From positions 69,252,201-69,316,200 of the forward strand of contig CM059562.1 in NCBI GenBank assembly GCA_030386875.1: a stretch of DNA of 64,000 bases, read 5' to 3'. Both the position numbers and the translations under genes were made by a program. The DNA comes from Morinoia aosen. Lineage: Eukaryota; Arthropoda; Malacostraca; Amphipoda; Talitridae. Positions 1 to 64,000 of the stretch are shown here, in pieces; the stretch's first letter is position 1; each line of letters begins with the position of its first letter. The notes beneath the pieces are model-generated. The model had not been told where the DNA came from. It did not search any database and saw nothing but the letters and a program-made list of their open reading frames with translations.

Positions 1-1904
1 GGCGCACTCTCTGGTGACCTATTGAGACATGCCCCACTCTCGCAACGCTTCTTTGACGCCATTCATTCATGGAAGTCAGTCGTTTAAACATTAACTGAAA
101 ATATTTACTATCAGAACCCTGATACTAGGCATTCTCTAAAAGAAATATTGAGTTGTTTCGCAAAATCGTTCAAACACAGCTGTCTCAAAACGCTATATTC
201 TTCCTGCTTCACACGCGTATTTTTACTCCGTCAATTGAGCGCGACTAAAGACTTGGCAGTTCACGAAGCAGCCAGCCACAAATGATCAAAGCAGTCCGAA
301 GATACAGGCGAGGATGTGAGCGCACACATACATGAGCGGCAGCCCTAGTAGAACTAGCATACGAAGTGCACGACAATAAAGAGCGGTCAAGTGGGAGTTA
401 AGAGGGCAGAGATGAGGTACGCAGCTGTCCCAGGAGAGCAGGTGTGAGAGTGTCTCTCACTCGACGCGCTCTCCTCAACGCATCACGACACTAACTCTGC
501 CCTCGACCAGTGATAAAAGATGCCACTGAGAGGGTAATCAAACCCCAGACCCTCCGCCGGCCGAGCTCCGTCGCGCTGCAAATCTTTAAGAAAAAGAGAA
601 CGTGTTCCCGAGTTTTCAAGTAATTGAGGAGCCTAAAAAGAGCAGTATCAATTGATATTGATAAACCAATCATAATGACCGTTCCTATAGGTCAAAAATG
701 TAATTATATTCCTATTTTTTTAATGATATTTTTTTATTCCTAGTAATTTTTTAATGGGAAATACTTACTGAAAAAATAAATTCTCGGAACACAGATTGGA
801 ATATATTGACCACGAAAGTAGAGTACAGGTTTTTACAAAACGCATCATGCACGTAGTTTCATGTATTCTTTCACTATAAATAGAGAAAACCTATTCAATA
901 CATACTCGTGCACACAAATGCAGAAAAAAATCGAACGTTTTTACACATAAAAAGTGCAGATATGCGTAAAATTGCCAGCAGTCAAACTTACCCTACAAAA
1001 TTAGAGCTGCTAAATATTCTCAGGAATAGACTTAGGAGGACACAGCGCTCGCCCGACACAGTGTGACACACAGCATTAATGGCGTGATAAAAGGCGCTGC
1101 ACAGGGTAATCAAACAGCTACCTGAGCACACTGAAGACTCAGACTGCCACGTAGTTCCCCTTTACTCCTCGATAACGAACGAGGAAATATTTTACTCTTC
1201 CCTACACCGAACACGCAGCAACGGTACGAATACCTTCGCCCGAGTGATGACAGAAAATGCCTCGTCCATAATAAAATTAATTTCTATTAGCGTTACTCTA
1301 TTTCTATCAGCGTTAATTTCTATTAGCGTTAAAAAAATTATTCGTTATGTTTTCAATAAAAAGCATTATGAATTAACCAAATGGAGAACTATTCAAACTA
1401 CCAGCACATCAGGTACGCCATATCACGTGTACTTGTCACACAACACATCGAGACATAAACTAGCGCCATAAATTGGAACTCTTCATTATCCTCCATAAAT
1501 TGCTTGAGATACGACAGCTAAAAAAAAGGAAGCGATTACACGATAAGGAACATGACGGCCCAGTACGCCTAAATTAAAGACAAGATAAAAGCAACGCAGT
1601 GTTGAGATGCACTAACTTAACCACAAAAAGACAACACTACTCAAATTCGAGAACATTAGCGCATTCATGTCGCACGGTAATCCCGGAGCAAGGCACAATT
1701 AGGCGTTGGGATACTAGGGAGCAATAGAAATCGCGCAAATAAACAGTGATAGGACCACAAAGAGAGTCACAGAGAAATGTGACGGATTTACAATAGTTGC
1801 ATATCGAAGCAGCAGCATTCAGGACATACCAGGCAGTTACGCATTGGAACACAAACGACAAGTGGCCAGGGAATGCGTGACCAGGTGGTGCTCGCTAAAG
1901 CAGC
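1..1904. other. AT-rich non-coding sequence, no gene recognised
   Basis: Open frames here are short and have no recognisable domain. A small tandem duplication at 1281-1332 is listed separately. A donor-like site on the minus strand (GTAGG then GTAAGTTTG, around 994-985) has no convincing acceptor upstream of it, so no exon is called. Nothing else stands out. Confidence 0.6.
1281..1332. repeat. Three-unit short tandem repeat
   Basis: Three consecutive units of TTTCTATYAGCGTTA lie at 1281-1300, 1301-1316 and 1317-1332. The first carries four extra bases at its end. This is a small slippage-type array with no sign of function. Confidence 0.75.
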
Positions 1905-1960
1905 ACACAGCAGCACAGCAGGCTGCAGCAGCAGCAGCAGCGGTGCTGCGGCGTGGCAGG
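1905..1960. repeat. CAG/GCA-rich microsatellite patch
   Basis: The stretch is dominated by CAG/GCA triplets, with an uninterrupted (GCA)n core at about 1925-1941, inside a wider GC-rich block that runs to about 2060. A CTG-rich stretch of the opposite polarity follows at 2080-2500, so the two patches are partly complementary. Confidence 0.7.
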
Positions 1961-2079
1961 TAAGCAAGAGAGGGGGTGGGCAGGAGCGAGGGCCGACAGG
2001 TGTGGCGAGGGTTGTAGGAGCTATTAGACCCTAGGGGCTCACTAGCGGTCACCACGACCCTCTGGGGACTGGTGCGAGG

Positions 2080-2520
2080 GTCCGACGCTGCTCCTGCTGC
2101 TACTGGACTCTTGATGATGCTCTGCTCCTGCTATTCCAACTGCAGCTGTCGCTGCTACTGCTGCTGCTATTCTAACTGCAGCTGTCGCTGTTTTTCAAAC
2201 CACAGCTTTTGCAGATTTTCCTCCAGCTATTGTTGCAGCAGTAGTTGTAGCTGCTTTTATGTCACTGCTCTTCCCCACAGAGCTCTTATTCATAATACCA
2301 AACTAACATTAGCTGTTACAGCTATCCGTACCGCCGAAATTCCAGTTGTACCTGCTTTTTCTACTTCTATTATTCGAGTTATAGCTGTTACAGCTATTGC
2401 TGTCCCTACTGCTGCTATTCAAGGTGTCGTTCCTATCCACACCGCTGACGTTCTTGCTGCAGCTTTCATCCCTGTGCTACTCTACTTGCAGCAGCTGCAT
2501 CTATAGCACTGCTGTTCATT
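2080..2520 (+). pseudogene. Decayed Ala/Val/Pro/Thr-rich reading frame, possible low-complexity structural protein relic
   Basis: I do not recognise a specific gene. Read in one fixed frame, the start of this block gives cysteine/serine-rich nonsense. Allowing frame changes gives a continuous Ala/Val/Ile/Pro/Thr-rich polypeptide: DAAPAATGL, then in a second frame SAPAIPTAAVAATAAAI to about 2270, then back in the first frame LAVTAIRTAEIPVVPAF to about 2485. Codons are mainly GCT, GTT, ATT, ACT and CCT, and the composition is maintained across at least two frameshifts. Ala/Val/Pro-rich low-complexity proteins occur among insect cuticle and secreted structural proteins, so a dead exon of such a gene is possible. 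The alternative is a degenerate CTG-based simple repeat that happens to translate this way. No start, splice site or signal peptide can be assigned. Confidence 0.3.
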
Positions 2521-2596
2521 GTGCTGGATCCCCGTAGCGACGGCACAGGTGATGTAGCTCTGCCGCATTTGCCACTACAACTGTTCTACGCGTAGA

Positions 2597-2654
2597 AGTA
2601 GATTAGATGTTTATCTAAGCCTCCCTAACGACAACATAGACGTTCCAAAGGGAG
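2597..2654 (-). mobile_element. Tail-end fragment of the 357-bp retroposon family
   Basis: The fragment starts with the family's simple tail (AGTAGATTAGATG) and continues through the conserved block GCCTCCCTAAC to GTTCCAAAG. It stops abruptly and abuts the tail of the longer copy that begins at 2655. On the minus strand it is the 3' end of an element joined directly downstream of another element's tail. Confidence 0.75.
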
Positions 2655-2998
2655 GTTTAGATTAGATTATATGTTAGTTTAAACCTCCCTAACCGCTACA
2701 ACAAAGAGCGTATCAAAGAGAGGAAGGAGGAAGGCACAATTGAGTATGGAGTTGAAGCGAATTCGAAATCTCTGCTCAAGGTGCATAGAAACAGCAGTTG
2801 AGATAGAAGTTTATGAAACAAGAAAGAAGTTGAAGAAGAAATTAATATGGGCTGAAAAACAGGACAAAAGTGCACCGAAAACAGATGGTCTGTTACTAAA
2901 CAAAAAAGACTATTTCATTCCAAACTTTAGCTCAAGACCTTATATATTCCTTCTGGGAGCGTGAATTCCCTTAGATACACTAATTGTATCTTTCTGAA
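2655..2998 (-). mobile_element. Near full-length copy of the 357-bp retroposon family
   Basis: Begins TTTAGATTAGATTATATG and contains the family landmarks in order: CCTCCCTAACC, GAGAGGAAGGAGGAAGGCAC, GCATAGAAACAGC, GCTGAAAAACAGGACA, TTTAGCTCAAG and a diverged terminal hairpin (GATACACTAATTGTATC). It is the short variant, lacking the roughly 20-bp insertion near the GCATAGAAACAG block. No convincing target-site duplication was found. Any open frames inside it are not shared intact between copies, so it is treated as non-coding. Confidence 0.85.
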
Positions 2999-3135
2999 TT
3001 CGTTAAAGTAAATGAGCTTCAGTCTCGCAGTGACGCTACAGCACTGTTGGAGAGAAATGATTTACGACCTTACTTACAATTCCATTTTTTTCCAAAATAA
3101 TTTTTCTCTATTCTACTAACGTCAGGATTTTTTGT

Positions 3136-3155
3136 TTTATGAGCTAGCTCATAAA
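3136..3155. repeat. 20-bp perfect palindrome
   Basis: TTTATGAGCTAGCTCATAAA equals its own reverse complement, centred between 3145 and 3146. It could extrude a short hairpin. No flanking inverted repeat or target duplication was found. Confidence 0.85.
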
Positions 3156-4594
3156 CCAGGTAAAGGCTCCAGGCATTTTAGCTTATTCATCATACTGTGC
3201 AACGCATGCATTAAGAAGAACTAAAAACGTATACACGAGAAAAGCAGACTATGATCAAGTTAAATGCGAGAACGCTGCAAAGGTAGACTACAATATAACT
3301 AGAACCAAACAATCATAAGAAACTACATAAAATCAAACAGAAAAAATGCGGTAGAATTGCAATAAGGCGAACTGTAGACCTCAAACTAACCATAGTTCAC
3401 AGATATGGATAGTTCAACACATTCCATTCGACGTGAGATGCGTTAATTGAACACATGAAGGAGGCCAAAATAGGTCGAAAGTGGACGAGGTCATCAGACG
3501 CAGGCAAATCGATCAGCAGGTCGGCAACCAGAAAGGTGCGGCAGGTCAAAGCAGGCAGGTTGAGCAGGGCAGCCTGCAGCAGTCCCGCTGACAGCAGCCC
3601 GCAGAAGGCAGTAATTAAGCTCGGAGAGCTGTCAGTCGTCAGCTATTGAGCGGCACTGCACGACCGACAGCGACGAGCGGCAGCAGGCAAGCAATGCAGC
3701 GCACGGCCGTCAGCAAGGCAAGCTTACCACAAAGAAAACACGATTCAAAATTCGGTTTCTTACAGTATTTTATATACATACACAATATAGAACTTAATGC
3801 AATAGCTATTTTTCTGAACAACTCATTTGATTCAGTGAATTATAAAGGTGACAGGTTACCACCGCATGGCCAAGAGTAATTTATTCAGAAGAGAGAAGTA
3901 GCTTTACGATTGTACGCTACCAATTGCGCGTGAGGAAAGTTACCAAGTAGTACGTGTTGCACTCGTAATACTCAACTCGTTATTCTACTTGCAAAAACAT
4001 TGTCGTGCCTAACTAAGGTGACAGTAAAATTTGATTCCTAAAGAGCATCCACGATGCAAAAAAAGTAAGGGTCCACATTTCAAGTTTCTTGCACTAGCAC
4101 TGACAGGAAAGACAGAAAAACAGAATCAAAAGCACCTGTAATTCGATTCATTGACATGTTAGATACAATGGCAAGAAATGAAGATGCACAGAGCTTAGTG
4201 ATGCTCACTCTAAGAGCAGGCGGAGTGATGCGTTTAAGAGTGCGCGGTTCGTGTCGGAGAAATTAAAGAAGCAGAGGTGACAGAGATTAAAGAGTAGCAT
4301 TTAGCAAGTCTGCAACAAGCCAATGCCATAAGAGCTCTCACTTTGCTCTGATGGCATCCTATTTAACAGAGGCCACTCGCACCGCCTGAATGACCGGTCC
4401 CATACAATACCTTCCTAGCCAACTCAGGCAGGCAGGCGGGGCACTCGAAAAAAAGATCTTGAATCAAAACGCCCACGATCCTGAATTTTAATATGTATGA
4501 ATAGTATTAATTGAATACGAAATGAACAGGAAACCGCTAAGGACTGTCGCAAAAAATTCGAAGTAGAGGTGGCCAGAACACGGAAAAAATATCG

Positions 4595-4654
4595 ACTCGT
4601 TCTCCGCAAATTTGCGGGGCCAGTTGCGGGGTAAACTCGTTCCCCGCAAATTTG
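4595..4654. repeat. Two 20-bp direct repeats 40 bp apart, the first containing a palindrome
   Basis: ACTCGTTCTCCGCAAATTTG at 4595-4614 recurs as ACTCGTTCCCCGCAAATTTG at 4635-4654, with one difference. The 14-bp palindrome CCGCAAATTTGCGG at 4604-4617 overlaps the first copy. Such a unit could be a remnant of a tandem array or of a transposon end, but no further units were seen. Confidence 0.7.
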
Positions 4655-4692
4655 ATATGTATTTGGGATTTCTGTCCAATTTACGGTTCATT

Positions 4693-5034
4693 GAATAAGA
4701 CGTTAGTTAAAGTCTCCCTGACCTCAACAAAGGCGTTCCAAAGAAAGGAAACAGGAAGGCACCATTTAGTCTGGACTTAAGGGAACATGGAATTTGTGCA
4801 CAAGGCGCATAGAAACAGAAAGTAAAGAAATAAATTTATTAAACAAGATAAAAGTTAAAGTTGAAAATAGAAGGTGCTGAAAAACAGAACAGCAGTGAAC
4901 CGGAAAAAGATGGTCCTTAGAAAACACTATTTCAACATAAAAAATGTGTTCGTAACTCAATAGCTCGGGACCACACATTTCTCCCCTCGAATTGCTAATT
5001 CCCATCGATACAATAGTTGCATCCCTCTGAGGAG
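4693..5034 (-). mobile_element. Near full-length copy of the 357-bp retroposon family, short variant
   Basis: Recognised by TCTCCCTGACCTCAACAAAGG, GGCACCATTTAGT, GGCGCATAGAAACAG, GCTGAAAAACAGAACAGCAG, ATAGCTCGGGACC and the terminal stem GATACAATAGTTGCATC. On minus-strand RNA the single change in that stem becomes a G-U wobble. The tail has decayed to GAATAAGACGTTAG. No clear target duplication. Confidence 0.85.
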
Positions 5035-5783
5035 GTGCTCTAGACCAATTTCCCGCAGACATTTGTAAGAATATGCAGCGAATATGGTCACAGCCACAAT
5101 CATGCATCGTCCTTCCCAGCAAAAAGACTGTGTGAACACGACGAGAGCGCTCATGTGTGCGGCCAGATGAGGGCAATCCAGACGAGCATTTTATCTCCAA
5201 GAAATGAGGCGTTATAACACACCTATATGGAACTGCTCACCGTTTTCTGACCGTGTAACCGCCGAGTGCTTCTAGCGGTAGCAGACTTGTGCACAATTGA
5301 TAGGGTTTGTTCTGTCCGGTGGTAATTATTTTAGCCTTTCAGAAGGTAATTATTCTAGACTTTCTCACAAAAGTCAGTGAGTCAACCTTTCGGGTCTCAG
5401 TAACCCATAGATATATAGCACATGAAATTCGTTCCTTCCAGACGTTTTGTCTCTAGTCCATAATAGCACGGCGTTCAATTGTGCCATTATCATACGTCGG
5501 ATCAAAAACAATTAAAATTATTAGTACAAGAAAAAACTCATCATTTTTGAGCTTTGACTCAAACTCTATTTTTGTTTAAATCATTGCTGAAGTGATGAGC
5601 ATGGATCTTTGTGCCAGAGGAGCGCACGTCTCCAAAATGCGTTGTAGGACCATCCTCTACCGCGCACTCCCCTTCGGGGTAAGCTACACGAAATGCACGA
5701 AAGGATAATTAACAAGAGCTTCCAGTTAACTTGATCGGATGAGGAAATATATTACAAGGAAAACAACATTATATGAATATCTT

Positions 5784-5825
5784 CGTTAATAAAGCCTCCC
5801 TCAATTACTCGTTGAAAGATCCTCA
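5784..5825 (-). mobile_element. Possible short tail-end fragment of the 357-bp retroposon family
   Basis: GTTAATAAAGCCTCCCTCAA followed by a GTTGAAAGATCCT block resembles the first 40 bases next to the family's tail. The match is short and diverged, so this may be coincidence. If real it has the same orientation as all other copies. Confidence 0.3.
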
Positions 5826-7010
5826 ATGTAGCTTAGTACACTAACGCGGAAATTGCGTGATAACTAACTAAAACTCAAAAATAGGATGTTCAAGGAAGAA
5901 TCCAGCTCAGAATAAGTAAACTTCAAGTAAACAATATTAGACAAATGAAAAGTCGTACAACGGAAATAAGTATTCCACAAAGGCGCATGTTAGGCCTATT
6001 CGGTTCAACTACTTAGATGAACGTCAGGTTATGCGTTAGCGAGCCAAGTGGAAACGAACTTTGCACGCAGGCCAGTCAACCTCTACTTCGGCTTACTGCG
6101 CCAAACCAAATGCACCAGGACTGCAAAAAGAATGATTACGAAAGCCCTGATTCAATATAAAAATTTGAAAACAAGAATAGAACAAAAACTGGCGTAAAAT
6201 AACACCAACACATTACAGCTGACGTTAGATTGTCCGTGAATCGACAGGTTAGATAGCTAACGAAAAGTACAGGTAATAGACATATTTTTTCAAGTAGCAC
6301 TAAACAACTGAACTAAAATAACAAGAAAAAAGGAGAACGAATACCGTAAATAAAACCTGAAACCTTTCGTTCACAAGGAGACGCAACATTAGGCTTTAGG
6401 CTCAACACACTCCAGATAAAAAGATGACCGCAAGTAACAAAGTGTGCGTACACGCTAAGAAGAAACGATGAGAGGTTGTCACGCTAAAAGAAAACTAAAC
6501 CAGAAACCAACATGAGGTGAGATAGAAAGAGAAGCACTGAGATTTGAGAGTGAGCTACCCTCCTAAGTCCCTCACTCGCCGCAACATCGCACGCCGCTAT
6601 CCCGACAATCAGTAAACGGGCCGACTTTACCTTCCTGCCTTATCTCGCGTATCAAGAACCGCTCACCCGCACTCTTTGCATGCGATATCAACGGCATCTG
6701 AGAACTCCCGCTCGCCTCACGCACTCAGCTCTCGTGCTATACAAGACTTCCTCGCAGCTCAACACTTCTATATTAACTCAATGAAAAAATTGCACCATAA
6801 ATGAGATATTTGATTGCCCCGTCTACCCAGAGGTGTGTAATACTACAGCATGTGTAGCTTTCAACAGCGACGATAAAGTGAATGAAATGAGTATCCACAC
6901 AGAATAGAACCTTTCGTTTTATTCTTGTTTCCTCATAATTCCACGACAATTCTTTTTAAAACAATTTCTAGTTAAAGATATCACAAACTAAATGCGAACG
7001 TACAAAGTAC

Positions 7011-7469
7011 TCACCTCTGAAAAAACAATTGACTGAAAATCACAAGCATACGCTCATTGACGCGGTCAAATAAAAAGTCAAGGCTGAACACCATCCCATC
7101 GCACCGAAAGAAGCAGTCACCACCTACTCCAAGTTTACAATCATCAAATACGAGTGGGCAATATGCTGCAAGATGCTTCAAGATGTGGAAGTTTAGTCGA
7201 CGACGTTTGGCATGGCGCAAGTAGCTTCCTTGAGAGGGTGCCGAAGCGGTGCGCAGCGTAACTAGCGGCATCGGAACAAGCACTAAAACGAAACTAGCCA
7301 AACATTGGCCATGAAGGGAGCAGGCACAGAGCGCTAATTTGATCTGGCAGCTAGCGGGCCACCGGCAGCTCGGCAACTTTGTGCTTACTACTCTCGGTCG
7401 AGGGACGTGAGGGCGAGCGGTACAGCACTCCCAACGCCGCGCCAGTAGTGCATAAGATGCACACAACAT
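7011..7469 (-). CDS. Unrecognised 152-codon open frame ending in a splice-donor-like site
   Basis: This is the longest open frame in the window. Its higher-coordinate half (about 7240-7470) lies in a GC/CpG-rich patch, which favours chance open frames. The frame runs to a TGA that overlaps a consensus-like donor on the minus strand: CAGAG then GTGAGTACT, with the putative exon ending at 7015. This is what is seen when an exon reads a few bases into its intron. No domain, signal peptide or repeat is recognisable. The C-terminal part (for example FDRVNERMLVIFSQLFF) has a plausible residue mixture but no family assignment. It may equally be spurious. Confidence 0.15.
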   Translation of the reverse strand: MLCASYALLARRWECCTARPHVPRPRVVSTKLPSCRWPASCQIKLALCACSLHGQCLASFVLVLVPMPLVTLRTASAPSQGSYLRHAKRRRLNFHILKHLAAYCPLVFDDCKLGVGGDCFFRCDGMVFSLDFLFDRVNERMLVIFSQLFFQR

Positions 7470-8027
7470 AAACTTACCATACTCTAATCAACGCGAAACC
7501 ATCATAAGTTTACAAAAATCTCATGATAAGAAGAAATCTTTACACAGAACATGTTGAAAACTTGTAAATTAAGACGAAATGACATTTTTCATTTGATGGT
7601 TAACGTGACGTTTTTTATAAGCGTGTTCTTAGAGGCAATTTTCGGCAAAAAGCGAATGTTACACCATGAATGAAAATGTGTAACAAATGAACGCAACTTT
7701 AATCGCAACAGCACCATTTTTGTAATTGTTTACCCATTACGATCCAAGGCGAACTCCCATGCCACATCGAAAAATAGATTCCTTCTTTTCCTACAAGGAA
7801 GAGCTACGTCACACGACGAAGAATGTTGCGCCAGAAACATGCATTCAGTGATTTATTAAGGTGCTCGTGGTAGCCGGACATGTCTAACCCTGGACATTCG
7901 CATTAAATAATTTAACTAAAGTAAAGAGAAAAATCATTTAGAAATCAATTGGAAGAGTTCAAACTCCTTCCTAACCCGCAAGATTTGCTTCTAATACAAA
8001 ATCATTTTCGTTCATTCAAGTCGATAA

Positions 8028-8095
8028 GTCTAAGCCTAATAATTCCAGGCTAAGCCTCCCTAATCACAACAAAGATATTCTTAGGAGAGGATGGA
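8028..8095 (-). mobile_element. Tail-end fragment of the 357-bp retroposon family
   Basis: GGCTAAGCCTCCCTAATCAC through AGGAGAGGATGG matches the first 60-70 bases at the family's tail side, then stops where the next, longer copy begins. This is the same fragment-plus-full arrangement as at 2597-2998. Confidence 0.7.
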
Positions 8096-8099
8096 TTAA

Positions 8100-8455
8100 A
8101 ATTTCAAGTTAGTTTGAGCTCCTGTAATCATAACAATGAAGTTCCCAAGAGCGGAAGGAGATAAGTAGCTCACAGCATAAATTAACGGAACGGGAAGTCT
8201 TGAGCACAATGCGAGCCCCCGTGCATATAAAATAAAAACACGATCGAAGAAATTTATGAAACACAATGAAAGTTGAAGAAGGAAGTACCACGAGCAGAAC
8301 AAAAAAAGACGGCAGTAAACCGATAGAATATGGCCCGTAGTAAAAAATATATTTCGGCAAAAAGAAAGCCTGCCTAATCTTCAGCTTGGGACTTCAGATA
8401 TTCTCCCAGGGAGTGCTAATTCCCGTAGATACAATAGTCGTATCTCCCTGAGGGA
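8100..8455 (-). mobile_element. Near full-length, diverged copy of the 357-bp retroposon family, long variant
   Basis: Landmarks are present but eroded: GCTCCTGTAATCATAAC, AAGTTCCCAAGAG, GAAATTTATGAAACA, GGCAGTAAACCGATAG, TCAGCTTGGGACTTCA, GGGAGTGCTAATTCCCGTAG, and a terminal stem GATACAATAGTCGTATC that stays paired in minus-strand RNA through one G-U. It has extra sequence in the position of the long-variant insertion. No target duplication was identified. Confidence 0.8.
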
Positions 8456-9357
8456 ATATCAACGCATGAATTTACTGGTTTACATCAGAGACAAAGTATA
8501 TTAATTGGCAGAAACAGCTCCATTTAAGTGCCATTTAGTAATCCACATAATTTTTAGCACCAAAATGTTGACTTGGTAGCTGCTCAAGATGTAATTCAGA
8601 CCATAATGAACTTAGAGACAAGACGCGTCCAAACCCTGGACCAGATAACTAACACACGGGAAGTCCTAGGACCTCAAACTCATGAAAACTCCTCCAAAAA
8701 ATACTGGAGTGATATAAAAATCGAAGGCAATGAACGAAATGGATGAAAATGTCTGGAGTGGATGCCCTAAAAAGTCGTTGAAGTGACGAGCACTGACGAA
8801 AAAGAAAGCGAGACCAGCAATTTGAGGGCAGCCCCTCCCCGCGCACCACGCAGACGCAGAGCCTCATCATCGACAGCGGCCGTTCCTGGACCGTCACAAA
8901 TAGGCAAATTATTCAAATGACGGCCATGCTTAAGAAATTAGGCCTCCTCAGAGACGAGGACGGATGGCCACTTAGGAGGGCCGCCGCGCTCTGGCCTGGC
9001 CGGCAAGCAGCGAGCGAGCGCGCGCGCAGGACACACGTAACGTCGACCCAAGTCAAAAACCAGTTACGAAATTTAACCCCAACGCCCCAAGCTAAATGCT
9101 ACCAAATAGTACCATTGCATTCATTTTCTTACAGGAAATCTTACTTGACCGACAATTAAAAGCAGTTGTAATGACTTGGTTGTTCAGAATATTAAATAAG
9201 TGATTTTTGCAGTTCATAATTCCATCTGTAGAACTATCCATTCAAAAACAATTATAATAAGTATTTATAACTGATATAAAGTATTTTACATACACAACGG
9301 TTGCTCAAGTGAGTGCTAGTCTTTTCTCAAGTATTAAACATTCTTGAAAATTTATTC

Positions 9358-9379
9358 ATATATATATATATATATATAT
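9358..9379. repeat. (AT)11 microsatellite
   Basis: An uninterrupted alternating AT tract of about 22 bases. Confidence 0.9.
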
Positions 9380-10584
9380 CCACCCGAACGTCCCCGCATG
9401 TAAAGAACCGTTCTCCTTACCCACAAGTGTTCTACAAAACAAAGATTGATTTTCAAAGATTGATTTTCTAAGATTGAGCACGTGACCATGAAACGTAGCG
9501 TTGCACTGTTACAGTTTCATCAAGTGAACGCGGAACAGACGTTTCCGAACCACAAAATATCAACCCACAGTAGTTAGTATTTTGAACTTATTATCTCACA
9601 GTGAACATATTCACAGTAGAATAAGTTCACTAGAAACATGTTAAAAGCTACAGCAATGAACTAATTAAGGTAAAAATCAAAAAGCGGGAAGGAAAGAATA
9701 GAAATTGATTCGGTTATGATTTACAGAACGCAACGTATAACAAAAAATTGCAATTACTTCAAATTATTATAAACAGTTATCCACAAATAACTATCTTTCC
9801 AACAAAAATGCAGGCTATAATTAGTCAATTTTAACTTGCAGCTAATCCCACATAGTTTACCCGAGCTAGTGTCAAACACAAGAAATTTCAAATTCAGAGC
9901 AAATACGCAACAATGGTAAATAACTGAAATAATAGATCTAAAAAGAGCATTAGCACTTTACTGGGTAATCAACATGAGACAAAATTAGCGTTGAAGACTG
10001 GGAACAAAAATTTTCACTCAAATTGATTTTGCGTCATCCAGGACTCGATCGATAAGCAAATAAATTGCAGATAAATAAACGATTTACCCCAAGCAACATT
10101 TTAACGAAAGCAACGAAAGAATTGCACAAATCGAATGTTGGGCAACGTGTCTTTCATTGGACGCGTTGCTGTCCTCGTCAGAACTCAAGAAACAAACACA
10201 AGATTAGGACACCAGCAGCAGAAAGTCTTGAGACCGCAAACCACATGGAGCGTATCGACCACAGAGCAATAACGCGGACCGTCCGCAACCGCAGTTGCTC
10301 CGAAAGTGCTCACATCGAAATGAGATACGAGAACTTTTGTTTTGCAAAAGTCACCAAGAAAAGTTATGACGTAATGCCACCTCATTTCAAGCCGGATCAA
10401 CTATTAAATTCGCTTAACTGCAGGCAGACAGTCAAATTGAAAGAGCATAGAAGGCAAGTGCACATCAATAGCCGAGTGCGTCTAGGCTTCAACTCAAGTT
10501 TCGTCGAGCGTTAACGATCACGAGGGTAGAAGACATTCGACTTAATTTCTCATGACATTTATTATAGGCTACGCTGAACTATTA

Positions 10585-10735
10585 AGATCGCTTGATAGAG
10601 TACTCATAGTCACGAACGGAGATAGCATTACACTTTATTAGACGTGGCATGTATAATAGACTGATTCAACCTATCAACTTCGTTTGATTGAACGCTCATA
10701 GTCACGGAAGTCGCTGTAGCATTCCACTTTGATAG
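10585..10735. repeat. Imperfect local duplication, two units about 90 bp apart
   Basis: TCGCTTGATAGAGTACTCAT, ATAGTCACG and TAGCATTACACTTTATTAG at 10587-10640 recur as TCGTTTGATTGAACGCTCAT, ATAGTCACG and TAGCATTCCACTTTGATAG at about 10680-10735. The intervening sequence is unrelated. This is probably an old tandem duplication; a related inverted stretch may exist near 10806-10840. Confidence 0.6.
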
Positions 10736-12096
10736 CGAGCTAAAGACACTCTGAATTAATGCGCGGCACCAATCTGGAAAACCAACCCACACAATTGTAC
10801 AGTCAAATGGAATCGAATGATGGCTATGAGTGCGTGAAACACCTTAATTGTACAATGCGCATTCTAGTTAGTTATTGGTAATACATTTTTACAAAATTTC
10901 CAACTCCGTCTTCTATTTGTCGCTTTGACCTTCGAAATATATAAGAAGGATATAAGTTTCAAAAACTTTACAATCATTTAATCATAAAACATTTTTTTAC
11001 CGTTCCTGACCCAATAAATAAATGCCATCATCTTGACATAAAAACATTACTTCAAAAACCACTCGTTAGAAGTGAAGCAATCAATCGCACTTTGGGGTTA
11101 CGTGTGCAACGCAGTCGCACAGCAGCGTCAAGATCAAACACTAATTGTATGAGCGCAGCAAGAAAATATATTAAAACTGCATAGACCTCAAGTCTTGTAC
11201 CTTCAATGCTACCGCTTCCTAAGTAATTAGAGGCCGAGCGGTATCAGCAATACAAGACAATCGTTGCAATTCAAAAGTACTGTTACAGGATTAAATATGC
11301 CTAAAATCGAACAGAAATAACTCCAGTTCTGATGATGATCCGAAATTTGTGATGAGCATGCGTCATGTTAATGATTCCAGTCGAGTGTTTTCAACAACGA
11401 TGGTACGAGGTTTGGCAAGTTATCAAATAATCAAGAAAGCTCGATACCATAAAGGAAGAATCTTTCATTCACTCACAAGTTCGGTTTAAGTCGAGAGATC
11501 AAAGTCAAGGTACTTTGAAGACATGTGATTAAACACTCAAGGTAAAGGCTACCTAATCATTTTTGAACTCATATCATGGATCAAACCGCTATTTCAGAAG
11601 TACACTATTTCTTGGAGTACGGAGGCAGCTGTTGAATATTACAAAGCTGGCACGTCTGCACCACGAAACCAGTGCCAAAAGCTCCAGTAAACCCTTAATC
11701 TTATTTTCATTCCGATTGCCAGCCGACAAGTAAGCCATATTTCAATCACAGAAGAATCCATTTAAACGTTTCACAGTATATGGTTTGAGGAACAAGAACC
11801 CTACAGTATCAAGTTCTTCCATGGGGCTCCTTAATATATCTATCAATAGCTAATGAATTTCGATCCCATGGTTTGCAACATTGCAGAATGAAACATGAGC
11901 AGTGTTTGAAGTAAAGAAATTAAGAACGAAAACCACGCAAACACTGGAATCTGAAAGGCCTCAAATGTTACAAAATAAAAGGCAAACGAACATTAAAGAC
12001 GTTTGGTGTAAGAAGTAACGAGTTGCATGGATTTGAGCGAATGAAATGGTGAACATGCATGGGATCTGGGAATGGGATAGAAATGTCCCTATAGAC

Positions 12097-12210
12097 CAGT
12101 GGTTCTCAACCAGGGGTAAATTCACCCCTGATTCAGGTAAATTTCGGCCTTCTGTAGTTAATACATAGAGCCGAGGGGGTCAATGATGGAGGAAAGGTTG
12201 AGAACGGCTG
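12097..12210. mobile_element. hAT-like non-autonomous MITE, 114 bp
   Basis: The left end CAGTGGTTCTCAACC (12097-12111) matches the reverse complement of the right end GGTTGAGAACGGCTG (12196-12210) at 13 of 15 positions. The flanks are 8-bp direct repeats, CTATAGAC (12089-12096) and CTCTAGAC (12211-12218), agreeing at 7 of 8 bases. Known of the family: hAT elements make 8-bp target duplications and many have ends beginning CAGTGGTTCTCAA. The interior is too short to code, so this is a deletion derivative mobilised by a transposase elsewhere. Confidence 0.9.
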
Positions 12211-12218
12211 CTCTAGAC

Positions 12219-15054
12219 AGTGAAACGTAACGGAACTGCCACAGCAGAGCGAGGACTGCAAAGCTCGGCTGACGATAAGGACGGCTCGGTGCGCCAGTGC
12301 CAGGAGCGGTACAGCACGGCGCGCTGCAGCGCTTGACTGGAGCGCCAATAGAGCGGTATGGGCGTGCTGGCGCTCAACCGCTGCCATTAACGCAATTCGC
12401 CACGGCCCGCTCAGTGTCTCTCATTAGGTGGTTGCGATCGTATAGCAGCTACACATCTGCACACGCCTTACACCCACACGCTGCACACCTACATTTAACT
12501 CGCCACCTCCACTGTACACGACATATTATCGAGTACAAGTGCGAGGTGCTGTTACATTGTTCCGTATTTTGTGACGCAGAACGTACAGCATCGGATCCAC
12601 GCCTCATTGTTTTACTTCCGTCGTTACTTTTAAATACCATCGAAATCACACAACGAATGTTCACCTTCTTCACTCCATTTTATCAGACAATAAATATGGG
12701 ATGGATAAAATAACTAATTTTAATAGAATTATATATTGAACGACGTGACTAAGGGTATCCAAGATCCACAAAATGCGAAACACTGAAAATCAAAATTTAA
12801 GCTGCACGAGGACACTTGAAATGAACTACAATCAAAATTTTAACATACATTTCACAACGGTGAAATGAAAAACGCCACATCAACTCGGCACAATAGTTAC
12901 ACAAAATGCATGTGCAACCAGGCGAAGTCGCTATCTAAAATGGATAAAACGGCCGATAGAACTCTCTTTCTAAAACAACTCTTGTTACATTGACCAAATT
13001 TCTCTTGGCTTGAACAGTGGAACTTCATACAGTTGAAGAACGTTATTGTATTTCATTTTTAACAAGCGATCTTCACTTTAGCCACAGGGAGTAAACATGA
13101 GCTGCAGGATAAGTAACAGCGCGCGATAGAGACGACGCTAAACAGATCCCTCAAATTACACAGTCCCTAATCGCATCCATCAATAAAACTCCGTCACCAT
13201 TGACACGGGGGCAGCAGCAGTTTGAGTTTACTTCCAAGTCACGCGCTGGTTCGTTCTTTTGTGTCAAGATTGACTGCAGAGCTCCTTCTTCGTGCAGCTC
13301 AGGCAGTGCACAGCGCGCTGTGATCACCAGTTTATGCACTGCATGATGAACAGTTAGCAGTGCACAATGCAATGAAAACTTCAAGTTCATCAATTTGAAC
13401 ACATGGAATTGAAATAAGAATGGTAATAATGAATAGAAATAAATATTGAATGACTGTTGAACGGAAACATTAAATTTGAAAGTACCAGGTAGAAAAACCG
13501 ATCGTTTGTTTGTGTTATGCGGGAGGTCTTGAGAGACAACTCTGCATACACTTCAGATTTTAGGTTGTATAATTCGAAGATGAAGCTCACTTCAGAAAAA
13601 CAAATAATCCACGCAATTTAACAAAAAAATGTCAAAGCAATGGTCTGATCGAGTGATAAAAAGTTGTTTATCAAAAATTTGACATTTATACATACTGTAT
13701 GTACGTAGTCAGTAAATTTCTCTATGAGCGGAGAAAAAAGAGGAGCAATTTCTCATACCGTTCTGTCACAAGAACACTAAAAAATTAGCACGAACCCCCC
13801 AATTTAAACTCGTTACACGTATTGATCCTATCAGGTCACAAATTTGAATCACAAGTGACAACAATTGAAACTCACTTCGCAGAAGAAACAAACAGAAACT
13901 ATCATGCAAGGCAAGAGACTCGGTTAAACGATTTGATCGCAACAAAACACTTTCAGGGACGGAAAGACGAACAGTTAAGAACTCGTAATCTATATCAAAA
14001 TAGCGGCTCGCCATCAGAAGTACCGCTAGCGATACAGAAGAAGCGCACGTCAGCAGTGCAGAAGCGCAACAACGGTACAATGCACGAGCGGCCTGCAAGC
14101 AGTGTCAGTACAGCACCGGTACAGCTGACACCTACGGCAGCATCGCAAATCATGCACATAAATCATCGCAGTGGAGTGTGCAATTTACGAATCTGTCAGC
14201 ACCGTCGGGGCCTCATCGCGCTCGGCTCTTGAGAGAGGGGCGTAGCACAAGCCAATGCAGGCAACGAATGCACCGCCGCACGCAACCTATGTATTTAATT
14301 GCCACTCTTGGCGTCAAAATAAAGCCAAGTTAGGCTATTCGACTGCGACACACATCCAGCATTATTTATCTTGAAGAAACTGTTCAAGTGAAATTATAAT
14401 GATCACGGTCCCACACCGAAAAACCAATGAGCATTTAAATCAATACGAAAGAACATCAGGTTCTAATATAGCGCAAATAGCTGTATCAAAACAAAGCTAG
14501 TGCATAATCATATATAATTTTTGTTTTATTTCACCGACAGAAGCGAATAACAAAGCAGCGTTCGTGTTCTGTTGATCACGGCAGCAGTGGGACACTGAGA
14601 CGCACCGACGTAAAGTTATAAAGCTAAAGTAATTAGCTATGATGTAGCTAAGTGCATTTGAGATTTGCACAGAACATGAGGTCCACAGCAAGCATTGTAA
14701 TACTGGCACATCAACACAGATACTGCCTCACCGGCAGAACCTTTTATTGGATAAATGGGCAATGTTCACAGCAAAGGAAGTTCATAAAATGTCCCTTACC
14801 AATAATACTTTACTAGCACATAAGTAGAAATACTATACTTAGAAGTAGGTAGAGTAGCATTAATAATGCACTGTAACTGCCTGCTAAAGCAGTGAATTAT
14901 CCTATTCTAAACTAAACGACGAAGACACGATGACTCAGCAGTCCTGCACAGCAACCTAAACGTTGGGAATTGGTACTGCAAATGCAACGCCGCAGCGCTA
15001 CGGAACGAAGCATGCATCGCGGACGAAGGTGCACAGACCAGGTCTTAGTCTCAC
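12219..15054. other. Non-coding spacer with two CpG-richer patches
   Basis: Nothing identifiable as a gene. Higher-GC patches at about 12220-12420 and 14020-14230 contain several overlapping open frames on both strands with no protein-like pattern. The rest is AT-rich unique sequence. Confidence 0.5.
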
Positions 15055-15097
15055 CTCAAGAGAAGCTATACGTTCCTCATCCACCGGACATGCGTAC
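15055..15097 (-). CDS. Candidate 43-bp internal exon of an unidentified minus-strand gene
   Basis: Read on the minus strand, a strong acceptor (TTTCTCTTTTTTTTCAG, ending at 15098) is followed by 43 bases and then a donor (CTTGAG then GTGAGA, exon end at 15055). Only one frame is open, giving YACPVDEERIASLE after one base that completes the previous codon. The segment has about 50 percent GC, higher than its surroundings. I cannot assign a protein family. Splice-like pairs with short open frames arise by chance in AT-rich DNA, so this is a candidate only. Confidence 0.25.
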
Positions 15098-18000
15098 CTG
15101 AAAAAAAAGAGAAATGCTTGAAGGCACGACTGGAAAAACATTTGACAGCTATGAAATGAAGCACCCATAAAGCCGGGAGTCGGCTGCAGTTAATGCGCAG
15201 GTGTGCGAGGTAACTACACAAACCGAAACTGCAATGAGAAGCCATTGAGACGTGAACACTTGTGACCTAGCCAGTGTTCTGCGCTACACGACCACTACCA
15301 TAGCGTACAGTTAAGGCATAAATCGCCATTTCCTATTAAAAGTGAAGTTTCATGAAAAATTAAGTCAATCCTTTAACTCGATCAGGAATTTAGTTGTATA
15401 CAAAGGTTTACTTCAAATCAGGCATGAAAATTCAAGGCATTTCAATAAAATGCATTTCATTAAAAAGTAAAAGTACGTTTCATTTTTATTGCACAGTGAA
15501 TAGATGTACTTGGGTGTTTCGAAAGGCAGTCGTGCCGGAACACTTGCGCACCAATGACTAGGGAGCGAACAGTTTACATTGAATTCACGGTATAAACAGC
15601 TGCTGTTGCATAGCTTCACAACCTTAGTTTCTGGTACAAGTCGGTCGTCAGAGTAAAGATAAATATGACCTATGTTATCTGTCGATAAATAGCCAAAGAA
15701 ACTGACATTAGACTGCATTTTAAGAGAAAATGTTGTAAGAAACACGCAAATAGGCTGGTTACAAAAAGTTAGGATTGAATACTACGCATAAAAGTTTGTT
15801 CTATAAAAACACTTACGCTTATCACATGTTTACCTTTCACAGACGACTTTCAGTAAATATGGGAAACATTTGGCCAAGTGCAGGTCGTACTTTTACACCT
15901 TCAAATTTACACAGCCCTAACAACCAGAGCCTTGTCAATTTGCAAATTGATACATCATATTTTGAATAAACAAGTAGGTGCAAATTGCCACTACTCATTG
16001 CACTATCAAAAAATGTAGTTTTATAGAAATTCTGCGATTTGACGCAGTGAAATAGAGCACTTGGTATTAATTTATGAAGGCTTTCTGATTAGAATTGTTG
16101 TTCTTCTCGAGATGAACCTAGGCCGAGAGGGACTTTCAATGAAGTAACATCTTTTATACAAATTTTCTTACGTTTATATACGCTCAAATAATCATACTGC
16201 CTACTCGAGCAAGACATTACTTGGTTGGGCGCTCAACTGAAAATATCTATTCCTAGATGCATGTACAATTTGGATATAAATAAATATGGACTGAACATCG
16301 AAGAGTGACCACCAAAACTCACATACTCCGTCAAAGTAATTTAGCGTCCTTTCATCGAAATATTTCACCGCTTAGAAACCTTAAAATTGTTTGGCTCAAC
16401 GCCAATGTAGAGGGAAGGCTCGTTGAATTAAAACCGTACACGTGTGAACCAATGATCACACTTGAGAGTTAGAGTTCAGTGCGTCGATAAGCCTTAAAAA
16501 TTGCGAAGCAAGAGCCATTTTCAAGGCTTAAATTAGATTCAGATTATATCGAAGTCAGGTGCCCATGAAGTGTACTGATTGCTTCGTTCACCTACCGAAA
16601 TGCACATTCCTGAGGCTACAAGCAGCAAGAGTACACACTTTGCACTTAGTGCAGAACGAGAGGCGATCAATTCCTTCCACTGTTGCAATGAGTTCTTAGC
16701 GCTTTAGGTGACGTGTGTGAACATCGATACGGAGAGTATTGCTCAACCGATGTAATAAAATGGTCTGTTTGATAACGTAAGCCCGAGTATAACCAACTGC
16801 AAATATTGAGGTTACAACAGTATGTTGAAAATAACGTAATTTAGCAGAATTAACGTATTTAATCTAACATTACATCAACCCCAAACTCTTAAGCTCACTG
16901 ACAAAGAAATTACTAAGCACTGTTAATTCTGATCATAAATACGACGGGATCAAATCCACGGTGGCGCTTAATTTAATTTTAACCATAAAATGGAATTTCA
17001 CGAAGGTTGTCAATATATGTGGGCAACAAATGGTAAATAGCGCGAGTAGATGTCCACAACTGAAGGAATACCAAGCTAAGCATCACGCAAAGCTAAGGTA
17101 TATAATTACAGTACAACTTGTAGATTACTATACAAGACAAATTATTAGCCCACGTTCGCACACATATATATTTATACAAAAGGCACAACTACATACAACT
17201 CCATCACAAGCACACGGAGCAAGAGGAGGATCACTCAGTGATCGATGGCAGGAGGTAATCTTCCATGAAACATCGCTGCTCGCACACTTTCCCACGGCAT
17301 GCCGATGCATGAACCAGTCGCCCGTCCTAAAATAAATGGGGTCACTCGGCACTCATTTGTAAACCGTTAGCGCGATACAAACATGGCCAGAATTATGATC
17401 ATCTCGGAAAGAAATTCATTATGCACACCAATAAGGGCTGACATATATTTCCCTGGGTTATTTCATTTCAACAGAAAACTGAACAGAACTTTCGATGCGA
17501 ACGAGTTTTAAAAGGCACAAATGCACTTTTAGAGAACAAACGTTGAGAAAATTTTATCACGAAAAATGAAAAACAGCGAGGGAAAAAGAACGAGTAAAAC
17601 CCCATCATGCAACGTACAAGTACAAAATAGAAGCGTAAGTTTCAGCGACGTCAACAATACGGAACTAATTTAAGAAAATGTAGCGAGACATAAACCGTGA
17701 GCATCGTAATACGGCACTTGCGGCACGAAATTCATTTAGGGAAGGAGGCGAGCGTCACCGCGGCTTATCGAATAGAGCTCGGATCGCACCATAACTAGTA
17801 ACCTAGAGCAAGGCAGGAGGTGTGTGCAGCAAGACAGGCGCGTAGTAAGAAGCTCGACGGGAGTAGCACTGAGCCACCACAAGTTGCAGTTAGTGTGACA
17901 GGAGGAGCGCCACCTCAGCCGGTAATGTACAATGTTTTGGGGGGTCTTTTTCCTCGCGTCCGACACCAGCGTAACAACCACAAAAAGCAACGGTAAACTG

Positions 18001-18173
18001 AGCTCCTCATTGGCGCTAAATTATCGCTACGAGCCGAGGGGCTGCGATCCCCAACGATAAAGGAGACCGTGTCACGCTAAATGCCGCTCAAAAACTGAGA
18101 AATGACACCCGCTACGCTCTCCTCTTGGGCCGTTACGGCAACGCTTACAAATATTTAACACCAAAATGCATTA
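15098..18173. other. AT-rich non-coding sequence
   Basis: No repeats or genes that I can name. Open frames of up to about 124 codons (for example 16961-17335 on the plus strand) overlap frames on the opposite strand and show no motif. Confidence 0.5.
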
Positions 18174-18465
18174 TCATAGGCGATAAATCCGATACACTTC
18201 AAAATGCATAGTTATCGGCAATAAAATTGGACGTATTAAGTGAACATGGGCGCATGAGATGATCGGCAAATGGCCAAATGATTCCAAGGTTACAACTTCC
18301 CTCGTATATTTGATTGCATATCGGTAAAATTGCTTCAAAAAATACGCTTTTACCAGAATATTAAAACACGAAATCGCTCCCAGCATCGACTCATAGAAGG
18401 AAACATAAGAGTACAAAAAACACACTCTTGATAGACCAGGAAGGTCACTTGAAACTAGTTTCACC
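18174..18465 (-). CDS. Candidate terminal exon: open frame starting at an acceptor-like site
   Basis: On the minus strand, CTTTTGTGCTCAG ends at 18466. An open frame then runs 97 codons from 18464 to a TGA at 18174, beginning VKLVSSDLPGLSR and continuing with hydrophobic and aromatic residues, as expected from the T-rich strand. In phase it would follow the candidate exon at 19733-19780. No domain is recognised, and the hydrophobic bias suggests the frame may be non-coding. Confidence 0.12.
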
Positions 18466-19008
18466 TGAGCACAAAAGTTTGCAAGGTAAACAAATGTCGG
18501 GGTGAGAGGCAGTATTAAACTTTCAGAAAAACGGTAGATCTATCTAGCGAAAGCCAGTTTATCAAATGAGAAAAACCAACAGAAATGAAAGAAAGAAAGG
18601 TAGGCCGCCCGAAGGCGCACACGCACGGCTCACGTCTCCCGTCCCCTCACAGGTTTAGCAGACTTCCGAACTAATTTCCGCCGCGGACTTCTGCTCACAA
18701 GATCCAGCGATGCTCCTTCCACGCGCATCCGTGGAACTTTCAAGTTGTCTCTGATCCTCGGCATTCATTCCGGGCAACGGTTTTACGAGCGCCAACAAAA
18801 TATAGTTTTTCTTGGCGTCAGAAACTCATTTTTAGCGAAAAATCCCTATAAATATGAAGTTGGAATAAAAGCAAGCCTAAAAGTAAATATTTTCAGTAGA
18901 ACTCTTCAAAAGATGCCGCCTCTTAAGAAAATACAAGGAACGATCTGTGCCCCGTAACGCAGTGAACAGAACTCGTAGATATCTAAGCTACTCAGAAGTT
19001 TTGCTGCG
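18466..19008. other. Spacer with a modest GC-rich patch
   Basis: GC/CpG-rich at about 18600-18730, otherwise AT-rich. No gene or repeat recognised. Confidence 0.5.
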
Positions 19009-19321
19009 TTTAGATAAGATCAATTGATTTTATCCCTTCCTAACAACAAGGACAAAGGTATTCCAAATGGAGGTAAAAGGAAGGCACTATTTAGTGTGGA
19101 TCTAAAGGAAAGGAGAATCCACGCACAAAGTGTGCTTCCAGACATACAAGTTTACGAGACAAGATTAAGTCTGAAGAAGAAAGTATTAAGTACGGAAAAC
19201 GGGCCAGTAATGAACTGAAAGAACATATTCCGCAACAAAACGAAAAACCTTTTCTACTTCAATAACAAATGGGCCCACCTAATCATAAACTCAGGGCAAT
19301 TCTGCCCAGAGGTGCAATATT
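19009..19321 (-). mobile_element. Diverged copy of the 357-bp retroposon family, long variant
   Basis: Landmarks: AGGTATTCCAAATGGAGG, AGGAAGGCACTATTTAGTGT, GAGAATCCACGCACAAAG, the long-variant segment GTGTGCTTCCAGACATACAAG, GAAGAAGAAAGTATTAAG, GGCCCACCTAATCAT and CTCAGGGCAATTCTGCCC. The terminal hairpin end is missing or unrecognisable, which fits 5' truncation of a minus-strand element. No target duplication was seen. Confidence 0.75.
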
Positions 19322-19988
19322 AATTTATAGCAGCACAGAGAAAGTTGGCTGCAATGATTCAAATTCTGTCACTAAGCAGAAGAAATCAAAACACTGGAGG
19401 CAGAAATTACATTTCAGCACACGAGCGAGGGGAGAAGCCAAGCAATAAGTGCGACTTGCGAATGCCAAGCGTTTCCACGAGTTCGCCAATATTTATTGGA
19501 AATATGTTACGTGAAAATCGGAAACCTTCTGCGCTTCAGGACAAAACGAGACGAGGGAGCCCTGGGGAACCGAATAACCACTCTAATGTAGAGCTTCTGA
19601 ACGCTAATATAAAAAATTCCAGCGTCAGATTTTGAAAGTTAAAACATCAAAATAGGTCTTACACCTACAAACTTCGCCAGAACCCTTTTATTAGGTAGAA
19701 ATAATTTCTAGTATTACAATGGAAAAACTTACCTTGAAATTATTCGTATACTTGCTTAAAATTTCCCGAAATTTATGAAGCTATAATATACAAATTTGAA
19801 AAGCAGTCGCTCGAATACTAATTTGAAAAGCCCGAAAAAACACTCGGTTTGTTTTCAAGTTCACCTCCTAGAGAACACACGAATCGAACAATCTTCCATT
19901 GAAATTTACGAACTAAAAAATTTAAACGAAGGGCAGCAAAAAAATCGGTAGCTCATAGATATTAATAACTTAGAATACTTCAATCAAC
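19322..19988. other. AT-rich spacer
   Basis: Apart from the low-confidence exon at 19733-19780, no gene or repeat is recognised between the two retroposon copies. Confidence 0.5.
19733..19780 (-). CDS. Candidate 48-bp internal exon of an unidentified minus-strand gene
   Basis: On the minus strand, an acceptor-like TTTGTATATTATAG (ending at 19781) precedes 48 bases that read as exactly 16 codons, LHKFREILSKYTNNFK. A near-perfect donor follows (TTCAAG then GTAAGT). The peptide would form an amphipathic helix. The acceptor has a weak pyrimidine tract. No family recognised. Confidence 0.2.
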
Positions 19989-20083
19989 ATTAGATTAAAT
20001 TTTTGGTAAATTTATACCTCCCTAACCACAATAAACGTGCTCCGAGTAGAGGAAGAATGAAGACCTTTAGCATGGAATTGAAA
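19989..20083 (-). mobile_element. Tail-end fragment of the 357-bp retroposon family
   Basis: ATTAGATTAAA, CCTCCCTAACCACAATAAAC and GAGGAAGAATGAAGACC, ending in TTTAGCATGGAATTGAA, match about the first 95 bases at the tail side. The sequence then jumps back to the tail of a second, longer copy at 20084. Confidence 0.75.
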
Positions 20084-20435
20084 GATTATAAACTAATTCA
20101 ATCCTTCTAAATGACAACACTGAAGTTTCCAAAAGAGGAAGACGAGAGGCACTATTTATGACAGTATGGAATTAATGTAACGGGGAATCTATGGACAAGG
20201 TCTCTGCATGCTCTGAGCGTAGAAACAGCAAGATTGAAAGAAGATGAAACAAGATAAAAGCTGAAAAGGAATGAAATAGCTGCTAAAAAAGGAAAACAGC
20301 GATCCAAAAAAAGATGGTCCGTAAGAGAATAAAACATTCTGTTTAATTAAACAAAGAAGGCCTAAAAAGCCTTTAGCTCAGTATTTCACATTTTCCTCCC
20401 AGAAGCGCTTATTCCCATAGATGCTATTGTTTTCA
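20084..20435 (-). mobile_element. Diverged near full-length copy of the 357-bp retroposon family
   Basis: Landmarks: GATTATAAACTAATTCAATC as a decayed tail, AAGTTTCCAAAAGAGGAAG, GGGGAATCTATGGACAAGG, GCGTAGAAACAGC, AAAAGATGGTCCGTAAGAG, GCCTTTAGCTCAGT and CCTCCCAGAAGCGCTTATTCC. The region before GCGTAGAAACAG carries extra bases like the long variant. It ends about 30 bp before the young copy at 20465. TTCAAT occurs on both sides of the composite and may be a decayed target duplication. Confidence 0.8.
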
Positions 20436-20450
20436 ATGATGGTTGCGATA

Positions 20451-20464
20451 ACGGTAATATGAAT
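20451..20464. repeat. Left target-site duplication of the retroposon at 20465-20821
   Basis: ACGGTAATATGAAT here is repeated exactly at 20822-20835, immediately beyond the other end of the element. A 14-bp direct repeat is typical of target-primed reverse transcription. Confidence 0.9.
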
Positions 20465-20821
20465 TAGATTAGATTATTAGTTAGTTTAAGCCTCCCTATC
20501 CGCAACTAAGGCTATCCAAAGAGAGGAAGGAAGAAGGCACCATTTAGTATGGAGTTAAGGAAACGCGGAATCTATGCAGAAAGGGCACAGAAACAGAAAG
20601 CTAAGAAAGAAGATCATGAAACAAGAAAAATTTGAAGAAGAAAGTAGTAGGTGCTGAAAAACAGGACAGCAGTGAACCGAAAAAAGATGGTCCGTAACAA
20701 AACAAAAACCTACATTATTTCAACAAAAAGAAAGCCCACCTAACCTTTAGCTCGGGCCATCACATTGTCCCCCTGGGAGCGCTAATTCCCATAGATACAA
20801 CAGTTGTATCCCCCTGAGGGG
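20465..20821 (-). mobile_element. Full-length reference copy of the SINE-like 357-bp retroposon family
   Basis: Bounded by a perfect 14-bp target duplication, so its limits are known. On the plus strand it starts TAGATTAGATTATTAGTTAG and ends ATCCCCCTGAGGGG. Landmarks are clean: AAGCCTCCCTATCCGCAACT, GAGAGGAAGGAAGAAGGCAC, CATTTAGTATGGAGTTAAGG, GAAAGTAGTAGGTGCTG, GAACCGAAAAAAGATGGTCC, CTAACCTTTAGCTCGGGCC and GGGAGCGCTAATTCCCATAG. On the minus strand it reads from a GC-rich hairpin cluster to a (TAATC)n-like tail, the layout of a SINE or short LINE-derived retroposon. It has no conserved reading frame, no poly(A) tail and no obvious tRNA-type A and B boxes. It is the short, apparently younger variant. 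Confidence 0.93.
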
Positions 20822-20835
20822 ACGGTAATATGAAT
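20822..20835. repeat. Right target-site duplication of the retroposon at 20465-20821
   Basis: Exact copy of the 14 bases at 20451-20464. Confidence 0.9.
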
Positions 20836-23800
20836 ACAAAATGCGGACGTTAAAGGGTTAATTGTTAGAGTGCAAGCTCATCGCTTAAAAATACGTGCAC
20901 CTCACCCCCCCTTGATCACAGAGACTGCATTGGACAATAGCTTATTGATCAAGCGCCAAATTGTCTTCCATTGACCTATTACTGATAAATTGGAATGTCA
21001 AGTACGAATCACAATGAACTACAGTAATTTATATTCTGCTCAATTTGAAGTAATTTGAGAGAGCCAGAACCAATATGCAGAACAAAAACAAATTACTTAG
21101 TTCTGAAGTACTTCTTCATACGGCAATTTGTACACACTAAAACGATTAATGCGCTAAAAACTCGACAAATTCTGAGATTTTTTCGTTCAGCTCAGTTTTA
21201 TTACACCATTTGGAAAAGTCTTCAAGCAGAAAAAAGGTGAATTTTTTGAAGTCGATCTTGTCAGCAGCTTTAATAGCGAGCATGAAGACAGCGGCAAGCG
21301 AGGAAGTTGAAGAGGACAGACACGGCAACAGGGCGACACCGGCAGAGCACAGGAGCAGGAGCGGCAAGGTAATTTAGTTGGCAAGTGTGTGTGATTTATG
21401 GGTCCGTTTTGACGAGTTGCTCGACCGAGGGCCTGAATTACGGAGAACAATTGCCGCAAAAGGCACTAATTGCCAGAAAGCTTTGGTCCCTGAGTGGCGA
21501 GGCCCGGGTTGCAAGGCTGGTGCGCCGCTTCATTGCTGCTGCGCACCGTGCCATTACGGCGCCTCGCGTGCGTTGCACACAGCGTAGCAACACCCGTCAT
21601 TTAATCAATGGCTTTATATTGCTACTTCATTACGCTTATTCCTTCCAGTAGAACGCACACGCCCGCCGTTATCGATTTGTGATCGTTCATCTAAAGTATC
21701 GTCCAAGTCATTTTGGAATTAGTTGCATATTTTTGGAATTCATCACCGTGCCAAATTTAGAACCTCATCTGTCGCCCGTAAAAGAACAGCGCTTAACTAT
21801 ACCGGATTTAACAGTCGCCATTGCGATCCTTAGCGACGTGGTAATCACCAACTCGCCTCGAACAGCTCAACGAGGCCCCAACAAAATTTTTTCTGAGGAA
21901 ATAAATCTTACATAAAAATCGAAATTGATTCCCAGAAAATTAGCTGTCTTTTTTTAACGCAGTCATATTTAAATAATCATATAATATGGAGGGTTTGAGC
22001 ACAGTTTCCATTCAAATAATACGACCGTCACGTTGGAATGCGGCAGGTAAGATTCAAAAGGAGCAGTATTATAATGGTCCTTCAGCTTCAGTGTTTCCAT
22101 TGGTGCAGCCCGCCATGCCGGCAATATGAAGTGGCATCTCGAGATGGATGGATAGTGGAAAATAACAAGAAATAAAAGCAAAGTCGCTAGTGCAAGATGT
22201 CGAGCGCACAGCATGCTATCTTTCCCATGTGAGAGACAGGGAAGAGGAAATAAAAATTTACGGTAGTAAACTTGAATACTGAATATAAAACTAGGCCCTT
22301 GAAAACCTATTACCTTGTTGGTAGTGAGAAACTAGGAGGGTGATTGAAAACAACTTCCCGGATAATGACAGGCACTATCGACATACGTCATCATCAATGT
22401 AATTTCAAAATCCTTTCAGATATGGTAGGCAATAGTCTACTTCAGCAGAAAATGTCATGAAAGCTGGCTACACGACTACCGGTATCAGCAAATATGAAAG
22501 AAAACTGGCTATTCAAATATAAGTGAATATGACCAATAATTGACAATTAAAGCTAAATAAAAATATAAAATAATACATAAAAATAACAAGGCTTCAGAGT
22601 ACAAGTAAAAAACTCATACTTCTGTATGCAAGTTCGTGAAGCGGAATTCTCACTCGATTGTTGACGCAGTTCGTCATTACACTGCAGTGCGTGTATGACC
22701 TCTTGCGCGCACGTAGCCGTCGTTAGCACGCAACACTTAGCGTCAACTTCAAAACAAATCGAAGAAGCAGAAGCACCATGTGCCATACATGACAAAACAA
22801 GATACCATCACAAACAATGTAACTCACCTTCTTACTTGTAACCAGCGCAATTGATGCACCAATGAGAGAACACCAAAGAGAACAACAATGAAGCAGCGAC
22901 GGCAACGAATGCCGTCACACGGAGGGCCCAAGTTGGTATTTTGGTGGAGCCCCAACTATGCCGTACGACCGACGCAGCACTCCATAGATAAGAGAGACGG
23001 TGCCATCTACACGTCAGCAGCTGTTACCGAGCACTCCTCACCTCCACTGATGTCTCAACAGCTGCTACTTCCGCTTTGTAATTCTTCACATTGCTCGCAC
23101 AAGTACTGTGCGTACCGCCGCCCGCGTTACTATCACCAGCTGAGCGCTAAGTTCATTATCGTCATCAGAGCTTGTGGCATTCGACTTAACATGATTGGCC
23201 CCATTTGTATTCTCACTGGCTGAAGCACATTATGCCGCAGACATTTCATCTATTGCCCAGCAAATTTCCTTCGTTGTGATGAAGCCTTAAACGAAAAATT
23301 AATACACCCCACACAACCCTTGACATTCAAACCAATGTTATATAATCTAATCTACATAGGGTAGAATGCGTGTTCATTGACCATCTAGCGGATGCCAGCA
23401 GATGTAACTTGTTAAATATACAGCTACTCAATGAACTTCAAAAGTTTTAAGCTGACTATCGTTGATAAATCAGTTATTTAATAGTTACCAATTCAAGAGA
23501 ACGTGCGAAAAAGATCCGCCAAATACCTACATCATAATTGGTGGCGTCATTAAATATCAGCTGAAGGGAACACGTACAGAAGAAAAATATCGTACACCCT
23601 CGACGAAGGTAAAACACACTTATCAAATGATTAAAACCATTTTCTTCTATCAGACCAGCGTGGCGGTGTGCTGTGACCCGTCATTTAGTGCGTCCAAATA
23701 GCACCTGATGGTGCGCAAGTGCAGCAGAGCACCTGAATTCACGCGACTAGAGGGAGATTGTAAGTTAAGAGACATAACTAACTTCAAACTCAGACCTGAC

Positions 23801-25675
23801 ACATAATGTAGTCAAGCATATTTGGCTGCTGTAATAAGGAATTCATTCTTAATCACAACGAAGGTCATGCCACTAAGATGAACTAATGAACGTATTCAGA
23901 AGGTAATCAGGTGTTGTTTCATCATTACGAACTGGATACATAAAAAGGTTAATGCATCAAACAACCATCATTATAAAACAAACTATGTGGACGAATGCGC
24001 CTAATGTAACAACACACATCCCAAGTCAATACTCCTCTCAGCGCACTTCTTAACTCAAGAAGCGAAGTTTGAGATAGTTATCGATATCTTCTAAATTAAA
24101 TCCCAAGGATCAAGAAAAACTAGCTAAATTTTTGGCCCAAGTCATACCTATGTATATGTAATTACAGGCTATGAGTTACGGTCGGCTAGCAAATTGTTCG
24201 TCAGCAATGGATAGTGCATGTAGCTCTAATTCAGTAAGAAGTCTCAGTGTAGAAAATTTAAGGGTATAAGACCGTGCATGTATTAGACCTGAGGCAAAAA
24301 ACATATGGTAGACAGCCCGTCATCTGATAGAACTGCAGAATGATCTAGTTGCATGCGAGTGATAACACACGCCCATGCTCATTCATGGCTCAGTTGTATG
24401 CGCAAGAGAGCAATTGAAGCACAGTTGGTGCAGGTCAGACATAACACAGGGACTAGGATCAAAACGCTGATAACTCCTCATCGGAACGTGATCAACTTTT
24501 TCGAACAATTTATGGCCCTCGTATACACAAACTAAGTAAGTGACACGGAGAGTTTTAATCAGGATGATGTCAATGTTCCTACTTGCGACGATAATAGAGT
24601 AGGAACACAAACAATTGGTAAGCATCTGAGTGCTACGTTAGAAGGTATAATAACATTCAAAATCAGCAACGCCCTCTCAGATTTATATTGTCTACAGTGA
24701 ATATAAGAAATGAGGAAGTAAAGCCATAAGCGTTTCCATCTAAAGGAACAGCCAGTCAATATTAGGCACATTAAATCAAATGAATATTTATTCACATCAT
24801 CTACCATTCGAAAAATAGTAACAAAAAACACTGCACACACAAAGAGTTGGACGGATTTAAGCAACAGAGTCTACGCGTGGACAGATACGTACAGAAAATT
24901 CAAGGCAATACGTCATTACGACGTGCAAGACGACCACTTTCAATTAAATCGGGAGCTTATCACGCTGCCAGCCTGAGTATGGGAGGCAGACGAAGAGAAG
25001 AGATTGAGTGCCAGGAGTCTGCCAGCACCACGCAACTGGCGCTGACTAAACCGAATATGACGTTTGTGCATACAATGTAGAAATGTGTTTTTAACATACA
25101 TTAGGCAGTCGAAACACAGTGACCCAATAGTACAAATCCTTTGGAAAAAAGAAAGCTCTTAAGCAGCCGTGGCAGAACTTTTTAAGAGGAAAATAAAAAA
25201 AGCGCAATCGAATACCTCTCATGACTAGAGAGCAGTGCTGCTACACACGACAGGCAGCCTCATATGCATTATGTTTGTGTAATCACTACGCTCCTAACTT
25301 CAGGCAGCTCAGATATGCAGAGGAAAGAGAACAGCAATTTGATATAACCTGACATCTACAGATGCGTTATTTAAACTTTGTCAACATATGAATTATACAC
25401 AAAATTATACCTGCTCAGCACTTCACTGTTAAATAATGGAATAGAACCATCATATCTGCTCGAAGGGTGATTTAACAGCTGTGACAAAAACATCTCATCG
25501 AGAAAATAATTGATTTGAAGAATCAAATACGTGAAGTAACACTCCGACACTTGTGCAAGAACTTTTGTGCTCGGAACGCCTCTCACATGAGAAAAGGTAG
25601 AGAAATGAGTCAAACTAATTAAAACTAAAGTCCGTAACTTCTTATAACAAGCGTTTTATTCATCTCACGATGATG
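20836..25675. other. Non-coding spacer, GC-rich patch at 21250-21600
   Basis: No gene recognised. The patch at about 21250-21600 is GC-richer and carries several overlapping open frames (60-90 codons) on both strands. A strong minus-strand donor (AGAAG then GTGAGTTAC, exon end near 22829) follows a hydrophobic open frame, but no acceptor could be located, so no exon is called. The remainder is AT-rich unique sequence. Confidence 0.5.
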
Positions 25676-26009
25676 AGATTAGATTATATGTTAGTTTAAG
25701 CGTCTCTAACCGCTAACAAATAAGATCGTTTCGAAGAGAGGAAATAAGAAGGCACCATGTAGTATGGAGATAAGGAAACGTGGAATCTATGAAAAAGGTA
25801 CATAGAAACAGTAAGTTGAGAAAGAAGTTCATGAAACAAGATAAAAGTTAAAAAAGAAAGTAGTAGGTGCTGAGAAACAGGACAGTAGTGAACCGAAAAA
25901 AAATGGTCCTTAACCTAACAAAAAAAAAACATTTTATTTCATCAAAAAGAAGGCCTACCTAGCTCAGCTAAAGACCCTGGAAGTGCTAATTCCTATGACG
26001 CTGAGGAAT
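25676..26009 (-). mobile_element. Copy of the 357-bp retroposon family with an internal deletion near its 5' end
   Basis: GAGATTAGATTATATGTTAG, GGCACCATGTAGTATGG, GGTACATAGAAACAGTAAG, GTAGTAGGTGCTGAGAAAC and GAACCGAAAAAAAATGGTCC are all present and little diverged. The GC-rich end is shortened: the CCCCCTGGGAGCGC block is reduced and the GATACAA stem is missing, leaving TATGACGCTGAGGAATCC. Short variant. Confidence 0.85.
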
Positions 26010-27847
26010 CCTACACATCCACCCAAGAGCGGGAAGTTAACCAGCCCGCGAACGGAGAGCTCCATACAGCTCTCCATCGCACCTGGGGAGCTATGATGTA
26101 CTGACAAAACTTCCTTACCGCAAAGTAATTAAACAGCAAATACCCTTCCTCCCTGCACGGGAGTAGACCTGTATTAGCACAGCAACATAAGTCCTATGAG
26201 CAAATAATTATTGAGGCAACTACGCAGCGAGAATAAGATAATCACTCCATTAAATAGGTATAGCTCCCTCCAGCTGAGAAGAAGCCCAGTTACTCCTATA
26301 GGAACTTCATTAACACTTTAACCGCATCGTACACTATCGGTGGCCATGGAGGGGATTTTCATTATGCTGCTGACCGATCAGTAGTCACAAACTCGATTTT
26401 TATAAATACTTAACTTAACTAAAGCTAAATGAAAGCATGGTCCAGTTAATATGTGTTATTTTAAAGATTGCTAACGACAAATGACTTTGTATTTTAGCTA
26501 AACATTGAACTTCAGTTCAACCAATTCCGGGGTAAGTGTCAAACTCCTGAGTTTTTAAATTGCTCTGACGTACGAGCAAATGGAAGACGGCGTCCACCAT
26601 TTAAGAGACGTCCAAGAAGCGCTGGTCTCAAGCGGGTAGCACAAGTGAACAGCAGTACGGGCGCTCACAATTGAAGAAGACTCTAGCTCGCGCCTAACTG
26701 GTCCAGGGTCATAATTTAGTGCGTATTTTTTGTTTGCATTCAAATGTTATGATCAATTGATTTTTTTTTCATTTATTGCATACTAGGAATTCTGCACCAA
26801 CTTGTACTCACACACACAGACTTTCATATTTGTATCAATTGCAATTCCTGACACATTCAAAATGCCTCTCATTCGCATCAAGTGCAATTTATTTCACATA
26901 AATTCAATGAAGAAGGCTATCACGGAAAACCATGAAAGTTTCAAGCTCTTATTTTGATATGAACTCCTATTCTTAGAAAACCAGCTATTTCTCCCATTCT
27001 TTATTTATTTTAATAATGAACGTCTTCACCACAAGCCATTCATCAGCTGAATGGCATTCAGGAACCTTTCATAATGTCAGGTTCCATTCCTGCTCAGAAA
27101 ACATCGACATTGCAGAAACTTGAATCTGGAAGCCCTATAATTTCAGAAAATAAATTTTACTATAATTGAAATGCATCGACAGATATTGTATTCTGCCGCA
27201 ATTCTATCACGGAAAAAAGTTATAGTAAGTACTACGAAGACCACAAGTTCGCAAGCGTTGGAGACTTAAAGACTACAATGAAGAGGAAACGACAGCCAAA
27301 CAATGAAATCCAGGATATAGCATGTATCAAATTACAGCGAGGTCACTCCAAAGTAACCTCACGTTTGCATCATTTTCTTAGGTGTGAACCATAAAAGCGA
27401 GTTAATTTCCACACGAGAGGTTCTCATAAAAACTTCAGCCGAGTTAAGTTCGCAGTAAACTCACGCCGGGCAGTCGGACGGTTGCTCGGTCAGTAGAAGC
27501 GACAAAACACTCGTCCAGCATTGCATGGATAAGCAGCAGGAAGCAGTGGATTATTCTTTCTCATAAATCATGGAAACTGTGCAGCTCAAAGCCATAAAAG
27601 TTGCGCTCGCCGGAGTATGGAGGCGATCCACTTCCGCTTCTGCAAGGCGACCGAACGTCATCCGTCCGTTTGTCTACGCGAGACCGTCGCGTTCGCAACG
27701 ACCTCTCAAATTGCGCGAAACACAGGGTCTTAAATAACGCTTTCAGTGGTGTTGCCAGGTGGCGTTCGCGTAGCCTGGTTTTGACAAGTTTTCCCAATAA
27801 TTCAGTGAATTTCGGTGGCAAAATTCTTCTTACACGTGATTCCGAAA
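26010..27847. other. AT-rich non-coding spacer
   Basis: Apart from the hairpin at 26054-26075 nothing is recognised. A moderately GC-rich patch at 27600-27790 gives overlapping open frames on both strands without protein features. Confidence 0.5.
26054..26075. repeat. 8-bp stem hairpin
   Basis: GGAGAGCT, a 6-base loop CCATAC, and AGCTCTCC form a perfect inverted repeat immediately downstream of a retroposon copy. No terminator role is implied in a eukaryotic context. Confidence 0.7.
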
Positions 27848-27922
27848 GATTAGATTAGATAATAGTTTAGGCCACCCTATCTGCAACAAAAACGATCCCA
27901 AAAGAGGAAGGCCCCATTTAGG
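27848..27922 (-). mobile_element. Strongly 5'-truncated copy of the 357-bp retroposon family
   Basis: GATTAGATTAGATAATAG, then a CCACCCTATCTGCAACAAAA block and GAGGAAGGCCCCATTTAGG, about 75 bp including a small internal deletion. It retains the tail side only, as expected if reverse transcription started at that end and stopped early. Confidence 0.8.
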
Positions 27923-30602
27923 AAGTTCGTAGATTCTTTGGTCCCACCCCTACAAAATGCATCCTCATATTTTAAGGAACACTTTGAAAAAAATAAGCAA
28001 GCTCAACTTCTTTTTTGAACACCATAAAGAGAAAATTTGAGCACGATTACACAAAAAGAGCTTTCAGCAGCAATATACTTAATGTGTCAAGCTATGGCAT
28101 GAATATTTTTCCAAGTAGCACGGACTAAAAACAGATTCAAAATATGTTTAGAACAGGAGCGGTTTTCGCAATCGCAGACCATCGCTTTTCATAATTTAAC
28201 GACTCATGTACGCCCAGAAATGACCACCAAATGAAAATTACTATTGAGATGGAAAAGATGGTCAGTTTTCAACTAATGGAAGCTTGAAATTAACGCACAT
28301 CGTTGCTACAAAGGCGGGTACCCACGAATACCTCCGAGTGTATCGAGAGTTCAAAGTCAAGTCACCCCCAGAAACAGATAATGAATCTGGTACGGGAAGC
28401 TACTGCTTCCACAAGGTTTTTCGCAGTGATTTGAAGTCCTGAGTTCGAGTCTCCGAACTCCTCGTACATTTACCTCCGAGTGCTTAGACAGCCCAAGAAA
28501 AAGCCAATAAGAGCGCCAATCAGCACAGTAAGCGCAGTAGTTTGTTATTCTACCCTAACCCCACGAAGCGCTAAGTCCCGGAAATATGATGAAGAGTTAT
28601 CCTCTTCAGTACATCCATCATGAGATAAAAGAACTTTTCAAAGTTAAAAACAATCAACAAAATCACATTACCCAGTCACACCTACACAATTTTGAGACAC
28701 AAGTCAACATTTCTACCCCTTTATTCAAGATCGCAGGCAAATTTCGAGATTACGCGGACTGGCGTCCAGTCGGTGTGTAGGAGGCAGGCGGCGAGAAAGG
28801 CCAGGTTGTGTATATTTGCGTGTATAGGCCGACCACCGTTGTGCGAGAGAGGCGTAAAGCAGCGGGAAGGGCCGACACAATCTCTTCATCAGAGCGCGTT
28901 ATCCCTGGAAGCTCCTCAATAGCTCCACAGACATCACTTGGAACATAACGCTGATAGAAACCCCCACCGTACAATAGCAATAATGCAGCCCGCGATGTCT
29001 CCGTGGCCACATCGTCGCTCGAGTTCCTTTCACGCCTTCTACCTCTCTACTTTTGTCCCCTTATTTGCCTCCTACATCGTATCCTTCTTCGAATACATGC
29101 ATGAGAACACACTGCACCTCTGGAACGAGAGTAAACGAAACTTTATATCCGTTGCAAAGGCTCCCGGATGTCATAAAAGCAATAGCATGCATTAACTCTT
29201 CAGGTAATGCTGCAATCTGAATCTTTAGAATCGCAAAGAGAAACAAAAAATTAACACGGTATTGCATGAATGCAATTTGATCTGTAAAGACGCACAAATA
29301 TCTTCATGAATTCGTTTTGGAAATTTCTTTTACGAGCATCTATCACGAAACTGGATTAATTATGCCAAAATTCATTTTCACTTCGTCACACATTCATATT
29401 ATGCCAGAAAACAGCTTTCCAACAGAATACATGCAAGAAAATTATTCTGAACTACAAAGACAGACAGAATATTTTAAATCCTTCAAGAACATCTTATTTT
29501 AAACCAACTTGCACCAAGCTTTCTGAATGAGTCAGCTACATGTTGTGATTTTTAACAGTTGCGTCCCACCATGCGAAAATGTGTACGTAAACAAAATAAG
29601 AGTAAAAACGTCACTCGCAATATAGAAAAAAAATACAGCAAGAAGCAGGTGTTCATTAGCTGCTTGCACGATGTACATTTGCATACATACTTAATTTCAT
29701 TTCTGTTCTCCGCGAACCGCATCAAACAAAGACGTAGAAGTAACGAAGCTCATAAAACACGAGCACTCGACAACGCTCTCTCGATAAGCCATGCTTCGCT
29801 AATGAAGGAAGGGGCTGCAATTATAAAGCAATAAAATACAACAACGCAGGAGCATGCACGCGGTTATTAAACAGCGGTGGGTGCGTGGTCGCTTTGATGA
29901 AACATTATTGGCAAAGAGGTCGATGAAAGGACGTGCTGCGTCAAATTGAAATAAACTCGACAGAATTGGTTATGAAAAACATACGTGCCAACTGAGAATT
30001 TTATGGTTACAGTATTTACCATTTTACTACACAGCTCGTTTCTTTACAATTCGTTTTAGCCCCGAATGATGCAAATATTATACACTAGAATGATACATTT
30101 TTGCTTTCGGTGACTTTAACAAATTTTAAATGCACGAGCTGGGATAAAATGCTGAGATATAAATAAAAAAATGAGTTCTTCATTTATTTTGAATGACTCC
30201 AATTAAATCAAAACACTACACAACTATCTAACGCACGTCAGCAATTTGTTAAATTATAACCTGCCATAAAGTCGTAGAAGCGAATAAGGATGTGCTCACT
30301 GGTATAATTGCCCCGCAGGAACGTCATTTGCTCAGCAATTTTTGAAACGAAATTTAAAAGACGAGCATAAACAAGTCATAAAAAAGGAGAAGCAAAATCC
30401 GTTTTTGGATAAAATTGGGAAAATACGATTTCCACAAGATCTGCACACGATCCACACATCAAACCTCATACAGGCCTCAAGAGGTAAGAACATCGGTACT
30501 CTTGAGTGATGCATTCTAACGCGCTCACATCGATGTAGCATCTCTACCGGATCAAACTGCACGGTAAAAGTGACCAGACCACAAATTAAAAAGCGACATA
30601 GC
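27923..30602. other. AT-rich non-coding spacer
   Basis: No gene recognised. A B-box-like GAGTTCGAGTCTCC at about 28441 is not accompanied by a plausible tRNA cloverleaf. Open frames at 28586-29195 overlap on both strands and lack motifs. Confidence 0.5.
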
Positions 30603-30606
30603 TTAA

Positions 30607-30877
30607 CACGTTCCTTGCGTATTGGGCCATATGTGTACCAGTCGATCGGTAAATTGCTCATTCATGTATACCGGTATAAATGAATAACATTTAACCTGTT
30701 CCGTGACCTTTTTAAAAATAACTTATCATGCAAGGTGAAATGTATCGTGGAATCGCATTTTTCGTATTTTTCAGGAAGGACAAAAATGTATTCGAGCATT
30801 TAAGTCGATTTCCCAAGTCTGCACCTTAATACATAACCAAACCAACCGTTTACAACCGCGGAAAAGCAGCGAACGTG
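30607..30877. mobile_element. piggyBac-like MITE, 271 bp
   Basis: The left end is TTAA (30603-30606) followed by CACGTTCCTTGCG. The right end, read inward on the minus strand, is CACGTTCGCTGC, next to TTTT at 30878-30881, a decayed TTAA. Known of the family: piggyBac elements insert at TTAA, duplicate it, and have short ends beginning with C. The interior aligns with the element at 43258-43518 (shared AAATTGCTCATT, AACATTTAA, ATTCGAGCA/TTTCGAGCA and TAAGTCGATTT/AAAGTCGTTTT blocks). There is no coding capacity. Confidence 0.7.
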
Positions 30878-30881
30878 TTTT

Positions 30882-32831
30882 CATCACCATATTGGCGATG
30901 CAGATACTATACAGAAAGCGGCCCTACATCCCGCCAATACGGACTCGGCAATAAAGGTACCGCGGAACCGAGTGCCAGCGTTGCTTGAGTGCGGGCGGCA
31001 AGAGCGTGGTGGCGGTGCCTGGAAAGCTGACGTCGCAGTAAATCAGAGGAGGCCCACCGTTCGTGTGACGCACTTATGGAGCAGTCACGATCGCCGTCTT
31101 CGGTTGTCGACTGGCCGGCCGGCCGTCGGAGCGCCGTTTGTGTGCTGACCAGCATGACCAATTTCAAGTGCGTCAAATCTCGCATAGTATGGTGCTAACA
31201 CGCAGTAACACAAACTTGAAAGAGTTACAAAAATTTTGTTGGGTTCATTTCAATTGAATTTTTTATTGAGAATGCATTTATTAAAATACGCACCCATAGC
31301 AGAGAGAAACTATTCTATATCACAAGCAAAGAGTCAGTCACGTACAAGGTTAAAAATGCTTTCCACACCACTTATCCTAAATATGCAGGATAACCAAAAA
31401 TCTTCACGTTATTCTCCGATTTGGTCACAAGAACTATTCTGCACGAAATTTGATGAACTTTGAGCATGGATACTGAAAGGATTTTTTTCAAAGTTCAAAG
31501 CCGATGCAAGAACGACTGATCCGGTTGAAAAGTTTCGGGTACCAGACTTAGTGATTTATTGGCAACTCCACGGAGCTGATGTACTTGATGCCGCTAATGT
31601 TCTGAAAGCAAGCATGAATTATGACTCCATATTTGTAACACGTAACCTCCTTCTACCGCTATCAGCCTTACAAAAAACGAAGCTTACGCAAATCTAAGCA
31701 TCCAACACGTCGTTCAAATTGTCAATTTAAGGCATGTAACCTGCCGACACTGCAATTATTATAAGACATAAAAGAAATTTTCGACGGCAGCTTGTTCTCT
31801 GCATAAAATTACAACCTTGCTATTTATGCACTGGAAGCTAAAGAAATAACTCTAGTCGCTCAAAGAAAGAAACAAATTCAATAAATATGGACGTTTATGC
31901 GCCACGATATACAGCGCACTGCAGTGATGCTTCAGATCAAACTTTTCATAACAAAACGTCGCCGATTTCTCACAAAATTAAATTTTCTTCTGCTAATTTC
32001 GAATGAGCGAATATTTCGAATGGGTTTTTGAAAAGCAAAAATTTAACAAATAATTTTGCTTAGTATTTTACTTTGTGTACTATACAACTCAACATAAATA
32101 ATACAACAAACATTAAACGGAAAAAATGTTGTAATAAAGTTCAGTATCTTCATGTTTTCAAAGTGTATAAAACAGACATTAACGAACAATAAAAGAGTCT
32201 ATGTCTTTGACATACGACCTAAAATGATGAAGAAGTGGAGACTAAAGGCGAAGGCGCTTGCGTGAGACCACCAATGACTGTATCACGCGTATCAAAGATA
32301 CCATTATGCCTCCCATCAAGTGCATCACGACACGTGACGTCATCGCTCAATAACTTAAATTTGTGCCACAGGAAAAAAACTTGGAGCCGCAGTCTCGCAA
32401 ATTATTCTCCTGATAACATTGTGAAAGAGCTTCAAGTTGGAAAGAGATGTAGGAAGTTTCGCGTGGTATTTAGTGAAGGAAAACTTGGCCAAACCAGAGA
32501 CATAGACAGTATCCATTATCCATAGACAGTAACTGAATGCAGTCTGACCATCTTGGCAAGGAAAATAATATCATTATGCAAGAGGAAGGTGCACACAGCA
32601 AAATATAATGATCCACTCTTTTAAAAGCCAAATACTCATGGTTCATTCAAGCGTGAATCTTCAGTGAGGGCAATTCACATCATGCATTTATTATTTTATT
32701 TTTCCAGGACGAAATCTTAATGTTTCCTCCCAGAGATCAAATTATTGATATGAAAACTGATACATAAGAATAGAAATTGTCTCTTGATGGATTCAACACA
32801 CTGGTATGTGAATCACGGGAAAAATGTAAAA
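30882..32831. other. Non-coding spacer with a CpG-rich patch at 30950-31160
   Basis: The patch includes ACTGGCCGGCCGGCCGTCGG and many CpG dinucleotides. A 92-codon minus-strand frame across it has no recognisable domain. A plus-strand acceptor-like TTATTTTTCCAG ends at 32707, followed by 18 open codons (DEILMFPPRDQII...) and then a stop. It is noted only as a weak candidate. Confidence 0.5.
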
Positions 32832-33159
32832 CAGATTCGAATTTCCTTGACCACAACAAAGGCGTTCTTAAGAGAAGAAGTGAAGTACCGTTTAGTACAG
32901 AATTAAAAAAAAGAGAATCTATAGCCAAAGTGTGTCCTCACACACACTGCGGATAGAAGCCACAAAATAGAAAAATGTGTATGAAACAATGAAAGTTGAA
33001 GGAGGAATTATTAGTTCTATTAAGTACTGGAAAGAGGACAGCAATGAACCGTGAAAAAAAGGTCTGCAAGAAAATAAAAACCCAAATCTGTTTCAAAAAA
33101 AAGTAACACCTACCTAATCATTAGCTCCGGACTTCGCACAGTTTCCGGGAAATAATGAC
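32832..33159 (-). mobile_element. Diverged copy of the 357-bp retroposon family, long variant
   Basis: Landmarks: TTCCTTGACCACAACAAAGG, GTTCTTAAGAGAAGAAG, TACCGTTTAGTACAG, the long-variant segment GTGTGTCCTCACACACACTG, GACAGCAATGAACCGTG, ACACCTACCTAATCATTAG and TTTCCGGGAAATAATGA. The terminal hairpin is absent, consistent with 5' truncation. No target duplication was seen. Confidence 0.78.
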
Positions 33160-35904
33160 TTAAATACTGTACAAAAACTGCGAGTCCCATATCAACAGTT
33201 AGGCTGCCGAAACCATATCGAACCTAATTCAAGGGAAAGAATTTTAATTAACTGACAAGGGAAACCCATTTACCCAAAGAAAAATCTTCTGAGAAAATAC
33301 AGACAAATTCCCGTTTTAATGACCGAAAATATCAATTGATACGTGCGAATGTCACAACGGAGGCTAAGAACACTGCAGCCTCAGTGGGGGTGGGCACCAG
33401 GCGACTATCCTGTTCCCGTCGCATTTGTCAAAAATGAGGCGCGGTCCTTATAGGAAGGAAGCAGGCAGGTGAATGTGATCTTCTACGTTCTCGGTGTCAT
33501 TTCAATTTAAACTACAGTCAACGTTGAATGGTTGTACGAAATTATTAATGATGACAAAGTTTATAGAAATAGTATTGTAAATACACATCTACACAAAAAA
33601 ACTAGAGCAAACACTTGGCATTTGGGACTCGGCGATGAAAGCCACAATTTGGAGATGACATGGCGAATAAAATCGTTTGCAAATCGTAGTAGAGGACAGA
33701 CGATAACAAAAAATTTCCATCTGATTTAACGTGTACTGCTGACGATTTCCAATAGCTGAGAGGCTAATGAGACATCTAGTAGCGGGAATTTTTTTACGAT
33801 CTTTTTAGACTTTTACACAAAATCCGAGACAGTCTGGCGAAGCAAAGTTTCCAGTTTATTTCATTCTTATGCGCTGTTTCGATACAGTCGAGTTAGCTAG
33901 GTAAAATAAAGACGAATTCTTTCATTTACACTCGCTTTGGCGGAGAGAAATTTTTCATGCACCTACTCTCGAATTACAAGGGAATCACAACAATAGCAGC
34001 TAATCTTACACAGCTACGACGTCGGACTTTTGAAATCTGTCCTCCCATTCATGCAACAGCCTGACGTTCGTTGACGCATTGGAACTGATCATCTGGGTGA
34101 CGCGAGCACTGCACAGCGAGGGCAGGGTGGAGGAAGGCACAAGGTTGAAACCCAGGCCGTTGCATGTCAAGAGGTCATGAGGTGGTGCTACACGGGCCCA
34201 TTCGAGCGCTGCTTTGAAGCAAGTAATAATGTCCGTAATGCCCTACTGATGGCACGACAGGCTATGGTTACACCCCGGTGCCACCGACCAATGGCACCGA
34301 ATCTATCCAAAGAGCGTTCCCGTGACCTCGTACACTCATCACTATTACCTGTAGAGTCGTCAAATACCGCCTCTACACCACACATTAATGGCACAATAAT
34401 TTGGCGTTGTGGTCCATTTTTCTTATAGCAAGTTGTCGACTATGGTTCTACGCTCATTAGAAAGTGTCACTAGTAGAGTCCCAAGCCACAGCTCTCGGTA
34501 GATAATAGACGTAGTAAAACGGTCTCCAGTCTAGATTTATTACATATGACAGAGGATTCTAACTCGCGATGCAGGTTGGTCGATGATCACCCTCAACGCA
34601 AACTACATCCAAGACAGATGTATAGGCCACATTAATTCATTCGCAGCTAAGACATTTCAAGCGTTCGTTCACAGGTGTTTGAACAACATTAATTATATGA
34701 GTACTAATTGTCCATAAGTAACTACTTGCGACACGCACTTTACCAATAAATGATGTTCCGCAAAAAAAATCGATATTTTGACTCTACTAATGACCGTAAG
34801 TACCAGGAAAAAAGGATGTGCGACTGAAGTAAAAGAAATGTTCCTCGCTTATCGAAACCGTTCATCTGAAGCAGATAATGGAGGGTTCAGATCAAGCACA
34901 GCATGACAGCGGACACGGACGTCCAGGAAATGCCGACGTGCGTCCTGCGGGCATTGGTCGTACCCGCACCGTGCAGCAGACGCTGAAGCCGCTTGGTGAT
35001 GCAGCAACATCAGTGATATTCGAAAATGCCCCTTGACCAGTGAGTGTTCGCTGGCTACCTTCGCGCATTATGGGTGCCGATGTTTGGGTAGAAATTATCA
35101 GATCTCATAACTTAAAATAAATTTTGAAACGAAACTAAGATTAAATTTACTAACAGCAATGTAAAACGTACGCTCACAAGCTACTAAAGTGTGTGTCCAT
35201 ATAATAGTGTAAATATTAGTAATGATTCGAGTAATGCTCTACGGATTACACACGAGTAGATAATGAGTTCTAAATTATATTTTTAAGAACTCGAACTACA
35301 AATGATAATGTCAAGCCAAGGAAGTGTCAAGCACACACGCTCACTCCAATCTACTTATTTTAATCAATAACAAAATCTTTCCTCACCATGAATATTTTAA
35401 TTCGTCTACAAATCGTTCATACTTAAGTTATTCTTCTATAATATTCCATAAATTATAATGAATATTAGCGTAGGATGAGTCAAGCCCAGCCGGTAAGTCA
35501 ATAAAATTAGCGCCACAATGAATGAGTTTCTTTTACTGTCATTTTCTGCTGACGAGCGTTCTTGCGAAAACTCGCACGCATCGCAACGAACACAATATGA
35601 ACAAAACGAAAACCAGGTCACCTGCGTTATGGATGTGCCACTGATAAACGGAACACTAGGGTGACTTTTTGTGTGCTTGTGTCCCTGAACAGAGTAAAAA
35701 AACATGATTTGATTAAGGTAAAACTGTGTTCGATTAAAATGACCAGGTTGCACAATTAGCCCTGATACATCATTACATAAACGATATTTGTTGTAACGAT
35801 AAAATAAAGATCCTAAATGTCACCTTAACTCAAATTTCTATACAATGATGCATCAAACATACATTCAACCAGGTCACCTGACTTGTAACACATGTTGGAG
35901 CAAA
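33160..35904. other. AT-rich non-coding spacer
   Basis: A GC-richer patch at about 34060-34430 gives overlapping open frames on both strands (83 codons plus, 68 minus), neither recognisable. Nothing else is identified. Confidence 0.5.
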
Positions 35905-36118
35905 TAAGCATTAGATCGTTAGTTAGCAAATGCTTCACTAACCGCCACAAAGGTATTCCAAAGAAAGGAAGGATGAAGGCACCATTTAGTATGGAGTTAC
36001 GGAAACGCCGAATCTTTGCAGAAGATGAGTTACAACATAAAATCCCCGAGTATAGAAACAGCAAGTTGAGACGGAAATTTATGCAACAAAATAAAAAAAA
36101 TTTACGAACGAAAAATAA
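35905..36118 (-). mobile_element. 5'-truncated copy of the 357-bp retroposon family, long variant
   Basis: TAGATCGTTAGTTAGCAAAT, GGTATTCCAAAGAAAGGAAG, GGCACCATTTAGTATGGAG, CGCCGAATCTTTGCAGAAG and TATAGAAACAGCAAGTTGAG match well. The match is lost after about 210 bp, in the A-rich middle of the element. Extra sequence before TATAGAAACAG places it with the long variant. Confidence 0.82.
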
Positions 36119-37776
36119 AAACATTTCTGTTCAAATGAATGTTGCCAATCTTGTATATTCGTTACGCAATGGGAGGCTGATGAGCGACTCCTGAGGCATA
36201 TGGGCATGTGAACACGACCACTGCACCCGTACAGAGAGAAGATGCCATTACGAGGGCTTCACTTCCGCGGGCCCGCACAACGCACCACCACCGGATGCAA
36301 GCGCCGAAGCAACCCAGCCTGTAGACCCGCACTCCAGTATATGTGATACGGTAGCTCACAAGACTGAGTTTGAAAGTTCCTGATTTTCTCCAAACAAACT
36401 TCTATTTAGCAGAACACATCGTTAAGGGCTTTAGTATAAAGGAAAATTCAGACGATTCAATTGGAAGATAAGTTTTAAATATTAATGTGGCTTTCAACAC
36501 GAGCCAATAAGCAATATGAAAGTGATCACACCTATTTCATCATGACCTCCTTGGTATGATGTTATATGAATCATATCAAATAAATTACAGAGGATAAGTA
36601 AGAACTTGAAAGTCCATGTACACATCCCAAGAAAGACATAATAAGAAGGTTGGGTGATTATAGAACGCGTTGTGAGAACTATGAGAGTTAACAATCAAAT
36701 AATGAAATTAGTTCACAGTAAAAATGATGTAATTACGCGTGATTCTTCACGCATATAACAAAACTTGAAATAAATGTACAGTAAGCTTCCCTTGTCACCA
36801 ATAACGATACCAAAGCATTACCATACAGATTTTACCGATACAATCAACTGAAGAGACAAAAATGCCAAACTAGAGTGAAAACAAATGGAATTTACCTTCT
36901 CCTTAGAACGCAAAAGTCAAGAAAAGAACCATTGCATTAGGCTCATTAAAATTGAACTTAATTCATTAGATTCAATGAAGAACGTAGAAATCGCTGTTCA
37001 ACACCGACCTTAGATGAGGGCTTAAGAAAAAGTGAATGTAGACAATGAGAAAAATAGTCAATCGCAAACTAAAATAAGTCAAGAGTAAACGCAATATTTG
37101 TAATTCAATCCCTCAGGTGCTCAGAAAAGGTGAGTGGCTCCAAAAACAGTACAATTTTTGGTGCTCAACTTATTAATATGAAGCTGAATCATCACTTAAG
37201 AGGGAAGTGCAAAACGTCAAACTCGGTATATGCAATGCCGAAAGGAATGAATGCATATATTTATAACAACAATCCATCTTAATGTTCGCGAAAGTCACTT
37301 AAAAAAGGAACTCCACAGATCAAGGTGGAAATCTCACGGAGGGCTAAACGCTGCTCAAAACTGAAGATAAATAGAAAACGAGAGAGAGTGCGGGTCGTGC
37401 GGGGGAGAGGTAAAGTACGGCACATGAAAAGAAACAGGTAAACGTGAGGTAGTTGTGAGCTCTGCACGGCCACCAGCGGCAGCAACAGCAGCAGTGGCAA
37501 TCGATAACTGGAGGGGAAGCCCTGGGCAAATCATCGCATGCACTGCTGCTGCTCGACGCTAAATAACCACAACAACATAGCAATACCAACACGTAGGAAA
37601 GTTCGCAAGGCGCTTGGCACATCGTACGCTCCTTGGCACATCGTACGTAAAATCATACAGCAAGCGACGCTGGCTCTTCCTGATAAATACTTCACTTTGT
37701 TACTGAGAAAATGTAGCCCAGGAAACGTGGAGGAACTTTTATGTATAAATATTACCTTTAGAAGATAATTACGTTC
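36119..37776. other. AT-rich non-coding spacer with a CAG/CTG-rich patch
   Basis: At about 37440-37560 there is a CAG-rich stretch (CAGCAACAGCAGCAGTGG) followed by CTG triplets, giving spurious overlapping open frames. No gene recognised. Confidence 0.5.
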
Positions 37777-38068
37777 GATTATAAATTAGTTAAAAAAACC
37801 CTAACCACAACGACGGTTCCTAAGAGAGGAAGGATGAAGGCACCATTTAGTATGGACGAAGAAAAACGTAGAATTTATGCACAAAGCGTGTTCTCACACA
37901 CGATATCTGCGTACAAAAACTGCAAGTTAGCAAGGAAGAGAATAAAAAAAGAAAATTGAAAAAGCAAAGTGGGTACGAATTACTACGAAAGACAGTAATC
38001 CTGAGGGCTAATCTATGAATGAGGTAACATAACAATATCTCTCCTAGGAGCGCCAGTCCCCACATCGT
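37777..38068 (-). mobile_element. Diverged copy of the 357-bp retroposon family, long variant, hairpin end lost
   Basis: CCCTAACCACAACGACGG, TAAGAGAGGAAGGATGAAGG, CACCATTTAGTATGGACG, TTTATGCACAAAGCGTG, the long-variant TTCTCACACACGATATCTG and CTCCTAGGAGCGCCAGTCCC are recognisable. The central A-rich part is shortened and the final GATACAA stem region is missing. Confidence 0.8.
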
Positions 38069-38601
38069 AGGACAGACAAGCTTAAACAGACCTAAACCTA
38101 TTGCCTATGTCATGTCCTCTGAAGGTTATTTATTACTTAAAAATCTCTTATCACAGTTTATTGTAGGCCAATGGCAAAAAAATCACATTTTGTTATCTCT
38201 AAACTAATTACAGTCGGAGTTCTCAACTGGAAAAAGTAGATTGCTGAGCGCATTCCATAGGAACAGAAGATCGAAAACGATGGAGATAGATCTTGATGGT
38301 AATCTGCATATTGTCGACATTATGAGTGATAATATCGAAATGTCCTCGCAATTGGAGAATCATAAAGTATGAGTTCATTTATGAGTGTGATGCCACTTGA
38401 AGTAATTTCTCATGACGAGAGTAAAGGCGCAATATCTTGAAGATATACCGCAACAACAGTTCGATGATGACTGAAAACGAGAATTACGAAAAAAATACTA
38501 GCCTTCAATCCTGACGCAGTGTTAATATTGATGCAGAGTTGTAGCAGCACGCCCTCACGTGCGCACAATACGGGGAAGGCGCTTGTACACTTCCTTTGAT
38601 G
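38069..38601. other. AT-rich spacer
   Basis: Nothing recognised between the retroposon copy and the piggyBac-like MITE. Confidence 0.5.
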
Positions 38602-38605
38602 TTAA

Positions 38606-38784
38606 CACGTTCACTGCGATACGACCCATCGATGGGTCGTTTGTTAAAGTTTTAACATTCTTTTAACATTAATAGTATTTAATGGACATTGTTTATCTTT
38701 GGTATTTATAAAATTTTTAACAACTTTTGAATTTAAACTTGAGCTGAATATTGAATTTCAGTTTAACCCATCTCAGTCAACAAG
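38606..38784. mobile_element. piggyBac-like MITE, 179 bp, with a perfect subterminal palindrome
   Basis: Flanked by TTAA at 38602-38605 and 38785-38788. Including TTAA, the left end TTAACACGTTCACTGCGAT and the inward-read right end TTAACTTGTTGACTGAGAT agree at 15 of 19 positions. Just inside the left end is a 20-bp perfect palindrome, ACGACCCATCGATGGGTCGT (38621-38640). Known of the family: piggyBac-type elements use TTAA targets and often have subterminal inverted repeats. It is AT-rich inside and has no coding capacity. Confidence 0.7.
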
Positions 38785-38788
38785 TTAA

Positions 38789-41700
38789 CTGGCTCCTCGT
38801 TCAAATTCAACCAACTGAGGGCAGGTAACCCACGCTAAGCGTCATGTGTGAGTACCAGGAAGAAACGTCTCCTATCGGCGTTTCAAAGAGCAAGAATTTA
38901 CCTCAAAACAGACAAAAACTCTCAAAATATACCTAGGTCACCAATAATTTGTTTTAGTGTAAAGATTCTCCCTCCAAGTCAGCGATAAAGAAATGAATTA
39001 AATTGAGGAAAGGAAGAAGAATTAATTATTCTTGGAAAAGACGTCTGAATGATGAAAGTCAATACATCAAAAAATTGGAATTAAAAGAGCTGAAATTGAA
39101 TACACGGTAAACAGTTCACTTTCACCAAAATGCAAATTAAACACTTCGCTGCAACCAAAACGCAAGTTAAAAGCAACCCGTAGAAATTCCGACGCTTGCA
39201 CTAAAGACACGCTTTAAAGGAGAGATAACGCTAACCGTAGTGAAAATAAAACTATAAAGACCCTATAAGTTGTTCCAAATCTTATTGCCGATAGACAGTA
39301 AATTAAAGTGTCTACAAATCCACAAGGAGAAAAGTTTTATCGACGCTAAAAATCCATATAGAATAAAAATTGATTTCTACAATAATTTGACCAACTGAAG
39401 GGATCCACCTCATACCTGTTCAGAAACGCATCCATTCGGTAAACAAAGATAAATCATCGCACTCACACAGAAAACAATGCCGATGTTTTTATAAAAAGCA
39501 AGAATGGTAAATTAAAAATGACGAAATGCAAGTACACAAACAGCAAGGCTGACATCGCGACAAATTGACCACGTAGGAAAAAAGTTGAGACGTTTACAAG
39601 CAAAGCTGCCAAGAGGAAAAAAGAAAACACAGTAAAGATGACAAAAAGCTAAGGAGGAACAGAAAGAGTACTGAAAACTACAGAAGCAGGGAAGGCAATA
39701 AGCGTAGGCAGAAACTGTTAAGTTTGGAAACAATTCACAGCGACCACAGCTACAGGAGCTACATCGCTAAGAAAAGATACAAGAATTAGGGCCATGAGAA
39801 TAGATGGAAACCTAAGGGAGCTTATGAAGTTAGGAGGGGAGGCAGGCCTTAATGCTCAGTCTCAATTAATGTCAGCATTATGTATTGGGGAGCGGTCTTT
39901 CAGCGCTCAATGTTAACGTGGTTCACAAGCAGTAAAAACTACCGCAAGAAACCTGTGTGTTAGATCACTCAGAATTCAGTCCGAGACGCTAACTTTACAA
40001 GCAACTGAAGATCAAGAAATTAGCACAATATTGCAACAAAACTAGAGCTGAATGAAAAACTGGTAAGCCTTCATGAAAGGAGTTAGCTTAAAGCAGCCGC
40101 GTATGTAAGTCACGTGCAACCTTCGCAGTGTGAGACCCATCTCGCTTTAAATTAAAACTTAAACTTGAAAATAGCTTTAACAGATAATTCGTACAAAAAC
40201 TGCAGACACGTCTGAAAATAGAAGCACTAAAATACGCATGTATCTCTGGTTTGGACATGAGCCCAATTCTGCACGCAATCAAAGCGTAGCATTCGTAGAA
40301 AAGCTAAGCTTCACGTGTAAGGCTTTCATCGTAAAATAAATCGCAAAGTCTAATGCCACAAAGGGAAGTTATCAGCGAAATGGTAGGCATAATCACTAAG
40401 AGCAAGCGGCGCGCAAAGGAGTATCAGAGTTAAAGGACCGAGCGCGAGCGTGCTATGAAGCGTCCATCACGCGTTCAAAAGCTCACCTTCCCTCAATGGT
40501 GATAGGTCACGGTATGAGCTAGCCAGGCCGCCGCCTCAACACCCACCACAATTACTGTAAAAAACACCAACTCTAACTTAGACTTAGCCCGGGTAGAGCC
40601 AACAACTTTTCCAGGACGTCTCAGTCGGTTGAGTTAAATGCGAGAGCTCTAGCTGAGCTTCAATGCATATTTATAATTAAACGTGTATCGCTCAGGTATT
40701 AAACTTACTGATTCACGTCGTAAAGCGACAACTATGAACTGGTATAATCGTTACAGCAAACAGAAAGCACAAACATCTATATCAACAAATGACGAGAAGC
40801 TGCAAATAAATAGAAGCAAAACCACAAGTTTTCTACACCCGGGCAAGTCGCACATAGTCTTCGGCCAAAACCCTGTTAGATAAGGGAACCAACCAGCGAA
40901 AACCAACCCTTCCGAAAAAAAATTCTAACCAGTACAGTTGAAACAGGGGGGCATAGACTTCAACGTGTTGACACTTTAAGTTTCTCCAAACATACGCCAC
41001 GAAGATCTAACTTGCTTGTGTGTAGAGTAAGTACCAAAGGTTAATCAAAAATACGAAACAATTATCAAAATTTGAATAATTTTATTAGCCAAAGCAAAGT
41101 TCAATATAAAAGTTTCAAACTCCAACTCCCCAAACCTATCATTCACCTTTACGTCAAAACTTGAATATCATGTTCGGTCTACCGATCGTACGAGAGAACA
41201 CATGTAGACAGGGCGAGAGAAGTAGCCAACTCATTGCACGGAAGTTCGTACAGAGGCAGATGCTAGACGGATTTTCACTTAAGCCCACTTCTCATTCCAT
41301 GACGTGGTGCTTAACTGGGTTAATTGAGGTCCTAATAGAAAGAAATCCCATCAATATATTAGAAATTGTAATGTGATTAATAACGCGGGTCATGATCGTA
41401 TAAGCGTAATGCAATGAAGGGTTATTTACATTGTTTTATAAATATAAAAAAATGCCCGAGTGCTACATGCAGAAGGTGCATAGAATTTAATCAATGTAAG
41501 AGATATAGTATCAACAGTTCGAGAAATGGACCAAAAATTTGGTAAACGGAAAGTGGTGCCCGTGTGCAAAAAGCTTGGTGTACAGCCATACTACACGTAT
41601 AGGCCGTAAAGCAATTAGCTGCCACAGCAACGACAGCACAACAAACACCTCACAAACAACCCCTCGCTTGCTCCATCAGCCCCTCATCAATACCCAATAA

Positions 41701-43253
41701 CATTCACGATAACCGCAAGCCACCCTATACACTCACAACATGAGTTAAACCAGTACGTCGAATAAACAATGATTACCTATTAAGACAGTACACAAGAATC
41801 CTGCTCTTACTCTAAAGCACAACAAAAATGAGAGCTATTTTCAAGATTGGGATGCAATGTTGCAGTAACATTCTTACGCTACAATGTATAGTCAGAATTA
41901 CGAGACAACTGATGCACATCGTTCCGATGATGCCTATTTGCATTACAGAAGAACAATGCAGATTGAATACAGGGAACAGAAAAACACGAAAACACGTTAA
42001 ATTTATACCAAATAGTACAGCACGCTAACGCGTCAACATATCGACACCATGGATGAGAAAAAACACACTGCGTAAAAGATATCGATATTTTCCTACAGAA
42101 GACTGTCAGATAGAATTAGCGATTTTACTTCAAAAATAATCTTAGAGGAAAAGAATGAAGAAACATCGTGATATACAACATAATAAATGGGGAAAAAGAA
42201 AATAAGATAAGAATGTCCGAATTTGATGTAGCTCAATTTAAATAATTGACAGTAACGTGGTAAAGAAAGCAACGAAAATACAGAACTGTGGTTACAATCA
42301 GACGAACGGCCCTAAATACAACAAAAAGGATCAGGGTGAAGCGGCAGTAAGTAAAATGGAACAAAGAAGTGAACGAATAGGCAAGGATTGTTTTAGACGA
42401 AAAAGATGGGCGGGCCGACCACAACAAAATACAAGGAATAACTGCAGGTATTGAACTTAAATCTTTCTCAGCGTGGTCAGAAATAATAGGAACACTAAAG
42501 AGCACAACACAGAAGAAGAGGCAAGTAAAGAAATAACGCGTGTCAGACACCGGGCGGAGATGAGAAGGGCAGGAGGATAGAGAAGTCTGAGAAGGCGAGA
42601 AGTCTGAGAAGGCGAGAAGGCGGAGGAGGGAGAGGCGTGAGTGAAGAGGGGGGAGGAGTAGGCTTCACTTGCAGCTAAGTAAGATATAGTGCAGGGGATA
42701 CAAGACCCCGCTAATGGCGCTACACTGTTGCAGATAACAGAGGGGGAACCGCTGAGGGGGCACCCCGAAGCTGCTGGAAAACAGACTTGCAAAATAACAC
42801 ACTCTCTCTCTGCTCGCCAGCTGTGTAAATGGACTCCACAAAACACACAATATTCAGCATCCTCTCTGTATGATGAGACTTTTTCTCAGACATCCAATCA
42901 TGAGTAATTAACAACATGAATAGTTACAGTACATAACAACAAATTCGCAAAAGTGAAATAGAGCGGACAGAAAATACAATTTCCCAATTTGGAACTCCTA
43001 AAGAAACTAATTTTCAGCACTAAAGCTTTCAAAAACTTCACCTCTATACTTTGAAGACATGAAATAAGTACTACAGCTAGTTACTCCACAAACCCCACAA
43101 TAAATTTAGGCCTCAAATTATAGCGAATGCTGAGCTGAGCTCCAAATAAATTTCTGAGCATCATGAGATACCTTCCTTCTCGCTCAACATGAATAATAGA
43201 TACAAAGAGATCAATCTGAACCGTGGGAAAGTTACTAATTTGGTATGCCGGTA
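38789..43253. other. Long non-coding spacer
   Basis: No gene recognised. It includes a moderately GC-rich block with tRNA-like wording (GTCTCAGTCGGTTGAG near 40618) that does not fold as a tRNA, and a purine-rich GAGAAGG tract at 42560-42660. Much of 39000-40100 is strikingly A-rich on the plus strand. Confidence 0.5.
42581..42660. repeat. Purine-rich tract with a 17-bp tandem unit
   Basis: AGAAGTCTGAGAAGGCG occurs twice in tandem (42581-42597 and 42598-42614), followed by AGAAGGCGG and more GA-rich sequence. It gives chance open frames on both strands. Confidence 0.75.
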
Positions 43254-43257
43254 TTTA

Positions 43258-43518
43258 TTCGTTCACTGCCGATTTCCCACTAGGCAAATTGCTCATTTAC
43301 GTATCGGTGTGAAGGAACAACATTTAAATTATTTCAACATCTTTTTTAGAAGAGACTTAAGCATACGAGGTAAAATATCATCAAGCCATTACACTTTCGC
43401 ACATTTTAGGAAAGATAAAAAAAATTTCGAGCAGTAAAGTCGTTTTTCAAATTCTGCTTCTTACAACCTTAACATGAAACTGCTGGACGCACATGCGAGT
43501 CCAGCGGCAGCGAACTTG
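43258..43518. mobile_element. piggyBac-like MITE, 261 bp, second copy of the 30607-30877 type
   Basis: The left end is TTCGTTCACTGCC next to TTTA (43254-43257). The right end, read inward, is CAAGTTCGCTGCC next to TAAA (43519-43522). Both flanks are one change from TTAA. The interior aligns along its length with 30607-30877 in the same orientation. An imperfect subterminal palindrome (CTGGAC, 8 bases, GAGTCCAG) lies at about 43482-43505. The two copies are well diverged, so the insertions are old. Confidence 0.65.
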
Positions 43519-43522
43519 TAAA

Positions 43523-44575
43523 CCTATCCCCGCTTACTTAAGCAAAAGGTAATAAAAAAATGAGTAACAAGTGGAACAAGAACCTCACACCTGCGTATTT
43601 AGACCACTCTAGACTTGCATGCATCATAAGCACTCCTGGCATTGTCAGATGCCCCGAGACCGCGTTGAAACAGCTTCAGTATGTATCAATTGACCATCTG
43701 AGAACACTGCAAAGCGATCGCTCCTAGACAGAAGGTGAAAAGAAGAAACACGTAGCAGATGCCAACATAAAAACGAACGCGATGATGAAACCTCTGACGT
43801 CTAAATCAGATTGCTTTTGAAATCATTTGAGTGCCTTGAAGCTCTGAAATTTGAATTGCCAAGCAAACGACAGAGATGAACGTTTTTGTTTCATACAAAT
43901 ACTGTTAGAGAATCCTTTAACACTATTCTGCCTAATATTCAATAACTGATTAATAACAGTTTTGACGAAAGTCGATGCTGAGGAAATGTGATGGCCTCCG
44001 CTTACCATGCCAGCTAATCAGCTGTAAATGTTTTTTTAGTCTTTCTTAGATTTGTGCAATTTTAATGAAAGAGAAGAATTAGCGTGACATAATAAATAGT
44101 TATGAATACACATGTATTTCGCACGAAGTAATGAATCCGAGTTTGATAACGATTCAAGATATGAATAACAAAACTCGAGCAACTTCAATGAAACTTTTTC
44201 ACTGCCTAAGAAATATTTAGACATGCAAAAAGTTGCAATCGGTGACAGAAATAACATGGACTCTCACTAATCAAGAGATTAGCGCTCAGATTACTGCTTT
44301 GATGGCCAGTACCCACGGAACCGAGCGGATTTCGGTTCTCTAATCAGCTGTTACTGCTACTGCTTCCTTATAGTACTGTACAAAAAAATACGGTAGAAGT
44401 AATGAGCAAAATCAAGTGTAAACGCCAAATAATTAAAATCAAATAATACGTATTAGAACGCAAATATTACAGAGTTAAAACAACAAAAGTATATAACTCC
44501 CAAACATCAGTGCCTAAACAAACGCAGGCAATAACATACGAATATAGAACGTCGAGAACAATAGGCAGAGCCGAA
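43523..44575. other. AT-rich spacer
   Basis: A 7-bp stem hairpin (GAACCGA, 7-base loop, TCGGTTC) lies at 44318-44338. Nothing else recognised. Confidence 0.5.
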
Positions 44576-44697
44576 ATTAGATTAGACTAGGTTAGTTATT
44601 TTAAGCCTCCATAACCAGAACAAAAGTGTTCCACAGAGAGGAAGAAGGAAGGCACCATTCAATATGGAGATAAGGAAGCGGAAAATCTATGAGCGGA
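44576..44697 (-). mobile_element. 5'-truncated copy of the 357-bp retroposon family
   Basis: AATTAGATTAGACTAGGTTAG, split across TTAAGCCTCCATAACC, GAGAGGAAGAAGGAAGGCAC and AATATGGAGATAAGGAAGCG, runs about 120 bp and stops after AATCTATGAGCGG. CCGAAA occurs at both flanks (44571-44576 and about 44700) and may be a short target duplication. Confidence 0.85.
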
Positions 44698-47600
44698 ACC
44701 GAAAGCGATAACATTACTGATAATAAAACATAGCACTGACTCACGAGATTATCACAAATAAAGGAAACAATGTCAGTCTTTACTGAAATGAGAACATTGG
44801 TTTACTAGTCTCATTAACCAAGCCCAGTGAAGAACATAACCATTGAGGGTTCGCATGTTATTTGAGAGCGAAGTATCGAATCCAATGGTTTGACAAGGAT
44901 TGAACAGTTTCAATAAGTGGTAGTAACAATAAATGAACTGCGGGATAAAAAATAATAATCACATAATTGGGATTTACCACTCTTCACACGAGGAAGAAAG
45001 ACATGAACACATTCAAGGAATAACTGAGCAACATCTCCACTAGAAAAAACACAAGAGGGAGAGCGGTGGCACGTAGAGCAAAGCATTAGCTGCAGCGCGT
45101 ACAGCCAGCATGATGCGAAGGTGTTGGAACAGCTGCGAGGCCAAGTAACACCTGCAGTGCGAGCACCAGCCACGCTGTAAAACTAGATCAACCTCACAAC
45201 AACAGTACAACTACGTTATTCCTTCTGTCAAAATTTACGGACTGTCCTCCGGATGTGGAAAATTGGGCAGCAAAAACATTTCAAGGCGATGGAACAAGAC
45301 TGTTGAAACAGTAAACCGTTCTCGCTGAAATCTTAAGCTAGATAGTTCGGCCACGATAAAAGAATGGAAAATTAAAACCTACCGAATCAATTACAAGGCA
45401 TGTGAAAACCAAATGATAAATGCCACGTATCAATTTGATTTAAGTAAATTTACCCCTAAGATGAAACTTACAAGTTACACCAAAAAAATCACCCGAAAAA
45501 TGATCAACTAGGTATATTCAGTGAGAAGCTATCAAACGAAAAAGAGAGATAAATTCGAATACCGTCTTCGAGTCAAAAGATATCAAAACAAGCCTTCAAC
45601 TCTATATCGTATTTCAGACAATCTAATTGCATTCATAATTTCTTCCTCAAGAATACAAATGTCTAAAACGAGAAGTCGCAAGAACAACCGATGTACAAAT
45701 CATTTTTCAAAATAATTAGCCACCGATCACGTAACCGGATTACGAACTCCAATACAAGCCAGTGTTAGTATCAAGTTTCTCAGATTAAATTCATGCGCTT
45801 AATTATAAGCAACGACGTTGGTTACGCTTCTTTAACCCCCATATTTTGCAAGCTTGAGAGCTTCGCACCGACTTGAACATGAATGATGGAGCTAATTTGA
45901 CAATTAGGCCAAGAAATAATTACTCGGGTCAGCTATGAGGGCAATGGATTGATTTTACTTGACAAAAACTGCCCATTTTGATTGATTCAACATGGAAACA
46001 TCGTACAAACATTTACTATTTGAAAGGTATACGAGTTAACATATAAGTCGAGGGACGCAAAATCTTAGACAAGCTCCAGATACAAATATCCGTTCTACAT
46101 ACATCGGTTAGAGCTAATTGAGTAAAAAAAAGGGTTAAATGGAGGAGAGCCTCACGACAATGATGGTTGGGTCATGATGTACACAGGTAAATTTGCACCC
46201 ACTCATTGAGGCTTCAAAGTGCTCTCTAATAAATCGAGGAAGCGATGGCCTCCAGCGAAATGCTCTAATAGATGGTTTGTTCGACAGTTTCACAAAACAC
46301 CCCCGAATTAAGATAACTATGCCAAAATGCACGCTAATAATTGCTCAGGCCAAAATTTGTCCGGCACTAAAGAACGTAACGAATGAGCCCCGGAGGGTAT
46401 ACAGACAAGCTGATGGAGATCACCGGTAGATTGACGCCTCGGTTCGGTAGCATGCGACTATAGCAGCGAGGGCATGCAACAAAAGCAGAGCTCACTAATA
46501 CATACTTTTATATCCGTCAACACAGAGGCCCGCTCCGTACCCCTACCATTTAGGACAGCGTAGTTACCTAGTGATTTGATCTATCAAACGAATAATTCGT
46601 ATCTGCAAAATACATGTGCGTTCAACGCATCTCACAGAGGATTGGCTGAGGCTGTATTTTCGGTCGTCAAACACGGAGGTAGGCCATATAAGTCATCTGT
46701 AAGTTCGAAGTTGAAAAAAAGCGAAAAAAAATACCCAGCTTGAGCGTCAAATTTCCTTTATATTCAAGAACAAATCGCAATCGCAGTTCATCGGATTGAA
46801 AAACAGCATTTTTAAGCGATAAGTATATTTGTCTGTGAATCATCCATCCATTTGTGGTCTGATGAGAAAATGATACGAGTATCGCACGTTAAAATAAGCG
46901 CTACCTTTTTGACGCAAATGGTCAAAGGGAACATTTCGAGTCAAGCCTTAAGACTGGCACTCTATAGTTCAGATTTGATGTAAGGTCAGCGAATAGTGAA
47001 GAAATGTAGGGAATAAATTTGCCGTGTTTGATGAGAGTCTCGAGAGTTGGGAAAGAACTGACATCCTCTATAATTAACAGCTCTCCGCTCAGCTTCTGCG
47101 CGCTGGGCGTAGACTGATGCCGCATAAGTCATTGATGTACGGCAGACTTAACATCAACTCCATCATTGACAAAAACTAGAGTTACAACGCTCAACAAAAA
47201 CGAAGGGAACACAAAGCCGTTCGTTTAAAAAATCAGTTTAGACTACACTTGAAGAACGAGCGCATCAGTGGCAATAAATTCGATGAGCTGGGCGGATGAT
47301 GTACTCTTTACGGTCAATTAATCGAGTCGAAATGGGGCTCAAATTACATAAAAACAGATGAATATACAGTTGCTTTCACGCTAGGCTAGATTGATGTCCT
47401 AAGATCTTGAATATTGGATGAATTTAGAACACAAATCTTCTGATATTTGTTCCTTGCAACATAAACATGAAATTACAGAAGTACATATGTGTCATAGAAA
47501 TTTCAAATGCTTACGTCTTTTGCACTCCTAAAAATTAGGAATCAATTTAAACTGGGGAACACACACTGACCCAGTAAGAATACGCTACCAGCAAAAAGTT

Positions 47601-49466
47601 CCGGACAGAAATCTGATGGTCACAAACCTAAAGCGTAATCAAGATAATAATTCGAAGCTGGTAACTTCTGGTCAATGAAACTGTATCTAGACTTCGGTAT
47701 ATCAGTCATAAATACAAAAGTAGCAAAGCACAATCATGAAAATCAAAAAACTAAAATGAATTTCTTCAACAATAGAATACTTTAAAGTTTACATCAATAC
47801 CAGTCTGCACTCCAGTAATAATGTCAGAAAAAACATACAAAACAAGGTAAAACGAAGACACGCAATACTAAGAAAAGATCACAAGAGATCGGACAGTACA
47901 CGAGTTACTGATGCAACGCCTCAGTGATTCACGACACAGGAGGATGGATGTTTTTGAAGAGCCAAGGCAAAAATAGCAAAGCCGAGTACACTTGGCAGTG
48001 CCGGGAGCCGAGGCTCACCAATGAAAACCTTAAGAATACGGGCAAAAAGAGTCAAAATAGCCTTTTATTGGCTTGTTTGGACCGCAACAATCTCGCCCTA
48101 ATGATAATGACGCACAAGAGTCGGAATAAGTCGTCATTTAGCGGGCCTCCGACAGCCAGGGCTTAGCCTGATCCTACGAAACTAGCAACGTGGATTTGTT
48201 CTCTTCTTATTTTTCTTGTTTCCTTCTGCTTAACCCGACACTGAGCATAAGGTTTGATCTTTCGGAGGCATCTTGAGAATGTTGACGCGAATTTTTCAAA
48301 TGTTCCAGCAGAATTAATTCATCGAGCTGATGAGGTAGACGTCATTAAGTTAAACAGATCAAACGAATTTCCATTTCTCTTTGCGTAAATGGCAATACGC
48401 ACGCACTTCACTTATAGTAAAATGCACACTCACTAACTAAAGAATATTAGTCATAAATGACAGCATTCCGCATACAGATTGAAGCGTCAAGGTAAAGGCG
48501 TAGTCTGATTTATTTAGATGGCCAATTAAAGGTTATAATTAGCGATTAAGAAGTGGCCTACGGCAAAGCGTTGACGAACTGAGCACTAGGCAGATCTGGT
48601 TTTTAATGGCTGCTACTGATTAGGAATGAATGCGTTGTTCTACCATTATCTTAATTTCGGCATACCACGGATATTAACTTTGAGAACGACATCAATTGGG
48701 AAAATGGGTTAAGAGTTCTATTTTATACTTAGGAAGCGAAGAACTTAGCAATTATGATATCATTGTTAACAAGAGATAGATAATTAAATACACTACTTTT
48801 GCGTATTGAAAGAACGACACAGAGAGTTCACTGAAAAAAAGTAACTTCCAAACGAGTAAATTGAATCAACTCGATGTAAAACGACTAAAATTTTGCATCC
48901 AACAGCACTGTAATTACAGTAGCACCAAAAACTATACATCTCGAAAAGGCATAAAAAACATAGTTCTTTGCTATAAACGCCGAACTTCAAGAAAGGGCAC
49001 GTATCCAGTTTTAATATTTTTCGGCGCCAAATTGTTTCAATAAGAACTAGTTTCTCTAACCGATGTCAGAATTTTTTGTCCCGTAAATCGAAATCTCACT
49101 TAAGAACAGAACACCAAATTAAATTCACAGAATTCAGATAAAGCCGTTGTAAATCATCTTTTCCCGTAGGAAAAGAATCCACACCACACTTTCTCGAAGA
49201 AAACTTAGCACCTTGCATGCCTAAACGAAGATTCCGTAGTAAAGCTGAAGCTCATTCTTGAAGAAGACATTGACAGGCTTAGTGCAATAGAGGCGAACGA
49301 CCACCTCGCTCGTAGTCACAATAGCGAGACGGGGCAGATATGTGGGCGACAGGTGCGACATGTTCGCTTCATGCTAGCGCTCGTCGCTCAAACGGGGAGG
49401 CAGCGGCGCGGCAGGTGGAGGCCGCCGCTCCCTTCTCCGCTCACTTAAACTCTAACATCTTATACA
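44698..49466. other. Long non-coding spacer, CpG-rich patch at 49310-49450
   Basis: No gene or repeat recognised until the CpG-rich patch (AGCGGCGCGGCAGGTGGAGG) directly before the minisatellite. Plus-strand A excess is strong in parts, for example 47700-47760. Confidence 0.5.
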
Positions 49467-49608
49467 AACAACCATGGAGTGTGAGTAACTAACAACCATG
49501 TAATGTAAGTAACTAACAACTCATGTAATGTGAGTAACTAACAACCCATGTAATGGAAGTAACTAACAACCCATGTAATGTAAGTAACTAACACCTATGT
49601 AATGTAAT
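49467..49608. repeat. Minisatellite, 24-25-bp unit, about six copies
   Basis: Units of AACAACYCATGTAATGTRAG followed by TAACT start at 49467, 49491, 49515, 49540, 49565 and 49590 (last one degraded). The early units are 24 bp and the later ones 25 bp, differing by one C. The array is young enough to be nearly perfect. Confidence 0.92.
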
Positions 49609-51036
49609 CCGTAACACTCGTCTATGCGAATGCAACACACAGTCTCCGTTACAAAATGCAACATACTATTGATATTTGTGTACAGCGAAATAATGAGAAT
49701 TGATCGATTAACAATGAAAAGATTCTAAAAGAACACACGATATTTATACTGATCAACATCGAAGCACTCATTTCGATTCTCGAAGAAGAACAGATACAAA
49801 TACCAAACTATTATTCAAAAAAAGCCTGGCACTTTGATGCGAGTGCGGCAGATTTCAATACTCCATTCCATTCCTAACACTGAATAAAGAAAAAAAAACT
49901 ATCCGTATATTACAACAACTAATGTATGTGCGCTTTGAAGATGAATTGTTATTAAAACGTGGAACAAAATAAAAACGCCGTCGCACACCCGCGACCTCTT
50001 TTTAAAACTCATCAAAACAAAACTTTTCTTTAAATTTGAGCGCACAAACTCAAAGCGTCACTAAGCTGAATTATCGGCTGATATTCGAAAATATAATTGT
50101 AATATAGCGTCTGAATATTTCAATTATTATTTCTTGAAACATATACAGAGTACCATAAATAATCGTTTTTTATTTGTTTAAGCGTACATAAAAAATTTGT
50201 TTTGACTTGATTGGATTTGGCATGTCCAACGTTACGATGCCTCATTCGGCACAATTAAAGAAATTAAACATTTTTAACAATACACAGGAAATATTTGAAG
50301 CTCTTGTACTGTGGCACGAAAGTTTTTATTTTCTCGAAAGAAGCGTACGGGAAAAGTGTAGAAGGCGCAAATTGGAAGAAGTATACCAATCTACCGCAGT
50401 GTCCATGTCGTGTAGTGCACATAACATGTACAGCCCGCTTCGAATTAGAGAAAAACATATAAAAACTGCATTATAACCTATAAAGAAAGGACCTACTCAA
50501 CAAAAATCATAAAAAAATTTTGGTATCATAATAATGACTTAAAAAATATTCGATAACACCGAATCGTGCCACCAAAGCAGTTTCTGTACAGTAGAACTCG
50601 AGAATCGACAGTGGAAGATGTGTCAAACAGCAAGTAATCGAGCAAGCGATCCTTCAACATTTAACGTCCACTTTCAAGACAGAGTAAAAGAAGTTGAAAA
50701 TTTGAAACAGAAATAACAGGGTCATTGAAATTTAATCTAGTTCAAGCGATATTTGTCCGGAGAAAGCTACAAGCGACTCACAATAGCTTCCAGGTCCCAA
50801 ACGTAGACGAAAACAAGTCGCGAGTGAAGCGTGTGTGTACGATACGTTTAATGAGCACATTGCTAGCACATAACAGTGAAAATGAATGAAGAATGCAGCG
50901 GGTGGGGAGAGCGAGCGGCAGCAGGGATTAGGAACACAGGCCAGTATTGAGCCGCGTCGCAGGGTCTGTGAAGCCGGACGCGAACTCAGCGGGAGGCTGC
51001 GTCGCCCGTCACTCAAGCGGCACCAGCACCGAGCTT
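49609..51036. other. AT-rich spacer rising to GC-rich before the minisatellite
   Basis: No gene recognised. An open frame of 89 codons at 50207-50476 is opposed by a 64-codon frame on the other strand and has no motif. GC content rises from about 50880. Confidence 0.5.
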
Positions 51037-51564
51037 CCTAACTGAACAAGACCGAGCCGCGGCCGGCATCAGGAAAACTGCACGCAATCTCCGAACTGAA
51101 CAAGACCGAGCCGCGGCCGGCATCAGGGAAACTGCACACAATCTCCGAACTGAACAAGACCGAGCCGCGGCCGGCATCAGGGAAACTGCACACAATCTCC
51201 GAACTGAACAAGACCGAGCCGCGGCCGGCATCAGGGAAACTGCACACAATCTCCGAACTGAACAAGACCGAGCCGCGGCCGGCGTCAGGAAAACTGCACA
51301 CAAGCTCCGAACTGAACAAGACAGAGCCGCAGCATCAGGGAAACTGCACACAATCTCCGAACTGAACAAGACCGAGCCGCGGCCGGCATCAGGAAAACTG
51401 CACACAAGCTCCGAACTGAACAAGACAGAACCGCAGCATCAGGGAAACTGCACACAATCTCCGAACTGAACAAGACCGAACCGCGGCCGGCGTCAGGAAA
51501 ACTGCACACAAGCTCCGAACTGAACAAGACCGAACCGCAGCATCAGGGAAACTGCACACAATCT
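51037..51564. repeat. GC-rich minisatellite with 54-bp and 50-bp units and a 104-bp higher-order repeat
   Basis: Units begin CCGAACTGAACAAGACCGAG (the first begins CCTAACTGAA) at 51037, 51091, 51145, 51199, 51253, 51307, 51357, 51411, 51461 and 51515. Seven are 54 bp. Those at 51307, 51411 and 51515 are 50 bp because CGGCCGGC-type bases are reduced (CCGCAGCATC). From 51253 onward, 54- and 50-bp units alternate, giving three 104-bp dimers. Each dimer's first unit ends CACACAAGCT instead of CACACAATCT. The 54-bp period is a multiple of three, so open frames of up to 136 codons on the minus strand arise trivially. These are not treated as genes. Confidence 0.95.
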
Positions 51565-51816
51565 TCGAAATGAACTTAGGGCTCTGACAAACAAGCCAGG
51601 AATGTCTGTGTGCTGGAAGTGTGGGAACTACGGTGACGGCACCATGATTGAGAAAACAGGTAACTTCAGGTGCAATTGATTAATTATATGAGCAGAAGTG
51701 AGACATGAAACAGGGAAAATATAGAAGTTAGACATTCATTAAAATGACTAAACGGTGCTCCTCACGTAACTTCAAAAGAGGCGTGAGGAGACATGACTTC
51801 CCAAAATAATAACACT
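51565..51816. other. Short spacer
   Basis: Unique sequence between the minisatellite and the target duplication of the next retroposon copy. It holds nothing recognisable. Confidence 0.5.
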
Positions 51817-51826
51817 GAAGACGAAT
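51817..51826. repeat. Left target-site duplication of the retroposon at 51827-52210
   Basis: GAAGACGAAT is repeated exactly at 52211-52220, immediately after the element's hairpin end. Confidence 0.8.
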
Positions 51827-52210
51827 TATATTATTCTTATTATTAGTATTAGTATCATTATTATACAAGAAAGTTTTAGCATCCCTTTACCACGACAAAG
51901 ATGTTCAAAGAGAGGAACGATGAAGGCATCATTTAGTATGGAGTTAATGGAACGCGGAATCTAAGCACAAGGCGCATAGAAACAGTGAGCTAAAAAATAG
52001 TTCATGAAACAAGAAAAAGTTGAGGAAGAAAGTAGTAGGTGCTGGAAAACAAGACAGCAAAGAACCGAAAAAATGGTCCGTAATAAAACAAAAACCTATT
52101 CTATTTCAACAAAAAAAGAGCCTACCTAACCTTCAGCTCGGGCCCTCACATAATCCCCCTGGGAGCGCTGATTCCCATAGATACAATAGTAGTATCACCC
52201 TGAGGGGACC
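51827..52210 (-). mobile_element. Full-length copy of the 357-bp retroposon family with an expanded simple-sequence tail
   Basis: A 10-bp target duplication flanks the copy. Between the left duplication and the first body block (TTTTAGCATCCCTTTACC) is about 40 bp of TTATTATTAGTATTAGTATC-type simple sequence, the tail in expanded, drifted form. The body matches the reference copy closely: GGCATCATTTAGTATGGAG, GGCGCATAGAAACAGTGAG, GTAGTAGGTGCTGGAAAAC, CTAACCTTCAGCTCGGGCC and GGGAGCGCTGATTCCCATAG. Short variant. It establishes that simple sequence, not poly(A), lies at the 3' end. Confidence 0.9.
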
Positions 52211-52220
52211 GAAGACGAAT
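52211..52220. repeat. Right target-site duplication of the retroposon at 51827-52210
   Basis: Exact copy of GAAGACGAAT at 51817-51826. Confidence 0.8.
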
Positions 52221-55200
52221 GAAGGTAACAAATATTCAAAATAAATCGTTTCCAAAGCCAAAATCAATCATAAAATATCCAGTGCACTAACAAATTCGTA
52301 CTCTAAACATTGAGAGCAGAGAAAACATAATTAAAGCATCGCAAGTGTACGTCAAAAACAGTAGAAATCATAAAACTGAAGGTAACATCGAGACAACTGG
52401 CCAAAAAGTTAAAGAGCTCAGTCAGCGATGTTAATCCACACTTGAAGAACTCGCACAATCATTAAAACCGAACTTTCTGAATAACCTTCAAGACTTGTGA
52501 GATAACCCATACAGAGAGCGAGTAACCAAAGTATAGATCGAAATGCAATCATAAAATATTGTTTAAGTTGCTTGTTACATACTATAAACTGATGAATATA
52601 GACAGAAAGAAATTGATCTCAACTTCAAAAACATCACCACAGTGATAGTCTCGGGTTCATTTCGACTAAAACAGTTAGGTGAACAATGCACAAGTTCTTT
52701 TCAAGTGTTGCCAGAATAATGATATACAATTTACAATCATTCCCACATGAAATTTATTAACACTTCAACTATACTGTAGCTTAAAACTGATAAAATTGAA
52801 CAATACATTAAGGAATAAAACACACGTCAAAAAATTAATATAAGAGTACACACTACTAAAAAACTGATGTAGCGCAGCAACGCGCTGGCAATTGTCTATA
52901 GAAAGAGCATACACATAAAAATAATTCCTGTTATCAAGTCGGAAGAGCAATATCAATTTACAACATAGCTCAACAAACGCGAATACTTCAGAAATAATTA
53001 GCAGTTGTCACAGACGCATGTGCATTATATCCTGAGCGATAATAGTTCAAATACGTCATCAAGCTGTCAGTCATAAAGACAGACCGCCAGTTACGGTTGC
53101 AAGGCAGTATTTGAACGAACTTATTGCGGAAGGAGGGTTGGCTACATTGTGGGTAAAATCGCGGCACCAAGCACTAACAATCATACAATGAGCCGGTCTA
53201 AGCAGGTTACATTCGAACTGAGTAAGCACCAAGGTATTAAGGGTAGACTCAGTACAACGACATCCTGAAGTTAATCGGAAGGTAAAATCTATGAGTTGAA
53301 GGAAATAGATGGAGCTAGAACCATAACTTGAAGGTAAGGGAACTTAGGGAACGAAATATGACACGCGATTAAAAAAGGTTAAAGGACAATATAAATATCA
53401 CAATTTAAAGCTAAAATGCAAACGTATTAAATTAAACACGTTAACTAAAAAGGGAGAAGGGTAGAAGGGTAGAAGAAGAGAAAAGTTATTGGAATAAATT
53501 CAGAATAATTAGAAATCCATTACCAATAATTTTTTTGACAATTACATACAACCGATAAAGACAGCACTCACTTTAAAAGACTGAAAAGGCCTCTAATAAC
53601 AACACTCGAAATCATAAGATATGATTTTAAAGGAAATTAACGCAGTTCAGAGAGTGAAAGCTCAAGAAAACGTGACGAAGAAAATCTCAGAAAAAGCAAG
53701 GAGTTCAAAACAGAAGCGTCAGCAAGAAGAAACATGAAGTAAAAAACAAAAACTTGAAGAAAGACCATCAGTATAAGAAATGGGTTATAAATAAAAAAGT
53801 AAGCACAGGAAAAGTATAAGTGAAATGAATACAGAATCAGAAAAGTGCTTCACACCTCTGGCAAATTATATTGAAAAAATAACACAAAAAATAAATTGAC
53901 GAAAGAGAAACTAGAACATTAACCCCAAAAATAGAACCGAATAAAGTGAAGCAACAAGGACCCGAAAATACTTCTCCGACCACACGGGAATCATTAAAAG
54001 AGAATAAAACTACCTAGAAGCAGGGTGTGCAAGAAAGGACAAAGCAGGCAAGTTTGCTTAGTTCACAAAATGAGGGAAGAGCCAAAAGAAGCGGGGCAGT
54101 TCCGTAAATGCGCGCAGCACGAGCGCGAGGAACACGCTCTGCACCGCACAATGCGCGCACAACGCAGGAGCGCGGCAACTCTTACTAAACGAAAGTCGAA
54201 CACAAAACGAGTCCGCGTGCGAATTCAACAGAATTAAAGGAGAAACTTCCAAATGCTACGGAAATCAGTCCTACTCACTGACTCGCGAAATGCATACTGT
54301 AAACAAAGAAAAGGTGAACGCTGAAAGAGCACTCGACGTCCAATTTCTACTAGATGTGCAGTGTCCGGAACAATCAACTGGTAGCAAGCTACATGAGAAT
54401 ACTACCTCAGAACCAGAGGAAAGACAATTTAACACTTTGCAAATATTTACAACAAATAATTCTTAAACTTCGACAACCGCATGCCTAAAAGATCCACATA
54501 ACATATGATGAAAAGCCGATGGGATTGCGGTGACCGACTAGCGCAACCCTGATAAATTTTCACATTAACTGGCGTGGGCTAAACTCAAGTTTAACAGTGT
54601 CAATTTTAGTATTCAGTTTTGAAAGTGACAAACATTAAAAGAATCGGGCCATCATTTGGTTTTGATTGAATATGAATGAAAATTGACTTAGGGACCACCA
54701 GTTGATCAACAACATTTTGTTAACTCCCCACCTGACGAAAAGTGCGCCAGGCAGAAGTTCATGTATTCAAGGAGCGGCAAAACAACCGGAATAAAGCGCG
54801 AAAATTCTTTAACCCTGGTAATTTATTTGAAAAAGAAACCGCTGATTTTTTGTTGACAGCAGGATGTGACAGGAAGCAATAGCTCGGTGTTGACAACTAT
54901 TGTAACTTAAAGAGAAAATAGGACTAATCAACGCAGAAAATTCGAAAATATAACAATTGAATACCGAAATGGACAAATATGAAGTCTCTATCGATCAAAT
55001 TCAATAACAATCGGAAGAAACGTAAAGCATGAAAGTTTCTCGTACGGAAAAAAACAAAATAAAAACGTAGAAATTTTTATGCTTTCTCTGATTCTCTAAA
55101 AGCAATTCAAAGGGCGCACAAAGATTATGGAAAAGAGTGAGGAATCTGAGATCAGCAGAATTGAAGGCCCGCTTTCTGTTAATATTTCACTCCCTCCACA

Positions 55201-55275
55201 CTTGAAAGCGTGCTGCGCAATTTAGGCCATAAACAAGCAACATTTACGAGTACACGCGAGCAAGGTTAAACTCAC
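52221..55275. other. Strongly A-rich (plus strand) non-coding spacer
   Basis: From about 53400 to 54050 the plus strand is very rich in A and poor in T, with long runs of purine-dominated sequence. A CpG-rich pocket at 54090-54200 gives opposed open frames. No gene recognised. Confidence 0.5.
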
Positions 55276-55345
55276 CTAAAGCTACGCAGATCTGCAACTG
55301 AAGGAGTTCATTGCTCATCCAACTACACAACGGGTTCACGCTACT
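55276..55345 (-). CDS. Candidate 70-bp internal exon of an unidentified minus-strand gene
   Basis: On the minus strand, an acceptor-like CTAACGACGCAG (after a T-rich stretch) precedes 70 bases open in one frame, SSVNPLCSWMSNELLQLQIC and three more residues. A consensus-like donor follows (GCTTTAG then GTGAGT). The segment has higher GC than its flanks. No family recognised, and the pyrimidine tract is interrupted, so confidence is low. Confidence 0.2.
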
Positions 55346-56072
55346 CTGCGTCGTTAGAATGCGAAATTTTATGCGAAATTTAATAACAAAATCATACAAA
55401 ATTAACAAAATCAGTAACCACTCCTGACACAGATCACTCACTCCTTGGATTGCACTTGAGTTCTTAGCTACAGAATCTAACTTTGGTAACGGCGTGATTG
55501 CTCAAACTATATTTAGTCGCTCCTTTTTCTATTAGACAACAAAAATTTATCTGTTAAAAGACGCAAAAAATGAAGATGCATTCACTATTACTCAACTGGT
55601 TAGACCGTATGGCACCAAGGACACAGTAGTAATGCGTAGGACGGGAAAAGTTACTGAATAATTTATGAATAAGAAAAACACTGAAATGAACCCTATGAAA
55701 AATCAATAAGAATGTTAACCACGCCAAAAATAAAACGGCTGCATTCTCGAAAGGAGACGCGGATGGATTACACAATGTACGGTTTTGTACTGGACAACGT
55801 TCCCTAACTATAACAATAGATTTTGAACTTGAATGGGATTCAACTTGTATTTAACACGCAGAGAACTCGGCACAGTTAACATTCGCATAATACGCTTGAC
55901 TATATGAAGTGCAAGATGCAAAAAACAGAACCTTGCCACAGCAGCATGTCCACGAAATCACGCAAGTCAGAGGAGAGATCACGGGACGCACGGTAGGCCG
56001 GTACATTCCTGTGGAGGCCTCCTGCTGAGCGAAGTAGGCTCGCCTTTTGTGTTGAGGGTGATGCGCACCACA
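55346..56072. other. AT-rich spacer
   Basis: No gene or repeat recognised; composition becomes C-rich on approaching the next array. Confidence 0.5.
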
Positions 56073-56342
56073 CACGCTGCACCCTGCCTACTCTGGCACC
56101 TCACCTCCCCTGACACATCACATACTGTACCTTAAAACCCCAGGCACATCACATACTGTACCTCACTTCCCTTCCCGAGGTACTTCACGTGCTGTACCTC
56201 AAAACCCCAGGCACTTAGCACGCTGCACCGCAAGTGCTCTGGCACATCACATACTGTACCTCACTTCACCAGGCCCTTGTCATACTGTACCCTACGTACC
56301 CTTGCACCACACATGCTGCACCTTACTGCACATATCCCAAAC
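56073..56342. repeat. Degenerate minisatellite, about 31-bp unit
   Basis: The anchor CATACTGTACC or CACGCTGCACC recurs at 56073, 56121, 56152, 56187, 56219, 56250, 56281 and 56312. Most spacings are 31-32 bp. Typical unit parts are GGCACATCACATACTGTACC and TCAAAACCCCA. Further degraded anchors continue to about 56460 (for example near 56396 and 56418). Confidence 0.88.
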
Positions 56343-56460
56343 GCAGCACTTCATATACGTACTAACACTCCACGTTCTATTTACCTACGATCCACACATG
56401 CTGCACCCTACACACCTCATACGCTGTAGCCGTCACACCCACGCTCCTCCACACATGCCG

Positions 56461-57110
56461 CATTTCGCATTTTGATAAACAAATAAGTTGATTCTTACTT
56501 AGTTGATAGTTGATTTTTACTAATAATTCTTCAAGAGCAGTTGCCGTGCGCGCCAAAAACTCGTTGGGGTATGATAAGAATGTAAATGATGTGCTACACT
56601 AGACATTAAATAAGCTAATTTGCAACATATTCACCCTCTGTGTGTCGTGAACAATGAAATGCTAGCCACGAAAACATGATTGCGTAGAACCAATTGCTGG
56701 TCTGAGACAACGTGACATTTCCACTCGGATATTGAGCCAGCTACGAGACTATGGTGACAAGACCCATAACGTTTGTTTTCGACACGAAAGTTCAAAAACG
56801 CAGGAACCAGACTGGATCGATAAGCGATTAGGGCCCGTTTATAATTACTGGATACATTTCAGTTCTGCGTGCCAGTCCTAATGATTTTGTAACGAAATCT
56901 TACTGGATCTACGCTGTGCTTTCCAAATTTACCCTCTAGAAATTTCCTCACCTGAACCCAGTGTAGCTCAGTCGTTTGCAAGAAAAACAAAGATATGCTA
57001 CTGCAAGATCAAAGTTCATCGTACCAATTTACAGGAAAATTCTATAGTCAAGAATTATGTCCCCAGCTGCATATACAGAAATATTCATGCTCATCTTCGT
57101 CCCAACACGA
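56461..57110. other. AT-rich spacer
   Basis: Nothing recognised between the minisatellite and the next retroposon. Confidence 0.5.
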
Positions 57111-57125
57111 AAGGAAAATATAAGA
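57111..57125. repeat. Left target-site duplication of the retroposon at 57126-57481
   Basis: AAGGAAAATATAAGA is repeated exactly at 57482-57496. Confidence 0.93.
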
Positions 57126-57481
57126 TTAGATTAATCGTTAGTTTTAGCCTCCCTACCCGCAGCAACAAATGCGATCCAAAGAGAGGAAGGAAGAAGGCAC
57201 CATTCAGTATGGAGTTAAAGGAACGCGGAATCTATGCAGAAAAGGCATAGAAACAGTAAGATGAGAAAGAAGTTCATGAAACAAGATCAAAGTTGAGGAA
57301 GAAAGTAGTAGGTGCTGAAAAACAGGACAGCAGTGAACCGAAAAAAATGGTCCGTTACAAAACAAAAACCTATTCTATTTTAACAAAATGAAAGCCTACC
57401 TAACCTTTAGCTCGGGCCCTCACATTGTCCCCCTGGGAGCGCTAATTCCCATAGATACAATAGTGGTATCCCCCTGATGGG
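57126..57481 (-). mobile_element. Full-length copy of the 357-bp retroposon family, 15-bp target duplication
   Basis: The body is 356 bp, one base different in length from the reference at 20465-20821, which confirms the family's true ends. It shows the same landmarks with very few changes: GCCTCCCTACCCGCAGCAAC, GAGAGGAAGGAAGAAGGCAC, CATTCAGTATGGAGTTAAAG, GGCATAGAAACAGTAAG, CTAACCTTTAGCTCGGGCCC and GGGAGCGCTAATTCCCATAG. The tail is TTAGATTAATC. This is one of the two least diverged copies and a short variant. Confidence 0.95.
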
Positions 57482-57496
57482 AAGGAAAATATAAGA
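57482..57496. repeat. Right target-site duplication of the retroposon at 57126-57481
   Basis: Exact copy of the 15 bases at 57111-57125. Confidence 0.93.
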
Positions 57497-58984
57497 CTTT
57501 ACCGTGAAGAGAAACATGGCTGAGCGCATTATTCCTTTTCTTAGTTACTGCTCCAGATGCATGCAATCTTATATTTAAATTTATAAATTTAAACCCCACT
57601 AATCATTGTATAAATTTGTTAAATATTCGTAAACGCGACACACAACACTTGTATACAGTTGTCTTAGCCAAAACGCACAAGCCATGACTTTCAACAAATC
57701 ACGTTGTAACTAAAAATTTATAAACAAATTTATCATTACTAACTTTGTGCATCACATAAAAGGGCATATAAAAGTATCCTTTCCAACAATGCCAAACAAA
57801 TAGCTGCACGCCACCGATTCATCACTTCGCCACCCTAACTAACAATGATAGACTGGCCTCGCACACGTAATACATCATTACATGTAGTCGTAATTCATCA
57901 ATACATCAGAGAAACAAGCAAAAACTGAGCAACAATGACGTACAGACCAACCGTTATTCCTCACACCACGTGGTCAAAGTTCCTCCATACTTCATAGGAA
58001 AGGAACAGCCATGAATAGCTGGCCAGTTTCGCTAGGAAAGCAAGGAAGCTAAGCGAGCGAGTCTCAGCTACGTGGTCGTCGTCTGTGGTGACACACAAGC
58101 AAGTCGTGAGAAGGCGTACCCAGCTAGTGGCTCATAAATAGCATGAGAATGATAGCCGGCACGAGCATTAGGACGCCAGTGTCACACGACCTCTCCAAAC
58201 CTGTCCATTTGATCATACGGTGACACCTCATAACGGCTACCGAAACACATCGTCGCCACCACACCACATTGATGCTCGGGCCGCTCAGTGCTGTCATAAA
58301 ATCTCCCTGTGCTGACTACACGCACGCACACACATAAGCATGTGGCTATTGACGGTTGCTAAAACAACTCATAACTTCTCAGTGAGCTGCACTTGCGGTG
58401 CACTTTTGGGTGCGTCTTCCCTAGAGTTATAGCCCTAAAAATGAATTGGTTCTCCTTCATTGAACTAAAGACGAGCGAGATGCCATCGGCTTTCCGTCTC
58501 ATGCCTATGAGCGCTAGACTCGATACTTTAAAAACTTAAACGCGTACTGAAGAATTGCAATTCTCCAAATTTAGAGCATTGAATTAATACTTTATTCATT
58601 TTCTGCGACGACGGGTAAAGAGAGCCAGAAGCGAAAAAGATCAATCCCCGAAGCGATTAAATTTTGAAGCGTAACCCAACCATTCCTACAGTCAGTAATC
58701 AGACGAAAGCAGAAACACCACCTTCATACATAGTAATTTTAGGCCTCACAGTTACTTTTGGCTCATCAGAGCCTCCTACTCAGATCTAACAACCTAAACC
58801 TCGAGGAGCCACGATCAACTACCAACTTTCTCACATGACGATGATTGAACTGAAGCGCTCATGCACTTCAAATGAGAAAACTACTCAGCTACTGCTGGCA
58901 TGCCTAATACATTCTTTCTGGAGACGATGGTGTCGACCGGTTGATTTGTGTGCGCGTTTTTCCTTGCGGTCAATCTTAGATTTG
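57497..58984. other. Non-coding spacer
   Basis: Mixed AT-rich sequence, slightly GC-richer at 58050-58330. No gene, tRNA or repeat recognised. Confidence 0.5.
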
Positions 58985-59342
58985 ACAAGATTATAATATA
59001 GTTTCAGCCTCCCTAACCACAACAAAGGTGTTCCCAAGCGAATAGGGTGGAGGGCACCGTTTAGTATGAAATTGAAGGAACGGTGATTCTATGCACAAGG
59101 CGTCCACCCACACTCGGTGCGCAGAAACAGCAAGATTGAAAGAAACTTATGAAATAAAAAAAGTTGAAGAAGAAAGTAGTTGATGTTAAGGAAGGACAAC
59201 AGTGAATCGAAAAGACACTTCTTATCAAAACGAAAATCTATTTTACAACAACGAAGGTAGGCCTACCTAACTAAGAGCTCGGGACCTCACTTTGTCTCCT
59301 TGAGAGCGTTAATTCCCAAGATACAATAATAACCCTGAAAGA
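58985..59342 (-). mobile_element. Near full-length copy of the 357-bp retroposon family, long variant
   Basis: CAGCCTCCCTAACCACAAC, AAAGGTGTTCCCAAGCG, GGCACCGTTTAGTATG, TTCTATGCACAAGGCGTCC, the long-variant CACCCACACTCGGTGCGCAG, AAACAGCAAGATTGAAAG, AAGAGCTCGGGACCTCAC and GAGAGCGTTAATTCCCAAG are recognisable. The terminal stem has decayed (GATACAATAATAACCC). AGATTT at both sides is too short to count as a target duplication. Confidence 0.85.
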
Positions 59343-60457
59343 TTTCTCGCAATAAACTCATTAAAAACTACGTTCAATAAATCAAAACTATCAATACCAA
59401 TACCATATAGTCTCCACAAACATTCCTGTTCATTTGCACAGAGTAGGTCAAAAACGACATTTCAAATAAAATTGAAAAATTACAAACGAATTATATTAAA
59501 AAGTCGAAAACATTCCTTCATGAAATATTCTTCGCCTCGAGTTTAAGTTCACTTTCTCCAAATTCAATTCCAAGGCCGAGTAATAGTGCAAAAAATAAAT
59601 AGCTTGACAGATTTCATGAACGTGATATGCGACAGAACGTTCTATCAAAAGACATTGAGGGAAGAACAGCAATCTAATTTAGATCCTTATATTTGAGGAA
59701 AAGGCAGGGCAACGTGGGAAGATAATTTCCGCACACAGATTTAGTGAAGAGATCTGCAATATCGGGAGAGGTTAATGACCATAAAAAGCTTGCTAAGCAC
59801 TGCTGCAGAGGCGGCAAGCGCGGGCAGGAGCGCTCGCACGACGTGCACTGTGCGCGGCGGAGTGTTTGCTCGGCAGTCCCCGTCTTTGTTCAGCGATGTT
59901 TGCCGGGCCTGCCTGCGTGTCCTCTCCAAGTGTCTCGAGTGAGACGGACGATCTCAATGAGCGGCACCCGCCCACACACATTCATTGCCCATGCTGTCGT
60001 ACTGTGAACAGCATTTCGACTCGCAATGCTTTGGGACGCCAGATTTCCGGCTAATTAAGTACTCTCGATTAGTGCCATATCATCTTTATTCATCTCATCA
60101 CACTTATCAATATAGCAGCTGTCATTTCTACCTCAACATTTAGAGAACATTAGACAAACTGCAAAATGAATTCGCGCATGCCTTTAACGTAAAACGAAAA
60201 AATTACCAAATCAGTAAATTATTCTGCCATATTAAAATGCCTTTGAACGACTGATGAAGTTCTAGTTACAACTGACAACAAAAGTTATTGATCATCAGCA
60301 TTCCCTGACTGGAAGTAGAAGTTGCCAGTAAAAAAAAGCACAAACTAGCAATGAGGCCCGAAGAGGACCATCATGAAAACATCTATATTTAGGTACCTAA
60401 CAACAGACTTAAGAAAGGAATTGACAACAAACTTCAGAATTTTGAAGTGCTCAGGAG
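59343..60457. other. Spacer with a CpG-rich patch at 59800-59990
   Basis: The patch contains GGCGGCAAGCGCGGGCAGGA and other CpG-rich sequence and produces overlapping open frames on both strands (62-87 codons). No domain or splice structure. Confidence 0.5.
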
Positions 60458-60533
60458 TTAGCATTAGTTTATAACTCCCTAGTTACATAAAATGCGATCC
60501 GAGGACAACAAAGAGAAGGGACCATTTAGTATG
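60458..60533 (-). mobile_element. Tail-end fragment of the 357-bp retroposon family
   Basis: GTTAGCATTAGTTTATAACT, CCCTAGTTACATAAAATGCG and GGGACCATTTAGTATGACG match the tail-side 75-90 bases, then switch to the tail of the next copy (TAAGATTAGAGTAAATG). Confidence 0.75.
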
Positions 60534-60534
60534 A

Positions 60535-60855
60535 CGTAAGATTAGAGTAAATGTTAGTTCATGCCTCCCTAAACGCAACAAAAGCGTTCCAAAGAGAAGA
60601 AGAAGGAAAGCACCATTGAACATAGAGTTGAGGGAACGCGGAATCTATGCACAAGGTGCATAGGAACATTAAGTTGAGAAAAAAGTTCATGAAACCAGAT
60701 AAAAGTTAAAGAAGGAAGTAATAGGTGCTGAAAAACAGGACAGCAGTGAACCGAAAAAAAGATGCTCAGTAACAAAACGAAAAACCTATTCTATTATATA
60801 TATATTTCCTTTCAACAAAAGGAAAGCATAATAGCTGCATCCACCTGAAGGGAGT
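60535..60855 (-). mobile_element. Copy of the 357-bp retroposon family with an internal deletion and an AT microsatellite
   Basis: Landmarks are clear up to ACAAAACGAAAAACCTATTC. An (AT)n stretch (60794-60805) then replaces the usual TATTTCAACA junction. About 60 bp, from the CTACCTAACC block to the ATTCCCATAG block, is missing before AATAGCTGCATCCACCTGAA at the hairpin end. Short variant. Confidence 0.85.
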
Positions 60856-63800
60856 ATAAAAAAACGATAAATCTAAATAGACAGAAAATAGATATCGATA
60901 CGGTTCGGTATGGAAAGCCAGTTATGAGATCACCCACATAAATCAGAAAAACGGCAAAAAATCTACAAAATTAAGGCTATAAGACTACTGTCAAAACGAC
61001 AAAGCAAGACCCACTCTCGTGACGGGAGCAGAAGGGAGAAGCATTAGGTTATCGCCGAGGTATTCGCAGGCGTCAGATGGAGCACGAGATATGCTAATTC
61101 CAAGTCCTAGAGTCGCGCTGGAGTAGAGCCTTACATCGTTCCTGTTTCGCTCAAAACACAAACACGACGCAAAAACGACCGTTCCAGCAGCTCACAACAC
61201 GCCGGAGACTTATAAAGAGAGACGCTACGCGCCTTATTATCCAGCAAAACGTACCAAAGAGCAAACAGATTGAGCATCTCAAAAGGCCAAATACATGTAC
61301 AACAAAACACACTCTCTACCTAAAACTCCTGCTCTCCACGAGCACGCAATGTCTGAAGTAAATTGAAAATACCTCGTAAGGTTCCCGATCGCCGGTTACG
61401 AATTACGCCGGCCACCAGCAAAAACAGAATGTGACTAGCCAAATTTCTTCAACGAAATAAATTCACCCCAAGTTTCTACACAGCAGCAGTGGTAAAGACA
61501 CCAGAAAAGGAAAAAAAAAGTTTAACAGCAGTGGCTGCGCTGAGAATATAAAGAACAAAGGAAACAAGAGACGTGTCTACATGTTAGCATGACAACGCCG
61601 AGTTTCGGATAACTGTCTATCTGATTCAAAATAGAAAATTGTTTCTGATAGCCATTGAAAGTGCATACAGTTAGGGGCTTTCAGATAACGAATCTCGAAA
61701 AACTATTGGGTAATGTCGGGTATTTTGAAAAAGAAGCTTTGTCAAATTAAGCGGCGCTAAAAACTAAAGCAGCAAGGCGGTATGTATATCAGGTGGTTAT
61801 CTTATTTTGATAATATAGACCCCCAGTGCAGACCAGTAGCCAGCTACAACTTAGATTCCAGTACCGGATGGAGAAACAGAGACGAAGCACGATTCCGGAC
61901 ACAAAAGGACTGGTAGGAATGATGCAAAAGCGAAACTCAGGACCGAAACACGGTGATCAGGACGGACCAATGTACCGGGCAGGTTCACACACACGACGCA
62001 TCGGTCACGGGCACACACACACAAAGTGTCACCCGAGACGCAGGCAGAACACGGCCCGACATGACACTGGCCGAAACACGACACCAGCGACACGATGGCA
62101 CACAGCGATAGCAGTGCACCCACAGTACCAGCGCCTCTCCCGCACCGAGCTTATGGCCTGACGTTTCCCGCCGCCCGCTATCCCACCGTTACCAATTCCT
62201 GAGAAAAAAATTCACAGTGGTCGCGCCCAATTGGTCCGAATCCTATTCCAAACTAAAAACGCAGCTATAGCTTCCTGGCTACAATTTTAGACACAATTTC
62301 TGCTTTATCATTAAAATAAATCTGAATCACGGAAATACGCACAGATAGTGATTACTCGCACAAACTCGATAAAAATTTTACAGTAACACTACGATCCCAA
62401 TCAATTGTCCCCAGACCGCTAACTGTAGAAACTAAAAAAATTGATAGATCACGAAACGCCTAGTTATGTGACTGCAAAACACATTCAAAATAAGGCGAGC
62501 TGACATAATTGCCCAGAAATAACTAAAACCACTGCTTCCCATCAATGACATTTCAAATATCCGATTTTTCTTAACGGAACGGAAAAATGGATTTTTTTCT
62601 GCCTCATCAGTTACATTATCACATAAGTACCAGTAAACAAGCGTAGTGAACAAAATTTATGATGACATGCGCTTCGGCAGGTCAGACTATTTGAAGAAAA
62701 TTTATTTATGCTGCTTGATTAACTCAGACAAAGTTTACCATGAAAAATCAAATATCACTTCAAAAAATGCACAATTTTATTTTCAAGCCAAAGAAAAAAA
62801 ATTGTACAATAATAAAAATCCTAGAGTATACATATTGGGGTATAATAGGTCACTCAAAGTAAAAAATTCCCTCCTAGTAAAGCACTCACATGTATAGTAC
62901 TTATTTGATTTAGTTTAGAATGGCTTGAATTGGTTACACAAATACTTTCTATTTTTTTCAACTTGTTATAATTTTTTACAGTTCAACAGACAGACGTCAT
63001 AAGTAGTACTGAATAAATAATGTTTCACATTCTCTAAATCAATAACGTTCACGACACTTACAAGTGTAATTTAGTTTCAATTTCGATGCCCCCTCAGATG
63101 GCAAAAAGTATGTGGAAGTACACACGAGTTGACCTAAGGAACACCGGATTCTCTGAGCACGTTGCATCGTAATTTGACGCGAGTAAAGCACAGACATTTG
63201 GCTTCTGCACACCAAGGTCAACCCTGCCCTCATTCATGCTCTCGCATTTCGCCTCTCGGACGAGACAAGCTCGCGTACTACGATTTACTTTACCTGCATG
63301 CGCACTGCCCACCTATGAAATATAATCCATTCTTTCTTCGACCACGTGTAATACTTTAATCCTAAGGCAATAATTAAAACAATTGAAGAAATAAGACTCT
63401 TATTTGCACACATTACACCAAACACCCGAACTCATATGATTTTACTCAGATCATACAGAGAATAATATAATTGCTGAACAAAACAATTCATTAAATATAT
63501 TGTCAATCTGTAGTTACTCTGACCAGGTTCGCTGATGCTCAAGTCTCGGACATCCGTGTGTATTATTATATTTACTCCAACGTTTTTAGCTCTAATCACG
63601 GACTTTAATATGCATCAATTAGTTTACACTTGACAACGTGATCCATCCTCAAACAAATGGAATGATGAAGGTTCCATCGCTCATCTGATGGGACGCTCAA
63701 GGTTCCCTCATAGTGCAAATCGGGCGAAACTAACAACCCTCGCGCCGTGTTCTACCCTCATCAAGCAACGCACCCTCCCCGCAAAAGCCCGGTGTTGGCG

Positions 63801-64000
63801 CAGAGAGTCCTGTAGCAGGCGTGCTCTTCATTCAATAACACACACTCAAATGCCCGCCAAAGTTGCTCGGATGACCATCGTAAAGGAGTTATGAGAGGGG
63901 AACCTGAGAGCCGAGCAAGCAAACGCGAGCTCCAAATGATGGTACACCTTCGTTCCCTGCCAGGCTGCAGATGCTGCTCTTCTTGTTCTTGTTACAGCGT
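60856..64000. other. Non-coding spacer to the window end
   Basis: A CpG-rich, CACA-containing patch at about 61890-62180 supports opposed 111- and 90-codon open frames of low complexity (repeated GGACACAAA/GAAACACGG-like words). No gene recognised. Weak retroposon-tail resemblance near 63632-63690 was not accepted. The last 250 bases are GC-richer without an identifiable feature. Confidence 0.5.

Follow-up and report, generated by a model that had tools for sequence, protein, structure and literature searches.

A short TAATC-tailed retroposon family of Morinoia aosen lies in gene sense in sampled DNA

Results

The genome of Morinoia aosen contains a family of short retroposons whose copies, in the DNA that we sampled, sit in sense orientation within or beside genes. 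The family was studied in a 64,000-nt stretch (assembly GCA_030386875.1, contig CM059562.1, positions 69,252,201-69,316,200 of the forward strand; hereafter the window) and in further stretches of the same genome. The evidence supports a retroposon that is non-autonomous, has defined ends and lacks a poly(A) tail, and the orientation of its copies tracks that of the genes around them.

A family of full-length and truncated copies

An earlier note, made from the letters of the window alone, had described 16 loci of a 357-bp element. We used the two copies named there as seeds of an nhmmer profile, iterated four times over both strands of the window; this returned 20 matches (E 3e-105 to 7e-7), which collapse into the same 16 loci when adjoining pieces are merged. 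The family is real. In the 1.99-Gb host genome, at least 39 further near-full-length copies (among the best 40 of 2136 candidates) align with the 357-bp copy over almost its whole length at 94-99% identity, which upholds the length given in the note; the consensus of young copies is 362 nt including the tail.

All loci lie on the minus strand of the window. Three carry recognisable target duplications: the young 357-bp copy at 20465..20821, 1.2% from the young consensus, with 14 bp; a copy of about 356 bp at 57124..57481, with 15 bp; and a copy with a TAA-type tail at 51827..52207 (E 1e-89), whose flanking duplication is identical at 12 of 13 bp. A near full-length copy lies at 4687..5034 (E 3.5e-82), and others occupy 25675..26014 (E 4e-78) and 58978..59341 (E 5e-78). 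Erosion affects the 5' end of the copy at 19011..19327 (E 4e-58) and both ends of that at 32821..33169 (E 3e-53), and four copies are 5'-truncated (27846..27962, E 4e-14; 35907..36116, E 1e-37; 37770..37999, E 2e-31; 44574..44712, E 8e-24). Four loci bear an extra 3'-end piece: 2597..2999, with a full body at 2660-2999 and the piece at 2599-2655 behind the tail (E 2e-78, 6e-10); 8036..8455, piece 8050-8095 (E 2.5e-66, 7e-7); 19990..20442, piece 19993-20083 (E 2e-69, 5e-15); and 60449..60846, piece 60458-60538 (E 1e-70, 2e-9). Nested insertion was rejected as the source of these doubled 3' ends, as none of them showed a split older copy on the other side.

The note's density of one locus per 4 kb describes the window region but not the genome in general. 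Outside the window, 17 matches were found in a further 28 stretches totalling 248 kb, of which 20 are spaced around it. The eight stretches from elsewhere in the genome contain a single match in 48 kb, giving a genome-wide estimate of about 41,000 matches with a 95% range of 1,000-231,000. With the window excluded, strand-skewed stretches carry about seven times as many copies per kb (13 in 82 kb) as the others (4 in 166 kb), at a skew threshold of 0.08 that we chose.

Fixed ends and target duplications

Read in element sense, which is the minus strand of the window, each full copy runs from a C4TCAG4 hairpin at the 5' end to a TAATC-type tail at the 3' end, with termini CCCCTCAGGGG and (TAATC)n. 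The 3' end also has a CCTCTC...GGGAGG stem-loop. The TAATC tail had been reported before; we add TAA-type variants at sampled loci L028 and L050 and at window position 51866, and an AT tail at L017. The tail is a simple repeat present on one side only, and its length varies among copies. Both perfect duplications that the earlier note had listed were recovered, 14 bp at 20451/20822 and 15 bp at 57111/57482, whereas the same test, applied to 12 window loci, left 9 of them without a convincing duplication. Because random pairs can score as high as 22 (300 same-spaced pairs; 95th percentile 9), any single duplication score is weak, and it is the whole set at the predicted ends that counts. Across the window and the fetched loci, 26 of 66 matches have duplications of 10-20 bp, which fixes the ends; the duplications of L008 and L038 reflect one insertion copied by segmental duplication, leaving 25 independent. 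In 14 of the 26 the duplication directly abuts the hairpin, which speaks against the possibility, raised in the note, that the copies are fragments of an element extending past the hairpin. Together, fixed ends, duplications of variable length and a one-sided simple tail indicate a non-autonomous retroposon of the target-primed reverse transcription (TPRT) type, in agreement with the note's description of a non-poly(A) retroposon.

Two LINE-like ends occur in the sampled DNA. One belongs to a LINE in L011 with RVT_1 and partial RNase H matches, the other to a sequence in L026 that we take to be a LINE on our own reading. Both resemble the element in having simple-repeat, non-poly(A) tails but differ in the repeat, (CAA)n and (ACT)n rather than TAATC-type, and in this small sample neither shares a 3' end with the element. 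The element may also derive from a LINE by internal deletion, in which case a LINE of this genome would have both of its ends.

Element class

The label SINE-like, used in the note, fits in part: the copies are short, non-coding and dispersed, with variable target duplications, but a strict SINE has a Pol III promoter. No tRNA, 5S (A/IE/C) or 7SL boxes were found in the young consensus using box patterns (best B-box match with 3 mismatches, A box with 2), in keeping with the note's lack of tRNA-type boxes, and six internal T runs of four or more argue against Pol III; a Pol III SINE head was thus rejected. ARAGORN reported nothing in the window. Rfam gave no family there at gathering level, and for one young copy searched at E up to 5 it gave four sub-threshold matches, with no ribozyme of hammerhead, HDV or other Rfam type among them, although a ribozyme of an unknown class is possible. 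A MITE or other DNA transposon is at odds with ends that are not inverted repeats and with duplications that are not of fixed length, and a Helitron, which makes no target duplication and ends 3' in CTRR, with the presence of duplications. An unusually stable whole-element fold was also rejected (z -0.13, one copy). An 18-base pattern had no match in viral contigs, a result uninformative on animals. Among the titles and abstracts returned by searches of open-licence literature, we found no report of a TAATC-tailed or sense-biased SINE family.

Orientation relative to genes

All 20 window matches lie on one strand, a pattern that the earlier note does not mention. Outside the window (L020), two minus-strand exons of a Pbx/extradenticle-type (PBC) gene lie at C7:69325888-69326109 and C7:69318254-69318327, the latter with an AG acceptor and a GTAAGT donor; joined, they match Pfam at E 7e-16. 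Since the window begins 2 kb downstream of a PBC exon, the whole of it (1..64000, minus strand) is probably an intron of this gene. Motif searches of the window and of 30 kb sampled below it turned up no later PBC exon, so "intron" remains an inference from the L020 exons; hmmscan, run in one frame over 30 kb of minus strand in the window, found no families.

In hmmscan, 7 of 30 ORF and exon-candidate queries reached the Pfam cut-off. Gene strands rest on such matches for the PBC gene, for two Sina_TRAF exons (E 1e-16 and 1e-12) with one element copy between them, for Glyco_transf_7N (E 3e-15), and for 7tm_2 (E 1e-21) with a zinc finger (E 8e-12). Coding potential alone set the strand in L016, L008 and L028. 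In L016, three copies lie between exons, of which there are five, with a translation resembling a coiled-coil protein. The strand of L028 was chosen on what we take to be an F-box-like motif in its plus-strand ORF; that ORF, the only one of the locus scanned, has no Pfam match, and the minus-strand ORF scores slightly above it. For the window and for L017-L019, the strand was extended from L020 by skew continuity. The copy in L026, between two ORFs, and the second copy in L014, beyond the last exon seen, are near genes and not proven intronic.

All 36 matches with an assigned gene strand, in seven gene neighbourhoods, are in gene sense (the other 30 of the 66 had none assigned); without the weakly assigned L028, the count is 34 of 34 in six. 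These strands were assigned by hand before the count, with the copy strands already known to us, and 25 of the 36 matches come from one region, that of the PBC gene. Neighbouring copies agree as well: 34 of 35 adjacent pairs share an orientation (29 of 30 without five pairs of abutting pieces), and the single opposite pair is in L057. Other repeats common to stretches of like skew show no preference, with 22 in the same and 20 in the opposite orientation.

Origin of the orientation bias

We favour, with a probability of about 0.4, a joint reading in which a LINE-copied TPRT retroposon, transcribed by Pol II, owes its orientation mainly to priming on the template strand of transcribed genes. 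In such a scheme, a non-autonomous element of about 357 nt would be copied by target-primed reverse transcription with the enzymes of a putative LINE. Its transcription would most likely be by Pol II, partly as read-through of host introns, because no Pol III promoter is recognisable in the element and several Pol III terminators lie inside it. Where genes are transcribed in the germline, their nicked or opened template strands would be the preferred sites of priming, and the geometry of TPRT would then orient the element along the gene. A minor 1.6-2.9-fold bias may come from the richness in T of intron sense strands, and subsequent loss of antisense and intergenic copies would sharpen the pattern. 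The uniform strand in the window, the gene-sense and adjacent-pair counts, the sevenfold density, the lack of preference in other repeats, the small size of the site preference and the T excess beside most younger copies support biased insertion. Against it, younger copies are less strict (6 of 27 against skew, and L057), and random insertion followed by selection would give the same pattern. In human cells, transcription-coupled repair is reported to disfavour sense L1 insertions, the opposite effect (PMC5717806).

Selection after random insertion is only slightly less probable. Antisense intron copies, which present a purine-rich strand and could be exonised, would be harmful and sense copies would survive, and intergenic copies would be erased as TE-rich intergenic DNA turns over fast. 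Copy age bears on this. Of 27 independent younger copies, at 94-99% identity to the copy in the window, 21 are richer in T than in A on the element sense side (p 0.006) and six oppose the skew, two clearly (L055 and L056, about -0.09); L057 holds a genuine opposite-facing neighbour. The older copies (15-25% divergence, most in the PBC region) look stricter, at 27 of 27, although their measure is gene sense and that of the younger copies skew. The element's sense strand is intron-like (40% T), and AATAAA and ATTAAA are absent from both strands. Little-skewed stretches (L011, L024, L026, L036) hold long LINE-type ORFs and others that we take, on motifs, to be LTR-type, so this DNA is probably young. 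However, selection must leave none of 36 copies antisense in genes and lose nearly all intergenic ones; by our arithmetic, equal retention of both orientations predicts about 50 copies in the unskewed 166 kb, where 4 were observed. In addition, a crude scan, of donors only, found no GT in the best antisense donor-like match but two one-mismatch donors on the sense strand.

It is improbable that composition alone is responsible, with an endonuclease preferring T-rich sites, intron sense strands being T-rich and orientation merely tracking skew. Orientation does follow skew in 8 of the 10 sampled stretches with copies (the sign is wrong and weak in L010 and L026, although in L026 the gene strand nevertheless agrees), and outside its copies the window has an AT skew of +0.165 on the plus strand, that is, T over A on the gene sense strand. 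Undetected old copies may contribute to this value but, given the element's own sense-strand skew of about 0.34 by base counts, must occupy roughly half of what remains of the window to account for it. On their sense side, insertion sites are rich in T, which is the first duplicated base in 16 of 26. Yet a site matrix from these 26 insertions (three from the window) predicts an orientation bias in the window of only 1.6-2.9 : 1, so that all 16 loci would point one way with a probability of 0.009 at 2.9 : 1 and 0.001 at 1.84 : 1; the former ratio is probably an upper bound because the wide matrix absorbs local composition.

Least probable is that replication sets the orientation, through insertion on one fork strand in skew domains that are replicons: L1 is reported in a review to prefer the leading-strand orientation (PMC10030826), and skew and element orientation both reverse between C7:69.11 and 69.15 Mb, but gene strand changes there too (L016 gene plus, PBC gene minus), and gene neighbourhoods match element direction in 7 of 7 cases, or 6 of 6 without L028.

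Discussion

Several known systems resemble this family in part. The lepidopteran SINEs HaSE1-3 and PxSE1-5 are similar in length, non-coding nature, short duplications (5-18 bp in HaSE1), simple-repeat 3' tail and presumed LINE dependence, and the PxSE families are reported to favour introns (PMC3272025, PMC8010984). The element differs in following gene sense, which HaSE and PxSE are not known to do (the word "orientation" is absent from the main text of PMC8010984). Compared with tRNA-, 5S- and 7SL-derived SINEs, it has internal T runs and a C-rich 5' hairpin, with no Pol III boxes found. The SIDER elements of Leishmania are likewise short, degenerate retroposons lying mostly along transcription, about 4:1 with Pol II in directional gene clusters; they are described as exclusively sense within 3'UTRs, antisense-enriched in spacers between processing sites, and acting on gene expression from the 3'UTRs of polycistronic units (PMC2689281). 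SIDER, however, belongs to protist 3'UTRs, whereas the present element occupies introns or gene flanks of an animal genome, in sense throughout the assigned sample. Human L1 and Alu also insert by TPRT with orientations that depend on gene direction, partly set at insertion for L1 (PMC5717806, PMC10030826), and the antisense bias of L1 in human genes has been argued from selection or from insertion (PMC5717806); L1 is biased against gene sense and our element toward it.

The near-complete sense bias, with a sign opposite to that of L1, together with copies of many ages and clear ends, makes this family well suited to testing how transcription, repair and reverse transcription meet at the target strand. 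The element could also serve to read gene direction directly from the sequence of genomes in this lineage that lack annotation. A more far-reaching and, in our view, doubtful proposal is that it is a promoterless retroposon largely confined by transcription-coupled insertion to the template strand of active genes, entering gene bodies in sense, carried in every host pre-mRNA and so transcribed without a promoter of its own. If such a read-through life cycle is true, it would represent a different expression route for a short retroposon.

Copies and structure of the retroposon

A profile search of both strands, seeded with the two copies named in an earlier note, found 20 matches in the window, all on one strand, which merge to the 16 loci that the note had counted. 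The sense direction of the retroposon is the minus strand of the window. In that direction, the hairpin CCCCTCAGGGG stands at the 5′ end and another perfect hairpin, GATACAA..TTGTATC, comes next; the body is rich in T, and the 3′ part consists of the stem-loop CCTCTC...GGGAGG and repeated TAATC units as the tail. The window corresponds to C7:69252201–69316200 of the host, which is most likely an animal in view of its PBC, Sina and Glyco_transf_7 genes. We searched its 1.99-Gb genome in 29 contigs, and the copy counts from this search are lower bounds; the best 40 of 2136 candidates were scored, giving 39 copies besides the query, at 94–99% identity over nearly the whole length, with two short pieces adjoining one of these 39.

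Beyond this family, the window has only seven short alignments in common with other sampled DNA. It also contains tandem arrays: ten GC-rich 54-bp units with a 104-bp higher-order period (51036–51575), a 31-bp array (56065–56331) and a 25-bp array (49467–49607). In the sampled stretches, a LINE-type ORF with RVT_1 precedes a (CAA)n tail in L011 (7038–8486, minus strand), and another, recognized by reading alone, precedes an (ACT)n tail in L026 (38–820, plus strand).

Insertion marks and class

Duplications of 10–20 bp (score at least 10) flank 26 of the 66 matches in the window and the sampled stretches L002–L050; their variable length agrees with the earlier reading of target duplications as in LINE-mediated retrotransposition. 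Both L008 and L038 are counted among the 26; comparison of their flanks shows one insertion copied by segmental duplication, with the same site and flanks at 15.84 and 14.44 Mb of contig C8, ~1.4 Mb apart. Reading by eye, the hairpin lies directly against the duplication with no intervening base in 14 of the 26 copies, 2–5 extra bases separate them in six, and the remaining six have a short or decayed 5′ end. The opposite end is a simple repeat of variable length. The TAATC-like repeat previously noticed at the minus-strand 3′ end is indeed the tail of most copies with duplications; TAA-type tails occur in L028, L050 and the window (51866), and an AT-type tail in L017. Together, the variable duplications, the hairpin end and the variable simple tail are the anatomy of target-primed reverse transcription. 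A subfamily with CTTTCTT and then TAA-type or AT repeats instead of TAATC (L017 8694–9020, L028 5810–6136, window 51827–52207) perhaps uses another LINE.

At 4 of the 16 window loci, the tail of a full copy is immediately followed by a 5′-truncated second 3′-end piece of 46–91 bp (2599–2655, 8050–8095, 19993–20083 and 60458–60538), and two of these pieces start close to where the 3′ stem-loop has its base. No split older copy was seen on the other side at these four loci; template jumping between RNAs, which would give such doubled ends, is their likely cause.

In a consensus of 21 young copies, scanned with box patterns on both strands, every A-box candidate had at least two mismatches and every B-box candidate at least three, and there were no good 5S or 7SL motifs; the earlier note likewise saw no tRNA-type internal promoter boxes. 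The sense strand of the consensus has six runs of at least four T, and T runs of four or more stop Pol III. Within the window, ARAGORN found no tRNA and no Rfam family reached its gathering score. With no Pol III boxes found and six internal T runs, the retroposon, as judged from its sequence, falls outside the strict definition of a SINE; ‘SINE-like’, the label first given to it, is a fair one.

Orientation relative to base skew

Our sample comprised twenty 10-kb stretches along 1 Mb of contig C7 and eight 6-kb stretches elsewhere. Copies are present in 10 of these 28 stretches, and in all five that hold more than one, the copies face one way. In 8 of the 10, T exceeds A in the surrounding DNA on the copy’s sense strand; skew is weak in both exceptions, L010 and L026. 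Copy orientation and skew flip jointly between C7:69.11 and 69.15 Mb. Across the window (1–64000), AT skew outside copies is strong and even, at +0.165, and extends to C7:69.15 and 69.33 Mb. Skewed DNA holds 13 copies in 82 kb (nine stretches) versus 4 in 166 kb (19 stretches) of unskewed DNA, leaving out the window and using a skew cut of 0.08 chosen after the data were seen. Younger independent copies with flanks lie with the skew in 21 of 27 cases (mean +0.064, p 0.006), or 22 of 27 when flanks are limited to 400 bp per side; the 27 are all those fetched for that purpose, with L038 left out as the duplicate of L008. An opposite-facing neighbor occurs only in L057, a further stretch of the genome (1 of 35 adjacent pairs, five of which are abutting pieces).

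Orientation relative to genes

Gene strands in the sampled stretches were assigned from a coding-potential scan, plus Pfam matches where given. Two Pbx/extradenticle-type (PBC) exons lie on the minus strand of L020, which adjoins the window (PBC match E 6.9e-16 when joined); the nearer one, with an AG acceptor and a GTAAGT donor, is 2 kb from the window, which thus most likely lies inside the next intron of this minus-strand gene. A motif scan found no later PBC-gene exons in the window or in L017–L019, sampled below it. Elsewhere, one copy lies between two plus-strand Sina_TRAF exons (L014) and three of four copies lie between five plus-strand exon-like ORFs (L016); L030 has a plus-strand Glyco_transf_7N exon, and in L026 the minus strand carries both a 7tm_2 receptor and a zinc-finger ORF. 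For L008 and L028 the strand comes from coding potential alone; it is doubtful for L028, where a minus-strand ORF overlaps and has a slightly higher score.

All 36 matches in stretches with a gene strand are in gene sense (34 of 34 without L028), 25 of them in the PBC gene region and seven with a strand from coding potential alone; by neighborhood, agreement is 7 of 7 (6 of 6 without L028). No gene strand was assigned for the remaining 30 of the 66 matches. Agreement with skew among young copies (21 of 27) is lower than the gene-strand count suggests.

In contrast to these gene-sense matches, human L1 in genes is biased against the sense orientation, and transcription-coupled repair yields much of that bias at insertion (PMC5717806). 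Leishmania SIDERs, in a polycistronic genome, are mostly sense (~4:1) and in 3′-UTRs exclusively so, with antisense SIDERs enriched in spacers (PMC2689281); Lepidopteran PxSE SINEs favor introns (PMC8010984). Our search of open-licence literature found no report of a TAATC-tailed or sense-locked SINE family.

Cause of the orientation bias

Other repeats common to stretches of like skew align in the same orientation 22 times versus 20 in the opposite one, counting alignments rather than independent families, so this retroposon family seems to be the one that carries the bias. When the sequence preference derived from 26 insertion sites is scored on both window strands, it predicts 1.6–2.9 : 1 versus the 16 : 0 observed, an outcome with a chance of 0.009 at the upper figure of 2.9 : 1. 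Taken with the opposite neighbor in L057, the incomplete agreement of young copies with skew points either to insertion that is biased but not absolute, with later loss sharpening the orientation, or to selection doing most of the orienting work. We lean slightly toward biased insertion, since selection acting only within introns would hardly leave so few copies in unskewed DNA, but fast turnover between genes would also account for this shortage.
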